A stretch of 64,000 nucleotides of DNA from Haloplanus natans DSM 17983 (GTDB lineage: Archaea > Halobacteriota > Halobacteria > Halobacteriales > Haloferacaceae), in contig NZ_ATYM01000003.1 of assembly GCF_000427685.1 (NCBI RefSeq), positions 1 through 64,000 on the forward strand. Direction: 5' to 3'. Positions 1-64,000 of the stretch are shown here, one piece after another (position 1 is the first letter of the stretch; the number at the start of each line of letters is the position of its first letter). Both the position numbers and the translations under genes were made by a program. Below the pieces are notes generated by a model, which had not been told where the DNA came from, ran no database searches, and saw only the letters and a list, made by a program, of their open reading frames with translations.

Positions 1-98
1 ACGATGATGACTCCGACGACCACTCCGACGATGATGACTCCGACGACCACTCCGACGATGATGACTCCGACGACCACTCCGACGATGATGACGAAGAT
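1..98 (+). repeat. 27-bp tandem repeat, about 3.6 copies
   Basis: Three identical 27-bp units begin at 1, 28 and 55 and a fourth partial unit at 82. In the frame starting at base 3 each unit encodes nine residues rich in Asp with Ser and His. The repeat lies inside the C-terminal end of a coding region that enters from the left edge, so the copy number may be larger outside the window. Confidence 0.9.
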
Positions 99-101
99 TA
101 G
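3..101 (+). CDS. C-terminal tail of an acidic repeat protein (partial)
   Basis: The frame from base 3 runs open to a TAG at 99-101 and gives only Asp, Ser, His and a final Glu-Asp: three DDDDSDDHS-type units and a DDDDED end. The start lies outside the window. Acidic tails of this kind are common on secreted or cell-surface haloarchaeal proteins, but nothing here identifies the protein. The tandem nature makes length variation between strains likely. Confidence 0.7.
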   Translation, partial: DDDSDDHSDDDDSDDHSDDDDSDDHSDDDDED

Positions 102-269
102 CTGATACCGGATCAAACCTATCCGCTATTGTAAAGTAACCGTCTGCAGGCACAGTAGTCCCGGGCACCTGCGTTGAGCCCTTCGTATTATGCCAGAATA
201 CTGTGTGGACGCATACGATTCGATGACTGGACGCGAACACACTTTTTGATACCGTACCCACAGCTAGAT

Positions 270-980
270 ATGTATAATCGATTATCGCAAGTCGGTCTCG
301 CCGTTGTGCTCATTCTGGTCGTTAGTGGAGTCGGCACTGTTCAAGCGGGGGCATCACCAGTAGATGGTGATCATATAGTCGTGAAAAATCTTGACGCAAC
401 AGAACAGTCACTCCCTCCTGTTGCGGACGTGGATGAATTGGAGGGTGAGGAAGAGGAAGGTGAAGATGCAGAGGATACGGACGAAGATGAGACAGGCGCG
501 AGTCTGATTGGAGATTGGTGGGGCCTTGGTGGCGAAGTGAATGAGGCTCCGTACATTGGTGTGGTTGAAGCTGGCGTTGTCTTTCTCGTCGTCGGTGTCC
601 TCGGGTACAGTCTCGCAAAGCGAAAGCGATTGCTGCCGATGCAATACCGGCGGTATCAGTTACAAACACACCAGTGGGTCGTTCTCATCGGGACGGCACT
701 AACGCTGCCACACTTCATTGCTGTCGAAGAGTGGGAAGGCCTCGGTCTCGCAGTTGCTGCCTTGCTCGGTGTAGAGGTGGCGAGTGGCCTGTATGGTCGA
801 TATCTACATCGACACGTCGTCCGGCGTGGACGAGGAGACGAGATACCGTCAGTCGTTGGCCGTGTGCTGACTGTCACAAAAGAGACTCTCTTTTCACGAT
901 GGCGACGAATACACGTCTTGCTGACTGCTGTCACTGCCATCATCCTCGTCCTCCACATTATCACCGCAATCGGCGACTGA
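270..980 (+). CDS. Predicted heme-binding membrane protein with N-terminal signal
   Basis: I chose the ATG at 270 because it begins with a typical signal/anchor (about residues 8-27) ending near an Ala-Gly site. The frame is open upstream to a TTG at 174, but that extension is not hydrophobic. An acidic low-complexity stretch (about 45-75) follows, then four or five hydrophobic segments in the C-terminal two thirds. Histidines sit in or next to these helices (THQW, LPHF, YLHRH, RRIH, LVLHI). Such spacing resembles ferric-reductase-like or cytochrome-b-like heme domains. The heme assignment is inference; membrane location is well supported. It stands alone, 168 bp after the acidic-tail gene. 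Confidence 0.6.
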   Translation: MYNRLSQVGLAVVLILVVSGVGTVQAGASPVDGDHIVVKNLDATEQSLPPVADVDELEGEEEEGEDAEDTDEDETGASLIGDWWGLGGEVNEAPYIGVVEAGVVFLVVGVLGYSLAKRKRLLPMQYRRYQLQTHQWVVLIGTALTLPHFIAVEEWEGLGLAVAALLGVEVASGLYGRYLHRHVVRRGRGDEIPSVVGRVLTVTKETLFSRWRRIHVLLTAVTAIILVLHIITAIGD

Positions 981-1384
981 CCTTCTCGTGGTCCCGACTC
1001 AGCCTGATAGTAGAGGAATGACAGCAAAGTTGGAATTGGCCCGTTTCGGACAGTGCCGCACATCTTTCGATGGAGATGAGTCCGTACACGAGTCAGGGGT
1101 ATGGAGTTCTAGTGGTCCCGAGTGACACTTCCCGCCGTGATGTCTTTCGACGAATCGCTCAACGCCCACACGTCGATTGGCCGGCCTACGACGCGACGCC
1201 ACTGTACGACCAAAGTTCACTGACAGCGCTCACAGAGAATATCCGGACCGTCTCGGGGATCTGGTTCGAATCTCGCTGTCTGATCAGTTCCCGCCCGAGT
1301 TGACGGTACGAATCCCAATCGGATCGATGTTTCCGTTCCGGTTGAGACCAGTCCGGGTGATCGTAAATACGATCGGGGAATCCT
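981..1384. other. Stretch without a convincing gene
   Basis: About 400 bp between a plus-strand gene and the convergent end of the DUF6498-like gene. Short open frames on the plus strand (for example 1070-1303 and 1177-1398) overlap in different frames and have no clear domain. They could be the frame-broken remains of one small gene, but I see no decisive sign. No terminator hairpin or repeat stands out. Confidence 0.4.
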
Positions 1385-2773
1385 CTACATTCGTCTGAGC
1401 GCCGCCCAGATCATAAGCACGACCGGCAGCAAAAAAATCGGTCCAACGCCGATAGCGAGTCCGATCAGCTGTGCGGTGTCGACGTTCGGGCTGACGGCGA
1501 GACCGGCGGGAACGGCGAGAAAGGAGAGTGCGAGCAATAGGGCGGACGCGATGACGGCCGAATCACGCTCGGGGCGAGCGGGGTCCGATACGGGCAGTTC
1601 GAGTGTCTCGATCGTGGCGTCGAGATCGGTGACCGGGCCAAGTTGGGCGTCACGGTCGTCGGGGTCGACCCCGGATACCGCCAGCGTGCCGGTGTCGAGC
1701 AGTCGATCCGGGATCGCGTTGCGGATCGAGAACGTCGCCGAGTCCACCGGGGCGGTCCACTGGACGGCCCCGAGTGCCGTATCGTAGGCTACGAGTCGCT
1801 TCTCGTACCGGCGGTACTCGATCGTCCCGTACCGCAGGTAGTAGCTGCCGATACGCGCGCCGGCGACGACGAGGACGAACACGAGCCCGATGATTAACCA
1901 GACCGATCCACCGGTGAGTGCGGCGAACGCCAGCCCGATCAGGATAGCGAACGTGGACCGGTGAGCGAACCCGAACGCGACCATCGGGAGGCTGCCGAGC
2001 AGGACGGGTGCCGCGTCGACGGATATCCGTCCACGAACGGGCCCGTCCGGGGTGTCGATATCCGGACGTGGCTCGGCGTGGCTTCCGCCGAACGCCCCGT
2101 CGAGGACGGACGGCACCGGGAGGTCCGTGTGATCTGTGACGAGCCGATAGACCGAGGTCGCGGTCTTGACAACGACGATGCCGGTGAGGAGGACTAGCCC
2201 ACCGGATCGGTCGCCGGCGCTCGCGAGCAGACCCACCGTGAGAGTCACGAGGCCGAGCTGGAGGGGTTCACGCAGGATCTCTTGGGCGGAGACGTCGGCG
2301 TACTCCTGTCCGGCGAGGTAGTCGGACAGGAACTCGTGGAGCTGTGTGATCACCAGTCCGACACCGCCGACGAGCAGGGACAGCGACGGGCGGATAACCG
2401 GTGCCGCCGTCAACCAGTAGAGGACGCTCGCCGGGAGAACGGCGACGGTCCAGAACCCGAGTATCGACGCCGCGAACGGGACGTTCCGTGGATAGACTGC
2501 AGGGAGCCGGGAGAGGGGACGCCAGCCGCCACGCTTCTCACGGAGCTCGTGGAGCGGCTCGATATCGGGAAGACCCGGCGAGCCACGTTCGGCGAACAGC
2601 GCCTTCGCTGCAGCCAGCAACACCGTCACCAGTCCCTCGATCCAGTAGAGTGTCAAGAGCGAATAGACGTTCCAGCCGAGGGTCAGGACGCCGACCAGCG
2701 GAACGAGGTTGGCGACGGCCGCGACGCTGCCGACGCGATGTCTTTGCCACTCCGACGGGGGACGGACGCGCAT
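1385..2773 (-). CDS. Polytopic membrane protein, DUF6498-like
   Basis: A 462-residue protein with many hydrophobic helices. The N-terminal part (NLVPLVGVLTLGWNVYSLL, then LYWIEGLV) matches my memory of the haloarchaeal DUF6498 family, whose function is unknown. About six to eight helices fall in residues 15-300, with a soluble acidic segment around 225-255 and more helices at 260-315 and 425-460. A soluble domain near 315-420 may lie between membrane halves. The gene is followed on the same strand, further upstream, by two small membrane genes (2841-3056 and 3202-3597), which may be a loose cluster. The family name is from memory and moderately sure. Confidence 0.7.
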   Translation of the reverse strand: MRVRPPSEWQRHRVGSVAAVANLVPLVGVLTLGWNVYSLLTLYWIEGLVTVLLAAAKALFAERGSPGLPDIEPLHELREKRGGWRPLSRLPAVYPRNVPFAASILGFWTVAVLPASVLYWLTAAPVIRPSLSLLVGGVGLVITQLHEFLSDYLAGQEYADVSAQEILREPLQLGLVTLTVGLLASAGDRSGGLVLLTGIVVVKTATSVYRLVTDHTDLPVPSVLDGAFGGSHAEPRPDIDTPDGPVRGRISVDAAPVLLGSLPMVAFGFAHRSTFAILIGLAFAALTGGSVWLIIGLVFVLVVAGARIGSYYLRYGTIEYRRYEKRLVAYDTALGAVQWTAPVDSATFSIRNAIPDRLLDTGTLAVSGVDPDDRDAQLGPVTDLDATIETLELPVSDPARPERDSAVIASALLLALSFLAVPAGLAVSPNVDTAQLIGLAIGVGPIFLLPVVLMIWAALRRM

Positions 2774-2840
2774 GTGTCAGTCGAGACGTGGACGCGAGGT
2801 CTTGCAGCGTTTCATATCGGCGTGGACGAACGGCCGAGGC

Positions 2841-3056
2841 TCATCGCCAGCGGCGGGCGAGTTCGTAGGCGAGGGTCACTGGAATAGTGATACTCAAGAC
2901 CACGAACGTCACGTCGTCGACCGTCGGACTGGATCGAGTGAGCGCGGCGAAGAACACGAGCGCGCCGACGGCGAGGACCCCGACGACGGTCGCAACGTAG
3001 TCCGGGCTCGTCCAGTCCGCTCGGGACGTATCGGAGGGCACGTGCGATGGCACCAC
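2841..3056 (-). CDS. Small two-helix membrane protein
   Basis: A 71-residue product starting at a GTG (3056). Two hydrophobic helices lie at about residues 20-40 and 48-64, followed by a basic C-terminus (ARRWR). I do not recognise a family. It lies 67 bp upstream of the DUF6498-like gene on the same strand, so co-transcription is possible. Codon use (GC-rich third positions) fits a real haloarchaeal gene. Confidence 0.55.
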   Translation of the reverse strand: MVPSHVPSDTSRADWTSPDYVATVVGVLAVGALVFFAALTRSSPTVDDVTFVVLSITIPVTLAYELARRWR

Positions 3057-3201
3057 CGTGTCGTATCGAAGCGATCCTCAAGAATACTGGTGTCGGATCT
3101 CTCTCACCGCGACGGTCGCAGCTTCCGCCCCTACAGCTCCGTGGACACATGGACGACAATTACACAGTCGATAGTCTCCCGCGGCTGCATCCGTGGCGTC
3201 G

Positions 3202-3597
3202 TCATCCTCCCGGTCCACCGACGCGGTCGAGGACACGATCGAGCGGGCCACGATAGGCGAGTTTGCTCCCGGCCCAAGAGGTCCCTACCCACACGCCGAC
3301 GCCGATACCGGCGGCGATGGGGTCCGGGAGTATGCCGGTCGTCTCCCACAGGAAGCTCCCGCCGAGGCATCCCGCGACGAAGACTGTGGCAAACGTGAGG
3401 TGGTGTGGGAGACGGCCCGCTTCGTGTGCGTGACCGAGGCTCACCACGACGAGGCCGAGGAGGAGGTCCACCGCGACGAGCGCGAACGCCGTGGACCGTA
3501 CCCGACCGTCGGTAACGAGGCCACCGACGAGGAGCACAGCGAGTACGGCGACCGCGAGGCCGCGGCCGGCGGTCCGGAGCCATCCAGACCTGGACAT
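3202..3597 (-). CDS. Small polytopic membrane protein
   Basis: The product has four likely transmembrane helices (roughly residues 8-25, 32-55, 65-80 and 92-112 from the chosen start). I chose the ATG at 3597; an in-frame start 24 bp further upstream adds a short polar extension. The C-terminus is Gly/Arg-rich. No family recognised. It is on the same strand as the preceding two membrane genes and may belong to the same unit. Confidence 0.55.
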   Translation of the reverse strand: MSRSGWLRTAGRGLAVAVLAVLLVGGLVTDGRVRSTAFALVAVDLLLGLVVVSLGHAHEAGRLPHHLTFATVFVAGCLGGSFLWETTGILPDPIAAGIGVGVWVGTSWAGSKLAYRGPLDRVLDRVGGPGG

Positions 3598-3810
3598 CCA
3601 CCCAATCCGTGGCACCGCCACAGAATTTCGTTACGGTTCGTCACGCGGAACTACCCACGACCTCGCGACCTGATCGTCCGATCCGTCGGCGTGAGCGCAC
3701 GGGAGCGATGACGCGTGAGATGCCCGGTGCCAGCAGCGAATCCCGACCGAGCCGTACGATGGCGACCCGCACCGCACAGGGTTTATGACGCGTCACACGA
3801 AGCCCGGGAC

Positions 3811-4179
3811 GTGCCCTCCATCCGCGACCTTCGAGCCCGACTCCTCACGCCGGAGAATGTAGGTATCACCGTCGCCATTGTCCTCTCGGTCGTCGGCGCG
3901 TACGCGATCCAACTCCGCGTCAGTACGGGCGTCGCCGCGTTCTTCGGACTGATCGTCCTCGGCGTCTCGACGCCGACGACGCTCACCTCACACGACCTGT
4001 TGGGGACACGGGTCGCCTCCGCAGTCGTCCGCACGGGCGCCGCGTGTACCGCCACCTTCGTCATCTACGTCGGGTCGTTGATTGTCGTTTCCGGACGGGA
4101 CGGGAGTCTCCTCGATGCTGCAGTGGCGTTTACCCTGACTGCACTCGCGGTCGAGGCTGCCGCTCGCACATTGGATTGA
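3811..4179 (+). CDS. Small membrane protein, probably leaderless
   Basis: I chose the GTG at 3811 although the frame is open back to 3715. The upstream part is Arg/Pro-rich and unlike a membrane protein, and a TATA-like TTTATG at 3782-3787 lies the right distance (about 26 nt) upstream for a leaderless haloarchaeal transcript. The protein has about 122 residues and four hydrophobic helices, with no polar domain. Function unknown. Confidence 0.6.
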   Translation: MPSIRDLRARLLTPENVGITVAIVLSVVGAYAIQLRVSTGVAAFFGLIVLGVSTPTTLTSHDLLGTRVASAVVRTGAACTATFVIYVGSLIVVSGRDGSLLDAAVAFTLTALAVEAAARTLD

Positions 4180-4243
4180 GGCGCGGATACGCGTGTGACA
4201 GACAGCACTCTCATACTGTTGGATTGCCATATTCGCGACCGAG

Positions 4244-5227
4244 ATGGAACTCCCTGTGGGAATCACGACCCTCCACCTCTCAAGAAAGAGTGTCTACCTG
4301 CTGGTCCTCGCGGTCGCCCTCATCGGGGCGGGTGGGTACAGCTACGCACAGCAGGGACAGGCGGTCGACGACGCCGTCCCCGTCCAAGCGACGGTCGATA
4401 ACGCACGCGTGGAGCGACTCGACGCCGGCAGAGGCATCGATTACGAACCGGAGATCGAGTACACGTACGAGTATCAAGGCGAGACGTACACGAGCGAGCA
4501 GGTGTTCCCCGGGCCGACGATCCGAACCTACTCGGACCGGTCGAACGCGCAGTCGGTCGTTCGGTCGTACGAGCCGGGGACGACGGTTCGGGCGTACGTG
4601 CGGCCATCGGAGCCGAGCAACGCGTTCCTGATCAGGGAGCGGACCTTATGGCCGGCGCGAGCGGTTGCCATCGGGGGCGTCCTGCTGTGTATCGTCGTAC
4701 TCGCCGGACTGGGATCGAAGCATCCGGGGCAGCACGAACTCCGTCCGGAGCGCGAGGTGCGGTCGCCGCCGTCCCGAACGTGGGTCGAACGCAACGACGA
4801 AAGGCTCCGTCGGCTGTCGAAACGGTCACTCGCTGTCTGCTTCGTGGCGTTCTGGCTCTCGATGGTCGGGTTGGCGTTCGGCATCCTGAGCCTGAGCGAG
4901 GGGTCGGCACGGTCGGTTGAGGCCGACCTGCTCGGACCGGTCGGCCTCCCGCTGCTCGCGGCGGCCGCCTTCTGGATCGGCATGATACTCTCGCTGTGCC
5001 TGTACGGTCTCCAGTCGTTCAGTCGGTACCGACGGCTCCGGCGACGGCTCTCCGAGCCGAAACCGCCGAGTCCGTTCAGACATCCGAGTCGGCTCGTCAC
5101 GATACTCGGGACGGAGGGCAACGAGTTGCCCGAGTACGGACGGCGTGTCCGAGTGACTGGGTGGGCGTTTCTGATCGCTACCGGGATGACCGCCGTCCTC
5201 GTGCAACTCCTCTATACGGCGAGCTGA
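4244..5227 (+). CDS. DUF3592-like membrane protein
   Basis: A 327-residue protein. A first helix (about 15-33) is followed by an extracytoplasmic beta-rich segment (residues 45-120) of the DUF3592 type, with an alternating Tyr/Glu pattern (EIEYTYEYQGETY) and a later 'YEPGTTVRAYV' turn typical of the family. A second helix follows at about 143-160. After a basic linker come three further helices (about 205-225, 240-262 and 305-325). DUF3592 proteins are widespread and uncharacterised; a cell-envelope role is only an inference. The ATG at 4244 is a reasonable start because the first helix follows directly. Confidence 0.7.
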   Translation: MELPVGITTLHLSRKSVYLLVLAVALIGAGGYSYAQQGQAVDDAVPVQATVDNARVERLDAGRGIDYEPEIEYTYEYQGETYTSEQVFPGPTIRTYSDRSNAQSVVRSYEPGTTVRAYVRPSEPSNAFLIRERTLWPARAVAIGGVLLCIVVLAGLGSKHPGQHELRPEREVRSPPSRTWVERNDERLRRLSKRSLAVCFVAFWLSMVGLAFGILSLSEGSARSVEADLLGPVGLPLLAAAAFWIGMILSLCLYGLQSFSRYRRLRRRLSEPKPPSPFRHPSRLVTILGTEGNELPEYGRRVRVTGWAFLIATGMTAVLVQLLYTAS

Positions 5228-5302
5228 GACGCATCTGGGCGGCCGTCTCCCGTGGATTCGAGCCGGATCGAACAGTCATCCGAACGATGTGGCCCCGTCG
5301 AT

Positions 5303-5671
5303 TCAGGATGCCCTGTGAGCAGCGGTCGCCGACAGGAGCAGGAACGCGAGTAGCCCGAGTTGCCACACGACGACGCCGAGCACCCCCGAGTTCGACAGCC
5401 CGGCGTATTCGCTGACCGCCAACGGCCCGACGCTGACTCCGAATAGACCGACTGCATAGCCGAATTTATGATCACGGTCGGTGAACTCAATGTGCGTCCC
5501 GAGGAGGGGGATGTCGAACGCGAGGTAGAAATACGCCGCCCCGGTGTAGGTTGCTGCCGTGGCGAGTGCGGGGAACCAATCCGGAAGGAGAAACTGGTAG
5601 ACGACGGCACCACTCACCACCCCGAACAGTCCGGCGACGGGGAGTGCTACCTCGGGGGCCCGATCGGTCAT
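5303..5671 (-). CDS. Small four-helix membrane protein
   Basis: The frame is open from 5758 but the sequence before the ATG at 5671 is Arg/Cys-rich and non-membrane, so I chose 5671. The 122-residue product has four predicted helices with short loops. It lies 40 bp downstream of another small membrane gene (5712-5921) on the same strand, and the two are probably co-transcribed. No family recognised. Confidence 0.6.
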   Translation of the reverse strand: MTDRAPEVALPVAGLFGVVSGAVVYQFLLPDWFPALATAATYTGAAYFYLAFDIPLLGTHIEFTDRDHKFGYAVGLFGVSVGPLAVSEYAGLSNSGVLGVVVWQLGLLAFLLLSATAAHRAS

Positions 5672-5711
5672 AGTACGAAGGTAGGCGGTTCGACACGTCG
5701 GCCGACTCCGT

Positions 5712-5921
5712 TCAGTACGGGTTCCATACGTACACCACCCCTGCGTACAGGACACCACTTATCGCTCCAACGGAGAGTGCTTCGATACTAGCTCTCTCGG
5801 TGAGCAGAAACGCAGTCAGCGAAACGACGGCGAACCAGAGCGCCCCGTGAACCAGGGATTGCTGCTCCCGTGATAGCGTCTCCGACCAGTTGCCGACGGC
5901 GGTCCAGTCGTCAGCCCCCAT
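5712..5921 (-). CDS. Small two-helix membrane protein
   Basis: A 69-residue product with a short acidic N-terminus and two helices (about 27-42 and 48-66). It precedes the 5303-5671 membrane gene on the same strand with a 40-bp gap. The pair could form a small membrane complex, but nothing in the sequence proves this. No family recognised. Confidence 0.6.
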   Translation of the reverse strand: MGADDWTAVGNWSETLSREQQSLVHGALWFAVVSLTAFLLTERASIEALSVGAISGVLYAGVVYVWNPY

Positions 5922-6303
5922 CGGTCAGTGACCCCTTCTGGCTCCGATGGCTGAGCCGCGAGCGTATCGAGCGCCGAACCACTGTGACAGGCCAGTCGTG
6001 ACGAACGCAGCAGCAATCCGTATTTTCGAGTCACCAGGGGGGAGAGAATTATCGATCGGGATGGGCATATTCGAAATCCGGGTGGGCGATTGATAAGCAT
6101 GGATGCTCGTTTCCACGTGAGAGACGAATCTCGGGCCGGGGACCTCACGGATCGACACTGCGACTGCGGCCGCTTTTGATCATCCCTCTTGTGAAGCGGA
6201 ACGCGGCAACCAGCGTGGTGTCGACCTGTGAGCAGAGATAGACGAAGCCCGTAACGTAATGGCATAACGACTAAATGGAAAGCATGTTTTACATCAACTC
6301 GTG
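5922..6303. other. Intergenic stretch, divergent promoters
   Basis: About 380 bp between a minus-strand and a plus-strand gene, so it should hold two divergent promoters. It is more AT-rich near 6265-6300 (AAATGGAAAGCATGTTTTACA), just before the gene at 6304. The open frames inside are not protein-like. I see no repeat. Confidence 0.4.
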
Positions 6304-6690
6304 ATGGAGCTCCAGCGACTCATTCCGATACTCACCGCACTGCTCGGCGTACTGCTGGCGAGCATCGGGTTAGGCGCCACGGACAGCCTCGTGGTTGAAG
6401 CCGGCGCGGTTGTCGCCGGCGTGGCCACCTTCGGCGGGGGCGTGGCCTGGTACCGACGGCAGCGAGAGCGAGCGGACGAGGTCAGAATTGACGAACGGAT
6501 CGAGCACCTTGCGTACCGCTCGGGTGAGCTTGCATTCAGAGTCTCCCTCGCCTTCGGGATGATTTTGTTCCTCATCGTCGAGGCGGAAAGCGTACCAGTG
6601 ACGGCCAAAGAGGGTCTCGTAATCTTGATCTTGGGTATGGTTGCCACTCGCTTCGGACTGTACGAGTGGTATAAACGACAGTCGGTGTGA
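6304..6690 (+). CDS. DUF2178-like membrane protein
   Basis: A protein of about 128 residues. GTG 6301 and ATG 6304 are adjacent possible starts; I list the ATG. Two helices at the N-terminus (8-27 and 30-46) are followed by a basic loop, an amphipathic segment (VRIDERIEHLAYRSGELAF) and two more helices (about 85-100 and 105-122). This layout, with the conserved DERI...G.LAF segment, matches the DUF2178 membrane proteins that often sit beside a small Xre-type regulator, as here. The next gene overlaps by four bases, so the two are translationally coupled. Confidence 0.7.
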   Translation: MELQRLIPILTALLGVLLASIGLGATDSLVVEAGAVVAGVATFGGGVAWYRRQRERADEVRIDERIEHLAYRSGELAFRVSLAFGMILFLIVEAESVPVTAKEGLVILILGMVATRFGLYEWYKRQSV

Positions 6691-6893
6691 GACTCGTGGA
6701 AAACGATCTCAAAGTCCGGCGGGCGAGAGTGGACGTGACACAGAAAGAGCTCGCCGATGCCGTGAACGTGACCCGGCAGACGATCAACGCCATCGAGCGA
6801 GGGCGGTACGACCCGAGCTTGGAACTGGCATTTGCGCTTGCGGACTTTTTCGGCTGCGATATCGAGGACATCTTCCATCCTGAAATGGAGTGA
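6687..6893 (+). CDS. Small Xre-family helix-turn-helix regulator (YgzD-like)
   Basis: A 68-residue single-domain DNA-binding protein. It shows the standard five-helix Xre fold: 'VTQKELADAVNVTRQTINAIE' region at about residues 17-37 is the helix-turn-helix, followed by GRYDPSLELAFALADFFGC and an acidic end. The GTG start at 6687 overlaps the stop of the preceding membrane gene (GTGTGA). Regulators of this type next to small DUF2178 membrane proteins commonly control their own two-gene unit. DNA-binding is well supported; the target is inferred. Confidence 0.85.
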   Translation: MRLVENDLKVRRARVDVTQKELADAVNVTRQTINAIERGRYDPSLELAFALADFFGCDIEDIFHPEME

Positions 6894-7286
6894 GAACTTC
6901 CGTCTTGTTCGGCACCGTCGAGGGAGCTGTATCGGCTCGTGGCTGGATCGCCACGCGGGAGATACCGTCTGAGTTCGGCCAAAAAACGTGCCGAGAGCAG
7001 TGTTTCGACCTCCGAAACAGCGCTCGGATTTTTTTACGGATCGATAGCATATCCCGGTATGACGCTAATGAGAGCAGGCTGTTGTCCGGATCGCAACGTC
7101 CACATGGAGCGGACGAACGTAACTGCTGAGAGGGCCAGGGGCCTCTATATTGAAAGTGAAAGAGACGGTGGTACGCTCGGCCGGCTCGGTGTCGGGCATC
7201 GACTTCCGCTCTCCCCACTCCTCTATCCGGAATGTGGAGTGATGCAACGTCATCCGGACGGTTCCGAATAGCCAAGGAGTCCTCGT
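6894..7286. other. Stretch without a convincing gene
   Basis: About 390 bp. Overlapping short frames on both strands (6939-7271 plus, 7065-7253 minus) show no domain and no coherent hydrophobicity. A T-rich run at 7027-7035 and a nearby ATG at 7060 could mark an old promoter and start, but the frame soon becomes non-protein-like. Probably intergenic or a decayed gene. Confidence 0.35.
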
Positions 7287-7781
7287 ATGTGTTCCATCGA
7301 GTCATTTCCGACAAAACGCGGCACAGCACGCTTCTCCGAGGGTCGTGTGCACTTCGACGAGTCGCTTTCCGGCTACATTCAGTCACTGTATCAAGAATAT
7401 TGGCAGAGTGGGACGTGGTGGCACAACGGAATCTTCGTCGGATACATGCTTGCATTTCCAATCGGACTCTGGTGGACCGTCAGCGCGGTCCGCAGTGGTG
7501 ATTTCTTACTCATAGCTGTCGTGGCTGGTCTGATGATCGTGCTCTGGCTGGTGGATCGCGTGCGTGGATTCCGATCGCCGGATCGGATTCGACTCGACAC
7601 GATCGAGGAGGTCTCTGCAACGGATGGCCAGAAAGGACTGACACGCCCCCGGCTTATTATCACGTACACCGAGGGAGGAACGACCTATCGGCGTCGCGTG
7701 AATCTTCCGTCGCTCTACACGAGTGGCGGTGAGACGGCATACGAACGGGCACGGACGGCGTTTACGGAGCGCGGATTCTGA
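7287..7781 (+). CDS. Membrane protein with small cytoplasmic beta domain
   Basis: A 164-residue product from the ATG at 7287. Two helices (about 48-66 and 72-90) lie in the middle. The C-terminal part (about 100-164) is a soluble, beta-rich segment with a 'RPRLIITYTEGGTTYRRRVNLP' type strand pattern that resembles PH-like domains of small bacterial and archaeal membrane proteins. The N-terminal 45 residues include a beta segment and may pair with it. No family named with certainty. Confidence 0.6.
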   Translation: MCSIESFPTKRGTARFSEGRVHFDESLSGYIQSLYQEYWQSGTWWHNGIFVGYMLAFPIGLWWTVSAVRSGDFLLIAVVAGLMIVLWLVDRVRGFRSPDRIRLDTIEEVSATDGQKGLTRPRLIITYTEGGTTYRRRVNLPSLYTSGGETAYERARTAFTERGF

Positions 7782-8039
7782 ACGATTCCTGTATTGGTCG
7801 GTACGGCCTCCCTGCGAGGGAAAGTCACCGCTCCCGTGCCTGGTATACCGTACGAACGCGACTGCTGAGTGTATTCTTTCGTGCTTGAGCGTTTCAATTG
7901 CTTCCGACTTCTGCTCGCGGAGTTCAGCTATCCACTTCCGTAGACGTGACCTTTCGCGTCTGTTATTTTTTGTGTTAAGCGTTACATCGGTTCTGTTCTA
8001 TCAGCACTACTAATTGACTATCGGCATAACGTTCTCGCG

Positions 8040-8696
8040 ATGCCCTCCACACGAACTGTCGACCGGCCACAGGAGGCACTCACCATTGCGAAGCGATATC
8101 TCAGACGTGAACGGCCGCTGAGTGCGCTGATCGTCGTGTTCGCCGTAGTTGGATTCCTCGGCGCGTTCGTCGCGACGTCGCTTGTACCCGCAGTCGTCGT
8201 CGGGGGACTGCTGATCGTCGTCGCACGTGCCCCGATCATCGAATCACGCGGGACCGTCCGTCTTCGAACTGACGAGGACGCCGAGTCCGTCGCCGAGTCG
8301 TTCACTGGGCCGACACCGCCGATCCTCGTGTTTCAGTGGGGTATCGCTGACGAGATCCGTACTGGAGATGAAGCGGTCACGTACCGGCTCTCGTATCTGT
8401 TCGGCCTGCGGTCGGTCGAGGTGACCGTCGATACCCGGACGGATCGGACGCCGGATGGCGGCCTTCGGATCGAGTTGGAAGTCACGGTGGACGGCCAGCC
8501 GTGGTCGACGTACGTCGTCACCGTCGACACGCGGGACGACGGGACCGCCGTCGAGTACGAGTACACGGCGGATCGGCGATTCGGCCTGCGGCGGGTTCCC
8601 CAGCGAATCGTCGCGAACCGGTACCGGGACGACGCGCTCGAAGCTCAGGGGTACGCCGTCGTCGAGCGAAACGAACGGTACGGCGCCGCTATCTGA
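8040..8696 (+). CDS. Two-helix membrane protein with soluble beta-rich domain
   Basis: A 218-residue protein. Helices at about 28-46 and 50-62 form a hairpin near the N-terminus. Residues 75-215 are soluble and beta-rich, with repeated Thr/Val strands, a hydrophobic patch 'TPPILVFQWGIADEI', and a conserved-looking end 'RFGLRRVPQRIVANRYRDDALEAQGY'. The last part resembles the helix that closes START/SRPBCC-like lipid-binding folds, but that is inference. It is a stand-alone gene just upstream of the IS1341-type remnant. Confidence 0.6.
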   Translation: MPSTRTVDRPQEALTIAKRYLRRERPLSALIVVFAVVGFLGAFVATSLVPAVVVGGLLIVVARAPIIESRGTVRLRTDEDAESVAESFTGPTPPILVFQWGIADEIRTGDEAVTYRLSYLFGLRSVEVTVDTRTDRTPDGGLRIELEVTVDGQPWSTYVVTVDTRDDGTAVEYEYTADRRFGLRRVPQRIVANRYRDDALEAQGYAVVERNERYGAAI

Positions 8697-8720
8697 ACCA
8701 CAGGTCAGTTATAGAGATTA

Positions 8721-9066
8721 GGGGAGAAAACCCACGAGTTTAGTCGTGGGATGAATCGCCGCACAGTTCTCAGATGCCGAAATCGGATGATTTGAGTGCC
8801 TACACTACGTATTTGTGGCTATCATTGCGACGGACCCCCGTCGTGATTGACGGTCCGAAAACTGGCAGTTGACTCGGTGTTTGCCTCATCAAAAAGTAAG
8901 CCCTCGGACACCTCAACCGACCTAAAACAACCAGATAACTCCGAATCCTTCACACGATAGGAGTAACGGGGGCGTGGCACTCCCATCGGCGTGTCGGGTG
9001 GTAAACGTAAGTTCCCAAACCAGCGCAAACGGGCGTGGGAAGCCCACGATTTTAGTCGTGGGAGGA
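8721..9066 (+). mobile_element. Internally deleted IS1341-type (IS200/IS605) element, ~345 bp
   Basis: Both ends carry an IS605-type hairpin. The left stem is CCCACGA/TCGTGGG at 8731-8737 and 8744-8750, followed by GATGAATC. The right stem is the same pair at 9043-9049 and 9056-9062, followed by GGAGGATGTCA. The complete element at 11.4-12.9 kb has hairpins in the same positions followed by the same motifs (GATGAATC on the left, GGAGGATGTCA on the right). Inside, 8958-8990 is very similar to the tnpB 3' end of that copy (12739-12771, sharing AGGAGTAACGG and CCATCG). So this is a non-autonomous derivative that kept both ends and the last tnpB codons but lost the rest. Confidence 0.8.
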
Positions 9067-9097
9067 TGTCACGCTTGGGCGGCACGTATACGAGAGC

Positions 9098-9292
9098 GTG
9101 AACCCCGCAGCGGAGGAACTGACGCCGGTCATCACCGGAGGACTGAGCGGCGTTCTCGCGATGCTCTGGCTATCGAGCATCGGCTATCTCCAGGGCTACG
9201 GGATCAGTGCAATCCTAGTACTTTACACGGTCATCGGCGGGAGCATCGCGCTCATCGGAGTGTTCGCCGAGCGAGCTGTCGAGCGCCTCTGA
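9098..9292 (+). CDS. Small two-helix membrane protein
   Basis: A 64-residue product beginning at a GTG, with a short polar start and two hydrophobic helices (about 12-30 and 36-56) and a charged end (ERAVERL). It lies just after the IS remnant. The remnant may have landed in its promoter region. No family recognised. Confidence 0.5.
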   Translation: MNPAAEELTPVITGGLSGVLAMLWLSSIGYLQGYGISAILVLYTVIGGSIALIGVFAERAVERL

Positions 9293-9346
9293 TGTTGGTC
9301 CACCGTGTGTTGCGACAGATCGGCCCCGTATTGAGACGGGGAACGA

Positions 9347-10060
9347 TCACTTCAACTGGAACGTGAGTAGGCGCTCGATCAGTCCGGCGAGAAGCCAAGC
9401 GCTCAGGTTGACTGCGTGCAGGCCTGCGAGACAGACGACGATACCGACCGCTGATACGGCCAGCGCCTCCGGAAGCGTATTAATGCTGGCTCCGAACAAA
9501 GACCCAGCGTCGACAGTCAACGAGCCGACCTCGATGGTGCCACGGAGGCCTGTGAAGTCGTATCCGGCACCGGATATCCAGTAGAGGAAGGGTGTGGCTA
9601 CGAGCGTGAACCCAAGCGAAAACACGACGGTAATGGCAACGAACAACGGAATACCGATGACAAACGACACAAACCCGACCCCGACGAGAAGGTAGTTGCG
9701 AGGGGTGGTCGCGACGGTTTTCAGATACTCCGTCACCGACTGTTCGCGAGGGTCGGCGAGGGTGACGGAGACGTCACGCCCGCAGAATCGGTCCAAGAGC
9801 GCCGCTTCAATCACCCCGATGCAGCCGCCGAGCGCGAGAACGCCGGCCAGTATCGGGATGCCGACGACTATCGGAACCAGCCCCACCCCCAGACTGAGAC
9901 TGGTTACCAAGACCGTGAAGTAAGCGATGCCGAGCGGAAACCGGGCGAGCAGATACGCCAAGTTCACGTAGGTCTCACGGCGAAAACTGACGCCGAAGAG
10001 CCGGTTCGCGAGGGACCACCCGCCAGCTTCCGCAGTACTGAACTGTTGACTCCGAGTCAT
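9347..10060 (-). CDS. Sensor-domain-like membrane protein
   Basis: A 237-residue protein with four or more helices. The segment NLAYLLARFPLGIAYFTVL followed by 'SLSLGVGLVPIVVGIPILAG' matches the putative sensor domain (Pfam 'Sensor', PF13796) that in actinobacteria and haloarchaea lies before kinase modules or occurs alone. A second pair of helices (about 120-150), an extracytoplasmic loop and a final helix pair (195-230) complete it. No histidine kinase or HTH module is present, so a stand-alone membrane role is more likely. Strong promoter sequence is not obvious. Confidence 0.7.
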   Translation of the reverse strand: MTRSQQFSTAEAGGWSLANRLFGVSFRRETYVNLAYLLARFPLGIAYFTVLVTSLSLGVGLVPIVVGIPILAGVLALGGCIGVIEAALLDRFCGRDVSVTLADPREQSVTEYLKTVATTPRNYLLVGVGFVSFVIGIPLFVAITVVFSLGFTLVATPFLYWISGAGYDFTGLRGTIEVGSLTVDAGSLFGASINTLPEALAVSAVGIVVCLAGLHAVNLSAWLLAGLIERLLTFQLK

Positions 10061-10295
10061 ATCGTCGTATTAGTAGGGCCGATGTATCAACCACGAGCCA
10101 CCGTTCCAGTCTCGGAAACAGCTCAGTTCAACCCGGCCACAGCTGACTCCCAGTTCCGTCTGTACGGGAAATTTCGCACTTCCGGGTTGGTCAGTCTACC
10201 GGAGAGCGCCGATCAAGTTCGTCCCGGAGTGTTTCCGAGCACGAAATTTCAAATGTGTCTTTTTACGACTTGGCATCAATACTGAGCTGAGACCA

Positions 10296-10484
10296 ATGGA
10301 TACGCGCCAGTGTCCGGACTGTAACGAGTCATTGGAGCGGATGAAGCTGAACGAAAGTCACGGACAGCCATCCATCGTTTCAACGGAAGGTGGACTCGTC
10401 AGTCGGCTGATGTCCGGGAGCCTCACACCAGTTCCATACGTCTGTCCCGAGTGCCAACGGACGTTGTTATATGCGGAAGAGTAA
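10296..10484 (+). CDS. Small zinc-ribbon protein
   Basis: A 62-residue protein with two CPxC knuckles: CPDC at residues 6-9 and CPEC at about 50-53. The four cysteines form a zinc ribbon with a long insertion between the knuckles. Small haloarchaeal zinc-ribbon proteins are abundant and mostly uncharacterised. It is monocistronic here. Metal binding is well supported; function unknown. Confidence 0.7.
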   Translation: MDTRQCPDCNESLERMKLNESHGQPSIVSTEGGLVSRLMSGSLTPVPYVCPECQRTLLYAEE

Positions 10485-10673
10485 AATCGCTTGGCTCGCG
10501 GTTTGTCGGTCTGGTATTGAGCGGTTCACCTGTTCAAAGTGGGAGATGAGCCTGTGCGAGATACAGACCGTACATGCAGCACTCAACTACTGCTGATTTC
10601 GGATCGGTATTCGTGAATCTGTTGCGCAGTAAGCCCGGGCAAAGAACGTTTCGCACTGGGAGTATGAGGCTAC

Positions 10674-11192
10674 TCAGACCTCGTATCCCAGTGAGATACG
10701 GACTTTCGTTCCATTTTTTCGAACGACGAATCCTCCGGTTGGTTCATCGTATTCGTTTGCTACTGATTCGACCTGTTGTACCTCCTGCGGGGGGAGGTCC
10801 CGTACCTGTGTCGCGTTCTCGGAAATCGCTTCTGCGATTGCACCGTTCAGTGATGGTGAGCGCGTGAATACCGTCCGATTGTACTGAACTACCCCACTCT
10901 CGTTGGCTTCGGCCATGTGTTCCACAATTTCCACAGTTAGTAGCCCCCCGCGTGATCGTGTTTCGGGACTCTGTGACTGCGTAGGGCTAGGGAACACGGT
11001 CGGAGACCCATCCGTTGAGGCAGTTGCTTGTTCGGGAACCGATGAACGTGTAAGGCTTTCGGACACGTTCGTTGCAGTTGGAGATTCGTCCGTGGTGGCA
11101 GTGTCTGCAGGTGAGAAACTACTACAACCGGCTACCGTCACCATCAGACAAAATAGTCCGACCGCAAACAGTTTGCTATTGCTGGAGGGCAT
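10674..11192 (-). CDS. Haloarchaeal lipoprotein
   Basis: The chosen ATG (11192) gives a short signal peptide ending in a lipobox (VAGC at about residues 20-23), so the mature protein is probably lipid-anchored outside the cell. A TATA-like TTTATGATAT about 25 nt upstream (centre near 11217) supports a leaderless start there; an in-frame ATG at 11207 would add five residues. A Ser/Thr/Pro-rich linker (about 25-75) is followed by a small soluble domain (85-172). No family recognised. Confidence 0.7.
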   Translation of the reverse strand: MPSSNSKLFAVGLFCLMVTVAGCSSFSPADTATTDESPTATNVSESLTRSSVPEQATASTDGSPTVFPSPTQSQSPETRSRGGLLTVEIVEHMAEANESGVVQYNRTVFTRSPSLNGAIAEAISENATQVRDLPPQEVQQVESVANEYDEPTGGFVVRKNGTKVRISLGYEV

Positions 11193-11419
11193 CAGCACTT
11201 CCGGCATTTCATATCATAAATGAAATAATTTTTGATTGGGTGTGTTCCCTGTATCGACCGATTCGAACAGCACCGATTCCAACATCTCACTGAGAATGAT
11301 ACGCGCCCTGTATCCCGCAAAGCCTCCTCCTGATCTGACAAAAGCCCGTCAGTGACATTGTAACTAACTTGGAGGGCCTATGCAACACTCGGTCACGATT
11401 GGTTCGAGCCATTACGGAA

Positions 11420-12885
11420 GTGCGAGGAGAAAGCCCCGTGCTTTAGCGCGGGGATGAATCCGACAACCCCGACACCAACCACCGTTCGATGGCACGGCAG
11501 GATATTCCACGCTCCAATCCACGCCTTCAAGTAACTATACCTACATAGGTTATGTATGGCGGAACAGGTCGTCACTCGCACCTACACTGCTTCCATCCGG
11601 AACCAGCCACAGGTACAAGACGACCTCGACGCCCTCGGGTTCTCAGCGTCAAAACTCTGGAACGTCGGACGGTGGGTCTGTGACCGAGTGTGGTCTGAGA
11701 TCGGCCACATGCCCGGACACAACGAACTCACCTCGTACCTCAAGTCGCACGAACGCTACGATGACCTGCATTCTCAGTCAAGTCAGCGAGTCCTTCAAGA
11801 ACTCGCTGAGGCGTTCAACGGCTGGTACGGCAAACGACGCAACAGAGATACACGAGCGAACCCGCCGAAGTACCGCAAACACGGCGACGACCACCCACGA
11901 AGTACGGTGACGTTCAAAGCCGCTGGCTTCAAACTCGACACCGAGTACGAGAGAGTCCGACTCTCAAAAGGCTCGAACCTCAAAGACAACCGGTCGGACT
12001 TCATCCTCTGCGAGTACCAGACTCGGCCCGACGTTGACCTCTCCACCGTGGAGAGCGTCCAGCAGGCGCGGGCAGTTTGGACGGGAAGCGAGTGGGAACT
12101 GCACTTCGTGTGCAAAGTCGAAATCGAAGTGTCAGAGGCACCCGGTCAGAAGACGGTTGGTGTTGATCTCGGCATCAACAACTTCGCTGCCCTCGCCTAC
12201 GAAGACGGCCACGGTGAGCTGTACCCGCTGAACTGTCTGAAGCAAGACGACTACTTCTTCAGCAAGCGGATTGCTCGCTGTGACAACTCCGATTCCGAGC
12301 AAGCCACGCGGTTAAATCAGAAGAAGTCTCGACGGCGCACCCACTACTTCCACACGCTCTCCAAGCACATCGTCCAGCGATGTGTTGAGGAGGGTGTTGG
12401 AACGATTGTGGTTGGCGACCTCTCTGGCATCCGTGATGAGGAAGAGAACGGCGAGTCGAAGAACTGGGGCAAGCATGGCAATCTTGACCTGCACTCGTGG
12501 GCGTTCGACCGCTTCACCGACCTGCTCGAATACAAGGCCGAGATGGAAAGAATCGCGGTCAATGACGTGTCTGAGTGCGATACATCGAAGTCGTGTTGGT
12601 GTTGTGGTCAGAAGCGAAAGGCGAACCGTGTTGAGCGCGGGTTGTACGTCTGTGACGAGTGTGGGACGGTGGCGAACGCAGATGTGAACGGTGCTGAGAA
12701 CATTCGACAGAAAGTATCTCCGAGTCTTCGTTCAGAGGATAGGAGTAACGGCTGGTTGGCACAGCCATCGACGTTTCTGTTTGACAAGGAAACTGGTGCG
12801 TTCGCACCTCAAGAACAGGTCACGTCGTAAACCACAATATCCCAACGCGGGAATCCTCGCCCTTCAGGGCGGGGAGGATGTCAAC
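11420..12885 (+). mobile_element. IS1341-type insertion sequence (tnpB only)
   Basis: The left end has a hairpin at 11434-11453 (CCCCGTGC/GCGCGGGG with one G-U pair) followed by GATGAATC. The right end has a hairpin at 12855-12873 followed by GGAGGATGTCA. Between them is one gene, tnpB, and no tnpA transposase, which defines the IS1341 type in IS200/IS605. The right end should also encode the scaffold of the guide RNA used by TnpB. Exact cleavage points cannot be set without an empty site; the given ends are within a few bases. Confidence 0.8.
11556..12830 (+). CDS. tnpB: TnpB RNA-guided nuclease, IS1341 type
   Basis: A 424-residue TnpB. The RuvC-I motif is VGVDLGINNFAA (about 203-214). RuvC-II is 'GTIVVGDLSGIRDE' (about 283-296), in which the usual catalytic Glu before the Leu is replaced by Gly-Asp, with acidic residues seven and eight positions later. 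A zinc finger CWCCG...CDECG (about 345-372) precedes RuvC-III, 'ANADVNGAENI'. TnpB is an RNA-guided DNA nuclease that favours retention of its element. No TnpA is encoded nearby, so mobility would need one in trans. The changed RuvC-II site may be a relocated catalytic acid, known in some TnpB groups, rather than loss of activity. Confidence 0.9.
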   Translation: MAEQVVTRTYTASIRNQPQVQDDLDALGFSASKLWNVGRWVCDRVWSEIGHMPGHNELTSYLKSHERYDDLHSQSSQRVLQELAEAFNGWYGKRRNRDTRANPPKYRKHGDDHPRSTVTFKAAGFKLDTEYERVRLSKGSNLKDNRSDFILCEYQTRPDVDLSTVESVQQARAVWTGSEWELHFVCKVEIEVSEAPGQKTVGVDLGINNFAALAYEDGHGELYPLNCLKQDDYFFSKRIARCDNSDSEQATRLNQKKSRRRTHYFHTLSKHIVQRCVEEGVGTIVVGDLSGIRDEEENGESKNWGKHGNLDLHSWAFDRFTDLLEYKAEMERIAVNDVSECDTSKSCWCCGQKRKANRVERGLYVCDECGTVANADVNGAENIRQKVSPSLRSEDRSNGWLAQPSTFLFDKETGAFAPQEQVTS

Positions 12886-12979
12886 GTAGACGGTGGGATG
12901 TGTCTTTTCGTTAGAAAGGAGAACTACGAACGCTTCACGGTGTCGAATTTCCGCCACAGCGATGGACGCTGAGGATCGA

Positions 12980-13171
12980 CTATCGTTGCCTAACGGATTT
13001 TGCGAGAAAGTACAGGCCAGTGAAAGCCACTGCACTAAAGTAGACGAATAGCAGGCCAAACGGATTGAGTTCTCCCCGACTACTAAGCCAGACAACGACG
13101 AGAACAGTGAATATCACGCCTGCCTCTTTTCCCAGTGTTAGTCGCCGAATTGGAAGCGATTGGAGGGTCAT
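12980..13171 (-). CDS. Small two-helix membrane protein
   Basis: The ATG at 13171 (MTLQSLPIRRL...) gives a 63-residue product with two helices (about 13-28 and 33-52). An in-frame GTG/ATG at 13222 would add a polar stretch and is less likely. The product resembles other tiny membrane proteins in this part of the window. No family recognised. Confidence 0.5.
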   Translation of the reverse strand: MTLQSLPIRRLTLGKEAGVIFTVLVVVWLSSRGELNPFGLLFVYFSAVAFTGLYFLAKSVRQR

Positions 13172-13249
13172 AGGTACCCCAATGTGTTGGACGATTGTAA
13201 TTCTTAGTGGCGTATATTCCAACCCCTCTTACCGGGTGTTTCACCACGG

Positions 13250-13420
13250 TTAGTATCGAACTAATCGGATTTCAACAGAACCAGTAAAGAAGATAATAAC
13301 CCAAACCAATCGCGGAAAACTCCTCGGTTCGGGACTCCCTTCGAGAGGGATAATCGCGATAGGGGCGATGAACAGCGAAAGTATTAGAGACAGTAGGTAC
13401 TTGCCAAATGATCTGATCAT
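13250..13420 (-). CDS. Very small membrane protein, last of a five-gene coupled chain
   Basis: A 56-residue product with two hydrophobic segments (KYLLSLILSLFIAPIAII and LVWVIIFFTGSVEI). Its ATG (13420-13418) overlaps the TGA of the preceding gene by the ATGA pattern, which supports that it is translated. It is the most distal member of the chain that begins at 15191. No family recognised. Confidence 0.55.
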   Translation of the reverse strand: MIRSFGKYLLSLILSLFIAPIAIIPLEGSPEPRSFPRLVWVIIFFTGSVEIRLVRY

Positions 13421-13680
13421 ACTCGTGTACCGTTTCCAGATACAATATCTTCGAGCGTGAGTGTAAATCTCATTAGACCGTCGGGGACCGTCTCACGAAT
13501 AGTGCGATAGTCGGTGTACCGAAGACAGATAGCTACAACCAGCAAGTGGCCGGTGAGAGGAGATTGAAACTCACCGAGACGAACATGGTGACGGGACAAT
13601 ATACCCCGCGCCCATTCAAGAGACGTTTCGTAAAACCCGATATACGAGGCGATACTAGGTTTTGACATTCGCTCCCTCAT
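13417..13680 (-). CDS. Small soluble protein in a coupled membrane-protein operon
   Basis: The frame is open upstream, but the ATG at 13680 overlaps the stop of the preceding gene (ATGA), which fixes the start. The 87-residue product has no strong transmembrane helix. It has a mixed pattern (FYETSLEWARGI, then LLVVAICLRYTDYRTI, an amphipathic or beta stretch). It is the only apparently soluble member of the chain, so it could be a partner or small regulator of the membrane proteins. No family recognised. Confidence 0.5.
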   Translation of the reverse strand: MRERMSKPSIASYIGFYETSLEWARGILSRHHVRLGEFQSPLTGHLLVVAICLRYTDYRTIRETVPDGLMRFTLTLEDIVSGNGTRV

Positions 13681-14048
13681 GTTGCGGAAGTACTCTTTTG
13701 TGCGAGTTGGTACCCTCCCCAAAAGAAGGCAATTCCCCCTCCGGCGAGTAAGATAACCGTCAACAGGCCGACCCGACCGCGCGAAACGTTGTATCCTCCC
13801 CACGAGAGGAAAAAGATTGCCTGAAAGAGGGGATAGTACTGCGACTGTCGTACCTGGTCACTGGCGAGTACGAATAGATAGCTGATGAGAACAGCGACGA
13901 ACAGGTAGCCGTAAGGTTTCTCGACTCCCGCAAACTCGGGATACAGAACTACTACGCCGATGAAGACACACGAAACAGCTCCTGCGAGGAGATACTGCAG
14001 TGTCTGCTTATCGGGTCGGAGCCCACTCGGAGATGTGCTATCACTCAT
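13677..14048 (-). CDS. Four-helix membrane protein
   Basis: A 123-residue product with four predicted helices (about 19-35, 44-60, 72-86 and 93-112) and a polar N-terminus. Its ATG overlaps the stop of the upstream gene and its stop overlaps the next start, both ATGA. Such tight coupling suggests the proteins are made in a fixed ratio. No family recognised. Confidence 0.6.
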   Translation of the reverse strand: MSDSTSPSGLRPDKQTLQYLLAGAVSCVFIGVVVLYPEFAGVEKPYGYLFVAVLISYLFVLASDQVRQSQYYPLFQAIFFLSWGGYNVSRGRVGLLTVILLAGGGIAFFWGGYQLAQKSTSAT

Positions 14049-14392
14049 CGGTTGTCGATCACACTACGGGGTGTGCCCCACGGTGCGAATCCGGACTGAT
14101 AGACGACGACGAGTACTCCGAGCCCACCGTACAGGACCCCGACCGCCAAGTCAATCCAAGAATGACCCCTGATGATCTGATAAGCCCCCTGTAGGACGAA
14201 CAGCATCCCGACCGCACCAATAACGAGACGACTGGCTCTAGCACGTTCCGAGACTCCCAGTACCGCGACGAGAACGCCACCACAGAGAAAAATAGCGAGC
14301 TGGAACGGCGGACTGTCGACCACCGGCCACTGTGAGAGGACGATCACGACCAGTGCGAGTGCCGCACTGGCAGTTTTCCGATCAAGTATCAT
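14045..14392 (-). CDS. Membrane protein with three to four helices
   Basis: The ATG at 14392 lies 11 bases inside the end of the DUF7847-like gene. A longer open frame upstream is a shadow of that gene. The 115-residue product has helices at about 7-22, 28-45, 55-70 and 78-98, and ends polar. Coupled to its downstream neighbour by ATGA. No family recognised. Confidence 0.6.
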   Translation of the reverse strand: MILDRKTASAALALVVIVLSQWPVVDSPPFQLAIFLCGGVLVAVLGVSERARASRLVIGAVGMLFVLQGAYQIIRGHSWIDLAVGVLYGGLGVLVVVYQSGFAPWGTPRSVIDNR

Positions 14393-15191
14393 CGGTGGCT
14401 CCGGGATTGATCGTCCGATAGAACGCAACCGAATAGACGCCAAAGAATCCACCGAACAGTACTCCAAAGACAAGAACGAGAAGGATAACACCAACAGCAC
14501 CAACCAGAGAAATCTGCGGGAGGGGTAACGTGCTGGGGGACTGTGGCGACGTGAGGAGCGAACCAATAGCAAACACCCCACCAGCAATACCGCCGAGTAT
14601 CCCCACGAGTACCGAGTATCCGAGTGTACTCACGAGGTGATGGCGGACGACGGAGACGCTGTGTTTGAGCCCATCGGTAGCGCCGAGATCGTCAAGAACG
14701 ATAGCCTGACTGTAGAACTGGACGAAAAAGAGTACCAGTAGATACGCGAGCACCACGAGAGCGACAATCAGGCCGATAATGACGAGAACTCCGATACCGA
14801 CGCCACCGGTGTCGCTGTACGCTGCGAAGCCACCGAAGATTGCCACGAAGAACGCGACGAACCCGAGTGCGAAGTTGACGGCAACGAGTACGAGCGATAC
14901 GACGAGAATCGACACGTAGTTCGATTTGCCTTCGCGAACGAAGCTTTCGAGCGATGTCTGTCCGTCGAGTGCTTCGTCAGCCATGCCGACGATGCCGGCC
15001 TGGAAGAACGGCATGATGAAAATAAATACGAGCGAGATCACCATCGAGACGACGCTGGCGACGAGTGGATTGATCGCTTGTAGAACTAACTGCGGGATTT
15101 GGAACAGTAGTATTACTAACACCGGGACGAACAGTATCGGATTGCGCTGGAGGGCGCTCGGCGTTTGGCGGAGGGCTTTCAGGACAGCCAT
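14382..15191 (-). CDS. DUF7847-like polytopic membrane protein
   Basis: A 269-residue protein. It begins with the pattern 'AVLKALRQTPSALQRNPILF', a signature I associate with the haloarchaeal DUF7847 domain. Six helices are apparent (about 20-36, 42-66, 95-125, 133-160, 190-212 and 225-255), with a soluble helix (residues 160-188, FYSQAIVLDDLGATDGLKHS) between. The C-terminus 'VAFYRTINPG' is also typical of this group. It heads a chain of five overlapping genes down to 13250. Family name from memory; function unknown. Confidence 0.7.
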   Translation of the reverse strand: MAVLKALRQTPSALQRNPILFVPVLVILLFQIPQLVLQAINPLVASVVSMVISLVFIFIMPFFQAGIVGMADEALDGQTSLESFVREGKSNYVSILVVSLVLVAVNFALGFVAFFVAIFGGFAAYSDTGGVGIGVLVIIGLIVALVVLAYLLVLFFVQFYSQAIVLDDLGATDGLKHSVSVVRHHLVSTLGYSVLVGILGGIAGGVFAIGSLLTSPQSPSTLPLPQISLVGAVGVILLVLVFGVLFGGFFGVYSVAFYRTINPGATDDT

Positions 15192-15209
15192 GGCCGTGGT
15201 TCATTTAGT

Positions 15210-15230
15210 AATCTGATAAGTATTTCCTCT
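15210..15230 (-). promoter_or_regulatory. Promoter of the five-gene membrane operon
   Basis: On the minus strand an AAATACTTAT box (about 15216-15225) sits about 30 nt upstream of the ATG at 15191. The spacing fits a TATA box with a very short leader. No other promoter-like sequence is evident between the coupled genes. Confidence 0.5.
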
Positions 15231-15247
15231 CCGATAGCCGATTCACG

Positions 15248-15634
15248 TCAGGTCCGCCCCGCGAACGCAGTCAGTTCCCCATCTGCGCTGATTTCGACGA
15301 AGACGTCTCGTATTCCCGTCCCCGGCCCGACTCGTATCTCGGTTTGCGTTCTCTCGGCAGTGTTGAGTTCGGCTTCGAGGAGGGCCGATCCCGTAGATCG
15401 TGGATTCTCGAACGTCGTGGTTGATGATTCGTCTGCTGCTAGTGTGGCTGTTTCGTCCACGAGAGCCGAGTTCTCGAACGAGATAGTGACCGACAGTCGG
15501 TGCGTGGTTCCACCGTTGTTTGTCATAGTGACGTTGATCTCGTCGCTCGTTCCGCCGAATCAGAACGTGCACCCGATCAGTATCGTTATCCCGAGACCGG
15601 ACAGCTGAAGGGCTTTTCTTCGACACAGGGGCAT
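15248..15634 (-). pseudogene. Lipoprotein gene with an in-frame stop
   Basis: From ATG 15634 the first 24 codons give a basic start, a hydrophobic stretch and a lipobox (ILIGC at residues 18-22). Codon 25 is TGA (15560-15562). The same frame then continues without a stop for 103 codons to 15248, giving a beta-rich extracytoplasmic domain (about residues 37-128). The two parts clearly belong together, so this is either a nonsense-disrupted gene or a base error. If Trp (TGG) stood at codon 25 the protein would be a 128-residue lipoprotein. A downstream ATG (15526) would give a product lacking its export signal. Confidence 0.65.
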
Positions 15635-15666
15635 GTGCTTCGGTTTCAATTATGGTAACTCAGCCC

Positions 15667-16149
15667 TCAAGGGGGGTTCCTTCCCAAGTTGAGCGGCTTG
15701 AGCGTGTCCGCATGATAGGCAGTCCGCCACAGTTTGAGCACCGCACGAGCCACTAGAAGGTCGGGTGACTGTTGTATGCAGGAGCCCTCGACATCGTTTG
15801 GGTCGGACGACGCATCTGGTGGGGGATGGTAGTGTTCTAGTCCGGTGACGTGAATGTAGTCGCCACCGTGAGGGTGTTTCCCCCAACGGAGGTTGACGTT
15901 CAGTGTGTCCGTGTAGTGGAATTTGTAGTCGCCTTGGACTGTCCACTGGATGTCGAGGCGACAGGAATCGGCATCGCAGAGGCCGTCTTCGAACCGTACT
16001 TCGAGAGCGGTGGGATTGAGGAAATCGTCTAACGTCGCCGCTGCAAGGGGTTCCTCATCGTTGAAGACGTCACGGATAGCGAGGAGTGCGGGTCGATCGA
16101 TGGCACCTCTAAGCGAGTGGCGTTCAGCCGAGCCACGGGTTCCGTTCAT
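15667..16149 (-). CDS. Conserved haloarchaeal protein paired with an HTH gene
   Basis: A 160-residue soluble protein. The central part (about 48-110) contains a distinctive pattern: 'DIQWTVQGDYKFHYTDTL', then NVNLRWGKHPHGG and EHYHPPPDASS, rich in aromatic residues and His. I recall haloarchaeal families of this kind next to wHTH genes but cannot give a firm DUF number. It starts 3 bp after the stop of the HTH gene at 16153-16746, so the two form a bicistronic unit. A toxin-antitoxin-like or regulator-effector relation is possible. The His cluster could bind metal; this is inference. Confidence 0.65.
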   Translation of the reverse strand: MNGTRGSAERHSLRGAIDRPALLAIRDVFNDEEPLAAATLDDFLNPTALEVRFEDGLCDADSCRLDIQWTVQGDYKFHYTDTLNVNLRWGKHPHGGDYIHVTGLEHYHPPPDASSDPNDVEGSCIQQSPDLLVARAVLKLWRTAYHADTLKPLNLGRNPP

Positions 16150-16152
16150 ACG

Positions 16153-16746
16153 CTACGGTGCAGAGGTGTTCTCTTCGGAACCGGACGAGTCTCCGCCGAC
16201 GAACCGTTCTGCGTTGGCGATAGAGAGCGCAGCGTTAGCGAAGGCGAGATTTCGACGCGTAGTCTGCCATTCTTGGAGTGCGTCAGGATCAATCCCGTCC
16301 GCGTTGTCCGACGCGTCAGAGAGTGTTTGGTTCGTGTGCTCAACCATCAGTTCCTCAGGTGATTCGACGCCGTACGCCGTCTGGAACTCACTGATCGTCT
16401 CACGCATGGCAGAGATACGGTTCACGAGTTCGTCGACAGAAACGTGAGAGAGAATGTCCGTCGCCTGTTCCATGACGATCGACTCCGGCGATCGACGATA
16501 GTACGTCCCGCCATGGTCTCCCGTCGACGTGGCGACGAACCCCTCCTCGGCGAGTGCCATGAGATGTTTCCGAGCAGTCTTCGGTGACGTCCGTGCATCC
16601 GCTGCGACCGTCTCAGCAGAGCGTGGGGTATACTCGCGGCTAATGACTTCACGGACACGTTCATACGGCGTCGTCTCAGCCTCCCATTCCTCGCCGACTG
16701 CCTCGTTGACATCGTCGAATTTTCCGGGAGCGGCGGAGTCTGTCAT
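16153..16746 (-). CDS. Winged-helix regulator, DUF7342-like
   Basis: A 197-residue protein. Residues 28-72 form a winged helix-turn-helix with recognition helix 'TSPKTARKHLMALAEEGFV' and a wing at 'TSTGDHGGTYYRRSPES'. The rest (80-185) is alpha-helical and probably dimerises (coiled stretch at about 95-125). The pattern matches the haloarchaeal DUF7342 proteins. The promoter region (16766-16800) carries a perfect 14-bp palindrome and a half-copy over the TATA box, so autoregulation is likely. The partner gene follows within 3 bp. Confidence 0.75.
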   Translation of the reverse strand: MTDSAAPGKFDDVNEAVGEEWEAETTPYERVREVISREYTPRSAETVAADARTSPKTARKHLMALAEEGFVATSTGDHGGTYYRRSPESIVMEQATDILSHVSVDELVNRISAMRETISEFQTAYGVESPEELMVEHTNQTLSDASDNADGIDPDALQEWQTTRRNLAFANAALSIANAERFVGGDSSGSEENTSAP

Positions 16747-16765
16747 GTATCAAACCACGATTTGG

Positions 16766-16800
16766 AGTAGTATAGGTTTTTGGTTCAGTAGTATACTACT
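16766..16800 (-). promoter_or_regulatory. Palindromic operator and TATA box of the DUF7342-like gene
   Basis: AGTAGTATACTACT at 16787-16800 is a perfect 14-bp palindrome. A half-copy, AGTAGTATA, lies at 16766-16774 and overlaps the TATA-like TATACTAC on the minus strand, about 28 nt before the ATG at 16746. Arrangement of a full and a half site over the core promoter is typical of autorepression. The bound protein is inferred to be the neighbouring HTH protein. Confidence 0.65.
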
Positions 16801-16880
16801 TTATCCCCCGGGATAGTTCTCGGAGTGGTTGAACTGAACGCAGATGCGTGTGAGGAACTACAGAAATCGAACCGCATGGC

Positions 16881-18335
16881 TCAATCGAGGTCATCCAAGG
16901 AGTGTTGGATCCGGGTGTGCAAATGCTGGGCTTGTCTGTCGGAGAGATCTGCCTCGGTGTCGACCTCGATACCGGGAACGTCGACGATATCCTCAAGCGC
17001 ATCGGACAACGTCTGTTGGTCATCCGGGAGGACACGCTCGTCTGGTTCCTCGACCTGCCGGTCATGTTCTTTCAGTGCGAGTTGAATCATCATCGCTGGT
17101 TTACGAAGGAGTTCCCCAGCGGTCTCAATATACTCCTGATATGTATCTGAAGCCCACGACCCTTCGTACGAATCGAGTAGCGAGATCAACAGGGAGAGTT
17201 GCAAATTGAACACCGTCGGTCGGGACGCTGGCGAGGCGAGAGTCGTCGCCCGATCGGCAGCGGCCTCGGCGTACTTCGCGGCCACGCCCCAATACTGGTA
17301 GCACGTGGCCGCGTCGAACGGGAGTGTCTCGAAGTCGTAGGCGATCGCCCGGGTGCGGCGGATCGCCCGGTCGACGTCAACGAGTCGGTCGGCGACATCG
17401 TCGTAGATCGCCTTCCACCACTCGTTGATCGGCACCCGGTCGTTCGCCCGCTCGTGAGTGGCGTCGGTCGCCCGCCCGTAGTGCCGGCGTGTGTAGCGCT
17501 TCCCCGTATCGGGAACGACGGTACCAGTCTCGGGGAAGTAGAGGATGGGCTTCGCCCACAGCGTCTGCGTCCCCCGGAAGTCATACCCGGTCTCGAACCC
17601 GCCGTACACGACCACATCCGTCGAGTCCGAGTCACCAACGCTCGTCACGCCGTCGGTGTCGTCATCGAACTCTGTGTCCCCACTCCCGGAGACGGTGTGC
17701 TCGAGGCCCGGACAGACGACGAACATCTTGAGGAGGCCACCCCAGTCCCGGTAACTCGCCCAGCCGAACGCCGCAGTCTCACCGCGCTGCTGGAGCGCAC
17801 CGATGATGGGGAGATACGCCTCCTGTGGGTTGATGATCGAATATCGATCCGAGGCGATCTGCCAGCGGAACTTGACGTCGTAGCCGAGGGCACACAGCGC
17901 CTTCCGACGCTCGTCGACGATGTCCTGGTGGTCGCGGATTCGAACCAGTGGGTCCGACGACGCCCTCGTCGCAAGCTCGTCGAGTGAACACCCTGCAGCG
18001 TCCTCGAGTTCGTCGATATCCAATCCGTGAACGTCGCGAATTGCCTCGGTGTCGACAGTCCCGTCCACGCCCACGAACTCGTTGGTCGCCCAGAGCTCTC
18101 CGGAACTGGCCTGCGGGAGCGTCGCGATGACGTCCTTCAGCGACCGGGGATCGGGATCGAGACACCGAGCTTCCGATGAAATCGCATCGGGATAGTCGCC
18201 CTGGTCAGCAGGAGTGAGGCCAGCAAAGGAGAGCGTCGTCTCACGGGCGAGCAGGTCTGCGACTGGAACGGTCGTCGCTATCGAGCGTGGCGCGTCATCA
18301 GCGGTGGCTGGGTCTGGTTGTGTTGGTGTGGACAT
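16881..18335 (-). CDS. Haloarchaeal plasmid protein, DUF932-like
   Basis: A 484-residue protein. Residues 150-200 have 'DRYSIINPQEAYLPIIGAL' and FGWASYRDWGGLLKMFV, a layout like the DUF932 (phage/plasmid-like) proteins in which a strand with 'Y.IVNP.E' precedes a helix. Around 215-245 is an acidic linker (TEFDDDTDGVTSVGDSDSTD). A C-terminal helical part (300-480) follows. DUF932 proteins are found on plasmids and phages and are functionally obscure. It is on the same strand as the decayed gene and second TnpB upstream. Family link is tentative. Confidence 0.6.
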   Translation of the reverse strand: MSTPTQPDPATADDAPRSIATTVPVADLLARETTLSFAGLTPADQGDYPDAISSEARCLDPDPRSLKDVIATLPQASSGELWATNEFVGVDGTVDTEAIRDVHGLDIDELEDAAGCSLDELATRASSDPLVRIRDHQDIVDERRKALCALGYDVKFRWQIASDRYSIINPQEAYLPIIGALQQRGETAAFGWASYRDWGGLLKMFVVCPGLEHTVSGSGDTEFDDDTDGVTSVGDSDSTDVVVYGGFETGYDFRGTQTLWAKPILYFPETGTVVPDTGKRYTRRHYGRATDATHERANDRVPINEWWKAIYDDVADRLVDVDRAIRRTRAIAYDFETLPFDAATCYQYWGVAAKYAEAAADRATTLASPASRPTVFNLQLSLLISLLDSYEGSWASDTYQEYIETAGELLRKPAMMIQLALKEHDRQVEEPDERVLPDDQQTLSDALEDIVDVPGIEVDTEADLSDRQAQHLHTRIQHSLDDLD

Positions 18336-18431
18336 GATGAACGAAGGCGAACTCCGCTCTCGTTGGATGGAGAACGTCGCTAGTCCGCCCCTCAGCCGAT
18401 TCGGGCCGCTAAATCACAGGGGGCGTGCAGT

Positions 18432-18850
18432 TCATGACTTTCCAGAAGCGGCGATCGAAGGGTCATCCTCGTCCGTTTCCTCGTTCCTGTCATCCTCGTC
18501 AGTGTCCTCAATCACGAGCGTCTCCTGTTCGTCGTCGTATCGGGGAATGTACTCTTTTCCCCCGAACCACTGGACGAGCGTCGGTCGGAGATTCCGAATC
18601 GTCGTCGCCGTCGATTCCCCGACGTGGTCGACCGTCGTGAGCGAAGTCGCATAACAGGCCCAGGCGGCGAACTCGCCCATCGTCTCGAATTCCTCTCCAA
18701 GCGCTCGTTTGGCAGCCGACGAAGTGAGCCGTCCATGTGTCGAGAGCCACTGCTTGGAGAACGGCTCGGCCGCCGGGTCACGCTCGCCACGTCGGATCGC
18801 CTGGAGTCTGACCAGATTGCCACGGGTGTTACCCTTCTTCCAGAGCACCT
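18432..18850 (-). pseudogene. C-terminal part of a plasmid gene, 5' end lost at an IS1341 border
   Basis: The minus-strand frame reads as protein from the IS border (about 18850) to a stop at 18432: 'VLWKKGNTRGNLVRLQ', then ALGEEFETMGEFAAWACYA, a helix-hairpin-helix-like VDHVGESTATTIRNL, an aromatic patch (LVQWFGGKEYIPRY) and an acidic tail. A longer frame in the same register covers the transposon but is a shadow of tnpB. No start codon lies at the border, so the 5' end was probably removed or separated by the element. It is not continuous in sequence with the PCNA remnant on the other side. Product unknown; DNA binding is a guess. Confidence 0.5.
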
Positions 18851-20230
18851 CTTGACATCCTCTTCGCGCTAAAACGCGAGGATTCCACCGTGGGGGTTCG
18901 GCTACACCGATTCCCCGGCGGTAACTTGCGGGTGTGTATGCTCCTCGTTGGGACGGTGAGCGCGTGGTGACGCCGACCAGCTGTGGTCGTCCCACTTGAG
19001 GCATACGGGCCGTGCCATCGGCCGTGGTACGTTCGATTCGTGGCGTCGGAGGAACGTCTCCGACGCGGTGAGGTCCGCGTGGCCCTCGAAGCCACACGAA
19101 CAGGTAAGGGTGTCCTGGTGCCGAGTCGTGCGGTCGGTCGAACCGCATTTCGGACACGTCTGACTCGTCCACGTTTCGGGGCGGATCTCGACGGTGATGC
19201 CGAACTCTTCGGCCGTACATGCCAGCCGATCGATGAACGCGCGGAACGCCCAGAAGTTGTGCGTCTTCGTATTCGCCTTGGCCGACCAGTGCGTCTCCAG
19301 TACGTCGGTGAGGTCGCCGACGTACACCGTCGCTACTCCCTCCTCGTACAGTCGCTCGAAGAGGTCGCGGGCAAGCGCGTCCATGGCGTGGTCGCGCCGT
19401 CGCGTCCGGCGTCGGTACAGGCGTCGAATCCGCTTCGACATGTACCGTCCCTCTTCGCGCTTCACCTTCGACTGGTGTTCGGCGATTCGGCGAGTCGTCT
19501 CGCGGAACCGCTCGAAGAGGTCGCGCCCTTCGTACAGGTACTGCTGGCCGGTCGTGGTCGTACAGGCGACGATGTTGTTTGCGCCAATATCCAGAGCAGC
19601 CGTTTCGTCGGCTAATGGTGAGTCCTGTCGAGAACCGTCCGTGGTGACAGGTTGAATGGCCCTGTATTGGTCGCTCAACTCGTCGTAGTACAGTTCCAAC
19701 CGACCTTGATCGCCCGACCACTTCGGCTTCCCACGAACGTCGAGCGTGAGCCGTTCGTGGTAGCCCATGTCGTACTCATCCTTGAGGTCGCTGCCGACCG
19801 TGATTTCGATGGTCGAACGGTCGCTCCAGCGGAGCGTGTACTGGTCGTTACGGATGTAGGTCCGCAACTCCCGACCCACTTCCTCGTTGCCCCAGTAGCC
19901 CGGCAGGCCGTTGGCTTCGTCTTTCTCTCTCAGGGTGAAGAACGACCGCCACGCTTCGGTGTTCTTGCGAATCACCTGCTGGGCGGTAGCACTCCCGAGG
20001 ACACCGACGTACTGCTTGCGGTAGTCTTCAGTCTCCCACACGGATTTGTCGATGTCGGGGTTGGTGAAGTTCTGTCGGCGCTCGTAGGTGAGTTGGTTCC
20101 ACAGGGACGCAGAGGCGTCCAATAACCGTCGAAGCAGTTCCTCCTCAGGGTCGGCGCGCGGGACCACAGTGAACGTGTTGACGCGCCTCATCGGGTCTCA
20201 CTCCCCTCGTTATCGAATATAAACCCCTGC
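18851..20230 (-). mobile_element. IS1341-type insertion sequence, second copy
   Basis: The right end (low coordinates) shows the family's hairpin, CTCGCG/CGCGAAGAG around a TTTTAG loop (about 18857-18883), and GAGGATGTCAAG at the border. It holds one gene, tnpB (18902-20191). I could not see a left-end hairpin like those of the other copies, so the left border near 20230 is approximate. It sits between two decayed plasmid genes. Confidence 0.65.
18902..20191 (-). CDS. tnpB: TnpB RNA-guided nuclease, second copy, divergent
   Basis: A 429-residue TnpB only distantly similar to the one at 11556. RuvC-I is '[15 protein letters not shown]' (about 197-211). RuvC-II is '[16 protein letters not shown]' (about 292-307), again with Gly-Asp in place of the usual Glu and an acidic residue seven positions later. 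The zinc finger is CPKCG...CSCG (about 349-373) and RuvC-III is '[12 protein letters not shown]'. The first half holds the guide-RNA-binding region (WED/REC). The tail after RuvC-III is long and Pro/His-rich. Function as for the other copy. Confidence 0.85.
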
Positions 20231-20280
20231 ATCCTGTCGATGTCAGATTGCTGGATAATGTTTGGCTGAGTCGGCTGAAC

Positions 20281-20664
20281 TCAACTCCCCTCCAAAGTCG
20301 CGTCGTAGGACTCGAACGCGCTCGCCGAGAGATCGAGGTCATCCATCGCAACGTTCGCGGGGTCGACCGCCCGGACGCGGATGCCCGTCTCGTCGAGTTT
20401 CACGCGGACCTCATCGACGGTCGCCCTGAGTGCCCGCAGAATGTTCTTGAGTGGCTCCGACTGGATCGCCGCCCGGAACATCTCCGGTGGACCTGTGAGG
20501 GTCGACTCGTCTGTTTCTTCCTGTTCGGATGGTGGGGGTGTTCCCTTGTCGGTCGAAGCTTAGTCGGTCGTCGGTTCGTCTTGCTGGCTGGTCGCTGACG
20601 GATCGACAGGGGAATCCTCGCTCTCGTCGGTGTCAGCGCTCTCTGGAGTTGCTTCTGTACTCAT
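20281..20664 (-). pseudogene. Decayed PCNA (sliding clamp) paralogue with acidic N-terminal tail
   Basis: From ATG 20664 the frame gives a Ser/Thr/Asp/Glu-rich tail interrupted by TAA at codon 35 (20560-20562), continues in frame with more of the same, then reaches 'MFRAAIQSEPLKNILRAL' at codon 62. Residues after this follow the first domain of archaeal PCNA closely, including the signature IRVRAVDPANVAMDDLDL and FESYDA. The frame ends at 20281, after about 65 of the ~245 residues of PCNA, close to the second IS1341 copy. So two lesions are visible: a nonsense codon and loss of three quarters of the clamp. PCNA normally trims DNA polymerase to the template as a trimeric ring. Confidence 0.75.
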
Positions 20665-20832
20665 AGTTGGTGGTAAGAGTAGACACTAGGAGTGAAAGAT
20701 AAGAGTCTAATCGAAGATGCAGTAGATCAACTCTACCTCTCACCCAGTCCCTTACGGGAGAATAAATCTCGACTATCGAACGCTAGCCTGGAGGTACGGT
20801 CGATAAGGACAGAACAATCAGCTATCAAGGAG

Positions 20833-21038
20833 TCATTGGAGCCGAACAGTAGCCCCGTCGCGATCTAGAATATGTTTGTCGACCATACGATCAATAGCAT
20901 CGTCGACTGCGTCCTTCTGGTCGTCTGAAAGCGTTCTCACATTCGAGAGGAGTGCTCTCGGATTGTCTCGATGTCGTCAATCCCATCATCAACAGCCCCC
21001 AGAACAGTATACTCGAACTCCGCCGGGAAATGATACAA
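20833..21038 (-). pseudogene. Small winged-helix gene with a frameshift
   Basis: Directly after the TAA of the 21039-21989 gene, the same frame continues as 'FPAEFEYTVLGAVDDG' and 'IDDIETIRE', then loses sense. In another frame the sequence resumes as 'ALLSNVRTLSDDQKDAVDD', 'AIDRMVDKHILDRDG' and ATVRLQ before TGA at 20833. Joined, they form a compact winged helix of about 67 residues. The break near 20945-20960 is a single frameshift. The only start candidate is a TTG at 21038, touching the preceding stop. It may be a coupled partner of the upstream regulator. Confidence 0.5.
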
Positions 21039-21989
21039 TTAGGACACCTCGTACTGCTCTTTGAGGGCCAAGAAGTCCGATTCACTCGGGAGGAAGACAG
21101 GGAGATCATCCGAGACATTGAACTCTCCACGAAGTGGCCGGTCCAACGCAGTCACCGTCGTCTCCAGATCGTACCAACGTGCAGTTTCTGTCAACGTCTG
21201 CTGGTCGATATCCAACTTCTCGATCAAGAGCATGGAATAACTGACTCGGCGCGAACCACTGTCGAGGACGAGGGTATGGCAGACAACGTTGGCAGGCGTG
21301 AGTACCTCGTCGGGGGCATACCAGAATGCGGGTTCGCCAGCGAGGAAGAATTGGAGGCCGTACTCCTGAAATTTGGCGAGGCCACTTAACTGCCAGTCAG
21401 CGGCGGACTGCAATGCGGTCGTATCATCGGGCGTCTGTACACGGACGAGTGCCCGCTTCGGGTCGCACCACTCAACCGTCGCACTCGGGGCGGTCTCTCG
21501 AACCCGTGATCGATGCTCGTGGCGCACGACGGCACGAGCGAACTCGAGCAGCGGCCAGAGGTCGTCGCTCAACGCGTACTCCGGGCCAGACGGCGACAGC
21601 ATCGCTCTATCCTTGAGTGGCGACAATGCATTGTGAACGCCTTGGCGAGTAATCCCGAGTCGCCCCGCGATATCGGTGGCACGGCGCGGTTCGTCGAGAT
21701 ACCAGCACACCCGGAGCGTGGCGGGCGAAAGCAGTTCAACCCAGTCAACGTGGCCGAGCTTCGACCGGAGATCTCGATACGCTTCAACGACCGGGTGGTC
21801 AGTCGCTCGGATCCGACGCTGGTTGTGGGACGCTCGGGTTTCAGTCACCAGGCCCTCGGACTGCAGCTCGTCCAGTATCTCATAGAGGTGGGGTTGAGAA
21901 TACTCAGTCTCTCCTGCGAGTTCAGACGGAGTTGCTGTCCGGCCAGCACTCAGTGCGTCCAGTACAGCAAGTCCGGCCTTAGTGAGCAT
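21039..21989 (-). CDS. Double winged-helix DNA-binding protein
   Basis: A 316-residue protein with two winged-helix domains. The first (residues 4-63) has 'TPSELAGETEYSQPHLYEIL' as helix-turn-helix, and the second (86-133) has ATDIAGRLGITRQGVHNALS. A linker leads to a C-terminal alpha/beta domain (about 150-310), ending 'DDLPVFLPSESDFLALKEQY', that I do not recognise. Two wHTH domains in tandem fit a regulator binding a bipartite site. Its promoter should be in the AT-rich DNA at 21990-22020. A frameshifted small wHTH gene follows immediately. Confidence 0.7.
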   Translation of the reverse strand: MLTKAGLAVLDALSAGRTATPSELAGETEYSQPHLYEILDELQSEGLVTETRASHNQRRIRATDHPVVEAYRDLRSKLGHVDWVELLSPATLRVCWYLDEPRRATDIAGRLGITRQGVHNALSPLKDRAMLSPSGPEYALSDDLWPLLEFARAVVRHEHRSRVRETAPSATVEWCDPKRALVRVQTPDDTTALQSAADWQLSGLAKFQEYGLQFFLAGEPAFWYAPDEVLTPANVVCHTLVLDSGSRRVSYSMLLIEKLDIDQQTLTETARWYDLETTVTALDRPLRGEFNVSDDLPVFLPSESDFLALKEQYEVS

Positions 21990-22072
21990 CGCTGTAAACT
22001 ATATTACTCAGTCATATAAATATGTTTGCGGAATTTTGTTTACAACTTGTTGGGGAGTCCACACGCTCCTTG

Positions 22073-22318
22073 TCACCCCTCATAGAAGGCGAACTGGCGG
22101 GAGTCAATCACACTCCAAGAGAACGCTTCGTACACACCAAGCGTTTCGTCGAACTCCCACGATCCATCCGAACGGAATCGGATGCCTGCCCTGACGATAG
22201 CGTGAACGACCGAGTGACCACACTCTGGACAGGGCTTGCCCGGACGCCATCCGGCTGTAGACGGGTCAAGCATAACCTCGATACGTTCCTCTCGACCAGT
22301 GATCTCGTCGATAGTCAT
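22073..22318 (-). CDS. Small protein with CPECG knuckle, coupled to TFB
   Basis: An 81-residue product whose ATG overlaps the TGA of the TFB gene (ATGA at 22315-22318). It has one knuckle, CPECGHSVVH (about 30-39), with a nearby His that could complete a metal site, and a C-terminal beta-rich part (RFRSDGSWEFDETLGVYEAF). Product unknown. Coupling to TFB suggests a role with the transcription factor or merely plasmid housekeeping. Confidence 0.65.
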   Translation of the reverse strand: MTIDEITGREERIEVMLDPSTAGWRPGKPCPECGHSVVHAIVRAGIRFRSDGSWEFDETLGVYEAFSWSVIDSRQFAFYEG

Positions 22319-23343
22319 GGAAGCTCCCGTTCGATTTTAGTTGAAGAATCGGAGGACTCAGCGGACCAGACCGGTAACTCTCGATCCTGGAGAGCCTGCC
22401 AGACGTGCTGGAGACTGACTTCAGAGATACGAGCGGCGGTGGCGAGCTGCTCTTGCGTTACGGCGCCGAATCCCTTCAGTTCACGACCGGCGAAGTAGAG
22501 ACAGCCAGCAGCGACACCGGCGGGTTTGCGCCCGTTCGCGAGGTCGATGAGCACGTCCGAATCGCACAGTTGTGCCGCCCGCTCTCGAACCCGCTCCGAA
22601 GCGTCGACCGCACTGGCGAGTCGTGGGAGAAAGTCCGCAGGCACAGCCGGTGGAATCCGTAGCGACAGCTCGCGATTGAGCACCCCATACGCCAGCCGAA
22701 CCTTACCGTGGTCGACCCGAGCCGCCTCAGCGACTTCGTCGAGAAAGCGCGGCAGTCGGCGGCGGCGACACGCCGCGTACACCGCCGCACTCGCCAATGA
22801 TTCGAGGGACCGACCGCGAATCAGATCCGCCGACTGTGCCTCGCGAAACAGCTGCCCCGCCTCTGCCTGGATGCTCTCGCCCACGCCCAGCGCCCCACCG
22901 ATCCGACGGATCTCACCGAGACCGTGCGCGAGGTTCTGGTCGGCTTTGCTCTCGAAGCGGGCTCGTCGGTCCCAGCGGCGGAGTCGACGCAAGCGGGCTC
23001 GGGTCGCAGCCGGGAGTTCGCGACCGTGGCCATCGCGGAACCGACCGATTTCGGCAGAGATTCCCCGGTCGTGACGAATTGGGGTCACTGGCCCGCCGAC
23101 TCGGCGCCGCTCTGCTTCGTCGTAGGGCGTCCACTCCGGGCCGTGGTCCAGGCCGGCATCCTCCACGAGCAGACCGCAGTCGGGACAGTACGTCTCGGTG
23201 TCGTCGCTGACGAGCTGCACACCATCACATTCTGGACAGCAGCCAGACGCGTTCGCCGGCGTTTCGTCGGCGTCGACGTGATGACGGGAATCGGTACACT
23301 GGTCGGTCGAAACAGTCGCGTAGCTGGGCGAATTGAGGGACAT
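22315..23343 (-). CDS. tfb: Transcription initiation factor B paralogue
   Basis: A 342-residue archaeal TFIIB homologue. The N-terminal zinc ribbon uses CCPEC (35-39) and CPDC (53-56). A B-reader/linker-like segment follows (66-110; 'EWTPYDEAERRRVGGPVTPI', 'ISAEIGRFRDGHGRELPA'), then two cyclin-like repeats (about 130-220 and 225-320). Residue 'SLESLASAAVYAACRRR' is the typical first-repeat helix and 'GRKPAGVAAGCLYFAGRE' its second-repeat counterpart. TFB links TBP on the promoter to RNA polymerase. Haloarchaea keep several TFBs with different promoter preferences; a plasmid-borne one may favour plasmid genes, which is inference. Confidence 0.9.
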   Translation of the reverse strand: MSLNSPSYATVSTDQCTDSRHHVDADETPANASGCCPECDGVQLVSDDTETYCPDCGLLVEDAGLDHGPEWTPYDEAERRRVGGPVTPIRHDRGISAEIGRFRDGHGRELPAATRARLRRLRRWDRRARFESKADQNLAHGLGEIRRIGGALGVGESIQAEAGQLFREAQSADLIRGRSLESLASAAVYAACRRRRLPRFLDEVAEAARVDHGKVRLAYGVLNRELSLRIPPAVPADFLPRLASAVDASERVRERAAQLCDSDVLIDLANGRKPAGVAAGCLYFAGRELKGFGAVTQEQLATAARISEVSLQHVWQALQDRELPVWSAESSDSSTKIERELP

Positions 23344-23388
23344 CTGGGAAACCGGCCCGATGAGGGCCGAAGGTTGATCGTCAGTCAG

Positions 23389-23916
23389 TTAGTCGCGGGC
23401 CTGGTCGGCGAGGTCTGGCGGGAACGGTGGGTCGAACGTGTCGTGGAAGGCAAGACAGACCCGGTCCTGCCAGGCAGCGTATTCGTCGGGCGGTGTCTGC
23501 TCGAATCGCTTCACGCCGATGCCGGACTCACGGGCGAAGGCCTCGAGATCGATCGCCTCGATGCTCGTGATGGCTCCCGTCGATGGCGTCGGCTCAGCCG
23601 CCGCCGGCAGGGGTCGCTCGATCCAGCCGTCGAAACAGCCATCCGTCGAACTGATCACCACGACGCCGTCCGTCGCGCCGACGAACAGCCGCGTCGTGAT
23701 TCGAGCGAGGTTTCGATACAATCCAGGTGGAATCACGATCACGAGCTGGTCGGTGTCGATCGTCTCAACGAGACCGTGCTCGATGACACGTCCGTCGACC
23801 CGCCAACGCTGGCGGTCGTCGAGCCAGCCACCCGTCTGGAGTCGGCCGATGGCGGTCTCCAGACACGCCAAGGTCCGATACTGAATGTAGCCGGCGACCG
23901 TCGCGTAGAAGCTCAC
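23389..23916 (-). CDS. Unrecognised plasmid protein
   Basis: I chose the GTG at 23916, which overlaps the TGA of the small upstream ORF (GTGA), over an in-frame GTG 12 bases earlier. The 175-residue product has an N-terminal helix ('YIQYRTLACLETAIGRLQTG'), then a beta-rich domain ('DQLVIVIPPGLYRNLARI', FVGATDGVVVISSTDG) and an acidic end. No motif recognised. It is the last gene of a three-gene set (24507 to 23389) just upstream of TFB on the same strand. Confidence 0.55.
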   Translation of the reverse strand: MSFYATVAGYIQYRTLACLETAIGRLQTGGWLDDRQRWRVDGRVIEHGLVETIDTDQLVIVIPPGLYRNLARITTRLFVGATDGVVVISSTDGCFDGWIERPLPAAAEPTPSTGAITSIEAIDLEAFARESGIGVKRFEQTPPDEYAAWQDRVCLAFHDTFDPPFPPDLADQARD

Positions 23917-24023
23917 AGCACCCTCCACAAGTCCTCGCGAGTGTCGAGTCTCACGCCCACTTCGAACGGTCTGGGACGGCTGGATGAGGTGACACTCGCC
24001 GTGAATCGTTCAGTAATGGACAT
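23913..24023 (-). CDS. Tiny linker ORF in a three-gene set
   Basis: A 36-residue product whose ATG (24023) lies inside the end of the upstream gene and whose TGA overlaps the next start as GTGA. The product (for example RPRPFEVGVRLDTREDLWRV) is protein-like. Double overlap is the main evidence. It may instead be the detached N-terminal part of the next gene after a frameshift. Confidence 0.35.
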   Translation of the reverse strand: MSITERFTASVTSSSRPRPFEVGVRLDTREDLWRVL

Positions 24024-24507
24024 CAGCGGGCACCACCCAGAGCGAGTCGGAGTCACGGTCCTCGATGTAGCGGTCGACTGCATTCCGGGAACGGAGTCCA
24101 GTGCCGTGTTCGTCGTAGATCCAGACCGACGGCCCAGCGAACTGTCCGAGCCGGTAGCAGTCGTACCGGACGAGATCGACATCGTCCATCACCTCGGCCG
24201 GTTCGAGCCTGTCGAGCTTCTCACGAAGCGTCGCGACGGTCTCGACGAACCACGTTGCTTGAGCTTCGATAGCGTCGTCGAGGAGTTGTTTCCCAGTCGC
24301 GGACGACAGCCGATGCGCGGGATCGAGCCCACCGTAGCGAGGGTGGTCGCGATACCGTGCGGTCGATTCGTCGAGCGTCTTGTAGTAGTCGAACGCAGTA
24401 CTCGCGCCCTCACCGATCCCGATCAATCGGTCGAGCGCGAATCGTGCGGTGCCGACCGCCTCGATCGCGTCGGCTGCAGGGACGAGTACGCGTATGAGCA
24501 TGTGCAT
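24010..24507 (-). CDS. Unrecognised plasmid protein, mostly helical
   Basis: A 165-residue product. Residues 25-60 and 75-105 are amphipathic helices ('LLDDAIEAQATWFVETVATL', REKLDRLEPAEVMDDVD). The end ('GPSVWIYDEHGTGLRSRNAV', then DRYIEDRDSDSLWVVPA) looks like a beta-hairpin. No motif recognised. It heads the three-gene set that ends at 23389. The A/T-rich block at 24540-24560 could hold its promoter. Confidence 0.55.
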   Translation of the reverse strand: MHMLIRVLVPAADAIEAVGTARFALDRLIGIGEGASTAFDYYKTLDESTARYRDHPRYGGLDPAHRLSSATGKQLLDDAIEAQATWFVETVATLREKLDRLEPAEVMDDVDLVRYDCYRLGQFAGPSVWIYDEHGTGLRSRNAVDRYIEDRDSDSLWVVPADVHY

Positions 24508-24616
24508 ATTGCCGTTCCTCGCCCCCTTTGGGTCGATAAAATCGAGCTATAAGATCCATCGGTGGCGATGGCTGCACAGCCTATTGACCTGCCCCGGCTA
24601 ACCCATGCAAGCGACG

Positions 24617-26194
24617 TCAGAACGTCAGCCAGTCGTCCTTCGCGTCTTCTTCTGGAAAGAAGCTCTCCGCTTCGGGGAGCAACGGATTCGATCCGTTTTC
24701 GACGTTGGGGCCAGGCAGATCGACCGCGCCTTCTGGCGACTCCGCGAACCCGTCCAAGCCCAACATTTCCGCACCGATTTCCGGATCCATCACGGGTTCC
24801 TCGATCAACACTCCAGGCCCCCCGCCGGACATTCCAAACCCGAATTCTGGCTGTTCAACCGGTTCCGCCGCTGATTCTTCAAACCCGGAGAATTCCGAGG
24901 TGACGTCGGTCAGTCCGAAAGGATCGGCATCCCACTGCGGTGGCTCCCATCGCGGCGGTGAATAATCCATCCCCACATCGAACGCCGACTCATCGGCTAC
25001 ACCCTCCTCCTGCGGTCCGATCGGTTCCTCGTCCATGACCGGCTCCGAACCAAGGGAGCGACGGGTACTGGAACGTCCGCCGTCAAATGTGCCAATCTCT
25101 TCACGGCTACCGTAGCCGGTTGTGTCCGCAATTGTCGGGCGGTGGCTCCCCGGTTCCGGGCCGGATGACCGTGGCCATGTCTCTGCCGGATACTGCCGTC
25201 TATCAGCGGCTGTCAGCGGCTCACGGCGGCGGTCCACACGCCTGTCCTGCTCAAGGTACCGAGTCTCCCAGGTATCGCGGGGTGCCGATCGCCGTCTGGT
25301 GGCGGTGTCGTCAGTCCGCCGGCGAGCGTGGTTGTCCGGTGCCGTCGACGGCCGCGTACTGTCGTTCGAGGCCGCGGTACCGGAGCTACGCGGAGTGGGG
25401 GTGAGGAGGGCCTTGAGGAACGAGGAGATCTTGATCTCAACCGGGCTGTGCACCAACTCGTGGCTCACAGCACTCGGCCCGACATCGACCTCAACGAGGT
25501 CCGGGATCGGGTCGAGACCGATGAATTCCGGTCCCCAGTCGATGTCGAGGTAACTAAACTTGGTGTCGACCTGAACGAACTTGATCTCACGGCTCGAATC
25601 GACCGGCTTGAAATACGGGTTGTCGGTCTCGGCGGATGGGTTCCGGCGTGGTGACGCTGTGGAGGTGACGTGTCTTTGCCGGTGGGTCAAGGTTCTCGCC
25701 GTTTTCCTCGTCTGGGAGGAACCGGTGTTTGAGGTCGTTCGATGCGTCGTCCCGGTATCGGCCGGGTGTGACTGTTGCTTCTTCACCGTGGCCGCCAACA
25801 GTTCAGGTTGCTCCGATGTCGGCGGCTCCGGTTTTTCCGACGTTAGCGGCTGCGGTGGATACGGGTCGTTGTCGCTCGCTGGCTCAGGTTCCTGCTCGGT
25901 CGATCCTGTGGACTCGGCCGTCTGCTCTGTATCAGCCGACTGTGAATCGGTCTGCCGCGTCGGTGGACCCGTCGTGGACTCCTCGGACGTGTTCGGAAAC
26001 GCGGGTTCCGGAGCAGGCTGCGGACGCCGCGGAGACGGCGACGAAATAACCGGATACAGGGCCATCGTTGTTCCGGCTGCGATACTTGCGGCCGCGTACC
26101 AGAGGCCGGGGGGAGAACGGAGGCCGTCCACGAGCAGGAGGGCTGCCCCGCCGAGGACCACGAACAGGGCGCCAAGACGGCCGACTACCGTCAT
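24617..26194 (-). CDS. Membrane-anchored protein with long disordered region
   Basis: The ATG at 26194 (MTVVGRLGALF) places two helices directly at the N-terminus (about 4-24 and 29-48). Residues 50-185 are Pro/Ser/Thr/Glu-rich and disordered. A short ordered part follows at 185-255 ('FSYLDIDWGPEFIGLDPIPD', LVEVDVGPSAVSHELVHSP), then another disordered, Arg/Thr-rich stretch (260-400), and an acidic Gly/Pro-rich C-terminus (400-525). The tail would lie in the cytoplasm if the helices form a hairpin. Low-complexity anchors are found in conjugation-like or cell-surface genes, but I cannot place it. Divergent from 26323. Confidence 0.6.
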   Translation of the reverse strand: MTVVGRLGALFVVLGGAALLLVDGLRSPPGLWYAAASIAAGTTMALYPVISSPSPRRPQPAPEPAFPNTSEESTTGPPTRQTDSQSADTEQTAESTGSTEQEPEPASDNDPYPPQPLTSEKPEPPTSEQPELLAATVKKQQSHPADTGTTHRTTSNTGSSQTRKTARTLTHRQRHVTSTASPRRNPSAETDNPYFKPVDSSREIKFVQVDTKFSYLDIDWGPEFIGLDPIPDLVEVDVGPSAVSHELVHSPVEIKISSFLKALLTPTPRSSGTAASNDSTRPSTAPDNHARRRTDDTATRRRSAPRDTWETRYLEQDRRVDRRREPLTAADRRQYPAETWPRSSGPEPGSHRPTIADTTGYGSREEIGTFDGGRSSTRRSLGSEPVMDEEPIGPQEEGVADESAFDVGMDYSPPRWEPPQWDADPFGLTDVTSEFSGFEESAAEPVEQPEFGFGMSGGGPGVLIEEPVMDPEIGAEMLGLDGFAESPEGAVDLPGPNVENGSNPLLPEAESFFPEEDAKDDWLTF

Positions 26195-26322
26195 TTTCAG
26201 ACAGTAGGTCAAGTTTGCTTAAATATCTGGTCCTAATACAGACGGTCTACGTGCGGCTTGTATGCCGGGTTATCGTCGGAATAAAGCTTATACATGCTTC
26301 GGAGGTTGGTAAACACATCTGA

Positions 26323-26691
26323 ATGGCGCCCGGACTGCTCAAAGCCCTCCTACAGACGGCGAACTACTTCCGGAACTGGCGGAAGGGCGACCCCGAGAGC
26401 GCCACCCAGCGAGGCCGCAAGTATCTGTTCTGGATTCTTGTCGGTGGGGGTGCCACCCTGTGGATCCTCTACCAGCACGGAATCGCCGTCCCGGTCGACT
26501 TCGCCATGTTCACCGGCGGCCTACTACTCGTCGAGATGTTCCAGTTCGGGACGCTGCTCCGGATCGGGATGGCGGTCGACCCGCTGGTCGGCGGTGTCCT
26601 CGGGACGATTGGGCTCGGTACCCTGGCGAAGCTCTTCCGTGATCTCGGCGGTATCTCTGCGGCGATCAACTACTTCTTCTCCATTCGATAG
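26323..26691 (+). CDS. Small membrane protein, divergent from the anchored protein
   Basis: A 122-residue product with a basic N-terminus (1-34, NYFRNWRKGDPESATQRG), two or three helices (about 35-50, 58-75 and 80-98) and a helical end. A TATA-like AGCTTATACA at 26284-26293 lies about 35 nt upstream of the ATG. It shares a 128-bp divergent intergenic region with the long disordered protein, so the two may be co-regulated. No family recognised. Confidence 0.6.
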   Translation: MAPGLLKALLQTANYFRNWRKGDPESATQRGRKYLFWILVGGGATLWILYQHGIAVPVDFAMFTGGLLLVEMFQFGTLLRIGMAVDPLVGGVLGTIGLGTLAKLFRDLGGISAAINYFFSIR

Positions 26692-26737
26692 CAGCCCTTA
26701 CTACCGCGGTTACGTCGTACACTCGGGGCTGAGACTG

Positions 26738-26799
26738 ATATGAGTTCCTCGTGGACGTTCTTTACGTCTCGGTCAACAACCCGGACAGCCTCGCTATGA
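26738..26799 (-). pseudogene. Fragment of an HVO_A0114-family gene
   Basis: About 60 bp read on the minus strand as 'EAVRVVDRDVKNVHEELI', almost identical to part of the HVO_A0114-like gene at 28302-28727 (ARVVDRDVKNVHEELSRL). No start or further homology is present on either side. This is a short remnant, perhaps left by recombination between copies. Confidence 0.65.
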
Positions 26800-26831
26800 C
26801 ATTTATACCGGTTGGGACCTAACACGAGCGT

Positions 26832-27086
26832 ATGGCAACCGATAGCGTCTCCGACCGGGTGCGGGAACTCGCCCAGCACCTCGGTATCGATGAATCCGAG
26901 GTGATTCAACAGGCCGTCGAGACGGGCGTCGAGACGCTCTACCGCGATATGATTATCAGTCGATACCTCGATGGCGATCTCACACGCGAGGAGGCGGTCG
27001 ACGAACTCGGCGCAGATGTTGTCGACCAAGTCGACTCCGCTCGCGACGCGATCGAAGAAGACGTGGAGTGGGGACTCCACGCTTGA
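26832..27086 (+). CDS. Antitoxin-like protein (UPF0175/RHH type), partner lost
   Basis: An 84-residue protein with a DNA-binding-like N-terminal helix pair ('RVRELAQHLGIDESEVI', QQAVETGVETLYRDM) and a second part typical of UPF0175 antitoxins ('YLDGDLTREEAVDELGADVV'). These usually precede a PIN-domain (DUF3368) toxin gene. The expected toxin start overlaps the stop here but breaks off after 13 codons, so this antitoxin appears orphaned. It may still autoregulate. A TATA-like ATTTATA at 26800-26806 lies about 26 nt before the ATG. Confidence 0.7.
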   Translation: MATDSVSDRVRELAQHLGIDESEVIQQAVETGVETLYRDMIISRYLDGDLTREEAVDELGADVVDQVDSARDAIEEDVEWGLHA

Positions 27087-27121
27087 GCAGACTCGTTGTC
27101 ACCGATACAGGGCCGGTAAAC
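27083..27121 (+). pseudogene. Stub of a PIN-domain toxin gene
   Basis: A TTG at 27083 overlaps the antitoxin's TGA and opens a frame giving 'LSRLVVTDTGPVN', the usual first strand of DUF3368-type PIN toxins with the first catalytic Asp. The homology stops at 27121, where a hairpin begins. The rest of the toxin is gone. Confidence 0.6.
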
Positions 27122-27123
27122 TC

Positions 27124-27173
27124 CCCCACCCTACTTCGCTCACCCACAAGGGGGTCGCTCATTGAGGGTGGGG
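27124..27173. repeat. Hairpin at the toxin break-point
   Basis: A 9-bp perfect stem CCCCACCCT (27124-27132) pairs with AGGGTGGGG (27165-27173) across a 32-nt loop. It lies exactly where the PIN gene ends. It resembles end structures of IS200/IS605 elements, but no matching second end was found, so this could be a scar of an excised element. Confidence 0.4.
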
Positions 27174-27180
27174 CTTTGAT

Positions 27181-27552
27181 GTGGACTCCCAACTGTTCGA
27201 CGAACACACCAGAGAGTTCCCTGTCGTTATCGATTTCAGCCAATTCGCGGATCTCGGGGAACGATATCAAGATCGAGGTCGCTATCGGCAAGCAGCAGCG
27301 GTTTATCGTGGACTCGTGGCCGGGATCGACGACAACATCAAACTCGTCGATGGAGCCTACGACCACTATGCAAGGGTTTTCCGTGAGGGCTTAGACGCCT
27401 ACATCAAATGCGTCACAGCAGCTGATCTCTCCTCATCTGAGTATGAGTCGTACGAACAGTTCCTGGTCGAGCGAATCGAGTCTGGGTCACAGATTCATCG
27501 CGAACAGTTCGAGCGAGCGCTATCGAGTCTGCAAGCCGCAATCGAGGAGTGA
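27181..27552 (+). pseudogene. C-terminal fragment of a larger protein (possibly SWIM zinc-finger type)
   Basis: The 123-codon frame begins with a GTG only 7 bp after the hairpin. It reads like the end of a larger alpha-helical protein: 'VVIDFSQFADLGERYQDRG', RYRQAAAVYRGLVAGIDDN and 'REQFERALSSLQAAIEE'. TPR-like helices of this kind end many haloarchaeal SWIM zinc-finger proteins, from memory. The 5' part is missing here. It may or may not be translated. Confidence 0.5.
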
Positions 27553-27641
27553 GACTTCTATTCACCGAAAGAATTCAGTGAAATCGATTGAGAAGCGATG
27601 ATGAACGAGATATGTCGACGCGCTAAAAACTGCAATAGTCT

Positions 27642-27857
27642 CTATTCGACTTGAGCTTCGTATTCATCCCAAAGCGTATCGATGTCTGTGCCGGTTTCCT
27701 CGGCGATATGGCGCAGCAACTGCGCCCTATTCTCGAACCGCCGGAGTTGCCCCTTCCCGCTCATACAGAGATACAGCCACTCCTGCGATGATAAATCACG
27801 GGGGACCCCCATCGATAAATGTAATTGACCGGCTTTTGGGTCGGAGCTCCCAGGCAA
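27642..27857 (-). CDS. Small uncharacterised ORF, possibly truncated
   Basis: A 71-codon frame. The last 55 residues ('VPRDLSSQEWLYLCMSGKG', QLRRFENRAQLLRHIAEETG, then an acidic helix) look like a real folded domain, while the first 15 are Pro/Ser-rich. A start at 27812 (MGVPRDL) is possible. It lies among gene fragments, so it could itself be a remnant. No family recognised. Confidence 0.4.
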   Translation of the reverse strand: MPGSSDPKAGQLHLSMGVPRDLSSQEWLYLCMSGKGQLRRFENRAQLLRHIAEETGTDIDTLWDEYEAQVE

Positions 27858-27992
27858 GGTCGGTTCCCTCAGTCAAATCACCGCTGGTCTGCCGAGGGAT
27901 ACGTTGTAACTGGTTCTGAAAGCCAGCTGTCGAAGGCTTAGAGAAGCGCTCTAATCTCTCTCACCACCTATTCGTCACTGCACGACCTCTGT

Positions 27993-28097
27993 TCAATCTT
28001 GGAGCATTGCAGCCATTCGGCCTGCCGCCTCAGCTTCCTCACTTCGGGACATATCGTACTTAGCGAGTGCTTCTTCAACCGCTTCTTCAAGCGTCAT
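27993..28097 (-). CDS. 34-residue helical peptide with strong ribosome-binding site
   Basis: The ATG at 28097 is preceded by GGAGGGGAGGT, an unusually strong Shine-Dalgarno for haloarchaea. The product (MTLEEAVEEALAKYDMSRSE, then a helix rich in Ala and Met) is amphipathic. It overlaps the end of another partial frame (28087-28262). It may be the small antitoxin-like partner of a lost gene. Confidence 0.4.
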   Translation of the reverse strand: MTLEEAVEEALAKYDMSRSEEAEAAGRMAAMLQD

Positions 28098-28262
28098 ACC
28101 TCCCCTCCGATGCTGTAGTCACTGTGTCCCCTGATTCAGATTCAAACGAATGCTCTTGTGTAGAAGATTGTTGGTCGTTGCTGGAAGGGGCAATTCGGAA
28201 CAGGTGACCGCCCGATTCAGCCCGTGATAACCGATCTGACTCCGCAATACTTGAACTACGCT
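28087..28262 (-). pseudogene. C-terminal fragment without start
   Basis: An open minus-strand frame with protein-like composition ('SIAESDRLSRAESGGHLFRI', then Ser/Glu/Thr-rich tail 'SNDQQSSTQEHSFESES') ends at TGA 28087. It has no start codon and begins at the border with the HVO_A0114-like gene. It is probably the remains of an independent gene cut by recombination. Confidence 0.35.
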
Positions 28263-28301
28263 CGGTACAAAATCACCCGGTGGCTATCCACCAACAATCC
28301 C

Positions 28302-28727
28302 TTACCCAAGAGCGTCGAACGAAAGCGTGATGACGAGTTCGTCGAACCAGACGACGGGACGCTTGCTCTGGCCTGCTTCCTCGAAGAAGATGATTCCCAG
28401 TTGGGAAAGTCGACTGAGTTCCTCGTGGACATTTTTGACGTCACGGTCCACAACTCGGGCAGTCCCGTTGATGCTGGAGGGGGACTCCCGACGAACAGCC
28501 TCGACGAGTTCGAGGGTACGCGGCGGCAGCGTCTCCATGAGATCGTCGTAGCTGGTGAACGACAGCGTCGGTGTCGTGTCCACTGAATCGCCGTGTTTCA
28601 GTGACTCGATGTGGTCAGTAATGTCGTCGTGGAACTCGTCGGACGATTTGACCGTCACGACGAGGGTCGACGCAGCCCGAAGCTGTTCGCGCTCCATCGG
28701 ATGTGAAGGTGGCGTTGATTCGGTCAC
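28302..28727 (-). CDS. HVO_A0114-family winged-helix DNA-binding protein
   Basis: The GTG at 28727 follows the PIN gene's stop within a few bases (overlap of reading frames), and an ATG at 28697 is an alternative. The product matches the haloarchaeal HVO_A0114 family: an N-terminal beta part ('TLVVTVKSSDEFHDDITDH', then TPTLSFTSYDDLMETLPPRT) and a wHTH ('SINGTARVVDRDVKNVHEEL', RLSQLGIIFFEEAGQSKRP). Usually these proteins pair with PIN or other TA-like partners. Here it follows a VapBC-like pair, so the three genes may form one unit. The family is probably a regulator. Confidence 0.75.
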   Translation of the reverse strand: MTESTPPSHPMEREQLRAASTLVVTVKSSDEFHDDITDHIESLKHGDSVDTTPTLSFTSYDDLMETLPPRTLELVEAVRRESPSSINGTARVVDRDVKNVHEELSRLSQLGIIFFEEAGQSKRPVVWFDELVITLSFDALG

Positions 28728-28731
28728 GGTA

Positions 28732-29274
28732 TCACCCAAGGTAGATTTCCTCAGTGACTGGATAAACTGAAAGGCCGCATGCTCGGCCCAATTTCCGAAT
28801 GGGCCCATCGAACGAGAACAGATAATCATCGCCACGTTTTGCCTGCAGTATCAAAATTGCTTCCTGAATCGAGACATCGTGCTTTGGGTACTGAGCGAGA
28901 AACTCTGCTGCTGCATCGAGTACAGTCCGTGGACTTGCAGTCAGATTATTTGATTCCCAAGAGTCGGATCCATGTTGGACAACTAAGTCAGAATCTTTGA
29001 TATCTTCGTACAGATCAAGTGCCTCGTGTGCACCACGTTTGGACCGGAATGCAGAGATGACCTCCGCAACGACGTATGCATCCGTGACGTAGTAAGCCCG
29101 GTCGCCGGAAATTTCGAAGAACCGGTCGACTACAGCCTGTTTGCGTTCAGACCGATGATCGGTCGTCAGTCGAGCAAGTAACGCTTCTTTATCGAGAAAG
29201 ACGATTGCGGTACCGATGTCGTCAGGGAAAACGAGACTATCGTCGACTGAGGACTCCCCATCTGTATCCGCCAC
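28732..29274 (-). CDS. PIN-domain protein (VapC-like toxin)
   Basis: A 180-residue protein with the fold of PIN ribonucleases: first acidic residue in 'TAIVFLDKEALLARL' (Asp 28), second in AYVVAEVISAFRS (Glu near 71) and further Asp in 'GDDYLFSFDGPIRKLG' (about 153-160). The GTG start lies 2 bp after the stop of a 51-residue acidic gene, a VapBC arrangement. PIN toxins cleave RNA. The downstream HVO_A0114-like gene may be a regulator of the same unit. Confidence 0.8.
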   Translation of the reverse strand: MADTDGESSVDDSLVFPDDIGTAIVFLDKEALLARLTTDHRSERKQAVVDRFFEISGDRAYYVTDAYVVAEVISAFRSKRGAHEALDLYEDIKDSDLVVQHGSDSWESNNLTASPRTVLDAAAEFLAQYPKHDVSIQEAILILQAKRGDDYLFSFDGPIRKLGRACGLSVYPVTEEIYLG

Positions 29275-29276
29275 CT

Positions 29277-29432
29277 CTACTCCTCGTCAGACTCAAGTTC
29301 GACGCGGTCGCGCGTGAGCAGCGGATCTTCGCCATCCTGAAGCGGGGGGTCACCCAGAGTTTCCGGATCGAGAGCGGGCCCACTCAAGAACTCCTCGAGC
29401 GGACTCGCACGATCTTCCTTATCAGCAGCCAT
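29277..29432 (-). CDS. Small acidic antitoxin-like protein
   Basis: A 51-residue, strongly acidic product (start ATG 29432; 'MAADKEDRASPLEEFLSGPA', then Pro/Leu/Asp-rich, ending LESDEE). It overlaps nothing but is spaced only 2 bp from the PIN gene. Small acidic partners are common with PIN toxins in haloarchaea. The protein has no obvious DNA-binding domain, so regulation of the unit may come from elsewhere. A TATA-like CTTAAGT lies about 45 nt upstream. Confidence 0.6.
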   Translation of the reverse strand: MAADKEDRASPLEEFLSGPALDPETLGDPPLQDGEDPLLTRDRVELESDEE

Positions 29433-29515
29433 GGAAACTCACCTTCGTATCATCGATTAACGGCCGATAGTACTTAAGTGTACAGTCTCGGAGGACCATA
29501 CCGACCACACGAGTA

Positions 29516-29556
29516 GTTACCCCACAGGCCACTTTGGGTGTGATTTGTGGGGTGAC
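29516..29556. repeat. Inverted repeat GTTACCCCAC/GTGGGGTGAC (copy A)
   Basis: Arms at 29516-29525 and 29547-29556 separated by 21 nt; the second arm differs from the consensus at one position (GTGAC instead of GTAAC). The repeat lies in the intergenic region between the antitoxin-PIN unit and the OB-fold gene. It belongs to a set of four in this window. Confidence 0.75.
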
Positions 29557-29739
29557 TACAAGGCCGGCTCGAAGGATGTAGATACGCCGTTAGAACGTAA
29601 AATTGAGTGTGGGAAAAGTGTGGGGATTCCTTGGAAAACACCGAGACCAGCCGCTCAGTCGGCGATATACCTATGCTCCGCTACGCAGTGTAGAATGTGA
29701 GGCTGGACAGAGCCTCACGAATGCAATTGGAGTATTGCA

Positions 29740-31356
29740 ATGAGTAGTAGCAACACCGAGGACAAGAACCTATCGGCGACGATAGAGGCGACGACACACA
29801 AAGACCCCAATGGGACCGCAGACTCGCGGACCGACGCCCGCCGCTCCCCCTACTTTCGGGACTACCGGGAGGAACAGGAGCGCCACCGCTCGACCGACAC
29901 GGCCGAGACGATCACGCTGGTCACCAGACTGGCAGGGTTACTCTGGGCAATCGTCAACCAAGCGGCTGCAGACAGGTCCACCCGTGACGCCGACGTCGCG
30001 ACGGACACTGACGCAGATCAAGAGCGCTTCACGGAACGGACGGCCTCGAAGACTGACTTCGGAACGCGAGCGGAACCCGTCGACGGACTGTACGGCTACA
30101 CTCCCGACGGTGACCCTGTCGTTCCCGAGCGAGGCCAGCTCATGAGAGCTCGGACCAACGTGAACGGTCAGCCCGCAGACGCGCTCTTAGAGCCCGATGC
30201 TGCCGGCGACCTTACGACCTGGACGCCCGGCAACGCCAGCTCGAACTTCGTCGATCCGACCGGCGAACAGATCGTTGGCGTCGCCAGTGGCCTCGACGAA
30301 TCCGCGACCCGGACGGCTGCACCGGAGACGACCGCTCCCGCGACTGTCGACGACCTGCAGGCGTACGACCGAACGGAGGACATCGAAGATGACGACACCA
30401 CAACCGGCATCGAGACCGCCGATCTGGAGGTCCTGACGCCCGGTGGTGAGTACATCCGTCTCGGTGACCTGCTCGTCGAACCCGAGCAGTTCGCCGGAAC
30501 GTCACTGGAGTCCATCGAGCGCTCGCTCGCACTGGAAGCCGAGAAGCAGCGCGTCACGGACGGTATCTGCCGCCCGGGCGAACTCAGCGACGAGATTGAA
30601 CTGGTCGGACACGCGAAGTGGCTGAACAACCGGTTCGACGAACTCGCCGCTCAGCGCCCGACGACGACAGCAATCGCCGCGGCTCGCGCTGAGGCTGCCA
30701 CACAGGCCCGTGACGAGCGTCTGCGTCCGCTCCTCGAGCTGGACTCGGACACTCACGACGAGGTCTGTACGATGGCGAATCGGCTCCTGAGTGAGGACTT
30801 CGAGAAGGTCCACGAGGTGCGCAAACAACCGCTCACCCTCGCGATCGCGCTTGCAAAGCGTGTCTCCCGAGGTGTCGAGCCAGCGAGTGCACTCCTCAGA
30901 CAGGCCGAAGCCGAGGCGAACGATCCCCGGAACATCCAGACGATCGGTAACGTCCGATACATGTCGACCCGCCAGACGAAGGGCCGATTCTCGACGCAGG
31001 GCCGCGTGGCGATCCTCTTCGAGAACACGCATCCCGGAATCAAGCAGGCCGGCGTGCTCCAGGACGACACCGGATCGATCCGTTTCGCGATCTGGAAGAA
31101 ATCCGAATGGGACGAGACCCGCCCCACGCCCGACCCGACCGACGTTGGCGGCCGCACGCTCATCCGATCCCACCGGTTCCCCGAACTGGCGGTCGGTGAT
31201 CTCGTGCGCGCTGAAAACGTCGTGAAGGGCTGGTATGGGGACGAGGCGACCTTCGAGACCCGTCGGGACAGCGAACTCACGATCCTGGAGCGAGCTACCA
31301 ACGACTCGAGGGACGACACGGCCACGTCCGAGACTGCGACGATCCACGAACGATGA
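29740..31356 (+). CDS. Plasmid-encoded OB-fold (RPA/SSB-like) protein
   Basis: A 538-residue protein. The N-terminal third is acidic and disordered. A helical part (about 240-385; 'LSDEIELVGHAKWLNNRFDE', then Ala/Arg-rich helices) precedes a C-terminal OB fold (about 400-520): 'QTKGRFSTQGRVAILFENTH', then GSIRFAIWKKSEWDE and 'FPELAVGDLVRAENVVKGWY'. These fit strands of a single-stranded DNA-binding OB domain as in archaeal RPA. It likely binds ssDNA during plasmid replication or repair. The stop overlaps the start of the next small gene. A 180-bp upstream region contains inverted repeat copy A. Confidence 0.7.
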   Translation: MSSSNTEDKNLSATIEATTHKDPNGTADSRTDARRSPYFRDYREEQERHRSTDTAETITLVTRLAGLLWAIVNQAAADRSTRDADVATDTDADQERFTERTASKTDFGTRAEPVDGLYGYTPDGDPVVPERGQLMRARTNVNGQPADALLEPDAAGDLTTWTPGNASSNFVDPTGEQIVGVASGLDESATRTAAPETTAPATVDDLQAYDRTEDIEDDDTTTGIETADLEVLTPGGEYIRLGDLLVEPEQFAGTSLESIERSLALEAEKQRVTDGICRPGELSDEIELVGHAKWLNNRFDELAAQRPTTTAIAAARAEAATQARDERLRPLLELDSDTHDEVCTMANRLLSEDFEKVHEVRKQPLTLAIALAKRVSRGVEPASALLRQAEAEANDPRNIQTIGNVRYMSTRQTKGRFSTQGRVAILFENTHPGIKQAGVLQDDTGSIRFAIWKKSEWDETRPTPDPTDVGGRTLIRSHRFPELAVGDLVRAENVVKGWYGDEATFETRRDSELTILERATNDSRDDTATSETATIHER

Positions 31357-31569
31357 CCCAGACAACGTCGGCGGACTGGTCCGAAGACGACCGGCACACC
31401 CGTCCCGAAGAACCCGATCGCCTACTGGCGAGGGAGCGAACGATGGGTGTTCCCGATTACGGACTGGACCCCCGACTGGTGGCTGGCGCAGGAGAACGTC
31501 GAGACTGTCGAACAGGATCGGTCTGATGTGTCGACGATGACTGGTAGGAAGGTGATCCCCGAACAGTAG
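31353..31569 (+). pseudogene. Small plasmid gene with apparent frameshift
   Basis: The ATG at 31353 overlaps the previous stop (ATGA). The first frame gives 'MTQTTSADWSEDDRHTRP' and then odd sequence to TGA. One base over, the sequence resumes as 'KNPIAYWRGSERWVFPITDW', TPDWWLAQENVETVEQDRSD and reaches TAG at 31569. The second part is rich in Trp and clearly protein-like. Thus a single frameshift (about 31400-31415) separates two halves of one gene. Product unknown. Confidence 0.5.
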
Positions 31570-31752
31570 CGACCTGTAGCACAGCGAGTCTCCATCCGAG
31601 ACTCAGAACCCTAGAACCCCCTCTTTCCGTATCCATAGACTTCTACAGCTCGAAATTCTCTAGTGTGGTCTGAGCAAAAACACTAATAACTGGTTGAATG
31701 TGGGGAATGCTTCTCCCATATCTTAATATGGGTGTGTGCCAAATGTCAAACC

Positions 31753-31981
31753 GGGTTAGGCGGTGGCACCGATCCAACTGATCGGAAACCACCGCGTTAT
31801 TACATTCCGATCAGCTGTGCGACTACTCGGACGATCTCCAAGGCTGTTTTTATCACCTCCAGTGTCATCAGAGTTTGATTTTCCTCTTTATTTGCATCAT
31901 CCTTCTCAATGTGATCTTGCTCAGATTCACACATGGCTTTTTCCAGCAGCCCGCCGAGAAGGACGCGGGTTAGGCGGTGGC
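31753..31981. repeat. 15-bp direct repeats flanking a small ORF
   Basis: GGGTTAGGCGGTGGC occurs at 31753-31767 and again at 31967-31981. Just inside the first copy, CTGATCGGAA (31778-31787) and TTCCGATCAG (31805-31814) form a perfect 10-bp inverted repeat. The short open frame 31800-31934 lies between the copies. The layout looks like a small mobile cassette or recombination unit, but the type is not clear. Confidence 0.55.
31800..31934 (-). CDS. 44-residue ORF between direct repeats
   Basis: From ATG 31934 the product is polar and charged in its first half (CESEQDHIEKDDANKEEN) and hydrophobic/helical in its second half (LEVIKTALEIVRVVAQLI). It could be a small membrane-associated peptide. 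Only position between repeats and clean composition support it. Confidence 0.35.
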   Translation of the reverse strand: MCESEQDHIEKDDANKEENQTLMTLEVIKTALEIVRVVAQLIGM

Positions 31982-32112
31982 CCGACGTGGCTGCAGTTCT
32001 ACGTCTATCTCTCAGTAACTTATACTCTGACTTATTTAGGATGCTTAGGCCCTGAGAGTGGCGATTTTGTAAGACAGCGGTCTTACGAGCTATCACAGTA
32101 ACGGGTCTTGTT

Positions 32113-32277
32113 GTGTTTGACAACTTAGAGTGGTTTCTCGATACGACACTAACCGACACAGTCCACGGCGAACGCAGTAATCACCTGATCGGTCGCTCGA
32201 TCAGGTTGATTCCTGGCGATGAAATAGGTGAGCCGTATTTGAACCGAATCAGCCTGATAAATGAGACGGTGATTTAG
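32113..32277 (+). CDS. 54-residue ORF or gene fragment
   Basis: From a GTG (32113) the frame reads 'FDNLEWFLDTTLTDTVHGE', RSNHLIGRSIRLIPGDEIGE and 'PYLNRISLINETVI' before TAG. The same frame is open for about 20 codons before the GTG, so this may be the C-terminal end of a longer lost gene. No family recognised. Confidence 0.3.
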   Translation: MFDNLEWFLDTTLTDTVHGERSNHLIGRSIRLIPGDEIGEPYLNRISLINETVI

Positions 32278-32442
32278 AACGGTTCTCAGAGCTTATCTTG
32301 ATGAGTTTTGATCACCGCCGGTGTATAGATTAACCCCTGTGTTCGACACTTAATGCGGTTCATAAGCTCGGTACTTCCCAACCGGCGTGAGAGGCGGAGC
32401 TAAAGCGTCGCTCTGATTGAGGAAGATGTCCGGTTCAGAAGT

Positions 32443-33615
32443 GTGTTAGAGCTCCCTGGACCGGACGGTGTCCTTTCGGCAGCAGATGTCAAAGATGTAG
32501 CGGCCGACGTAATTGGTCAGCTTCCACTCCAAGGAATCGAGGGCTCGCCCCTCGATTCCGGTGATATCTGGCCTGTCGTCACCATGGCCAGCGTCAACCA
32601 ATCGTCCGTTTGGGATGTGACCTCCCAAACGGACGATACTCCTTGCGACGATACTGTCATGGACTGGCTTCACACGCTTCAACGTGAGAAGCTCGAAATG
32701 GCGGCAAACATCCTGTTTCGACATCTCGCCCTGACGATTCTCGACCCTGACCGGTCGAGAATCGTCTCCATCGACTTCGTCGATAACCCATATCATGGCT
32801 CTCCTGACGAGGAAGACGGCGAACTCTGTACAACGAATCCCAAAGATGGAACGACAACATGCCACCGCTATTGTACCGCTTACCTCGTCTCGAACGGAAA
32901 GCCAGTGACGCTGGCGCTGACCTACGTCCGCAGCGACGAGAAGGAGGCCGACGCGGTCAAGCGTGTCCTCGACCGCGTCGCCGCCTATCCCTTCGAGATA
33001 GATCTCCTACTTGCTGACCGTGGCTTCTACAATGAACGGGTGATTCGTCACGCACGCGACCTAGCGACGACGGTGATCCCTGTCAAAGAGAAGGGTGAGC
33101 GCATGAAGGACAAACTCGCCACGCACTGCTCGTACATGACGACCTATCGCATGTACAAGGGACGCGAGCGGGAACTGCGCTTCCCGCTCGCTGTCTCTGT
33201 CTCATACCAGAACGGTGACCGAGACAAACATGGCGAGGTCGTTCGAGGATATGTGGCGTGCGATCTGGCCGATCGCACGCCCACGCAGGTCGAACGACGC
33301 TACCGGAAACGCTCGGCGATAGAAACCAGCTATCGGCTGTCTCGCCAAGCGCGAGCAACAACAACGACACAAGACCCAATCGTCCGGTTTGGGTTCGTGA
33401 TCGTAAGCTTCCTGCTAGAGAACCTATGGCTCGTGCTACGATGGGCGGTCGTCGCCCGCCCGCGGCAGGGCGGGCGCGACCTGCCCGAGCAGTTCACGTT
33501 CACGACGTTCTGTGACTGGATTCGCCACGAGCTGGAAGCGGAGTTAGAGCGGCGGTGGGAGATTGAGATGAACGGTGTGGGCGTCCCCGACGCATACGCC
33601 CCGGCCGCGGGCTGA
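32443..33615 (+). CDS. ISH3-like DDE transposase
   Basis: A frame of 390 codons. It matches the ISH3 (ISC1359-like) transposases: first acidic residue in 'RIVSIDFVDNPYHG' (about 108-121), second in 'IDLLLADRGFYNERVI' (about 187-202), and Glu in 'RSAIETSYRLSRQARATTTT' (about 288-307), with the usual hydrophobic tail 'FGFVIVSFLLENLWLVLR'. The true start may be internal; none of the early codons is a strong ATG. A complete element would be about 1.3-1.4 kb, but I found no terminal repeats by eye. It interrupts the region just before the truncated 33713-34231 gene. Confidence 0.8.
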   Translation: MLELPGPDGVLSAADVKDVAADVIGQLPLQGIEGSPLDSGDIWPVVTMASVNQSSVWDVTSQTDDTPCDDTVMDWLHTLQREKLEMAANILFRHLALTILDPDRSRIVSIDFVDNPYHGSPDEEDGELCTTNPKDGTTTCHRYCTAYLVSNGKPVTLALTYVRSDEKEADAVKRVLDRVAAYPFEIDLLLADRGFYNERVIRHARDLATTVIPVKEKGERMKDKLATHCSYMTTYRMYKGRERELRFPLAVSVSYQNGDRDKHGEVVRGYVACDLADRTPTQVERRYRKRSAIETSYRLSRQARATTTTQDPIVRFGFVIVSFLLENLWLVLRWAVVARPRQGGRDLPEQFTFTTFCDWIRHELEAELERRWEIEMNGVGVPDAYAPAAG

Positions 33616-33712
33616 CGGCCAGCCCGCGGCCTCGGGCCAGCGAGTCGTCAGCAACAGCACTCGTCAGAAACCGCTTCAACAACCGCTCTCATCACTGTCT
33701 CTGTCCAATCCA

Positions 33713-34231
33713 GATCGATGTCTCGATTCAATCAGCTACCGCTCCGAGATTGAACGGCTCATACCGATTCAACTCGGCTTCCGAATCCTCGATTGGGAAG
33801 TACCGACTGTTGATCTCAACGACAGAGCCCAGAGCTTAGGGCAGAGAGCAGCAACACTCAGGGAGGACGCATCGAAGTCGGCCCGCAGCGTAAAGCGAAT
33901 CAAAGCTGCACAATCTGCTGCGAAAGTCACTGGACGTACTGCCGTTTCGGCCGGTCAAGCAGGCAAGCAGGTAGGAAGGACCGGTGTCCAAGCTGGGAAG
34001 GCGAGTGGTATTGTGTTCGCTGGAGCAATGACGCGGAGCCCCTACGCGGCGTACAATATGGGGAAACGGGGTGGAAAACACCTTATCGGACCCGGAGCCA
34101 GCGACGAACTCGCCGATTCGGCGGACGAGCCCGACATCGACTGGATGGCCCGGCAGGAGGAGGGACCAGGACGGGCGTCGGCTCCGCCGTGGGATGATGA
34201 CACTGGTAGTGAGCCGTCAAAGACTATGTGA
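33713..34231 (+). pseudogene. Plasmid gene truncated at its 5' end by the ISH3-like element
   Basis: The frame is open from inside the transposase gene, but between the transposase stop and codon 'M' of AGAMTRSPYA (34029) there is no ATG, GTG or TTG. Meanwhile the composition from about 33713 on is protein-like ('[18 protein letters not shown]', then Gly/Ala/Val-rich repeats VTGRTAVSAGQAGKQVGRTG and a C-terminal acidic tail). The Gly/Ala-rich part with regular Lys/Arg suggests a membrane-active or glycine-zipper segment. The start was probably lost on insertion. It lies upstream of the AAA ATPase gene. Confidence 0.5.
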
Positions 34232-34446
34232 ACTTCTTCTCGATGAAGCCCTTGTGAAGCGAGAAGTTATAGCGTAGGACCAGCATGAAAGGAACATAGA
34301 CCATTGTGAACGCATCTGTTGATGCCGTTCTCAGTGGCCGTATAGACACGCCGCGGCCCATATGAGCCCCGAACTCCGGCGCGAAATAATCGCGCAAATC
34401 GCTGCGTCCGCCCACACGGGTCTCCTGAGACTGATTACGTGATCCG

Positions 34447-36033
34447 ATGAGTATTCTCGAAATTGCTATCAGCGTCGCCGGGTTTCTCGGTCTCTTCGCG
34501 GTCGTCGAGTACGCGACCTACCGTATCATGGAGCGGGAACACGAAAAGCGTGGTATCTACCGACTGTTCTTCATGCTCGGTTGGACGACATTAGCCCTCC
34601 TCCACATGTGGGTAGTCGCACCCCTGCTGAATTTACCGCCGACTGCAGTCGTTGGACTAGGCCTTGGAATTCTAGCGATACATATCGGAGGCGATTTGCG
34701 AATCCCTGTTCTGAAAACCATCGGCGTGATCGGTCTATATCCATTCGCGTTGGTCTACCAATTCTTTGTTATACTGTTGTTGATCGCTGAGGGAATCACA
34801 TTTGTCGCCACCCTCATCACGATCCCACAACTGAACTTCCTCTCAGGGATTGGTCCGAGTGATCCACAAATACAAGCAGCACTCGGACTGGGGATTGCTG
34901 CCTCTCTCGTCGCCGTGCTCTACTATGATCCTCAGGGTGAGAACGGTTACTACTACGCCGCTGGACGTCACCTACCCAGTCCGTCCATAGATTCTGAAGG
35001 AATCAAGGAGATGGTACAAGAGAATCAACGTAGCACGAGCAATTCGTCTGAACAAGGAGTGGATACGTATACATCAAAAGGCGATTCCCCTGGTGATCAC
35101 CATTCAGAAACCTCACGAGCACCGGCAATGCCACCCGATAATCAAGAATTCGAATACAACTGGACTCGCTCGGACATCAGCTTCGACGACGTCGCTGGGT
35201 ACTACGAGGTGAAGGAACGACTCGCTGAAGAGGTCCTCCAGCCGGTCCATGCAGCGGCACGCGGTGACGACCGATACGATCGGTTCGGGATCGAGCCGTC
35301 GCGAGGAATTCTCTTCTACGGACCTCCAGGAACGGGTAAAACCATGTTCGCCCGGGCCCTTGCTGGCGAACTCGATATCCCATTCGTCGAGCTAGGGCCG
35401 GCAGACGTGACCAGTAAGTGGATTAACGAGGGACCTCAGCGGATTCGCCAACTCTTCGAAGAAGCCGACTCAATCGGTCCCTGCGTGATCTTTCTCGACG
35501 AGGCCGAACACCTCTTTGGTGGTCGCGATGTCGGCGCCGGGGGAGCGCACGCTGAAGACAGAAAGATCACTAGCGAGCTGCTCGTTCATCTCACCGACGA
35601 CAATCGAACGGCCATCGTCGTCGGCGCAACCAATCGGCCCGAAGACATCGATCCCGCAATTCTTCGCCCTGGTCGACTCGCGACACACGTCGAGATCGGT
35701 CTTCCGGGAGAGGAAAGCAGGCACGCGATTCTCCAGTCGAAATTGCGGGGGGTTCCGCATGATCTCACCGGTGACCAGTTGGCACAACTCGCGAGTCACA
35801 CAGCCGGCCTCAGCGGTGCCGACATCGAGGAACTCGTCACAGAGGCCAAGCGCCGAGCTGCACGACGTGATGCGCGAACAGTCTCGGTTGAGGACTTCCC
35901 TACTCCCGAAGAACTCGATGCGATGGCGGAAGATATTCGCCCTGGACCGACCACTGGCGTCAATCGCTCGGATGAGGACGAATCCTTCTCGGAGAACGTA
36001 TTCGACGACGACTCTACAGTCGGATTCCAGTAG
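34447..36033 (+). CDS. Membrane-anchored AAA+ ATPase (Cdc48/FtsH-like core)
   Basis: A 528-residue protein. Five or so helices occupy residues 1-165, then a disordered linker (180-240). The AAA+ core follows: Walker A FYGPPGTGKT (about 290-299), Walker B 'CVIFLDEAEHLFGGRD' (about 345-360), sensor 1 'AIVVGATNRPEDIDP' and arginine fingers near RPGRL. The C-terminal lid ends about 485. There is no zinc protease motif, so it is not FtsH itself. It may remodel membrane proteins or plasmid-encoded complexes. The first inverted repeat set (copy B) lies immediately after its stop. Confidence 0.8.
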   Translation: MSILEIAISVAGFLGLFAVVEYATYRIMEREHEKRGIYRLFFMLGWTTLALLHMWVVAPLLNLPPTAVVGLGLGILAIHIGGDLRIPVLKTIGVIGLYPFALVYQFFVILLLIAEGITFVATLITIPQLNFLSGIGPSDPQIQAALGLGIAASLVAVLYYDPQGENGYYYAAGRHLPSPSIDSEGIKEMVQENQRSTSNSSEQGVDTYTSKGDSPGDHHSETSRAPAMPPDNQEFEYNWTRSDISFDDVAGYYEVKERLAEEVLQPVHAAARGDDRYDRFGIEPSRGILFYGPPGTGKTMFARALAGELDIPFVELGPADVTSKWINEGPQRIRQLFEEADSIGPCVIFLDEAEHLFGGRDVGAGGAHAEDRKITSELLVHLTDDNRTAIVVGATNRPEDIDPAILRPGRLATHVEIGLPGEESRHAILQSKLRGVPHDLTGDQLAQLASHTAGLSGADIEELVTEAKRRAARRDARTVSVEDFPTPEELDAMAEDIRPGPTTGVNRSDEDESFSENVFDDDSTVGFQ

Positions 36034-36072
36034 GTGTCGGCAGCCGGTGTTCGGAAGCGATATTCATCCAAA

Positions 36073-36114
36073 GTTACCCCACAAAGTAGAAGAATCCGAA
36101 AGTAGTGGGGTAAC
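36073..36114. repeat. Inverted repeat GTTACCCCAC/GTGGGGTAAC (copy B)
   Basis: Arms at 36073-36082 and 36105-36114 with a 22-nt spacer, extended on each side by AAA/TTT. It sits between the convergent 3' ends of the AAA ATPase and the wHTH gene, where no promoter is expected. This argues against a simple operator. Confidence 0.85.
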
Positions 36115-36148
36115 TTTCTGTGTCGTCATCGTTGGATCGCCGAATCAC

Positions 36149-36559
36149 TCACCGATCAGGACGCGGCGCGGTCTCGTAGCGCTCGATTTCGTCGGTCTTC
36201 TCGACTCGGTCGTAGATCTCCCGGAGGGTCTCCTCGGCACGCAGCAGCTTGTGATCCTCGAGGAATCGACGTCCATCATCGCTGAGTCCGTAGAACGTGT
36301 ACGGCAGATCGTTCTGTCGCCGATCCTCGGGGAGTTCGACTTTTTCGACGATGCCCGCGTCGACGAGGCGCTGCAGATGTTGGCGGATCGTCGTCTGACT
36401 CCGGCTCGGGTTGACGTAGTCCAGTTCCTTCAGCGTCGGCAGCCCCGACGGATGCCCGAGGATGTCCTGGATGAGAGAGAACCGGGTCTCCTGGGTGACG
36501 ACATTGAGTCGCTCGCGAACCGTGTCGAGGTCGCTCGTAGCCTCGTCGGGGGTGCTCAT
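36149..36559 (-). CDS. Winged-helix transcriptional regulator
   Basis: I start at ATG 36559; two or three codons upstream are also in frame. The 136-residue product has a winged helix (about 20-95) with 'SRSQTTIRQHLQRLVDAGIV' as recognition part and a wing (EDRRQNDLPYTFYGLSDD), followed by a helix for dimerisation (105-128). It resembles haloarchaeal plasmid regulators. Two direct repeats 30 bp apart lie in the divergent promoter region before it. Confidence 0.75.
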   Translation of the reverse strand: MSTPDEATSDLDTVRERLNVVTQETRFSLIQDILGHPSGLPTLKELDYVNPSRSQTTIRQHLQRLVDAGIVEKVELPEDRRQNDLPYTFYGLSDDGRRFLEDHKLLRAEETLREIYDRVEKTDEIERYETAPRPDR

Positions 36560-36583
36560 CACACGCATCTTCGAGGAGTACGG

Positions 36584-36626
36584 GCTAAAGCGTTTCGCCG
36601 AAATACGAATCGGTCTAAAGCGATAC
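36584..36626. promoter_or_regulatory. Direct-repeat operator in a divergent promoter
   Basis: CTAAAGCG occurs at 36585-36592 and 36615-36622, exactly 30 bp apart, and each copy is followed by a similar TTTCG/ATACG. The region between the divergent genes 36559 (minus) and 36679 (plus) is 119 bp. Spacing of three helical turns suits a dimeric wHTH protein, probably the neighbouring regulator. Binding is inferred. Confidence 0.5.
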
Positions 36627-36678
36627 GCTGACTGTCTCGGTCAGCACACTGAAATCCCCTCGACGAGAGGCACGCCAT

Positions 36679-37257
36679 ATGAGCGAGGAGGCGGAGAAGA
36701 TGGAGGACCTCGTTGAGCGCGCGGAGGCATACCTCCACGAGACCTCGCTCACTCCCGAGGAGTACGAGGCACTCAAGCAGAGTGTTGCCGAACTCTCGCC
36801 GATCTTCTCGGCCGACCGAGCGTATTTCGTCCTCGGCAGTTACGGCCAGCCGGAGATTCGCCGGCTCCGGCTCGTCAAAGACCGGCTGAACCGACGGCCC
36901 GACGCCTACGCGTTTCTGATGGTCGACATCCGCAGCGAGTGGGTCAACACGTATCTCAAGTTCCGCTTGCTCGCGGATTACACCGACTACATCGTTGGCG
37001 TCGCTGAACACGGACGAGGCGGCTTCCTCGTCGAACAGGGCTACTTCACTGCCCTCGAGGAGTACTTCGCAAAAACGCACGTCTGCAAGCGCGAGTACGA
37101 CGGCCTCGACCCCGACGACGTCGAGACTGGCGTCGACGTCGAAAACCCGTATAGCGGGATGCAGACGGCAATCTTCGAGATGCTCGAGGACCAGGGCCGA
37201 CTCTATCAGTGGACCACCGAGGAAGACCTCGTCGAGTGTGTCGAAAACATCCCCTGA
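36679..37257 (+). CDS. Conserved haloarchaeal plasmid protein (possible DUF7509-like)
   Basis: A 192-residue soluble protein. The middle (about 42-125) reads as an alpha/beta fold: 'SADRAYFVLGSYGQPEIRRL', AYAFLMVDIRSEWVNTYLK and 'LLADYTDYIVGVAEHGRGGF', a pattern reminiscent of TIR-like or nucleoside-deoxyribosyltransferase-like folds with an early Arg/Asp pair. The DUF number is from memory and unsure. It diverges from the wHTH gene. Inverted repeat copy C follows 36 bp after its stop. Confidence 0.6.
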   Translation: MSEEAEKMEDLVERAEAYLHETSLTPEEYEALKQSVAELSPIFSADRAYFVLGSYGQPEIRRLRLVKDRLNRRPDAYAFLMVDIRSEWVNTYLKFRLLADYTDYIVGVAEHGRGGFLVEQGYFTALEEYFAKTHVCKREYDGLDPDDVETGVDVENPYSGMQTAIFEMLEDQGRLYQWTTEEDLVECVENIP

Positions 37258-37293
37258 GGTGGAAGCTAACCGAAACTAGCAGTACTGGCCAGA

Positions 37294-37334
37294 GTTACCC
37301 CACACGGTACATCGATTGTGTCGCGTGGGGTAAC
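37294..37334. repeat. Inverted repeat GTTACCCCAC/GTGGGGTAAC (copy C)
   Basis: Perfect 10-bp arms at 37294-37303 and 37325-37334 with a 21-nt spacer. It is 36 bp downstream of a gene stop and about 240 bp before the copy D that touches the next start. Confidence 0.85.
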
Positions 37335-37531
37335 GTTAACTCTCAAACCGCCCTGATTACGTCAGTCGATCCAACAGTCCCGTTCGACGAAGAGTGACGA
37401 AGTGCTTTCTGGAGATATCATCATCTTGTCCGATGTCGGCAAAGTCGAATACCGGATATTCCAGGCGTAACAAGGCGTATCAAGCTGTCTTACACTTCGA
37501 TGACGGGGGGTGAACATCGTCAAACCTCAAA

Positions 37532-37573
37532 GTTACCCCACAGATTGATATGACGCGCCGTTCGTGGGGTAAC
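37532..37573. repeat. Inverted repeat GTTACCCCAC/GTGGGGTAAC (copy D)
   Basis: Perfect 10-bp arms at 37532-37541 and 37564-37573 with a 22-nt spacer. The second arm ends one base before the ATG at 37575, so here binding or folding could control that gene. Copy D lies only 20 bp from an origin box (37490-37512). Confidence 0.85.
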
Positions 37574-37574
37574 T

Positions 37575-37952
37575 ATGAGCGAGGACATCCCAGAGAAACC
37601 ACCTGCACCAGAGTTGCCGAAGTATCTTCGCGAACCACTCGAGAACCAATCTCCGGAACGGCTGGAGGCAATCGCGACGTACGCGGCTGATCTGGCGGAA
37701 TGGAAACGTCGACAGCGACAACAAGAACTCGAGCGTCGACGAGCCGAGGAAGAAGTCGATGAGGAGGACCTCGAGGAGCTGGACGAGCGCGAGATCTCGA
37801 CGGATCCGGACGATTACGAAGACGTCCCGACGAGTGGAGCATATATCACGGTGAAGGAGACGAAACCTGGGTATCGCTACTTTTACTGGCAGTGGCGTGA
37901 GGGCGATTCCTGGAAGAACGAGTATATCGCCCCCGTGAATCCACGAGAGTAG
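37575..37952 (+). CDS. Conserved small haloarchaeal plasmid protein next to the origin
   Basis: A 125-residue acidic protein. A charged helix ('AADLAEWKRRQRQQELERRR', then Glu/Asp-rich) spans about 38-78. The C-terminus is a conserved beta segment, 'ITVKETKPGYRYFYWQWREG', DSWKNEYIAPVNP, which I associate with small haloarchaeal and bacterial proteins carried by mobile elements. Inverted repeat D abuts its ATG, suggesting control by the repeat-binding factor or an unusual leader. It lies at the edge of the origin region. Confidence 0.7.
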   Translation: MSEDIPEKPPAPELPKYLREPLENQSPERLEAIATYAADLAEWKRRQRQQELERRRAEEEVDEEDLEELDEREISTDPDDYEDVPTSGAYITVKETKPGYRYFYWQWREGDSWKNEYIAPVNPRE

Positions 37953-37956
37953 CGAG

Positions 37957-38259
37957 CTATAACGAAGGACGTGGATATGACTCCTTGCCGATTACTCGGA
38001 ACCCTCCCCCCCCGTCATCGATGTGTAAACTCTCGAGGGCGGGAGGGGGGTAGAGACGAGAACAGCCGAAAGAGGCCGGGAGCACCACGAACATGACAAA
38101 GAGACGCCGAGACAGAAGAATCAGCACATATCCCACGAGTGTCACTAGTCTGACGAAGTTTTATGTGCCACCCATCAGTACCGTAACCGCAATAGCGCTT
38201 ACCACGAAGGTTCGGAGGAGTGAAACTCCGACGTACCGAGTGGGGAACAGCTTCCTCAT
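37957..38259 (-). pseudogene. Possible small membrane ORF with an in-frame stop
   Basis: From ATG 38259 the frame gives 'MRKLFPTRYVGVSLLRT' and a hydrophobic helix, TAA at 38161-38163, then a second hydrophobic helix (NFVRLVTLVGYVLILLSRRL). The two halves look like one two-helix protein broken by a stop. Its 3' end overlaps an origin box (38006-38028), which translates as an odd tail. It may be a decayed gene or chance. Confidence 0.3.
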
Positions 38260-38579
38260 CGTGATTGTTCTGATGCCTCTTCTCCGTGAGACCGTGGTTC
38301 TTATGGCTTCTCTGGTTAATCCGCGTCTTGCTCCTTGCCCTCTGTACCTTCCCTCTGGTGAGGATTTACACTTCGATGACGGGGGGAGGGGGTTCACGTC
38401 TTACCTGTATTCGAAGTTCGTCCGTGGATCGACCACCCGAGAACAATCTCGTCCAGCTTGATGGGTCCTGCCGTGATTCGAGCGCTATCGATGTGCAACT
38501 CCGGGAACAGAATCGGTTACACTTCGATGACGGGGGGTGACGTGTCCATAGAAACGGCGTCAAGACGGCGAAGGTGTTC

Positions 38580-40049
38580 CTACTTTTCGTGGAACTCGTT
38601 CAACTGAGCATTGACGACCGACTGAAGGAGCTCATCTTGGCCACTGATGGTTTCCAGTCTCGTGTCCTCGACGATTCGCTCCATAATCGCTGTTGGATCA
38701 CCCGTGAACGTGAACTCCATGTACATCCCGCCACCACGTCCTCGGCTCTTCCTCGACGTCGAGATCAATCCGTAGGTGGAGAGCTCCTTCACGTACTTGA
38801 CGTAGGTTTCACGAGTCATTTGATCCGCATCGAGTTCGTCCGTGACCCACTGATAGACTTTGAACCCAACTGGACTCGGAACTGAACTTCCCGAGCGCCT
38901 GGAGTGTCGGGCGACAGCTGCTGTCGCATACAGGGATATCTTCTTCTGGGTCGTCAACCCCTCGACGAGTTTTAGTGATCGGTCCTTGTCGATCTCCTCC
39001 TGCGATTCACGGACGTGTTCCTCGCGAACTTCTTCATCCCCGCGTTCGTCAGCAAGATCACCAGCACCGCGGAACAGATCGATGGCCTTCCGAGCATCTC
39101 CGTGGCTTTGCGCTGCGAACGCCGCCACCAGAGGAATCACGTCATCTTCGAGTGCATCTAGCCGGAAGGCGTCCCGACGATTTTTGAGGATCTGGCGCAA
39201 CTGGTTGGCGTCGTAATCGGGGAAGTAGACGTCTCGAGGATTGAACGAGCTCTCTGCACGTCCATCGATGTTCTCCATGAATTTCGGATCGTTCGTCAAC
39301 GCCGCAACTGAGACCCGCCCCTCGATTTCGTTCGTATTGCTCGCACGGGAGAGCTGGTAGAGTAGTTTCGAGTAGGCTGGTTCGTCATTTGCACGTCGGC
39401 CGACCAAGAGGTCGATCTCGTCGATGATGAAAATGACTGAGTCATAATTCTCGTTGATGAGCTCGTACAGACGACGGTACTTGCGTTTGGTCGACACTCC
39501 CGTCTCAGGAACGCCGACCTCTGCGTCCACGTTCTTCGCGACGGTTTGAACGAGTTCGTAGACCGCTTGGTCGAGCGTATTGATCGGTTGGCAATTGATC
39601 GAGATGACGCCGAAGCGCTCCCCCTTCGACTTACAGAGATCGATGATTTGCTCCGTAACAGCTCCAATGATGAGGGATTTTCCAGTGCCTGCTGGACCAT
39701 ACAACAGCATGTTCGGCGGCCGATTCCCCTGCAGGGTGGGTTTCAGGAACGAGACGACGGATTCGAGCTGGTCATCGCGACCAACAATCCGCTCTTCGTC
39801 GATGATCGTATCCGGTTCGACGAGGTCTCTGTTGTCGAAAACCGACGCACCACCCTCCTCATCCAGCATATCGCGGATGGAGCGTTGCGAGTTCTCCGTT
39901 GAATCTACTTCATCGCGTGCTGAAGCGGAGTTATCGGTGGCGTCCGCTTTGGCGGCTTCGGTTTCGGTTTCGGTTTCTGCCGCCTGAGAACGTGTTTCTT
40001 CTTTTGCAAGGGTAGATTGATCGGTCCCACCCTGATCGCTACCGGTCAT
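38580..40049 (-). CDS. orc: Orc1/Cdc6 family replication initiator
   Basis: A 489-residue initiator from ATG 40049. I chose this start because a TATA-like CTTTTTATG (about 40070-40078) lies 25 nt upstream, as in leaderless haloarchaeal genes; starts at 40073 and 40088 are also in frame. The N-terminus is disordered and acidic. AAA+ motifs: Walker A GPAGTGKS (118-125) and Walker B 'SVIFIIDEIDLLVGRR' (about 200-215). Sensor regions follow 'VSVAALTNDPKFMENID'. The C-terminal wHTH (about 390-460; 'SRKSRGRGGGMYMEFTFTGD') binds origin boxes. Seven boxes flank it, so it is probably the initiator of this replicon. Confidence 0.92.
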   Translation of the reverse strand: MTGSDQGGTDQSTLAKEETRSQAAETETETEAAKADATDNSASARDEVDSTENSQRSIRDMLDEEGGASVFDNRDLVEPDTIIDEERIVGRDDQLESVVSFLKPTLQGNRPPNMLLYGPAGTGKSLIIGAVTEQIIDLCKSKGERFGVISINCQPINTLDQAVYELVQTVAKNVDAEVGVPETGVSTKRKYRRLYELINENYDSVIFIIDEIDLLVGRRANDEPAYSKLLYQLSRASNTNEIEGRVSVAALTNDPKFMENIDGRAESSFNPRDVYFPDYDANQLRQILKNRRDAFRLDALEDDVIPLVAAFAAQSHGDARKAIDLFRGAGDLADERGDEEVREEHVRESQEEIDKDRSLKLVEGLTTQKKISLYATAAVARHSRRSGSSVPSPVGFKVYQWVTDELDADQMTRETYVKYVKELSTYGLISTSRKSRGRGGGMYMEFTFTGDPTAIMERIVEDTRLETISGQDELLQSVVNAQLNEFHEK

Positions 40050-40200
40050 ACGCTTGCTGCATCCTGAAGGCATAAAAAGATTCACCACCGTCGATGTCTA
40101 TACTGCCGCTAAGACGATTCTATTCCTTGCATTCAACGTCTTTGCTTCTACCGCCTCAGAACCGACGACGAAGTGCTATTCAGCAACTCATCGTCGGAGA

Positions 40201-40293
40201 CCCCCCCGTCGTCGATGTGTAAGCCGTTCGTCTGACGCCCCGTCATCGAAGTGTAAATCGTGCTCGATCACACCCCCCGTCATCGATGTGTAA
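40201..40293. other. Replication origin, right cluster of three origin boxes
   Basis: Three minus-strand boxes: 40201-40222, 40238-40256 (weaker, shorter G run) and 40271-40293. All point toward the orc gene, mirroring the two proximal boxes on the other side. They lie upstream of the orc promoter. An A/T-rich stretch at 40100-40150, between the boxes and the orc start, and another at 40305-40345 are candidates for the unwinding site. Confidence 0.8.
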
Positions 40294-40483
40294 CGCCGCA
40301 GTCTTGCCATTAGATCTTACAATCAGTAGAAATTGAATGATTGGCTACTCTTCATCAACGTGCCAGCGTCGCTCTCGCGTGTGGAATGAACACGGTCCGG
40401 TTATGATTTGATGAGAGGGCCGCTTCCATCATGATATCTTCAGGTAGCATTATGTGGTAAAGCCGACACACTCCTCAGAAGGA

Positions 40484-43400
40484 ATGTCTCGGCTTCTCTG
40501 TGGCCCGGATGCTGTTGCGGTCGATCGGGCAGCGCTCAACTGGGCCGCGACCCAATCGGGAGAAAATCCCGAAAGCGTCCTCTACATCGCGAATCAACCT
40601 CATCGCCTCCCAGAAATCGAAACGCAGTGGGAAGACATCGGTCGCCCGCTTGAACTCACTGCGCTCACACTTGATGAGTTCGTCGACCGGTGTTACGACC
40701 GCGAAGCGATCGGCGGTACTGCTTCGCGGATGGACCAGCCAACCCGCCTCCGACTCGTCGAACAGTCTCTCTCAGACTTATCCGCCAAGTGGTCGCTCAT
40801 GGAGGGGGACGGACTGCCTCCGACCGGTCTCGTCGAGCAGATGGAGGACCTCCTGAGCCTTGTCGAATTCGCCGGACTACTCTCACCAGAAGCCGTCCGC
40901 GACCGCCTGAGCGACGAAGGACTGGTCAATCTGAGCGCCGAACTCGAGGCCATCACCAAGCGGTTCTACGATGGACGCGAGGGACTTCCCGATGGTTCAG
41001 CTACGACTCTCTGGGCTGAGCGGTACCGACGGGTGGCGAATTCCAATCCTGCTCAGTGCTTCCCACACACTGACGCCGTCATCATCGGTGGGTTCGACAC
41101 GTTCTCTGTCCTCGCATCGCGTGTAGTCGAGACGATCACGGAAACTTGGCCGACAGTCGCGACCTTCTCCCGGTTGACCGGAACGGACTCTCCGGGCGGT
41201 GTCGACGTCGCAACGGCCCCTGCATGGGAGTTCTTCGTCAACGACCTCGAATTCGAAACAGATGCAATCACAGCCCGTGAGTCTCGCCCACCCGCGAATC
41301 GACGGTTAGCGTCGGCACCCTTCCGTCCTGATGCCACCACACTCTCCCTTGACGAGACGACTGTCGAGACTGTCGTCCCGTCATCGCGTCCAGGAGAAGT
41401 ACGGTATACGGGACGGCAGGTACAGGAACTCTTGGGTGACGGCGTTGATCCGAACGATATCGGCGTTATCGTGACCGCGCCATCGGCGTACGCCCATCGT
41501 CTCGCCGGTGAGTTCTCTGCGCGATCCGTTCCATACGCTGTTGCTCGGGACTACGATCTCGATGGAACGTCGGTCGGAGCTGCTCTCCTGACCGCGCTGG
41601 AGCTGCTCGACGAGACAGAGATCACTGATGACCTTCGCAGCCTCCTCGATAACCCACTCGTAGAGCCGGTGCTGCCGGGTTGGGAGGATGTCGATAGCGA
41701 ACAGGCACACGACGCGATCGCGGACGTGGAAGAACTCAGCGATGTCGAGGAGCCGTACCGAGTGGCTATCGACGAGCTTCTCGTCGAAGCAAAAACCGTG
41801 GCAGATGACGGGAGCATCGAAGCCTATCGCCACTTCGTTGAGTGCCTCGGAATCGAGGACACGGTAGAAGATCGAACGACGACCGGGTCGCAACGGGTCG
41901 TCTACCGCAGTGCCGAGCGAGTCCTTGACGCAGTCGAACGGACGGGAGACGGAGACGACCTCGAACGTGCTCGGCATGCACTCGGTGCCGTCTCCGTCAC
42001 CGACGATCCAACAATTCGCGATGGGAGAGTCGAAGTCCTCGGAGCGGCGGAACTCGGGATGCGAACGTTCGACCACGTGTTCGTCCTCGGTCTGACAGCG
42101 TCTCACTTCCCGAGTTCAGCGAATCGACTCGCACTTGTGAACGCTGTAACAGACGCACATCCCGACTTTGCCGAAGCCGACCAAGCTCGACGGGCCGAGT
42201 ACCGCATCGCAAGCCTCGTTGCCGCCGCTGAGACCGTCACGCTCTCGCGGCCGAAACAACAACTCGACGGGACAGCGTACATCGATGCTGGGATCCTGGC
42301 CGAGTTCCGTCGAATCACCGAAACGGTGCCACAGCGACGGGATGAGTTCGGCCACCTCGTCGGGCAGACCCCGACCGGTCGACGGGATAAAATCGGTGCG
42401 CGAGCTGACGCACAGCGAGCGTTCGCAACTGCTGGCGCTCGAGTCAGTCTAGACACACTCGGCGAGTACGCGGCTGCCGCGTCGTCAACGGGACTGTTCG
42501 TAGACACAGCGGGCAGCAGTGATCGACTCGATACAGAGGCAACACCAGGAGAGACAGCGATTGATGGCATTCGTACGGCAGCCGACCGTGGGTTAGCACG
42601 TCCATCAGAGAATACGGGCTGGCTCACTTCGGGGACCGCGCAGGGCCTCTCGTTCCACCTTGACCGACTCTCGCCGACGCAGGTAGAGCGATACGCCAGT
42701 TGCCCGTTCCGCTTCTACGCAAAGGAAGTACTCGGGCTAGAGGAAGAGGACCGAGACGAGGGACCAATCAATCGTGGGCACTACGTTCACGAGGTTCTGG
42801 AGCAGTTCTACACGGAACTTCGAGACGAGGTTGGGTCTCCGGTTTCGCTTGCCGGGTTCCATCAAGATGACCTGGAGACGCGACTCCTCCGTGTCGCGGT
42901 CGACGAACTCCAAGCCGTCGACGACGAGTTCGACGACCGCTGGCTCTTCGAACTACTGGCCGGTCTCGGTGATGCTGATCAAAACGAGTACTACAACCGG
43001 ACCGCCGTCGATGGACGACCTGCGGGTATCCTCGTGCGGTTCCTCGAAGAAGAGCTCGCATTGTACGTCGACCCGGACAATCGGCTTCAGAACGGTCCAT
43101 TGACGGCGGCACCGGCCTGGTTCGAGACCAAGCTCTCCTTCGAGGTGGACGGAACCACGATCCGCGGTGTTCTCGACCGTGGCGAAACGACGTCCGATGG
43201 GAGAGCTATCGTCCGCGACTACAAGACAGGATACACCTCCTCCGAACGCGACACGCTGGACGGACTGAGCTTCCAACTCCCGATTTATGCGAAGATGCTG
43301 GAGGCGAATGTCGACGAGGTTACCGAAGCCGTCGGAGGCGGGTACTACCGGCTCAAGGAACCCGGAAAGGTGAGCAGCACCGCTGGTCAAATCGGGTTCG

Positions 43401-43777
43401 TCGGTGATGACCCGAAGAACGCGAGCTGGCGCGGTAACTCATATCGTGACGGATACGGCGGGACACCGATGGTCTACCAGAGTTCGGACAAACCTAGCAT
43501 CGAGACTCGAGCAGGCTTCCGAGAGTTCCTCGATGACGTCGTTCCGCAACGACTCAGCGATATCGTCTCCGGCATCGAAGCCGGAACGTTCCATCCGACG
43601 ATCAACGACCCCGACGACGCCGGGTGTTCAAACTGTCCCTTCCGCGATGCCTGCGACGTCCGGTCGTACCGGCGCCAACTATTCATGGAAAACATGGAAT
43701 CCGAGGGACGAGATGCGTACGTCCCACCGATTGCTCGCGGCGTAGAGTGGGCTCCTGCGGTTGAGGAGGGGAACTGA
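40484..43777 (+). CDS. AddB-like PD-(D/E)XK nuclease/inactive helicase
   Basis: A 1097-residue protein from ATG 40484 (a GTG at 40454 is also in frame). The layout is that of AddB: a helicase-like body whose Walker A position reads 'LLCGPDAVAVDR' and so lacks the Lys/Thr, then a C-terminal nuclease. The nuclease starts with 'LSPTQVERYASCPFRFY' (about 728-744) and RGHYVHEVLEQFY, has catalytic VRDYKTG (about 909-915) and iron-sulfur cysteines CSNCPFRDAC (about 1047-1056) together with Cys 739. AddB pairs with AddA to resect DNA ends. The next gene overlaps its stop by one base. Haloarchaea normally use Mre11-Rad50-HerA-NurA, so an AddAB-type pair here suggests a special role. Confidence 0.85.
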   Translation: MSRLLCGPDAVAVDRAALNWAATQSGENPESVLYIANQPHRLPEIETQWEDIGRPLELTALTLDEFVDRCYDREAIGGTASRMDQPTRLRLVEQSLSDLSAKWSLMEGDGLPPTGLVEQMEDLLSLVEFAGLLSPEAVRDRLSDEGLVNLSAELEAITKRFYDGREGLPDGSATTLWAERYRRVANSNPAQCFPHTDAVIIGGFDTFSVLASRVVETITETWPTVATFSRLTGTDSPGGVDVATAPAWEFFVNDLEFETDAITARESRPPANRRLASAPFRPDATTLSLDETTVETVVPSSRPGEVRYTGRQVQELLGDGVDPNDIGVIVTAPSAYAHRLAGEFSARSVPYAVARDYDLDGTSVGAALLTALELLDETEITDDLRSLLDNPLVEPVLPGWEDVDSEQAHDAIADVEELSDVEEPYRVAIDELLVEAKTVADDGSIEAYRHFVECLGIEDTVEDRTTTGSQRVVYRSAERVLDAVERTGDGDDLERARHALGAVSVTDDPTIRDGRVEVLGAAELGMRTFDHVFVLGLTASHFPSSANRLALVNAVTDAHPDFAEADQARRAEYRIASLVAAAETVTLSRPKQQLDGTAYIDAGILAEFRRITETVPQRRDEFGHLVGQTPTGRRDKIGARADAQRAFATAGARVSLDTLGEYAAAASSTGLFVDTAGSSDRLDTEATPGETAIDGIRTAADRGLARPSENTGWLTSGTAQGLSFHLDRLSPTQVERYASCPFRFYAKEVLGLEEEDRDEGPINRGHYVHEVLEQFYTELRDEVGSPVSLAGFHQDDLETRLLRVAVDELQAVDDEFDDRWLFELLAGLGDADQNEYYNRTAVDGRPAGILVRFLEEELALYVDPDNRLQNGPLTAAPAWFETKLSFEVDGTTIRGVLDRGETTSDGRAIVRDYKTGYTSSERDTLDGLSFQLPIYAKMLEANVDEVTEAVGGGYYRLKEPGKVSSTAGQIGFVGDDPKNASWRGNSYRDGYGGTPMVYQSSDKPSIETRAGFREFLDDVVPQRLSDIVSGIEAGTFHPTINDPDDAGCSNCPFRDACDVRSYRRQLFMENMESEGRDAYVPPIARGVEWAPAVEEGN

Positions 43778-46700
43778 TGCGCCGAGACGACCTCACTGAC
43801 CAGCAGGACGACGCCGTCACAGCGTTCTCACAGAACTATCCACTCACGGCCGGTGCCGGGACCGGGAAGACGACGACGCTCTCGTTCCGGTATCTAGCGC
43901 TTCTGGAGGATCATCCCGACGCCATCCCCGAGAACGTTCTCGTGACGACGTTCACGCGACGGGCTGCGCGTGACCTCACAGAGACCGTCCGCGAACGCGT
44001 CTTGGACCGACTCGCCACCGCAGACGCCGACCACGAACGCTGGCGCGACGTTCTCAACGGGCTGGACGACGCATACGTCCACACGCTGCACGCATTCTGT
44101 CAGCGCATCCTGTCCGAACACGCGACCGCAGTCTCCGGACTCGCCCCCGGATTCGATACCCTCGACGATGTCGAAGCGAGTAGACTCCAGCGGGACATCG
44201 TCGACGAACTCATGGAAAAAGAACCCCGAGAGGTCGGGCTCCTGCTGGACGCGTTCTCGGAATACTCCCTCCGCGAGGTTCTCGAGGACCTGTTCGGTGA
44301 GCGCCCTGGCAGCGAAGCCTGGGCCGACGTCTGGAGTGCACCCGCTCGTACTGTCGACGACTATGTAACCTACGTCGAAGAGGAACTCCACCCCTTCCCC
44401 GCCGACGAGGTGGATGCACTCTGTGCCGACGAGGAACTCCGAGTGCTCGTAGAGGACCTCCAAGAACTCGTTGCCGACCTCGACGAGACTGACCCCGGCG
44501 GACGGACCGAGCGCGTCTGGACTGCAGTCAAACTCTTCGACGAGCCCGACGGACTAGACGCTCGGGATTCCGTTCGTGACCGCCGAGATCGGATCTACGA
44601 CGTGTGTGACGAACTCACCAAGTCCGGGCACGACGAGTACGCGAACTACTCTCCGGTCAAAGGGGACTGGAGCGGGACCGACGAAGACGCCGACCGTATC
44701 GGAGGCATCGTCACCGAGATCGTTGAACGACTCGATGCGACACATCGGTCTGCGGAGGGTGACGGTCTCGACATGGCCGTCGACCGCGAGGGCGCGCCGT
44801 ACTACTTCGCGTTAGCTCGTCTGTTCGATGAAGCTGCCCGCAGGTACGCCGACCGGAAACACGAGCGAAACGTACTGGATTACACCGATCTGGTCCAGCA
44901 GACACGTAACCTTCTCCACCCGGAGCGTGGGAACGACGCCGTTCGGGAATCGCTCGCTGACCAGTTCGACTTCGTCATGATCGACGAGGTTCAGGACACC
45001 GACCCGAACCAATGGGACATCGTTCAGTCACTCACCAGCCTCGCCGCCGATGACACGGCGTACAGCGCGCAGAACGTCTTCGCGGTCGGCGACGAGAAAC
45101 AGTCGATCTACCGCTTCCGGAACGCCGACGTCGCTGTCTTCCAAGAAGCGCGGAGCGCACTCGTCGGCGCGAACGGGAGCGAGAACACCGCAACGACAGG
45201 CGGAGGAGACGATGTTGTCGGGTACCAGCTTCAGGACAACTTCCGAACACTCCCACCGCTACTCCGGTTTCTGAATAGTCTCTTCGAGGATGTCTTCGAC
45301 GACGACGCGGACGACGCCTTCGAGGCAGCACCACAGCCTCTCCGTCCCCGACGAGACAATCCTCACGACGTAACGCCGACGATGGAGTACTTGTTCGTTC
45401 CTGACAACGACCTCCGACCGAACGTCCTCGCTCCTGATCACCCGCTGAACGACGCACCCCCCTCCGCGCGACGGTGGGCGGAAGCTCAGTCCGTGGCAGC
45501 GCGCGCTACGCGCCTCGTCGACGACGAGACACGGGTCTACGAGCCTGATTCGGACGACGGCCCGGAAAGTCGGCCGGTGACGTACGACGATATTGCGGTC
45601 ATCATCCGGAAGCGAACCCATCTCGACGAGTTCAAGCGTGCGTTCGACGATCACGAGGTTCCCTATACCGTCGTTCAGGGAGAGGGATACTTCGAGACGC
45701 CAGAGGTTCGGACCCTCACGAACCTGTTCCGCGTCCTCGCCGACCCAACCGACGACATCCGCCTGTTCGGACTGCTTCGCTCCCCGATGTTCGGCTTCAC
45801 TGATGACGAACTCGCCCCAGTCGTGGAGGGTGGCAACGTCTGGGCGTCACTCAGTGAAACGGACGACACCGCGCTTAGGCGCGGTCATTCTTTGCTCGCC
45901 GAGTTGCGAACGCTCGCCGGTGCCTCTGAGGACGCCGCCGGTCCCCAGGTTGACTCGTGGGCAGAACTCCTCGACATCGCGCTTGACGCGACCGGTTACC
46001 TTGTGAGTCTCAGTGCGGATGAACGGCCGCAACAGGCACTTGCCAACGTCGAACAGTTCGAAGAGTACCTGCGTGAAGCCGTCAGCGACGCCGGTAGTCT
46101 GCGCTCACTCGTCACGCGCCTTGACGAACCTCAAGAGTTCACCAACTACGACCCCGAAGCGGCGATCCCGGACGGCGAAACCGGCGTCCAGATACTCACT
46201 GTCCACGCCGCAAAAGGGGAAGAGTTCCCCGTCGTTATCGTACCCGGACTCAGTGACAAATTCAACACTGATCCACCACTTGCCGGCGGAACCGAGTTCG
46301 AAGACGTGAACGACCGCCCAGCACTCGGGCTCTCTGTTCCCGACAGCCATGACCCCTTCGACACTACTGACACCGTCGCGAAGAAAGGGATCCGGTCACG
46401 CCGTCTCGCCAAGCTCTGTGCCGAAGAGAAGCGAACCCTGTACGTCGCCTGTACGCGCGCTCGGGATCATCTCATTCTGGCCGGCACACACGGAACCGAA
46501 GACGACGAATCACTCACGACGCTGGAAGACCCGGAGACGGACGAACCCAAACGGTGGAGCGACTTCGTCCAGAAGTCACTGCTCGGTGACGAAGAGTTAC
46601 TCGCCACTCTTGAGGCAAACGGGGAGGTGACCGGTCAGCTGCACGTTGATTCGCTCACTCGGAGCGAGGACCCCGAACAGGGTGGCCCCAGCTACTCGGT

Positions 46701-47568
46701 TCGGCTCCCACAGCAAGCAGTGATACAGGACGAGGACGTGGATGTCGAGGCTCCTCCCACGACTGTCGAAATACCGCAGCGACAGCCTGCCCCTATCCAG
46801 TATCGCCTCTCGCCGTTCCAAGTCGCGGACGTTCTGAGCGACAACCAAGACGGCGAACTGGTGTTCGACGAAGCGAACCGTATCGTCAATTACCGACGGG
46901 GAGCTGACGACGATACCGAGTGGGACGAAGAGGACGACACGCTTGCCGAAGAGGGGGACGGGTCGACCGGGCTGTCGGGTCGGTTCTTCGGCGAAGCGGT
47001 CCACCGAATCTGCGAACTCCAGCATCCTCCCGAGCGCTGGGCCGACATTATCCATGACGCGCTCAGGTCGATGGACTATGAGGGAGCGGTGACTGCAGAC
47101 GACCGCGACCGCGTCGCTGAACACGCCCAACGTGCGAACGGCTACGTCCGTCATGTGGCTGACAGCGACGACGTCGTCTATCGCGAACTCGAAGCAAGCG
47201 TGGAACTGGCCCACGGTTCCATCTCCGGTATCATCGACTGCCTCGTACTTGGTGACGAGACAGCTACTGTGGTCGACTACAAGACCGGTCATGTCGACGA
47301 AACGAAACTGGAGCAGAAGACCGAATACTATCAACCACAACTCGAGGCGTACGCTCTGATGGTCGCGGCCTTCGACGACGACCGTCCGGTTACGACGAGC
47401 CTCTACTTCACCGAAATCGAAGCCGACACCGGCGTCGAATTCAGCACTGGGAGTGGCGACGGGTCGCTCGGAGAACTCAAATCCAGTCTAGACCGGCGAC
47501 TTCGTGAGGAAATCGAATCGCAGACACAGGCAGAGTTCGACACAGAGGACAGGACGCCAGACCTCTGA
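43777..47568 (+). CDS. AddA/UvrD-like helicase-nuclease
   Basis: A 1263-residue protein. Walker A is GAGTGKT (26-32); motif Ia VLVTTFTRRAARDL follows. Walker B is 'FVMIDEVQDTDPNQWD' (about 397-412). Motif VI is 'LYVACTRARDHLILAG' (about 887-902). The C-terminal PD-(D/E)XK nuclease includes HRICELQHP, 'GIIDCLVLGDETATVVDYKTG' split as D...DYKTG (about 1150-1170), and a Gln/Tyr helix ('YYQPQLEAYALMVAAF'). This is the AddA plan: superfamily 1A helicase plus nuclease. It overlaps the AddB-like stop by one base and is followed 4 bp later by a third nuclease gene. Together they should form a processive end-resection machine. Confidence 0.9.
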   Translation: MRRDDLTDQQDDAVTAFSQNYPLTAGAGTGKTTTLSFRYLALLEDHPDAIPENVLVTTFTRRAARDLTETVRERVLDRLATADADHERWRDVLNGLDDAYVHTLHAFCQRILSEHATAVSGLAPGFDTLDDVEASRLQRDIVDELMEKEPREVGLLLDAFSEYSLREVLEDLFGERPGSEAWADVWSAPARTVDDYVTYVEEELHPFPADEVDALCADEELRVLVEDLQELVADLDETDPGGRTERVWTAVKLFDEPDGLDARDSVRDRRDRIYDVCDELTKSGHDEYANYSPVKGDWSGTDEDADRIGGIVTEIVERLDATHRSAEGDGLDMAVDREGAPYYFALARLFDEAARRYADRKHERNVLDYTDLVQQTRNLLHPERGNDAVRESLADQFDFVMIDEVQDTDPNQWDIVQSLTSLAADDTAYSAQNVFAVGDEKQSIYRFRNADVAVFQEARSALVGANGSENTATTGGGDDVVGYQLQDNFRTLPPLLRFLNSLFEDVFDDDADDAFEAAPQPLRPRRDNPHDVTPTMEYLFVPDNDLRPNVLAPDHPLNDAPPSARRWAEAQSVAARATRLVDDETRVYEPDSDDGPESRPVTYDDIAVIIRKRTHLDEFKRAFDDHEVPYTVVQGEGYFETPEVRTLTNLFRVLADPTDDIRLFGLLRSPMFGFTDDELAPVVEGGNVWASLSETDDTALRRGHSLLAELRTLAGASEDAAGPQVDSWAELLDIALDATGYLVSLSADERPQQALANVEQFEEYLREAVSDAGSLRSLVTRLDEPQEFTNYDPEAAIPDGETGVQILTVHAAKGEEFPVVIVPGLSDKFNTDPPLAGGTEFEDVNDRPALGLSVPDSHDPFDTTDTVAKKGIRSRRLAKLCAEEKRTLYVACTRARDHLILAGTHGTEDDESLTTLEDPETDEPKRWSDFVQKSLLGDEELLATLEANGEVTGQLHVDSLTRSEDPEQGGPSYSVRLPQQAVIQDEDVDVEAPPTTVEIPQRQPAPIQYRLSPFQVADVLSDNQDGELVFDEANRIVNYRRGADDDTEWDEEDDTLAEEGDGSTGLSGRFFGEAVHRICELQHPPERWADIIHDALRSMDYEGAVTADDRDRVAEHAQRANGYVRHVADSDDVVYRELEASVELAHGSISGIIDCLVLGDETATVVDYKTGHVDETKLEQKTEYYQPQLEAYALMVAAFDDDRPVTTSLYFTEIEADTGVEFSTGSGDGSLGELKSSLDRRLREEIESQTQAEFDTEDRTPDL

Positions 47569-47571
47569 TCG

Positions 47572-48357
47572 ATGACGTGGAGAGAGCAGTGGCCGGGTGA
47601 GCCACGCGGGACGGAGCTCGACGAGGGGGATGAAGAGGGCTCAGGTCCTTTCCGTATTGCTCTCAAGCCCTCTGCTTGTGAAGCCTCCCCAGAGATTGCG
47701 GCACTCCGAGAAGAGTCGGGGGAGGTACTTACGTACGAATCTGAAGGGGAAGCGGCGAAGATACTCGTCGACGACATCGATTGTCCCGGACTGCAATTCC
47801 AAGCAGCAGCTCCGAATGACCCCGCAGAGGTGGACGCATACTTAGTGAAGCTTCGCGATCCTGAACCGCCCTCAACGGAACGGGGACCCCCAGAAGACGG
47901 CTGGACGTTCAACATGCGGGCCCAGCAGGTCGGGGCACTCGCTGAAGCGCTGTTCCGCGCATACGGGTGGAATCCACCTCCAATCGTCGCCTACGCTGCG
48001 AAGGATCTGGGCATTGACCCCGAAGAGTTCCGGGTGCAGGTAAACCCAGCACCCGAGAGCGTCGGCCAGTTCGAGTTCAGTGGTGGCGACGGGAAGTGGA
48101 TTCCAGACTTCGAGTTCGTCGTCCACCGCCGAACTGACGACCACCCATTCGGCTATGGAGGTCCGGTACTGAAGCGATACATCGCCGAAGTCAAACACGG
48201 TTCCACCAACTTCGAACGAAACCAGCGGGCACAGATGACCCAGTTGGCTCACAAGGGGGGACAATATTTGGACGTACTCATCATCCGTGTCAACCTCGAA
48301 GGTACTCCGCAGACGTACGATCTCACAATTCGGTCAGTCGCCGACGGACTCCAGTAA
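47572..48357 (+). CDS. Small PD-(D/E)XK nuclease-like protein, third gene of the AddAB-like operon
   Basis: A 261-residue protein starting 4 bp after the AddA-like stop. The C-terminal half has a nuclease-like core: 'GKWIPDFEFVVHRR' (Asp near 178), then 'RYIAEVKHGSTNFERNQRAQ' with Glu and Lys (about 206-208) and a following helix, giving a D-E-x-K set. The N-terminal half is acidic and unrecognised. The position in the operon suggests it acts with the helicase-nuclease pair, perhaps as an accessory nuclease or end-binding factor. It converges with the SNF2 gene with a 53-bp gap. Confidence 0.7.
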   Translation: MTWREQWPGEPRGTELDEGDEEGSGPFRIALKPSACEASPEIAALREESGEVLTYESEGEAAKILVDDIDCPGLQFQAAAPNDPAEVDAYLVKLRDPEPPSTERGPPEDGWTFNMRAQQVGALAEALFRAYGWNPPPIVAYAAKDLGIDPEEFRVQVNPAPESVGQFEFSGGDGKWIPDFEFVVHRRTDDHPFGYGGPVLKRYIAEVKHGSTNFERNQRAQMTQLAHKGGQYLDVLIIRVNLEGTPQTYDLTIRSVADGLQ

Positions 48358-48410
48358 TCGCGAGAGCCCTACCGAGTCGCCCCGTACTCCGCCATTTGAA
48401 GGTTATCTAC

Positions 48411-51400
48411 TCAATCGGCGCTATACTGTTCGCGGTTCGCTACAAAATCGTCGTACCAATCGGACAGATTGCTCACCGAGGTTGCTCCTGTGACTGCCCC
48501 ATCGTCTGAAACAACGCTGATGGTGCCATCTCTGCCCCAACCGCAGACGATTGGATGGGACGATTGCGAATCGGGTTCGGCGTATCTGATCAGTCTCTCT
48601 GAGTCATCCGAATTTCGCCTCCAAGTCTCGATGAGATGCTGCAACAGCGGATTTCCGGGTGCCAGATAGTGGAGCGACGGGAACTCCTCCGCACATTCGT
48701 CCGAGAACGTCACTGCGACCGTCTTTTCGTCCGGAGCAATCACGGAGGCCAGTGTTCCCTCTGTGTCTAACTCTGGGATAGACTCTATGTCGCTGACTTC
48801 CAGTCGGTACGTGCACTCTCCGAAGTCGAAGCCGTCCCCGTATTCGGTGTCCATCACATCCAGGCCGAGTTCGTCGACACTCGTGAATCGAATACCCGCA
48901 TCTACGAGAGCTTCACTCCTCGTCAAGACCGACTCGAGAGATTGTACAGTGAACGGCCTCTCTGTGTCGTAGTCGTCAGCACCGACATCGAGGATATCTG
49001 GATGATTGAACGATTCCCAGGCATCGAGCTTCGCTTCGTCAATTACGTCTTGGGCGAGCGGTTCATCGATGTCGTCTAGTGATTCGCCGACATCGACTCT
49101 GTCGCTCTCTTCCTGCTTCTCAATCCGGTCAGAGAACTCCTGATCGGCTCGCTCAACCGCATCCCGGCTTTCGTCACGCTCCGTCTCTAGTGTCGCGGAT
49201 CGAATCTGGCTGCTGACACCGGAGAGAATCGGTTGCATATCGCCAACAACGTTCTCGAAGAGGCCGATACGTGCGTCTAGTCGCTCGTAGATATCCGTCT
49301 CGACCGTGTCCTCGTAGCTGTAATTGAGAATCGTCACCTCGTCGTACCGCTGTCCGATACGGTCGATACGCCCGATACGCTGTTCGACCCGCATCGGATT
49401 CCACGGTAAGTCGTAGTTGATGAGTGCGCCACACTCCTGAAGGTTCAGTCCCTCACTCGCAGAGTCCGTACAGACGAGTATGTCCACTCTTCCATCGTCA
49501 GCCGCAAATTCGCGCTTCACACGCTCCTTCCCGACGTGTGTCCACGATCCAGAATCGCTATCGTACATCTCTCCGCCGCGGCCAGAGTAGGTCGCGACCG
49601 TCTCCCCGTGGATCGACACGAGGCTCTGACGGATGAAGTCCATCGTATCGGCGTACTGTGTGAAAATAATCGCCCGGTTGTGCCCCTCGTGGTCCAGCTC
49701 GTCGAGATCGTCGATGAGTTGACCGATTTTGGGGTCCTGGTCAATCTCCGCCAGTTCGTCGACGAACGACTCCAACTCCTCGATCTCCTGGTCTAAGAGA
49801 TGAAGTCCCTCGTCAGTAACGTTAGGAATGATCTCAGCGAGGTCGGCATCTTCCAAGTCGCCCTCCAGTTCATCCAGCGCCTCGATGTCCTCAAGATCGT
49901 ACTCGGAGAGTGTCTCCATCACCACCTGGCGAGAGCCACCCGAATCCGCCTCCTGAGCACGCTGTTTACCCTTCAGCACTGTCCGTTGGCCACGGAGCTT
50001 CTTGAGACGGTTCTGGAGACTCTGCGAAATCGCGTAGACGCTGCTTGTGAGTCGCTGACGATACGTCGTCATCACGAACCCAATCGCTCGGGATTCAGCC
50101 TCGTCAGACTGTTGTGCGAGTTTGTAGAACTTCCTCGTGTAGTCGTCGATGCGATCGTACACGCGGCGCGTTTCCTCCGTCAGCTCGATCTTGTGCTGTT
50201 CGGGATTCCGGTCGGGAACCGTGGCGTCGAGGAGCCCCACACGTTCGTACTTGCGAAGGGTGTCGCGGGTATTCCGATGGATGAGCGCATCGACAGGGGT
50301 CGACTCTCCGAGGACCTCCTGTACGACCTTCCAGCCCGGTTCCGAGAGTTCGTCGAGCGCTGCAAGTCGCTCGCTTCGCGAGAACGTCAGCCACTCCTCA
50401 TCCGCTTTCCACGAGGGATACAGGAGGTATTTCAGCTTCTCGTCCTCTTTGGCGTCGAATGGGTCGACATCGTGCTCGTCCATCGCGGATTCGAACGCAT
50501 CGATGTACCCATCGTAGTGCTCGCCGTAGTCGCTGGCGAGGTCACAGGCTCGAAGTACGCGTTGCTTGGCGATAGACCGGGCCTGCTGGTCGTCTCCTAC
50601 GTCTAGTTCGGTGCCAACAGCATCGAACACGCGGTCGGAGAGGCTCCGTTCGCCCGGGAGCCGGTCTTGATACCGACTTTCGGTGAGCGTCGCCTGTGCG
50701 GACCACGACTCGTCGTCTGCAGTGCGATTCCCAGCTAACTCCTTGTCAAGCGCTTTCGTGAGCGCACGGCGGGTCTCGAAGAACTCGACGAACTCGTCTT
50801 GATTGTCCCACTCACCAGGGAGGTCGAGCAAGGACATCAGATCGTAGAGTTCGCCTGCATGAAGTTGCATGGGTGTCGCGGTGAGGAGATAGTACGCCTG
50901 TGTGTGGTCGCGAAGGCGTTCCAGCATCGAGTAGAAGCTGCTCCCCTTGCGTCCGTTGTGAGCCTCGTCGACGATGACGGCGTCCCAGACACCGTCTCGG
51001 TTGGACGTCTGTCGGCCACGACAACTCGCAAGCACGTCGTCTCGCGTTCGCGTCTGGCCACCATCCTTGGGTGCTACCTGATCCCATCGATCCTGCAGTC
51101 GTGCAGTATGCCAGGACATGATGACGATCGCGGGATCGGTGTTATCGTCACTCTCCTGCTGTTCGTGCAGGAACCGCCAGATGGGGCTTTCCACCCAGGC
51201 CTGTTCTCGTTCCTGTCCTCGGAGGTCAAGTTCGGATGCCCCGGGCGGAGCATGTTCGCGCCCGAACGCATCGATGAATGCGTACTCGTAGTTGCTCCCT
51301 CGCTCGTACCGGTAGGTGTTCAGATTGAACTTCTCCCACATCTCCTCCTGCCACTGAACAGTGAGGCTCGCTGGGACGAGCAGTAGCCCCGTCTCGAGCT

Positions 51401-52340
51401 CGTCAGTCAGCCCAAGGCGTGAGAGTGTCAGGCCAGCTTCGATGGTCTTCCCGAGGCCGACCTCGTCACAAAGCAGGAAGCTATTCGGATAGGTGTTGAC
51501 CAGTGTGTCGGAGACGACGCGCTGGTGGGGCCAGGGCGTAATCGTGCTGCCTTCCTCGGCAAGTGCGAGCCCTCCGGGGGAAAGATGCCCGTCGGCGATG
51601 ATGTTCGCCTTGTCGCGCTCTGTCGGTGGTGCCTCACCTCGGGCGATCTGAATCGCTTCCTCGAGTTTCGTTTGCGAGTCTGGATCCTTCCAGTCGATGA
51701 GCTCTTTCTCGATGGCCTCGGGGAGGTCGTACACCTCCACGTAGGGATGCTCGTTCTCCCAGAGCCGGTCGAAGGTATCGATGTCGCCGTCGACGTAGGT
51801 CGACTGCTGGTCGACCCACGAGCGGTGGACTTTGAACCGTTCGTAGTTGTTCTTCCACCCGCCGACGGTCTCGTTCACGCTTCCTTCGAACGAGAGTGCG
51901 TTCCCATCGTCGTCATGGAAGATGCCCATCTTCGGATGGAAGATGCGCCAGGAACCTTCGCGGGGAACGGCGACCTTGATGTGTAGACGCCCCTCGCGAA
52001 GGAGTCGGGCGAGGAGCTGAAGCTGTGCGTCTAGTTGTTCGTCTTCCAGTTCTTCCAGTGAGTCGGTCAGCTCGTCAGTGAGTGCCTCGAAGACCGGGCG
52101 GTCGGTGGAGTAGAGCTCGGTACCGACGACGAGCCGCATCTCGCCGTCGTTCTCGAGGAGGGCGTCGATTCCTCGGGACGCGACCGCGAGTGCGCTGCTA
52201 GAAAAGTAGCCAGCGATTCGATCATATCGAATCGACCGTTCAAGTGCAGGGACATAGAATTCATCGACGAGATACGAACTGGAGCCCCCCGGCTGGCTCT
52301 CGTATATCGAGCGCCATGTCTCGTTTGTAAGATCAGCCAT
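48411..52340 (-). CDS. PLD-SNF2 helicase fusion
   Basis: A 1309-residue protein. Residues 1-190 are a phospholipase-D-like nuclease domain with one HKD motif, 'FHPKMGIFHDDDGNALSFEG' (about 134-153). A superfamily 2 SNF2-type ATPase follows: Walker A 'LLCDEVGLGKTIEAGLTL' (about 289-306), DEAH-box VIVDEAHNGRKG (about 460), a long insertion rich in helices, and the second RecA domain with 'RAIIFTQYADTMDFIRQS' and motif VI 'RVEQRIGRIDRIGQ'. The C-terminal 250 residues are an acidic, uncharacterised region. PLD-SNF2 enzymes occur in DISARM-like and related defence loci. It may translocate on DNA and cut it. Confidence 0.85.
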   Translation of the reverse strand: MADLTNETWRSIYESQPGGSSSYLVDEFYVPALERSIRYDRIAGYFSSSALAVASRGIDALLENDGEMRLVVGTELYSTDRPVFEALTDELTDSLEELEDEQLDAQLQLLARLLREGRLHIKVAVPREGSWRIFHPKMGIFHDDDGNALSFEGSVNETVGGWKNNYERFKVHRSWVDQQSTYVDGDIDTFDRLWENEHPYVEVYDLPEAIEKELIDWKDPDSQTKLEEAIQIARGEAPPTERDKANIIADGHLSPGGLALAEEGSTITPWPHQRVVSDTLVNTYPNSFLLCDEVGLGKTIEAGLTLSRLGLTDELETGLLLVPASLTVQWQEEMWEKFNLNTYRYERGSNYEYAFIDAFGREHAPPGASELDLRGQEREQAWVESPIWRFLHEQQESDDNTDPAIVIMSWHTARLQDRWDQVAPKDGGQTRTRDDVLASCRGRQTSNRDGVWDAVIVDEAHNGRKGSSFYSMLERLRDHTQAYYLLTATPMQLHAGELYDLMSLLDLPGEWDNQDEFVEFFETRRALTKALDKELAGNRTADDESWSAQATLTESRYQDRLPGERSLSDRVFDAVGTELDVGDDQQARSIAKQRVLRACDLASDYGEHYDGYIDAFESAMDEHDVDPFDAKEDEKLKYLLYPSWKADEEWLTFSRSERLAALDELSEPGWKVVQEVLGESTPVDALIHRNTRDTLRKYERVGLLDATVPDRNPEQHKIELTEETRRVYDRIDDYTRKFYKLAQQSDEAESRAIGFVMTTYRQRLTSSVYAISQSLQNRLKKLRGQRTVLKGKQRAQEADSGGSRQVVMETLSEYDLEDIEALDELEGDLEDADLAEIIPNVTDEGLHLLDQEIEELESFVDELAEIDQDPKIGQLIDDLDELDHEGHNRAIIFTQYADTMDFIRQSLVSIHGETVATYSGRGGEMYDSDSGSWTHVGKERVKREFAADDGRVDILVCTDSASEGLNLQECGALINYDLPWNPMRVEQRIGRIDRIGQRYDEVTILNYSYEDTVETDIYERLDARIGLFENVVGDMQPILSGVSSQIRSATLETERDESRDAVERADQEFSDRIEKQEESDRVDVGESLDDIDEPLAQDVIDEAKLDAWESFNHPDILDVGADDYDTERPFTVQSLESVLTRSEALVDAGIRFTSVDELGLDVMDTEYGDGFDFGECTYRLEVSDIESIPELDTEGTLASVIAPDEKTVAVTFSDECAEEFPSLHYLAPGNPLLQHLIETWRRNSDDSERLIRYAEPDSQSSHPIVCGWGRDGTISVVSDDGAVTGATSVSNLSDWYDDFVANREQYSAD

Positions 52341-52510
52341 CCATCGAGTTAGTTCCGGTTATCGAGGTGCTCACTTAATTCTCTGGCTATGGATGGCGTT
52401 AGTACTGCCCCACGCACTCAGTGCCGCTGTTCGGGATTTACCCGCCCCTGTCAACTCGGCTGTCGGGGTCGTCACGTTCCGAATAATGTCGACAATCATT
52501 GGACTCCTGA

Positions 52511-53806
52511 CTAGTGAGCCGCGTAGATAGCACGAAGCGAATCTTCAGCGACCGCGACATCGTGTCGAAGCCCAATAACAGCGGCTGTATTAACGGGTAG
52601 TTCGCGGACATCGAGGGTCCAGCGGTGTCGTATCTGCTGTGCATCAGGTGGAAGGTCATACAAACGGTACTCCCGCCCGTTTGCCAGAAGTCCAATCTCG
52701 CATGAAAACGTCTGCATATACCGTTCAAGTTGACCGACAGCACTTTCGAGATCGATATTCGGAGCCTTAGCCTCAATTGGAATAAGCGGCTGATTTGACC
52801 CATCAGTGAGCATATAATCGACAGTTCCTCCACCGCCAGGTTCAGAATACTCGATTCGGACGTTATTTGAATACACGTTCCAGCCGAGTTTGTGCAGTAA
52901 GGGAGTAATGATTTTAGCTTGCGCTTCTTCCTCTGTGAGTGATTGCGTACTGAGGACGGTCGTGCTCCGGAGCATCCACTCACGAAGGTCGGCAGTGAAA
53001 TGTTCAGGCTCCGCAACGTATGCGTTGAGGTACGTTTCTGCGGCCTCAACATTAGGCCGATGAACCGTTCGGTCGGTTGATTCGATGTTATTCACCAGTA
53101 GGCACAACTGCGATCGCTGGTGGGTTTCTCCCTCTACGTACATTTGGCCCGTCAGTGCGACCGGTTCGTACAGCGAGAGTGAATCAATCAGGCTATGTTG
53201 AAGTTCGATGTCAACAGTAGTGTCCTCCGTTACATCGAGCGGATGAATACGACCTTTTTGTGCATCCATCATTTGTGACCGCAACCCGTCAAACTGGTAG
53301 CCGTCTTTGAAACCACACTCCGGGCATGCAGACAAGGATACGGACTCTGGACCGATAACTGTCATACGATGAGTGTGCTCACAGTGTGAACACTCATATA
53401 CTGCCTTGGCCACGCGAACCTCGGGGTCATCAAGCGATTCAACGTACCCGATCACGCGCACTAATTCTCCAACACGATTCGGCGCTTCGGCGATGGGTGT
53501 CTCGAAAGGGACATCGGTCAATCGAATGAATGGTGGGTCGGCACGATTGGTTGTACCATCATAGAAGGAAACCTGTCCATACGGCGGAATCGCTGGATAC
53601 GTCGTCAGCGCCTGTTCTAACGCCCGCAAGAATGCATCAGGATTCGAGCGAAGTGTACGAGACCATTCAGAGTTATATGTCTCAATCGTGTCCCACGAGA
53701 TTTCGAGATGACGTTGGTCAGGAAATGCTGCTGCCAGTTCAACCACAGCGACCTGAAGTGCCTCGCCAATGAATTCGTGGAACTCCTGTTCGTCGGGCAA
53801 TTCCAT
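52511..53806 (-). CDS. MCM-N-like OB/zinc domain fused to HsdR_N-type nuclease
   Basis: A 431-residue protein. Residues about 92-235 follow the N-terminal domain of archaeal MCM: 'ELVRVIGYVESLDDPEVRVA', zinc cysteines YECSHC (139/142) and CPEC (161/164), and the DAQKGRIHPL strand that in MCM reads like DSQK.RIQE. After a linker, residues 285-385 form a PD-(D/E)XK nuclease of the type I restriction HsdR_N kind: 'GTVDYMLTDGSNQPLIPIEA' with Asp 330, Glu 345 and Lys 347, then a helix 'LESAVGQLERYMQTFSC'. No AAA+ helicase domain is present. The OB/zinc part likely grips ssDNA or dsDNA and directs the nuclease. I do not know this fusion from described systems. It has its own promoter. Confidence 0.75.
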   Translation of the reverse strand: MELPDEQEFHEFIGEALQVAVVELAAAFPDQRHLEISWDTIETYNSEWSRTLRSNPDAFLRALEQALTTYPAIPPYGQVSFYDGTTNRADPPFIRLTDVPFETPIAEAPNRVGELVRVIGYVESLDDPEVRVAKAVYECSHCEHTHRMTVIGPESVSLSACPECGFKDGYQFDGLRSQMMDAQKGRIHPLDVTEDTTVDIELQHSLIDSLSLYEPVALTGQMYVEGETHQRSQLCLLVNNIESTDRTVHRPNVEAAETYLNAYVAEPEHFTADLREWMLRSTTVLSTQSLTEEEAQAKIITPLLHKLGWNVYSNNVRIEYSEPGGGGTVDYMLTDGSNQPLIPIEAKAPNIDLESAVGQLERYMQTFSCEIGLLANGREYRLYDLPPDAQQIRHRWTLDVRELPVNTAAVIGLRHDVAVAEDSLRAIYAAH

Positions 53807-53820
53807 CTCTCGTAGGCTTG

Positions 53821-53836
53821 TCTATATATTATATTA
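53821..53836 (-). promoter_or_regulatory. TATA box of the MCM-N/nuclease gene
   Basis: An AT-only stretch (TATATATTATATTA on the plus strand) lies 15-30 nt upstream of the ATG at 53806. The spacing fits a leaderless or near-leaderless transcript. It separates this gene from the methyltransferase operon upstream. Confidence 0.65.
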
Positions 53837-53873
53837 GTCCTGTGGGTGGCGCGTTGCCCGGTGTTGCAACCAT

Positions 53874-56744
53874 CTAGTAGTCGTCGATCCCTGTTTGCTG
53901 AGTTTGCTCGCTGTTCTCGGCGAAGACGTTCGGACTGAAGTCGAGATCGAGTACGTCTCGGGTACGTCCGACAGCGAGATCGCGAGCAAGTTCCCAGTCT
54001 TCGTGGTCGTGTGGCAGAACCTGAAGAAGCGCCTTGAGCGTAGCTTTGAACGTTGAGTCGGAGTCGAAGTTCCGTTCACGAAGCCAGTCGCAGCAGGCGC
54101 TCTCTCCTTGGACGTCATAGACGTGCATTGCGGCATGAACCTTGTCCAGCGCGAGGCCGAACGAGAGGTCGTCGGGGTTCACCGGCGTCCGGCTGGAGCG
54201 GTTCTCGGGCTTCTCGTTGATGTTCTGGACGCGGCCATTGTGTCCACGGAGGCTGATATCGCTGCGGCTCTTGCGCCATGTCTTCGTGCTGCGCTTGATC
54301 TCGTCAATGTCGACACCGATACCGAGACCCAACTGTCGCCCTTCGTCGTAGGAGAACGTCTCCGCTTCGTGGACGAGCCAGCAGAGGACGTACCACTCTG
54401 TGACGTCGTCAAGGTTGTTGATGCCTTCGACTTCGAGATACTCGTCGACCAAGACTTGCGTGACCGCCTCACGAGCTTCTTCGAGCGCGCGGCGGGGTTT
54501 GACCTCATTGTCCTCGTCGTCGACCACCGGATACGCGTCCGCGAATACACGCAGCGTCGGGCCAAATGCACTGATGATGACGTCCGTTTTTGTTAGGTTC
54601 AAATTTGATTCAATAAGATCACGAGCAGCTGCCTTTGCGACTTCCCGGGTTTCAGACCTCACATCGTTCCAGAGAGAAGGGGTTGCTTCAGGTGCTCTTT
54701 CGGTCTTTGGTTTTCTACCAACTAGTAGAAGTGTACTATCAGCAGATCCCCCACCTTGAGTGTCAATTCTAGCAGGCATTTCACTTGTGATGGGGTGAGT
54801 AGATGTAATGGTGAACCCAGAATTTATCAGAGACATAGTAAGCGTGTCCCACGCATCCGTTTCTTTATGCGTGAACATCACAGTCATTACTCCTCCTGGT
54901 TCTAGAACCCGATATACCTCTGAGAAGATTGCGCTCATCTTGGTTTCATAGTGCTGATTTGCTAACTTTTTGTTTGAAGAGTCGCTTCCAGCAACTGATT
55001 TAAATCTACTAGGATTTGCGACGGCTTCATCGTCTTTATTTGTTAATTGTGATTCAAAGATCGGCGGATAAACGTCTGCGAGAAATTCTCGGAGTAGGAC
55101 ATAGAAGACGTCCGATAGCTCAGAATACATCACGCTACTGTAATATGGCGGGTCCATAATTGCCGCTTGAATAGAGTTATTTTCGAGCGGCATATCTGCC
55201 GCATCACCACAGAAGACCTCTGCTGGATCCCCATTCTTTGGTAGATAGTCGACGATCTCCTCATAGGAATCGATAATTCGGCTTAGCGAGGTTTGGAAGC
55301 TCCCAATACCTTCTGTTGACATATTAACGACGGGGAACGACTTTTGTAGCGTTAAGTGCTTACCACCAAGAGCATTTGATGGGACGCCCTTGGTAGTATC
55401 CCAAGGTGAGAAGCGGGAATTGCGATCAATCACTTTACCCATAGATAATGCCAGGACGGTCAGGATCGTCTCTGCAACCTCTTCCTCATATTGACTCTTG
55501 ACTTGAGACTTATAGTAGTCAAACGCTTTCCGATATTCAAAGTACGAAACAAGCTGATGTGGACTGAAAATATCGCTCCATTTAGTGACCCCATGTGCGC
55601 GAGGTTCACTAGTTTTTGCACCTTCTGGAACTGGTGTGGTTAGGAATGTTGAGAATTCATAATCTGATGATTTTCGCTTCTCTATTTTGTTTAGTGCCTC
55701 AAGGTCCTCCTCTCGTGGTGCACGGAAACCGTAATCTCCGGTCCTAGAAATATATCTGACAGCATACGTTTCGAATTCCATCTCTCCTTGTTTGAACATC
55801 TCGCGAACATCAGAGGATTCGATCACGACACTACAGTTTAGGCATTCGGCATCACCACCTCTGGAGACAGTTCCGTCTTTATGATCGAAATCGACCTCTT
55901 GGTCATCTTCGTTTTTTATACACTCGTACTCAACATTTCCGTCAGATGTTACGCTAGGGTGAATGAATACGTCATTCGCATCCCATCTCGTCCGTAGGGA
56001 CCACTTTGATACGAGAGGAAGTTCCGAGCCGCACGTTGGGCACGTGATTTTATGAGTGCAGACGTAGCAATCGATGTCGCTTTCTGACTCGGCAGCAGGA
56101 AAGTATTCTCTAAGGTTGTTTTTTGCTCTTTTATTTATCTTTTCGCCCCACTTATTGAGTTCGTCGTTGATAGATCCGACTTTGGGTGCATATTTCAACA
56201 TCAACCAGAGAATCAGGATCGGGACCGGGTTGAGTTCGTTCGCTTTTGTTGGTAACTGATAACGAAGTGATTCAAAAGGAATGACCCCACCACCAGCAGT
56301 AGGATCTAGTATAGTTGGTAAGTCTCCGTCCCACCTTTCCCTGAGGATTGAATGAAGTGACTCAAGTTCTTCTTGAGTGGGTGTTTGTGTAAACAAGCGT
56401 GGATACCCATAATGTTGATTCAGATTGCCACTGCGTTCATCTTCTGTGGCTTTCTTTTTTGTCACATAGTCCTCAATACTGCCCTCAATTTCCTCGCTAG
56501 GACCGATTTGCATCAAGCGAAGCAGCTCATCGGAGGACAGATTATTAGGAAGAATCGATGCCAAAAGTGCAAGTCGTGAAGCGGGTGTTGGCCGCCGAGC
56601 AAACCACGGGTGGAGATACCGGTGTGGAGGCATTACACGAGGATTTGCCTCCTTTAGATTCTCAACCCCAACTGCTTTGAGAGGGAGGTTCCCTTCAATC
56701 GCTACTGGTTCGAGTTCGTCTGAGATATTCAAATTGTTCGCCAT
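53874..56744 (-). CDS. DUF1156-containing DNA methyltransferase
   Basis: A 956-residue protein from ATG 56744 (2 bp after the previous stop). The N-terminus is a DUF1156 domain: 'NPRVMPPHRYLHPWFARRPT' (about 34-53). Motif I is ILDPTAGGG (about 145-153), a zinc-type CYVC...CPTC lies near 243, and the catalytic motif IV is DPPYYSS (about 531-537), suggesting N6-adenine or N4-cytosine methylation. The far C-terminus (about 640-950) contains further helical regions. DUF1156 methyltransferases accompany DUF499 ATPases in defence islands and probably mark self DNA. Large parts (54.6-56.7 kb) are clearly more AT-rich than the neighbours, suggesting separate transfer. Confidence 0.88.
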   Translation of the reverse strand: MANNLNISDELEPVAIEGNLPLKAVGVENLKEANPRVMPPHRYLHPWFARRPTPASRLALLASILPNNLSSDELLRLMQIGPSEEIEGSIEDYVTKKKATEDERSGNLNQHYGYPRLFTQTPTQEELESLHSILRERWDGDLPTILDPTAGGGVIPFESLRYQLPTKANELNPVPILILWLMLKYAPKVGSINDELNKWGEKINKRAKNNLREYFPAAESESDIDCYVCTHKITCPTCGSELPLVSKWSLRTRWDANDVFIHPSVTSDGNVEYECIKNEDDQEVDFDHKDGTVSRGGDAECLNCSVVIESSDVREMFKQGEMEFETYAVRYISRTGDYGFRAPREEDLEALNKIEKRKSSDYEFSTFLTTPVPEGAKTSEPRAHGVTKWSDIFSPHQLVSYFEYRKAFDYYKSQVKSQYEEEVAETILTVLALSMGKVIDRNSRFSPWDTTKGVPSNALGGKHLTLQKSFPVVNMSTEGIGSFQTSLSRIIDSYEEIVDYLPKNGDPAEVFCGDAADMPLENNSIQAAIMDPPYYSSVMYSELSDVFYVLLREFLADVYPPIFESQLTNKDDEAVANPSRFKSVAGSDSSNKKLANQHYETKMSAIFSEVYRVLEPGGVMTVMFTHKETDAWDTLTMSLINSGFTITSTHPITSEMPARIDTQGGGSADSTLLLVGRKPKTERAPEATPSLWNDVRSETREVAKAAARDLIESNLNLTKTDVIISAFGPTLRVFADAYPVVDDEDNEVKPRRALEEAREAVTQVLVDEYLEVEGINNLDDVTEWYVLCWLVHEAETFSYDEGRQLGLGIGVDIDEIKRSTKTWRKSRSDISLRGHNGRVQNINEKPENRSSRTPVNPDDLSFGLALDKVHAAMHVYDVQGESACCDWLRERNFDSDSTFKATLKALLQVLPHDHEDWELARDLAVGRTRDVLDLDFSPNVFAENSEQTQQTGIDDY

Positions 56745-56746
56745 AT

Positions 56747-57391
56747 TCAATTTACGTGGTCCGTTAGCAGCGTCCGTAGTGCCTTCTCGCCGTTCGGAGA
56801 CGACGGCGACCGACACTTCGCGTGCCAGTAGTAGCACTCTTCGTCACTCATTCGTGCGATGCCACGACAGAACGCTCGCATCCGGTCGACCCGCTGGATG
56901 GGCTTCACGCCGAGGAAGGCTAGTGCCAGTCGAACGCCAACCGTCTCTGGGAGGAATACTTCGGTTGCACCCCCAGTGGCGAGAGCAGACTCATCTAAAT
57001 CGGCATCACCGAGCGTTTCTCGTACTAGTGGGAGAATGGCCCGGAGCCGACTCTCAGATAGTTGCGTGACCTTCACCGCCACCCAGGCATCCCACTCCCA
57101 TCTGTCGACCTCTGAATCTGCTGACTCCCCGAACACCGATCCGAATGTTTCGGTCACTAGGCCGCGGTTTGGATTTCCACGCTGGAGACGGTCGCGACGA
57201 GCGGTTGCCTGTGCCTCGGGTAACAGCTCGTACAGCGTCAGCGATGCACCGTCGGCGTCGTCGCGACGGACGAGCGCGAAGGTCGGGCGACCCCCGTAGA
57301 CGCTACTGCCGAACTGACCCCCTCCGATTGTTTCTTCCTCGGGCCCGAGTGGTGGCGTCGCGTCTGCGTCAGGGGTAGGGTGGGACGTCAT
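56747..57391 (-). CDS. Small conserved protein of the DUF499-DUF1156 operon
   Basis: A 214-residue protein whose ATG overlaps the DUF499 stop (ATGA) and whose stop is 2 bp before the methyltransferase start. The C-terminal part has a recognisable pattern, 'LPETVGVRLALAFLGVKPIQ', VDRMRAFCRGIARMSDEECY and YWHAKC, which I recall from small proteins placed between DUF499 and DUF1156 genes; DUF7680 or DUF3780 are candidate names but unsure. It may bridge the ATPase and the methyltransferase. No catalytic motif is visible. Confidence 0.65.
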   Translation of the reverse strand: MTSHPTPDADATPPLGPEEETIGGGQFGSSVYGGRPTFALVRRDDADGASLTLYELLPEAQATARRDRLQRGNPNRGLVTETFGSVFGESADSEVDRWEWDAWVAVKVTQLSESRLRAILPLVRETLGDADLDESALATGGATEVFLPETVGVRLALAFLGVKPIQRVDRMRAFCRGIARMSDEECYYWHAKCRSPSSPNGEKALRTLLTDHVN

Positions 57392-60300
57392 TGCTGAACC
57401 TCTGCGGGCACTTCGACCGGTCCTCGTCCTTGAACCTTCACGTCGATATTCGTCGACCCGAGTTCGTCCTGGAGCTCCGCGAGCAGATCGTCATCCCCGT
57501 CCGTGATCGGCTCGGGGTCGCTCAAGTCGACACGGAACTTCAGTTCGACGAGGGACGCGCCGTCGAACGGGTCCGGCTGGTTCGTCACGCGGGAGAACTC
57601 GTCGATACCGCCGGTGAAGTCGGCCTGGTATGACGCCCCGCTCGACGACTCCGTCTTGTACCGCATCCGTACCGAAACGTTGTCCGCCCGGTTCTTGAAC
57701 GCTTGGCGTTGGGCGATGAACGACCCTTTCGACAGCTGATCGTCGCCACCGACTTCGATGGTGATGCGGTCGATTCCCGGACCGCTACCCGAGGAGGACT
57801 TCCCGAGGGCATGCGTTCGAACCTCGTTGAAGGCTCGGGAGGCAGCCATCACGCTCGTTGAGCGCTCCCAGTCCTGAGGCTGGGCACACTCGGCACAGAG
57901 CCCACGGGGGTTCAGTCCACTCTGACTCGCGACCGTCTTCCCACAGTTGGAACACTCGAGGTCATCCGGCTCGTGCTGTGAGCAGTACTCTCCTTCTTCA
58001 TCGACTTCGACCTCGCACCCCGGCTCTGCACACGTCGTCTCTTCGGTCTCTGGAGGTCGGATGATGTCGTGGTGGACGTCGAGGAGCGCGTTGACATCGG
58101 TGTAGACGACGTACTCGTCGCCGATCTTGACGTCCGAATCACGAATGCTCGTGCGGACGTCCGGCGACCCGGTGAGTGGATTGGCCTTCCGCCAGTTCTC
58201 GGGACGGTCGTCCTCGTCGCCGTCCCAGTACGCGAGGCCGTTTTCGCCGGCGGTGCTGTCCCAGTAGGTGTAGCCGGCATCGTCTACCATCTTCGCTATC
58301 GTCTTCCGAAGCGGCTTGGTGTTGAGGAGATACGGAAGCCCAGGCTTCTTCGCGAACTGCGTGACCAGCTGTTCGGTGGTCATGCTGTCCTGGGTCTGCT
58401 GCCAGAGCTTCTGTTTGAAGAACGCGACTCCCTTCGGCCCCGCGTCGGCGCGAATCAGCCGGTCTTCGAGTGTTTCCTCGACGGCGTTCACGAGCGTCGT
58501 GCCACCGTTCGCTTCCGTAGCGTTGATCGCTAGATGCGTCAGGCCGTCTCGGTCGACGTAGTACAGGTGACGGTAAACCCCGCGGACGAGTTCACCCAAG
58601 AGTCCGTGCGTCTGGTCACGGCGCTCACGGAGCTCTTCGATCTGCTCGTTGGAGAGATCGGCTGTCTGTTGGGAATCGTCAAGGAGTGCCTCGATGGCTT
58701 CCAGCTGACGGGCCTCGTCGATTGCACCTTGGATTCGTTCCTTGTCAGGGGCGAGGAAGAGGATGTAGTTCTTGTAGACCCGACTCTGGGTCTCGCCGCC
58801 GTGCTTGGAAGCGGATTTCTGGTACAGCGTCTGGATCTTCTCCGGAATCTCACTCCCGCCATCGGAGACGGGAGCGGTATCCATGTGCATCACCGCGAGC
58901 TGCGGCTTGGAGACCTTGTCGGGGAGGTCGGCCGGTGACTCCGGGAAGACGACAGTTTTGAAGCCGCCAGTTCCGATCTCGGAGTTCTCCAACCGCGATT
59001 CGAATCGATTCCGAGCCTGCGCGTCGGGCGTGTTGTCCACCCGCTGGTCGATGATACGGATGAGATTCGGATCGGACTTGAACCGAACTCGCTCCTCGTC
59101 GTAGAGGTAGTAGCACGCGACGTTCATGTCTCCGCCAGACAGCGCCTCCAACGCCGAGTCGTAGTTGTCGAAACGGATGTCGGGGTGGCCGAGTGCGGCG
59201 TTCATCTCCGCACGCGTGAGTCCGGTTGCCTGCTCCCCGTAGGCGAGGCTATGCCAGAGGACAGTTGTCGTCAGATGGCCGCCGAGCGGTGGAATCCCTT
59301 TCTCTGTCCACTTGCGGTCTTCGAGCTGAGCGTGGGCAGTGTTATCTTCGCTGTATATGTCGGCCGAGACAGCCGCGCTCAGGTCGACGAATTCGAACAG
59401 CGTCTCATGAAGCGTCGAGTCGATACTCCCGTCAGGAGCGTTGTCGGCGGGCGTGAGGTCGTAGAGTCGAATCCAGTGGCGGTCGTAGTGGTCGGGCTGA
59501 TGGTTCCAGAGGTAGTAGACTGCTCGTGCGAGGAGCTTCAGCGCGCCCCGAGTTCGCTGGAACTTGGGGATCGTATCGATCTTCTCGGTGAGTGTATCGA
59601 TGATCGTCGGATGGAACGGGTACTCGCGTTCCAGCCGGTCCACGAAGCTGGCGTCCGTCGCCTCCTGCGGGAACTGTCGGTCGCTGTCAGCGTAGTACTG
59701 GAAGTATGACTCCGCGAGTCTCTCGGCCTGCCCCCGTTCGATGTCCTCGAAGAGCCGGTGCTGGAGAACCTGTCCTACCTCGTTCTCTGAGGTCGGGGTG
59801 ACCGTCTTGTGTTGCCGACGGCCGATCTGGTTCAGTTCGTCGATGAGTGTCCGAACTTCCTCTGCCTCTTCCTCGAAGGCAGTGTCTGCGATACTGTATA
59901 CGACCGTGACCTCGTCGACCTCTGACGCGGTTTCGAGGAGTGAGAGAACGAAGCTCAGGGTCTGACTGGCTAACGTCGCGTTCCCGACTTCGACCGCGGA
60001 CGCCGCCTCGAGGTAGGCTGCAATCTCGTCGATAAGGATGAGGGTAGGACCATCACCGAGCTCGAACAGCCCCTTCAGCGTGTTCCCGCCAGGTGCGTTC
60101 CGGTCTTGGTCATACTCTTTGAGATACTCGTAGCCATCGAGGCCATACAGCTGGTAGGCGATTTCGCCCCACATCGTCCGCGTGTTCGGAGCGTTCGGGT
60201 CTGACCGATCGCTCCGGGCATTTCGAGCGTCGACGTGTCCTCCAACGAAGACGGAGGTGTCGACATCAAGACCCTGATCTACCGCATCCAGATAGGCAGC

Positions 60301-60696
60301 ACCGAGGTCGTCCTCACGCTCTACGAGATGGCGACTGAGATCGCCAATATCAGTCGGATTATTCGCCAGATGGTACGAGGCGATGAGGTCGTGCGTCTTA
60401 CCCCCACCGAAGCGGGTGTCTAGACACAGAATACTGCTGGAATACCCGCCGCTGTCGTATCCGTCAGCGGCGAGGAACCGTCCCGTGAGATTACTCAGGA
60501 GCGTCCGCAGCCCGTCAGTCGGGTACGTCATATCGAAGAACTGCGTCGCATTCCGATAGACCGGAGCGGAGTCATCCGGCGAATGAGCGACAGTCGCCAG
60601 GCTAGCTGCGAACTGATCCTCCTGTAGCGTCCCGTCGAGGACATCTCCCCGAGGAGTACACGCCTCAAACAGACTCGGATAGTCTGAGCTACTCAT
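57388..60696 (-). CDS. DUF499 P-loop ATPase (BrxC/PglY-like)
   Basis: A 1102-residue protein. Walker A is 'DTRFGGGKTHDLIASYH' (about 93-109) and Walker B is 'TLILIDEIAAYLEAAS' (about 218-233). A long helical middle includes 'REYPFHPTIIDTLTEKID'. Zinc-like cysteine groups occur near 885-935 (CAEPGC, then CSNCGK and CAECAQ), and the end is a beta-rich domain ('SLVELKFRVDLSDPE'). DUF499 proteins are large ATPases related to BREX BrxC and Pgl PglY. They probably couple ATP hydrolysis to DNA scanning or assembly of the modification complex. The gene overlaps its neighbours on both sides by ATGA. Confidence 0.88.
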   Translation of the reverse strand: MSSSDYPSLFEACTPRGDVLDGTLQEDQFAASLATVAHSPDDSAPVYRNATQFFDMTYPTDGLRTLLSNLTGRFLAADGYDSGGYSSSILCLDTRFGGGKTHDLIASYHLANNPTDIGDLSRHLVEREDDLGAAYLDAVDQGLDVDTSVFVGGHVDARNARSDRSDPNAPNTRTMWGEIAYQLYGLDGYEYLKEYDQDRNAPGGNTLKGLFELGDGPTLILIDEIAAYLEAASAVEVGNATLASQTLSFVLSLLETASEVDEVTVVYSIADTAFEEEAEEVRTLIDELNQIGRRQHKTVTPTSENEVGQVLQHRLFEDIERGQAERLAESYFQYYADSDRQFPQEATDASFVDRLEREYPFHPTIIDTLTEKIDTIPKFQRTRGALKLLARAVYYLWNHQPDHYDRHWIRLYDLTPADNAPDGSIDSTLHETLFEFVDLSAAVSADIYSEDNTAHAQLEDRKWTEKGIPPLGGHLTTTVLWHSLAYGEQATGLTRAEMNAALGHPDIRFDNYDSALEALSGGDMNVACYYLYDEERVRFKSDPNLIRIIDQRVDNTPDAQARNRFESRLENSEIGTGGFKTVVFPESPADLPDKVSKPQLAVMHMDTAPVSDGGSEIPEKIQTLYQKSASKHGGETQSRVYKNYILFLAPDKERIQGAIDEARQLEAIEALLDDSQQTADLSNEQIEELRERRDQTHGLLGELVRGVYRHLYYVDRDGLTHLAINATEANGGTTLVNAVEETLEDRLIRADAGPKGVAFFKQKLWQQTQDSMTTEQLVTQFAKKPGLPYLLNTKPLRKTIAKMVDDAGYTYWDSTAGENGLAYWDGDEDDRPENWRKANPLTGSPDVRTSIRDSDVKIGDEYVVYTDVNALLDVHHDIIRPPETEETTCAEPGCEVEVDEEGEYCSQHEPDDLECSNCGKTVASQSGLNPRGLCAECAQPQDWERSTSVMAASRAFNEVRTHALGKSSSGSGPGIDRITIEVGGDDQLSKGSFIAQRQAFKNRADNVSVRMRYKTESSSGASYQADFTGGIDEFSRVTNQPDPFDGASLVELKFRVDLSDPEPITDGDDDLLAELQDELGSTNIDVKVQGRGPVEVPAEVQQ

Positions 60697-60905
60697 GAAT
60701 CAACCTCCTGTTGCCCCGGTTTGGAGACGATGATGAACTCTCCACGGTCGCTGTTGTTGATGAGTGCGTGAGCGATCTCTTTCGACTCAGCGATGTCGAT
60801 TTTGATTGGCTCGCCCACCTCCGCATCGAACTTATCGAGTTCAGGCCCGGACAGATTTACTCGCCCAGACCTCCCCGTGTTTTTCCCTATCTGTTTACGA
60901 GTCAT
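60693..60905 (-). CDS. AbrB/SpoVT-like small DNA-binding protein
   Basis: A 70-residue protein. The segment GRSGRVNLSGPELDKFDAEVG followed by EPIKIDI resembles the swapped-hairpin AbrB fold (G.V.LP...L...G..V.V). It heads the four-gene operon 60905-53874 and its stop overlaps the DUF499 start (ATGA). As in many AbrB-led operons it may regulate its own promoter. AbrB here could also act as an antitoxin-like component, but no toxin is next to it. Confidence 0.6.
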   Translation of the reverse strand: MTRKQIGKNTGRSGRVNLSGPELDKFDAEVGEPIKIDIAESKEIAHALINNSDRGEFIIVSKPGQQEVDS

Positions 60906-60930
60906 CCGGATGTTTTGTCTGGCTTACCGA

Positions 60931-60942
60931 AACAATATAACC
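60931..60942 (-). promoter_or_regulatory. TATA box of the DUF499 operon
   Basis: On the minus strand GGTTATATTG lies about 30 nt before the ATG at 60905. The preceding 20 bp are A/T-rich. It is the only clear promoter before this four-gene operon. Confidence 0.55.
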
Positions 60943-61060
60943 TTTACTTAGACTAAGTTGGCTGAGCGACTCTATCTGACACCGACGCAAAGGAGTTCGC
61001 GGCGCAAACTGGAGGGCGGGAATCCTTGGATTGGAACCTGTTAAGCAGAGATCCCACCGG

Positions 61061-62749
61061 CTAGCAGATGAGCAGGAATAACCAAAACGGAAGATAACAG
61101 ATGCTCACATCGTCCTTCTCGACAACCAGTGACTCGTTTTCTCGCACCTCTTTCGGGAGGCTATCCGTGATGATGAAGCGGTATGGTGCTTCGTAATCGA
61201 GTTCACGGAGATCCTCACTATCGTCCTCAGTATGCTGCCCGACACTGGGGTCGAACTCCGTCGCGATTTGCTCTGCCAACTCAGTATGTGGATGGTAAGA
61301 TAGAATGAACGGCAGCACTTTCCCCTCTCGATGGAGAACATAATCAACTAATCCCGCGTCAGTCGGACAGTACTCGACTTCGTATGCTTTCACCGCGAAG
61401 GACAGACGCATCGCGTGGTCGAACGCCACAGTCCGAGCCAATTTGTACTCGAAGTCGAAATTGAGGTCGTTCTGATGACTGTATTCCTCGAATCCGAAGT
61501 GTTCCTGGCGCTGTGAGAGTAGCACAACGTGTCGAGGATTGCGAAGATAGAGTCGCGTTCGTCGGTGGCGCCGCAACGAATAGTCGTGAGACTCGGTTAC
61601 TGCGATTCCATCGTCGAGGATGTCGAGGTAGCTATCGACCGTTCGTCTGTCGACGCCGATTCGGTCGCTTATTTCTGTATATTGGAGTTCCTCGCCCCCC
61701 TGACTGGCAGCAATCGAACTCAGCCGATGAAGGTTCTCGGGATTCTGAATGGAGCCGTATTTTGCTAGTCCCTTGTAGAGGTATAGGAGGAAGTGCGAAC
61801 GGACAATCTCGTTTCTGACGGAGGAGCGATCAGTCTGGTGCAGTGTACCACCTTTTCTCAGATAATCGCGCGCAGCGTCGTGTAGATCGTCGCGTTCGGA
61901 AGAATCGAAGAAGTCGAAAAAGAGCGAGCTGAGTGACTCGACTGCGGAATCAATGCCTGTGTCGGATGATTTCAGGTTGAGTTCTCTCCGAACATCTTTG
62001 ATCGGATTCGGGCCAGAAATCCGATCAGATCGGAGGGATTCAAGTTGCTCTCTAAACTCGTGGTTGAAATCAACACTCAGTCCTCCCTCATCTTCTGGAT
62101 GCCCGATGGTGTCGACGAATTTCATCGGAAGAACTCCCCAGGGATGTTCGACGTGATCGATCTTATCCGCCTTCGTCAGCTCACGAAGATTGACTTGGTC
62201 CCTGACGATCCCTGTCAAGAACAGATACGTGTCCTCATTTACGAACTCTAAGAGAGTCTCCTTCTCATTCTCATCGAGATTGAGAATGTCGACATCGTCG
62301 AGGAGAATATATTTCCTTCCATGCCGGGGAGCGATGTGAGTGTAGAAGTAGTCTATCACCTGTTTCAGCCGCTCTATTCCCTCATTAGGTCGTTCTAGAT
62401 GATATTGGGATTCCTCGAGAGGGAGATAGAGTATTTGACGCGGAGAGGTAGAAGAGACTATGTCGAATTCAGGGTCTTTTGGAGGAAATTCGGTAGTCCC
62501 AATTAACGCTGCGATGAGCTGATACAGGAGCGTCGTCTTGCCAATTCCAGTTGACCCGTAGATTGGATAAACTAAGTTGTCGGTACCCTTTTTATCCTGT
62601 TCGTGTACCGCTTCCAGAACCTTGTGGAAGTCTGAACGAGGAGTGAGGTTTGTAGCCTCCTCCAGATCTTGACCTACCCCCTCGCTCCACCATTCGTTAT
62701 GACGCTCGGCGTCGGCGATGAAATCCTCGGCTCGGGATTCCTCAGTCAT
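61061..62749 (-). CDS. AAA ATPase with DUF4143-like C-terminus, degenerate nuclease site
   Basis: A 562-residue protein from ATG 62749 (an upstream in-frame start at 62776 is less likely). Walker A is 'YGSTGIGKTTLLYQ' (about 64-77), Walker B is KYILLDDVDIL (about 151-161). A winged helix ('YTEISDRIGVDRRTVDSYLD') lies near 350-370 in the usual AAA_14 place. The C-terminal region follows DUF4143 proteins: 'LARTVAFDHAMRLSFAVKAY', 'LVDYVLHREGKVLPFILSYH', where the expected ExK is replaced by ILSY, so nuclease activity is doubtful. It ends with a hydrophobic tail, PFWLFLLI. It is divergent from the Argonaute gene and may be functionally tied to it. Confidence 0.8.
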   Translation of the reverse strand: MTEESRAEDFIADAERHNEWWSEGVGQDLEEATNLTPRSDFHKVLEAVHEQDKKGTDNLVYPIYGSTGIGKTTLLYQLIAALIGTTEFPPKDPEFDIVSSTSPRQILYLPLEESQYHLERPNEGIERLKQVIDYFYTHIAPRHGRKYILLDDVDILNLDENEKETLLEFVNEDTYLFLTGIVRDQVNLRELTKADKIDHVEHPWGVLPMKFVDTIGHPEDEGGLSVDFNHEFREQLESLRSDRISGPNPIKDVRRELNLKSSDTGIDSAVESLSSLFFDFFDSSERDDLHDAARDYLRKGGTLHQTDRSSVRNEIVRSHFLLYLYKGLAKYGSIQNPENLHRLSSIAASQGGEELQYTEISDRIGVDRRTVDSYLDILDDGIAVTESHDYSLRRHRRTRLYLRNPRHVVLLSQRQEHFGFEEYSHQNDLNFDFEYKLARTVAFDHAMRLSFAVKAYEVEYCPTDAGLVDYVLHREGKVLPFILSYHPHTELAEQIATEFDPSVGQHTEDDSEDLRELDYEAPYRFIITDSLPKEVRENESLVVEKDDVSICYLPFWLFLLIC

Positions 62750-63034
62750 GTTGTCTATACTTATCCGGCCAATCATAAGTATTACTCCATCCTGATGTCG
62801 CTATCTGTGAGAGTACGCCATTCGCCTACGAGTACGCTGTGTAAATAGCGTAGAATGGTAGAAATAAAATCACTGATTTTTGCGGATGGGACCGATCTGA
62901 TGTGAATGTATCCGCGCAACTTCCCGGGAGAGAACAGAGTTGTCTGTATTCTATTTCTACTATTCTAGAAATAGCGTAATCGAACTTCCACTAGTGAAAA
63001 GTTATTTGTCGGTGGTTGCCCATGTCGTTAGTAG
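62750..63034. promoter_or_regulatory. Divergent control region of the ATPase and Argonaute genes
   Basis: A 285-bp AT-rich region. AAATAGCGTA occurs as a direct repeat at 62843-62852 and 62969-62978. Next to each copy TAGAATGGTAGAAATA (62851-62866) and its near-complement TATTTCTACTATTCTA (62952-62967) form an inverted repeat with one mismatch, about 85 bp apart. A TATA-like TTATTTG at about 63002-63008 precedes the ATG at 63035 at normal distance. The layout suggests looping or cooperative control of both genes. Confidence 0.6.
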
Positions 63035-64000
63035 ATGCCGACGCAGGCCGACATCGAGGATGGGGAACGAATCGACATCACGGTCCAGGTGGTGACTGAA
63101 CTGGACCGTCCATCGAGTAAGATGGCCAAGCGACTCAAGGTCCGCGACACCGCGGACAACGAGTTCCCACTCGCCATCTGGAAAAACAACGCGCTGAGTG
63201 ACTTCGCTTGGGAGTCGGGCCGCTGGTACGAACTCGAGAACGCTAGGGGAAACGAGTACCGTGGCAAGAAGAGTCTGAACGGGTCCTCACGACTACGCGC
63301 CGAAACCGTCGAACCCCCCGTGGATGACGATGAGGACAGCAGTGACTCAGAGAAGACGTCCGAGGGCCAGCTCTTTGACACGCTCCAGAACGGCCTTCCG
63401 TACCTCTCGCTTTTTCCATTCGACCGCGACTTCGAGACGCTGTCTGTCTACGAGTATCGCATTGAGGCCGACGACGCGTTCGAGGACAGTCCGATGGACG
63501 CGACGTACAATCTTGCAGCCTACCTTCGCTCGTCCAGTGACGCGGCCGTCACGCACGCAGGAGTGATGTCTCTCATCTCCACCGAGCCGTTGGAGACGTA
63601 CCTCCCGGACCCGTTCACCCTCACGGACGAGACTCGGGTCATCCTCCGAGCCAACGAGACGGCTGACAACGAGACGGTGGTTCGTCTCCTTCAGCAGCTG
63701 ATCAAGAAGAGCATCAACACCGACGAATACGAAACAGGGCGAGTGGATCGTATTCGCACTAAGGCTCCCATCATCAGTGGATCCGGGGGTCTCTTCGAGG
63801 CGTGCCTCGCATACCGAGTGGGTATCGAGGTGCTTCCATCCGGCGATGCCTACGTCGGAATCGAGGTCAGCCACCACGCCCGCAGCCAAGCGACTGTCGA
63901 CGAGTACATGGATCGAGTGAACGCGACGGTGGACGAACTCGTCGACACGCACGTCGAACACGACCCAGAAACGTACTCGACGCCCGGGAGCGGGCGACTG
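63035..64000 (+). CDS. Argonaute of the Natronobacterium gregoryi type (partial, N-terminal 322 codons)
   Basis: The frame is open from ATG 63035 to the window end (966 bases, no stop). The first ~90 residues are an OB fold: 'ERIDITVQVVTELDRPSSK', FPLAIWKNNALSDFAWESG and 'GRWYELENARGNEYRGKKSL', closely following the repA-like domain at the start of NgAgo. After an acidic linker (95-112), the region 125-320 follows the N/L1/PAZ-like part of the same family, for example 'LSVYEYRIEADDAFEDSP', then 'GVMSLISTEPLETYLPDPF' and 'YRVGIEVLPSGDAYVGIEVS'. MID and PIWI, with the catalytic DEDX set, lie beyond the window, so nuclease activity cannot be judged. An Argonaute binds a guide and target nucleic acid. 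Confidence 0.87.
   Translation, partial: MPTQADIEDGERIDITVQVVTELDRPSSKMAKRLKVRDTADNEFPLAIWKNNALSDFAWESGRWYELENARGNEYRGKKSLNGSSRLRAETVEPPVDDDEDSSDSEKTSEGQLFDTLQNGLPYLSLFPFDRDFETLSVYEYRIEADDAFEDSPMDATYNLAAYLRSSSDAAVTHAGVMSLISTEPLETYLPDPFTLTDETRVILRANETADNETVVRLLQQLIKKSINTDEYETGRVDRIRTKAPIISGSGGLFEACLAYRVGIEVLPSGDAYVGIEVSHHARSQATVDEYMDRVNATVDELVDTHVEHDPETYSTPGSGRL

What the first reader, a model, noticed from the sequence alone, without database searches (positions are those of the whole stretch)
40484..64000. Argonaute-centred defence island with AddAB-like, DUF499/DUF1156, PLD-SNF2 and MCM-N/nuclease genes
Over 23 kb the window stacks a haloarchaeal Argonaute, a methyltransferase, a BrxC-like P-loop ATPase, a PLD-SNF2 helicase, an MCM-N/HsdR_N fusion, an AddAB-like helicase-nuclease operon with a third nuclease, and a DUF4143-like ATPase. 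Sequence shows the gene content and tight coupling inside sub-operons. The families are known from DISARM/BREX-like loci and pAgo loci; their joining into one composite system is inference. It may be a previously undescribed combined modification, resection and guide-based system.
Basis: partly seen in the sequence, partly recalled or inferred. Interest (0 to 1): 0.93.

Follow-up and report, generated by a model that had tools for sequence, protein, structure and literature searches.

The report
Argonaute islands with dedicated DNA-resection engines
This haloarchaeal defence island is a mosaic: a movable methylation-based restriction cassette sits between an Argonaute operon and an AddAB-type DNA-end-chewing operon. 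A survey of relatives shows that haloarchaeal Argonaute genes repeatedly come with their own DNA-end-processing machine, which may supply their guides or finish off cut DNA.

Summary
The genes described are there, but they are not one system. Three modules have separate DNA-level boundaries: (1) AddB-AddA at 40.4-47.5 kb; (2) a known DUF499-centred BREX-related/Hma restriction cassette at 48.4-61.0 kb; (3) a DUF4143 ATPase divergent from Ago-YdjM-AgaP at 61.0-68.4 kb, a published APAP Argonaute system whose PLD partner lies just beyond the window. The cassette occurs alone, at about 91% DNA identity, in Haloplanus rubicundus. Ago and DUF499 co-occur only at chance level in 394 genomes. What survives is the resection-plus-Argonaute half. 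Of 55 haloarchaeal Ago loci, 47 hold an end-processing helicase-nuclease (43 without counting MrfBA): AddAB, a split AddAB, Mre11-Rad50(-NurA)-HerA, or MrfBA. Control windows: 1 of 37. Engines swap between near-identical Agos: ours has AddAB, a 91% relative has Mre11-Rad50. DUF4143 orthologues sit beside Ago in 17 of 18 cases. No held paper found reports the AddAB or Mre11-Rad50-HerA link. Most likely the engine makes guides and/or degrades Ago/AgaP-cut DNA. That mechanism is inferred, not shown.

The parts
40454..43777 (+). AddB-like inactive helicase/PD-(D/E)XK nuclease
   Evidence: PDDEXK_1 3e-32; profile hits B. subtilis AddB 3u44_B, 6e-12
43777..47568 (+). AddA-like UvrD helicase with C-terminal PD-(D/E)XK nuclease; the only AddA in this genome at E<=1e-30
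   Evidence: UvrD-helicase 5e-50, UvrD_C, PDDEXK_1; genome search
47572..48357 (+). putative third PD-(D/E)XK nuclease; homologues sit next to Ago in three other loci but mostly elsewhere
   Evidence: E125, P178-D179, E206-x-K208 conserved; adjacency; other contexts; absent in Salinirubellus salinus
48411..52340 (-). HKD/PLD-SNF2 helicase-nuclease of the DUF499 (BR/Hma) cassette
   Evidence: SNF2, Helicase_C, PLDc_2; PADLOC PLD_Helicase, HmaA, PbeA
52511..53806 (-). MCM N-terminal OB/zinc domain fused to HsdR_N nuclease; optional insert in the cassette
   Evidence: MCM_OB, HSDR_N_2; 96% copy in Haloplanus rubicundus, missing in S. salinus
53874..56744 (-). DUF1156 N6/N4 DNA methyltransferase (HmaB/PglX-like); middle region replaced relative to sister cassettes
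   Evidence: DUF1156, N6_N4_Mtase, HmaB; 65% identity against 88-98% for neighbours
56747..57391 (-). DUF7680 protein, a constant component of haloarchaeal DUF499 cassettes
   Evidence: PF24728 1e-39; found in all 20 DUF499 loci examined
57388..60696 (-). DUF499 AAA+ ATPase (HmaC)
   Evidence: PF04465 1e-30, HmaC 5e-89
61061..62776 (-). DUF4143-type ATPase with degenerate nuclease-like domain, divergent from ago
   Evidence: AAA_14, DUF4143, PDC-S01; 17 of 18 homologues of at least 61% identity lie within 3 kb of an Ago; alignment
63035..64000 (+). long-A Argonaute, N-terminal part; gene ends at 65578 outside the window, followed by YdjM-like 65627-66208 and AgaP 66260-68407
   Evidence: PADLOC pAgo 2e-66; Piwi 1e-12; DEDD D630 E666 D700 D824; AgaP HSK at 105-107 and GSPN at 155

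Best explanation
The region is a mosaic of two defence units. Unit A is a long-A Argonaute system: DUF4143 ATPase, Ago, a YdjM-like membrane protein and the PLD nuclease AgaP, with the AddAB-type helicase-nuclease as its DNA-end-processing partner. Unit B is a self-contained DUF499/DUF1156/HKD-SNF2/DUF7680 restriction-modification-like cassette, inserted between AddAB and the Ago half. Proposed working of unit A: AgaP, Ago or unit B breaks or nicks invading DNA. AddAB loads on the ends, unwinds and degrades them, and releases single-stranded pieces that Ago can take up as guides. Guide-loaded Ago then cuts more invader copies, giving AddAB new ends. The DUF4143 ATPase may load or regulate the complex. 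Other haloarchaeal Argonautes fill the same slot with a split AddAB, Mre11-Rad50(-NurA)-HerA or MrfBA. Shown here: modules, boundaries, gene linkage and its repeated origin. Inferred: guide production, the feed-forward loop, the DUF4143 role, and that AddAB in this window (15 kb from ago) serves this Ago.
For: Of 55 haloarchaeal Ago loci, 47 hold a helicase-nuclease end-processing module, 43 without MrfBA-only loci; controls 1 of 37. In 25 of 55 an engine gene lies in the same co-directional chain as ago, often overlapping by 4 bp. AddAB abuts Ago in Halobaculum litoreum (AgaP-Ago-AddB-AddA), Halomarina oriensis (AddB-AddA-Ago) and Halorubrum kocurii (convergent). Split AddAB confirmed by profile alignment: splitB1 to AddB 45-589, splitB2 to AddB 736-1080, splitA to full AddA, 9e-74. 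Engine class changes at least 16 times on the Ago tree; Ago-linkage changes 5 times on the AddA tree. Halorubrum salsamenti Ago (91%) has Mre11-Rad50 36 bp after AgaP instead of AddAB. The nearest AddAB operons without Ago (G127, G381) carry a DUF4143 gene directly downstream. Eight Ago-less loci join DUF4143 with split AddAB, and five of those also show AgaP at 77-84% identity. All 7 NurA-bearing Ago loci tested hold a NurA in addition to another genomic copy. RecBCD takes part in generating pAgo guides in E. coli, and TtAgo co-precipitates AddAB (PMC10269773).
Against: In this window AddAB is 15 kb from ago, with the DUF499 cassette between. Most AddA-bearing genomes (63 of 79) lack Ago, and extra NurA copies occur in some Ago-less genomes, so the engines are mobile modules in their own right. 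AddAB is also enriched near DUF499. In E. coli RecBCD is not required for making pAgo guides (PMC10269773). Eight Ago loci show no engine in the stretch held. The families MRNH, MrfBA and split AddAB were picked from Ago loci, and the controls are few and not matched for island context.
Confidence: 0.58

Rival explanations
1. Plain defence-island clustering: AddAB, the DUF499 cassette and the APAP Argonaute are three independent systems that landed on one replicon, and AddAB is a stand-alone anti-invader or repair nuclease.
For: The DUF499 cassette clearly moves alone; AddA occurs in 79 of 394 genomes, mostly without Ago; in this window AddAB is 15 kb from ago; Ago and DUF499 also cluster when both are present (5 of 7 within 40 kb).
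Against: Islands do not explain direct, co-directional, overlapping gene chains of Ago with AddAB, split AddAB or Mre11-Rad50-HerA in 25 of 55 loci, the repeated origin, or swaps between near-identical Agos.
Confidence: 0.27
2. One reading: methylation, resection and guides act as one system, the methyltransferase marking self DNA for all parts.
For: AddAB is enriched near both Ago and DUF499; the order AddAB to Ago is conserved in Salinirubellus salinus at about 90% identity.
Against: No Ago-DUF499 co-occurrence above chance (7 against 7.6); no DUF499 hit within 10 kb of Ago in the named haloarchaeal Ago loci, including those with Ago-AddAB; cassette alone in Haloplanus.
Confidence: 0.08
3. 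AddAB here belongs to the replicon's own replication and repair set (next to Orc1/Cdc6), not to defence.
For: An Orc1/Cdc6 gene lies at 38580-40088 beside AddB; in S. salinus AddB also follows a Cdc6 gene, with polB and replication factor A upstream.
Against: The nearest AddAB relatives (G127, G381) show a DUF4143 gene, and no Orc hit, in the stretch held; the Orc beside AddB differs between the window and S. salinus (23% match).
Confidence: 0.07

Closest known systems
APAP: haloarchaeal long-A Argonaute + PLD nuclease AgaP (Cheng et al. 2024, PMC11442185)
   Same: Long-A Ago with intact DEDX tetrad; AgaP with split HxK ... GSxN motif, His105/Lys107 at the same positions; same operon
   Different: The paper notes only an unspecified helicase gene near some operons; here a full AddAB pair, split AddAB or Mre11-Rad50-NurA-HerA, plus a DUF4143 ATPase, are found as recurrent partners
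DUF499-centred BREX-related (BR) / Hma systems (PMC12839542)
   Same: DUF499 ATPase, DUF1156-type N6-methyltransferase and HKD-SNF2 helicase, as in Type-2 BR
   Different: DUF7680 sits where Type-2 BR has DUF3780; an optional MCM_N-HsdR_N nuclease gene is added
Bacterial AddAB (RecBCD-type end resection)
   Same: UvrD-type AddA with C-terminal nuclease; AddB with inactivated helicase and C-terminal nuclease; overlapping gene pair
   Different: Present in only 79 of 394 haloarchaeal genomes counted, often on plasmid-like contigs and beside defence genes, sometimes with AddB split in two
pAgo operons with UvrD/PD-(D/E)XK and PLD genes (Ryazansky et al. 2018, PMC6299218)
   Same: A UvrD helicase orthogroup with PD-(D/E)XK motif and PLD proteins are listed among pAgo operon genes
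   Different: That paper does not contain AddA, AddB, Mre11, Rad50, HerA or NurA; the complete engines and their interchange are not described
PDC-S01 candidate defence ATPases
   Same: The DUF4143 protein matches PDC-S01 models
   Different: The nuclease E-x-K is lost and the subfamily is tied to Ago/AgaP/AddAB loci

Membership tests
APAP Argonaute system | long-A pAgo with intact DEDX tetrad | tested here: met
   D630, E666, D700, D824 invariant in 15 sequences
APAP Argonaute system | adjacent PLD protein with split HxK ... GSxN motif | tested here: met
   715 aa gene 51 bp after the YdjM-like gene, HSK 105-107, GSPN 155
APAP Argonaute system | plasmid/virus restriction activity | not testable with these tools
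   needs experiment
DUF499-centred BR / Hma | DUF499 ATPase + N6-methyltransferase + helicase in one locus | tested here: met
Type-2 BR | N-terminal HKD nuclease on the helicase | tested here: met
   PLDc_2 at 105-174 (weak, E 0.003), PbeA match at 21-344; FHPK ... GSVN in the sequence
Type-2 BR | stand-alone DUF3780 gene (98% of taxa) | tested here: not met
   DUF7680 found instead, no DUF3780 hit
BREX | PglZ gene | tested here: not met
   no PglZ hit among the tested proteins
DISARM | DrmA/DrmB/DrmC set | tested here: not met
   only helicase-domain cross-matches to DrmA/DrmD
AddAB | AddA: UvrD helicase + nuclease; AddB: AddB fold + nuclease, paired | tested here: met
   profile alignments
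AddAB | Chi-regulated end resection | not testable with these tools
   needs biochemistry
PDC-S01 | ATPase fused to active PD-(D/E)XK domain | tested here: not met
   E-x-K replaced in all aligned members

The most novel reading that the evidence does not exclude
Catalytic archaeal Argonautes are modular systems that carry their own DNA end-resection engine (AddAB, split AddAB, Mre11-Rad50-NurA-HerA or MrfBA, swapped freely in evolution) as a dedicated guide-maker and target degrader, with a DUF4143 ATPase and a PLD nuclease; the same core also works without Argonaute.
Probability: 0.45. Interest if true: 0.88.

Novelty: new variant of a known kind. Interest (0 to 1): 0.72.

Why it matters
How catalytic prokaryotic Argonautes get their guides, and how they cope with double-stranded DNA without a helicase, is open. 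In E. coli, foreign pAgos were seen to exploit host RecBCD; only a fifth of the haloarchaeal genomes surveyed have an AddA at all. If Argonaute loci bring their own engine, guide production becomes testable by deleting one neighbouring operon in tractable haloarchaea. The interchange of unrelated engines in one slot would point to end resection itself, not a particular protein, as the shared need. The swapped middle region of the methyltransferase in an otherwise near-identical DUF499 cassette also suggests where that system's target specificity lies.

Tried and rejected
Whole composite as one unit: rejected, since the DUF499 cassette moves alone and is not co-distributed with Ago. MCM_N-HsdR_N as a core component: rejected, found in the cassette only here and in Haloplanus; remote homologues lie elsewhere. 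The third nuclease as an AddAB subunit: not supported, absent in S. salinus, and its closest annotated homologue, in Natrinema, is in a metabolic context; adjacency to Ago in three loci kept as a weak lead. Second AddAB-DUF499 copy on the S. salinus plasmid taken as evidence of duplication: rejected as probable assembly overlap, since it repeats the other end with broken genes. AlphaFold model of the third protein failed (pLDDT 44), so no fold search was made. Literature searches for pAgo with AddAB, NurA or HerA gave no relevant paper; subscription papers and preprints are not held.
Full report
OBSERVATION. Reading left to right: AddB (40454-43777, +), AddA (43777-47568, +, one-base overlap), a 261-residue protein with an E..PD..ExK pattern (47572-48357, +); then on the minus strand DUF499 ATPase (57388-60696), DUF7680 (56747-57391), DUF1156 methyltransferase (53874-56744), MCM_N-HsdR_N (52511-53806) and HKD-SNF2 helicase (48411-52340); then a DUF4143-type ATPase (61061-62776, -) and Argonaute (63035 onward, +). 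Beyond the window the Argonaute ends at 65578 and is followed by a YdjM-like gene and a 715-residue PLD protein. That protein carries HSK at 105-107 and GSPN at 155, the split motif described for AgaP of the APAP system (PMC11442185). The Argonaute has the DEDD tetrad.

MODULES. The megaplasmid of Salinirubellus salinus (NZ_CP104004, another family) holds AddAB, the DUF499 cassette, DUF4143 and Ago-YdjM-AgaP in the same order at about 87-89% DNA identity, but lacks the third gene and MCM_N-HsdR_N. Haloplanus rubicundus pCBA1112-02 holds only the DUF499 cassette, HsdR_N gene included, matching 48425 to 60965 at 91% DNA identity; of the flanks only one short distant match (37.5-37.9 kb, 71%) was seen. 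Halorubrum salsamenti holds DUF4143-Ago-YdjM-AgaP (61036-68379) and continues with Mre11-Rad50; neither AddAB nor the cassette is in the stretch held. Three sets of edges therefore cut the region into three modules.

THE DUF499 CASSETTE IS A KNOWN KIND. It matches PADLOC HmaA/B/C and the DUF499, DUF1156_MTase and PLD_Helicase models, and the DUF499-centred BREX-related systems of Rakesh and Krishnan (PMC12839542). It is nearest Type-2 BR (HKD on the helicase) but has DUF7680 where Type-2 has DUF3780. DUF7680 was found in all 20 haloarchaeal DUF499 loci examined. Within near-identical cassettes the methyltransferase has been partly replaced: 65% protein identity against 88-98% for its neighbours, with residues about 186-601 (S. 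salinus) unalignable at DNA level. This suggests that the methyltransferase middle region carries target specificity (inference).

CO-OCCURRENCE. In 394 Halobacteriales genomes: Ago in 47, AddA in 79, DUF499 in 64. Ago and AddA share 16 genomes (9.4 expected, P=0.012); 7 pairs lie within 25 kb (0.24 expected) and 3 within 0.5 kb. AddA and DUF499 share 23 (12.8 expected, P=0.0009), 9 within 25 kb. Ago and DUF499 share 7 (7.6 expected), though 5 of these lie within 40 kb. The random-placement null ignores island clustering, so the distances alone are not decisive. (AddA was counted from the hand-copied match table without three weak fragments; the search tally itself is 82.)

ARGONAUTE PARTNERS. 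The named loci fetched by an Ago profile show AgaP-Ago-AddB-AddA in Halobaculum litoreum, AddB-AddA-Ago in Halomarina oriensis and Ago convergent with AddA-AddB in Halorubrum kocurii. A large Ago clade has DUF4143 divergent from Ago-AgaP followed by 685-, 301- and 1164-residue genes with gaps of 5, -4 and -37 bp. Profile alignment shows that these are AddB cut in two, plus AddA. Other loci carry Mre11-Rad50-NurA-HerA (NurA PF09376 and HerA PF01935 confirmed) or an MrfB/MrfA-like pair (RNase_H_2+HHH; DEAD+MZB). In all, 47 of 55 haloarchaeal Ago loci hold at least one such module, 43 without MrfBA-only loci; 25 hold an engine gene in the same co-directional chain as Ago; control windows gave 1 of 37. 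The families were chosen from Ago loci, windows differ in length, and the controls are few; these are caveats on the contrast, not on the listed gene chains.

INDEPENDENCE. On the Ago tree (quick method, some long branches) engine class changes at least 16 times, including within the group of our Ago: AddAB here and in S. salinus, Mre11-Rad50 in H. salsamenti. On the AddA tree Ago-linkage changes 5 times. All 7 NurA-bearing Ago loci tested hold a NurA in addition to another copy elsewhere in the genome, while 22 Ago-less control genomes all have at least one NurA and a few have an extra one.

DUF4143. Of 18 genomes with a homologue of at least 61% identity, 17 have it within 3 kb of Ago. The next clade (57-59%, eight genomes) has no Ago in the locus but has the first split-AddB gene in all eight and AgaP visible in five. 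The 51-52% members of G127 and G381 directly follow AddAB pairs whose AddA is 56-58% identical to ours. One ATPase subfamily thus connects AddAB, AgaP and Ago. Its nuclease-like domain lacks E-x-K throughout.

MECHANISM. Established by others: RecBCD takes part in generating small guide DNAs for pAgos in E. coli although it is not strictly required, and TtAgo co-precipitates AddAB (PMC10269773); AgaP restricts plasmids and boosts virus immunity (PMC11442185). Inferred here: the neighbouring engine supplies single-stranded pieces as guides and degrades cut invader DNA; DUF4143 loads or gates it. In this window the assignment of AddAB to Ago rests on conserved order in S. salinus and on relatives, not on direct adjacency.

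PRIOR ART. Ryazansky et al. list a UvrD orthogroup with PD-(D/E)XK motif and PLD proteins in pAgo operons but do not mention AddA, AddB, Mre11, Rad50, HerA or NurA. Cheng et al. mention only a helicase gene near some APAP operons. Makarova et al. 2009 do not mention AddA, RecB, UvrD, Mre11, Rad50 or NurA. Text searches for such links found nothing relevant, within an open-access library only.

VERDICT. The composite is over-joined: the methylation cassette is separate and known. The resection-plus-Argonaute association is real, wider than this window and apparently undescribed.

Noticed in passing
window 53874-56744: DUF1156 methyltransferase is a mosaic: its middle region is replaced between cassettes whose other genes are 88-98% identical, suggesting specificity exchange.
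   Followed up: partly
L238-L245 (Ago-less loci): DUF4143 ATPase with split AddAB and, in several, an OB-exonuclease and AgaP (77-84% identical to ours) but no Argonaute: the core may exist without Ago.
   Followed up: partly
L153:8736-9872, L239:17378-18505, L176:16878-17894 and others: A protein related to the N-terminal OB-like domain of these Argonautes, in some members with a weak DEDD/PolB-type exonuclease match, recurs in Ago and AgaP loci.
   Followed up: partly
L060, L166, L171, L176, L085: An MrfB/MrfA-like pair (RNase_H_2+HHH exonuclease, DEAD+MZB helicase) recurs beside haloarchaeal Argonautes.
   Followed up: partly
L196 (Lachnospiraceae MAG): Bacterial long Ago followed 1.8 kb downstream by AddB-AddA on the same strand; possible bacterial parallel.
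   Followed up: no
NZ_CP104004.1 215000-249332: End of the S. salinus plasmid record repeats about 21-55 kb of its start with broken genes; probably an unresolved circular overlap in the assembly.
   Followed up: partly
L101-L104, L107: A different AddAB subfamily lies about 4-7 kb from the HKD-SNF2 gene of DUF499 cassettes in five genomes without a nearby Ago.
   Followed up: partly

What the first reader, a model, noticed from the sequence alone, without database searches (positions are those of the whole stretch)
40484..48357. AddAB-like helicase-nuclease operon with a third PD-(D/E)XK gene in an archaeon
Three overlapping or abutting genes carry an AddB-like body with a dead Walker A, a full AddA-like SF1 helicase-nuclease and a small D-E-x-K protein. 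Archaea usually lack AddAB. Bacterial Argonautes obtain DNA guides at sites of RecBCD activity, so an AddAB-like unit near an Argonaute could supply guides. The functional link is inference.
Basis: partly seen in the sequence, partly recalled or inferred. Interest (0 to 1): 0.78.

Follow-up and report, generated by a model that had tools for sequence, protein, structure and literature searches.

The report
Mobile archaeal AddAB enzyme near Argonautes
A salt-loving archaeon carries, in a mobile defence island, a two-gene machine of the bacterial AddAB type that should unwind and shred DNA ends; relatives of it repeatedly sit beside DNA-guided Argonaute genes, which makes the open question of where Argonaute gets its DNA guides testable in archaea.

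Summary
Window 40484-43777 and 43777-47568 encode a genuine AddB-AddA pair: one live SF1A motor (AddA), two RecB-type nucleases, and an AddB with a lost Walker A and four near-invariant cysteines. AddB's best fold match is B. subtilis AddB. The pair is not rare in haloarchaea: 86 of 391 genomes have a strong AddA match. It is patchy and often plasmid-borne.

The third gene (47572-48357) is a PD-ExK nuclease but a passenger: absent from a near-identical island, and its family does not co-occur with AddAB beyond chance.

The Argonaute idea is partly supported. In 53 Argonaute-bearing genomes, 7 of 23 AddA places lie within 10 kb of Argonaute, against 0 of 46 for type I HsdR. The link is scattered over both trees and includes a PLD-Ago-AddB-AddA array in Halobaculum litoreum. 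But 67 of 86 AddA genomes have no Argonaute hit, and the window's own pair lies 15.5 kb away across a Hma-type defence operon.

Most likely: a mobile DNA-end-degrading module shared by several defence systems, sometimes paired with Argonaute. Guide supply remains inference.

The parts
40484..43777 (+). AddB-like subunit, 1097 aa: UvrD-like body without a Walker A, C-terminal RecB-type nuclease (D898, D912-Y-K914), four conserved cysteines (C740, C1048, C1051, C1057)
   Evidence: that the four cysteines hold an iron-sulfur cluster in bacterial AddB is recalled
42701..42703 (+). AddB C740, first of four conserved cysteines
   Evidence: invariant
43217..43228 (+). AddB nuclease motif DYKT (residues 912-915)
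43625..43654 (+). AddB C1048-x2-C1051-x5-C1057 cluster
43777..47568 (+). AddA-like subunit, 1263 aa: SF1A UvrD/AddA motor plus C-terminal RecB-type nuclease
43852..43872 (+). AddA Walker A, GAGTGKT (residues 26-32)
47275..47286 (+). AddA nuclease motif DYKT (residues 1167-1170)
47572..48357 (+). P3, 261-aa PD-ExK nuclease family protein; passenger of the AddAB pair, whose family is linked to Argonaute rather than to AddAB
48103..48195 (+). P3 catalytic-type motif PD (178-179) to E206-x-K208
48411..52340 (-). HmaA/PLD-helicase-like SNF2 helicase, first gene of the neighbouring Hma-type defence operon
53874..56837 (-). HmaB-like DUF1156 DNA methylase
57388..60696 (-). HmaC-like DUF499 ATPase
61061..62776 (-). 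AAA_14/DUF4143 ATPase divergent to Argonaute; its relatives recur beside Argonaute loci
63035..64000 (+). N-terminal part of an 847-aa long Argonaute; the gene ends at contig position 65578, outside the window, followed by a PLD-domain gene as in the published APAP system

Best explanation
Genes 1 and 2 form a heterodimeric AddAB-type helicase-nuclease. Shown by sequence: AddA keeps the whole SF1A motor and a nuclease; AddB has lost its ATPase but keeps the body and a nuclease. Inferred from the family: it loads on a double-strand end, AddA walks 3' to 5', and the two nucleases cut one strand each. In haloarchaea the pair is an accessory gene cassette of plasmids and defence islands, carried beside different DNA-targeting systems (here a Hma-type methylase-helicase operon and an Argonaute-PLD system; elsewhere BrxL or other SNF2 helicase operons). 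The best-supported function is to degrade linear or freshly cut foreign DNA ends that these systems or infection create. Where the neighbour is an Argonaute, the short single strands it releases may load as guides; this step is inferred. The third gene is an unrelated PD-ExK nuclease that entered or was lost next to the pair.
For: Identity: AddA profile hits addA_Gpos E 1.3e-95 and B. subtilis AddA 3u44_A E 4e-45. AddB profile hits B. subtilis AddB 3u44_B E 6.1e-23, hhalign probability 99.9 over 1001 columns with Bacillota AddB, and predicted fold best matched by AddB (4cei_B E 2.1e-29; 3u4q_B Z 26.9, 888 residues, rmsd 23.6 over the flexible whole). Order AddB-AddA on one strand in 75 of 79. 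Accessory: 86 of 391 class genomes; 40 plasmid records with at least 80% coverage of AddA, all listed ones haloarchaeal. Mobile: colinear 87-89% identical blocks in Salinirubellus salinus, a genus of another family. Modular neighbours.
Against: No activity is shown. Several neighbours (Mre11/Rad50-like, Lamassu-like, BrxL) are generic defence genes, so co-location may be island clustering. AddAB in bacteria serves recombinational repair, and nothing here rules out that this copy repairs its megaplasmid.
Confidence: 0.6

Rival explanations
1. AddAB is a dedicated supplier of guides for Argonaute: it unwinds and fragments foreign DNA ends, the single strands load Argonaute, and Argonaute plus its PLD partner then attack further copies.
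For: In 53 Ago genomes, 7 of 23 AddA places within 10 kb of Ago against 0 of 46 HsdR and 0 of 6 BrxL (Fisher AddA against HsdR p 2.3e-4). Direct neighbours in H. halobius and in G159, G074, G354, and Ago followed by AddB in H. litoreum. On the Ago tree the AddAB label needs 7 changes, at least 5 forced by starred branches. A second helicase-nuclease array (Ago, PLD, 686-aa protein, PD-DExK, UvrD-PD-DExK) has its helicase 5149-5330 bp from Ago in 13 of 26 places (example). PMC10269773 passages: guide asymmetry at Chi sites through RecBCD; TtAgo coprecipitates with AddAB.
Against: 67 of 86 AddA genomes have no Ago hit. In the named genome set 2 of 55 haloarchaeal AddB loci have Ago within the fetched flanks of up to 10 kb. 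G343 has a 91% identical Ago without AddAB near it, on another contig, and G330 has an 85% identical AddA and no Ago match, so in the window's own lineage the two separate. HmaC, with no role at DNA ends, is within 10 kb of Ago in 3 of 7 places, two of them in this same island. RecBCD is not required for CbAgo guide biogenesis.
Confidence: 0.22
2. It is a plasmid-borne recombinational repair enzyme that keeps the megaplasmid intact, with no defence role.
For: AddAB in bacteria is a repair enzyme (recalled); many haloarchaeal copies are on plasmids; an orc1/cdc6 gene lies just upstream in the window.
Against: Patchy distribution and repeated placement among BrxL, SNF2-helicase, Hma-type and Argonaute genes; most haloarchaeal genomes (305 of 391) lack a strong match.
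Confidence: 0.13
3. The three genes form a three-subunit nuclease, P3 being a third catalytic part.
For: 3-base spacing and same strand in the window.
Against: P3 is absent from the Salinirubellus island, where 67 bases replace it; no homologue in G330; P3 and AddA co-occur in 11 genomes against 9.2 expected; none of the 20 fetched P3 loci that were not chosen for AddAB shows AddAB next to P3.
Confidence: 0.02

Closest known systems
AddAB of Bacillota (B. subtilis AddAB, PDB 3u44/3u4q/4cei)
   Same: One SF1A motor in AddA, two RecB-type nucleases, AddB with UvrD-like body, four cysteines around the AddB nuclease, adjacent co-oriented genes
   Different: A separate haloarchaeal clade (77 rows, support 100), below NCBIfam equivalog cut-offs; AddB Walker A lost; accessory and plasmid-borne in defence islands; Chi recognition unknown
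APAP system of haloarchaea (Ago plus AgaP, PMC11442185)
   Same: The island's Argonaute is followed by a 232-residue ORF (as called in G305 and G343) and a PLD-domain protein (L002:6260-8407), like the published ago-agaP pairs
   Different: APAP as published has no AddAB; that paper says only that a helicase gene occurs near some ago-agaP operons (passage)
pAgo-associated UvrD plus PD-(D/E)XK proteins (orthogroup og_6 in PMC6299218)
   Same: A UvrD helicase with PD-(D/E)XK motif was already listed among pAgo operon genes in 2018 (passage)
   Different: No AddAB pairing, haloarchaeal clade, or multiple-origin argument in the passages seen
AdnAB of mycobacteria and E. coli RecBCD
   Same: Same superfamily of end-processing helicase-nucleases; AdnA and RecC are next best fold matches of AddB
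   Different: AdnAB has two live motors; RecC lacks a live nuclease (both recalled); here AddB has a nuclease but no motor

Membership tests
AddAB (two-subunit, one motor, two nucleases) | AddA carries a complete SF1A helicase | tested here: met
   Pfam UvrD N and C domains; helicase motifs conserved in 75 aligned AddA; B. subtilis AddA E 4e-45
AddAB (two-subunit, one motor, two nucleases) | AddA ends in a RecB-type PD-(D/E)XK nuclease | tested here: met
   PDDEXK_1 E 4.7e-12 at 1070-1217; D1154 and DYK conserved
AddAB (two-subunit, one motor, two nucleases) | AddB has the UvrD-like body but is no motor | tested here: met
   Fold best matched by AddB; no Walker A. Lack of motor activity itself not measured
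AddAB (two-subunit, one motor, two nucleases) | AddB ends in an active-type nuclease with four cysteines | tested here: met
   D898, D912, K914, C740, C1048, C1051, C1057 invariant in 22 and in 25 aligned AddB; cluster itself not measured
AddAB (two-subunit, one motor, two nucleases) | Common ancestry with bacterial AddA and RecB rather than with UvrD | tested here: met
   Tree of 88 rows: the haloarchaeal clade groups with bacterial AddA-like and RecB rows apart from E. coli UvrD; long branches, quick method, so the exact sister group is unsure
AddAB (two-subunit, one motor, two nucleases) | ATP-dependent end unwinding and cutting, Chi response | not testable with these tools
   needs purified protein or genetics
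NCBIfam bacterial AddA/AddB equivalogs | Score over the curated equivalog cut-off | tested here: not met
   addA_Gpos 321 bits against 707.65; addB_alphas 44.5 against 486.5. So it is not filed as the bacterial equivalog, only as AddAB superfamily
AdnAB | Motor motifs in both subunits | tested here: not met
   AddB lacks Walker A
Dedicated Argonaute accessory | Present mainly with Argonaute | tested here: not met
   67 of 86 AddA genomes without Ago match
Three-gene AddAB-P3 system | P3 conserved with AddAB | tested here: not met

The most novel reading that the evidence does not exclude
Haloarchaeal Argonautes work as two-part systems in which an exchangeable DNA-end-resection machine (AddAB, a split UvrD-nuclease set, Mre11-Rad50 or HerA sets, or MrfAB-like helicase-exonuclease) opens and fragments invader DNA to make or amplify guides. 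In one search, 40 of 53 Argonaute loci have at least one of these within 10 kb, and on the Ago tree the partner changes between close relatives. Caveat: four of the five module queries were picked from Argonaute neighbourhoods, and the Rad50-like one also resembles Lamassu LmuB.
Probability: 0.27. Interest if true: 0.87.

Novelty: new variant of a known kind. Interest (0 to 1): 0.6.

Why it matters
How long Argonautes obtain DNA guides is an open question, so far tested by expressing Argonaute in E. coli with its own RecBCD, or in Thermus. Natural haloarchaeal loci where Argonaute and an AddAB-type enzyme lie side by side (Haloprofundus halobius, Halobaculum litoreum), close Argonaute relatives without it, and relatives with a different partner give a ready set of deletions and controls. 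It also shows that AddAB, treated as a bacterial repair enzyme, circulates in archaea as an accessory of defence islands.

Tried and rejected
Rejected: a three-gene unit (see rivals). Rejected: ordinary chromosomal repair gene across haloarchaea (patchy, 86 of 391). Rejected: AdnAB and plain Cas4-UvrD fusion (AddB without motor; tree). Rejected by hand: two automatic 'Ago' labels (L126 335 aa, L182 340 aa) are low-score hits (25.0 and 23.5 bits), the first a calcineurin-like phosphoesterase; they were dropped, so the automatic downstream count 'Ago same strand 3' includes one false case (two are real).

Led nowhere: fold of the third gene from one sequence (pLDDT 32.8, not used); solved structures for the third gene (best E 1); viral contigs for the third gene (none) and for AddB (12 weak nuclease-domain hits, not followed); phages for AddA (23 bacterial-type records, not followed). 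The set 'S' (L173-177) was first labelled AddA by my script; its helicase is closer to PcrA (E 1.1e-75) than to AddA (6.2e-37), and its 686-aa protein matches AddB only weakly (hhalign probability 85 and 79), so I call it AddAB-like at most.

Against my reading: HmaC near Ago in 3 of 7 places; named loci 2 of 55; module queries other than AddA were picked from Ago neighbourhoods; counts are per genome, not corrected for kinship; the AddA and S searches scored only two candidates per genome, so copy numbers are lower bounds. Seven of 93 AddA genomes with only weak hits (E 1e-22 to 1e-33) were dropped to give 86.

Literature: no paper on haloarchaeal AddAB or on Argonaute-AddAB gene linkage was seen in the listings; the 2018 survey PMC6299218 already lists UvrD plus PD-(D/E)XK in pAgo operons.
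Full report
What is there. The window is the first 64000 bases of a 429,065-base contig of a 3.8 Mb, 8-contig genome. Upstream, on the other strand, is an orc1/cdc6 gene. Downstream, on the other strand, are a SNF2/PLD helicase (HmaA-like), a 431-aa protein with MCM N-terminal and HSDR_N domains, a DUF1156 methylase (HmaB-like) and a DUF499 ATPase (HmaC-like), then an AAA_14/DUF4143 ATPase and, on the + strand, an 847-aa long Argonaute at 63035-65578 that leaves the window. A 715-aa PLD-domain protein follows Argonaute (L002:6260-8407), so this is a member of the published haloarchaeal Ago-PLD (APAP) kind (PMC11442185: outline, abstract, passages and section 6 seen).

Identity of genes 1 and 2. 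AddA: UvrD N-terminal E 5e-50, UvrD_C 3.9e-24, PDDEXK_1 4.7e-12; best NCBIfam addA_Gpos 1.3e-95, below its cut-off; best solved relative B. subtilis AddA, E 4e-45. AddB alone finds nothing in the PDB by sequence, but a 22-row profile finds B. subtilis AddB at 6.1e-23 over positions 98-787, and hhalign with two Bacillota AddB gives probability 99.9 over 1001 columns. The predicted AddB model (25 rows, pLDDT 76.8, pTM 0.59) is matched best by the five B. subtilis AddB chains (E 2.1e-29 to 2.0e-27, then AdnA, UvrD and RecC; Z 26.9 with 888 residues and rmsd 23.6). In 75 AddA and 75 AddB from the class, the AddA motor motifs, the AddA DYKT, the AddB DR...DYKTG and the four AddB cysteines are conserved, and no Walker A survives in AddB. 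AddB precedes AddA on the same strand in 75 of 79 AddA genes in the fetched loci.

Distribution. AddA matches at E <= 1e-20 occur in 93 of 391 haloarchaeal genomes; dropping 7 with only weak hits leaves 86. In annotated plasmids, 40 of 73 records with a match cover at least 80% of AddA, and AddB (E <= 1e-5) is found in 44 records, all of them haloarchaeal in the listing. A tree of 88 rows joins 77 haloarchaeal AddA as one clade (support 100) beside bacterial AddA and RecB and away from E. coli UvrD (quick method, long bacterial branches, so the exact sister is unsure). So this is an archaeal branch of AddAB, spread as accessory DNA. The window block 40439-63999 is colinear with a Salinirubellus salinus plasmid in five blocks at 77-89% identity.

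The third gene. P3 has W-x-PD and E-x-K conserved in 19 aligned relatives and homologues in 42 of 391 genomes. It is missing from the Salinirubellus island, where 67 bases stand in its place, and from G330, whose AddA is 85% identical. Of 20 P3 loci fetched on their own account, 19 carry a P3 gene call and none has AddAB beside it. P3 and AddA co-occur in 11 genomes against 9.2 expected (p 0.55), P3 and Ago in 11 against 5.7 (p 0.017). In three places a P3 homologue lies directly beside Argonaute: L093 and L092, overlapping it by 4 bases, and Haloglomus halophilum, 37 bases away and convergent. P3 is thus a passenger of this AddAB and, if anything, an Argonaute-side nuclease.

Argonaute linkage. 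Ago matches occur in 53 of 391 genomes. Ago and strong AddA co-occur in 19 genomes against 11.7 expected (odds ratio 2.3, p 0.012, not corrected for kinship). In the 53 Ago genomes, 7 of 23 AddA places lie within 10 kb of Ago and 10 of 23 within 20 kb, where uniform placement would give about 0.16 within 10 kb. The controls give HsdR 0 of 46, BrxL 0 of 6 and HmaC 3 of 7 (two of the three HmaC cases are this island and its Salinirubellus copy). AddA against HsdR: Fisher p 2.3e-4. The arrangements differ: AddB-AddA-Ago on one strand (L084 and L085; named case Haloprofundus halobius), AddA convergent with Ago (L086, L087), PLD-Ago-AddB-AddA on one strand in Halobaculum litoreum (Ago to AddB 76 bases by its annotation), and looser cases at 4, 8, 13 and 15 kb. 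On the AddA tree these are scattered; on a 29-row Ago tree the AddAB label needs 7 changes, at least 5 forced by starred branches, no fewer than shuffled labels. Close Ago relatives carry other partners instead. So the link was formed repeatedly and is loose.

Limits of the link. 67 of 86 AddA genomes have no Ago match, and in an independent named set 2 of 55 haloarchaeal AddB loci carry Ago in the fetched flanks (the search used one peptide pattern, so it favours one clade). In the window's own lineage Ago (G343, 91%) and AddA (G330, 85%) also occur apart. AddAB also lies next to BrxL and SNF2-helicase operons.

A wider pattern. Looking outward from Argonaute, 40 of 53 loci have at least one of five DNA-end-processing modules within 10 kb: AddAB; a set S of 686-aa protein, stand-alone PD-DExK nuclease and UvrD-PD-DExK fusion behind Ago and PLD (15 of 26 places; example Salinigranum marinum); a Rad50-like protein (10 of 38) with a phosphoesterase; HerA-like (7 of 68); and an MrfA-like helicase (11 of 65). 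This is a lead only: four of the five queries were chosen because they stood beside Argonaute, the S cases are mostly one inherited operon, and the Rad50-like protein is closest to Lamassu LmuB in PADLOC.

Mechanism. Shown: gene content, motifs, fold, repeated co-location. Inferred from the AddAB family: end loading, 3' to 5' translocation, cutting of both strands. Inferred further: that the products serve as guides. Published passages cut both ways (PMC10269773): guides in E. coli show Chi-dependent asymmetry through RecBCD and TtAgo coprecipitates with AddAB, but RecBCD is not required for CbAgo guide biogenesis. A cyanobacterial screen found ago, cas4, uvrD and recJ together limiting RSF1010 plasmids (PMC10653904, passages). 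I therefore prefer a general end-degrading defence module (0.6) over a dedicated guide supplier (0.22), a plasmid repair enzyme (0.13) and a three-subunit enzyme (0.02).

Novelty. AddAB is known; UvrD-PD-(D/E)XK proteins in pAgo operons were listed in 2018 (PMC6299218, passages); helicase genes near ago-agaP were noted in 2024. What I did not find in print is the haloarchaeal AddAB clade as a mobile defence-island module and its repeated pairing with Argonaute.

Noticed in passing
52511-53806 (-): 431-aa protein joining MCM N-terminal/OB domains to an HSDR_N nuclease domain, sitting inside the Hma-type operon; absent from the Salinirubellus copy and matched only once outside the window in the fetched loci. 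An unusual replication-like fusion.
   Followed up: partly
   Followed up: partly
L093:8647-19698 and L092: Argonaute array with a HerA-like ATPase, a Rad50-like protein (in L093) and a P3 homologue that overlaps Argonaute by 4 bases.
   Followed up: partly
L178:10695-14603 and L311 (Haloglomus halophilum): MrfA-like DEAD/MZB helicase plus RNase_H_2 exonuclease pair beside Argonaute.
   Followed up: partly
G000 chromosome contig C7:1315079-1318492: The window's own genome holds a second UvrD-PD-DExK helicase of the S family on its largest-numbered replicon seen, far from its Argonaute on C1.
   Followed up: no
NZ_CP104004.1 234288-248977 (same replicon as G305:C2 by length): A second AddA copy and broken HmaC pieces suggest a decayed duplicate of the island on the same plasmid.
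   Followed up: no
11556-12830 (+) and 18902-20191 (-): Two OrfB_IS605/TnpB-type proteins with Cas12f1-like TNB domains; no guide RNA was looked for.
   Followed up: no
22315-23343 (-): An extra TFIIB-type transcription factor on the replicon.
   Followed up: no
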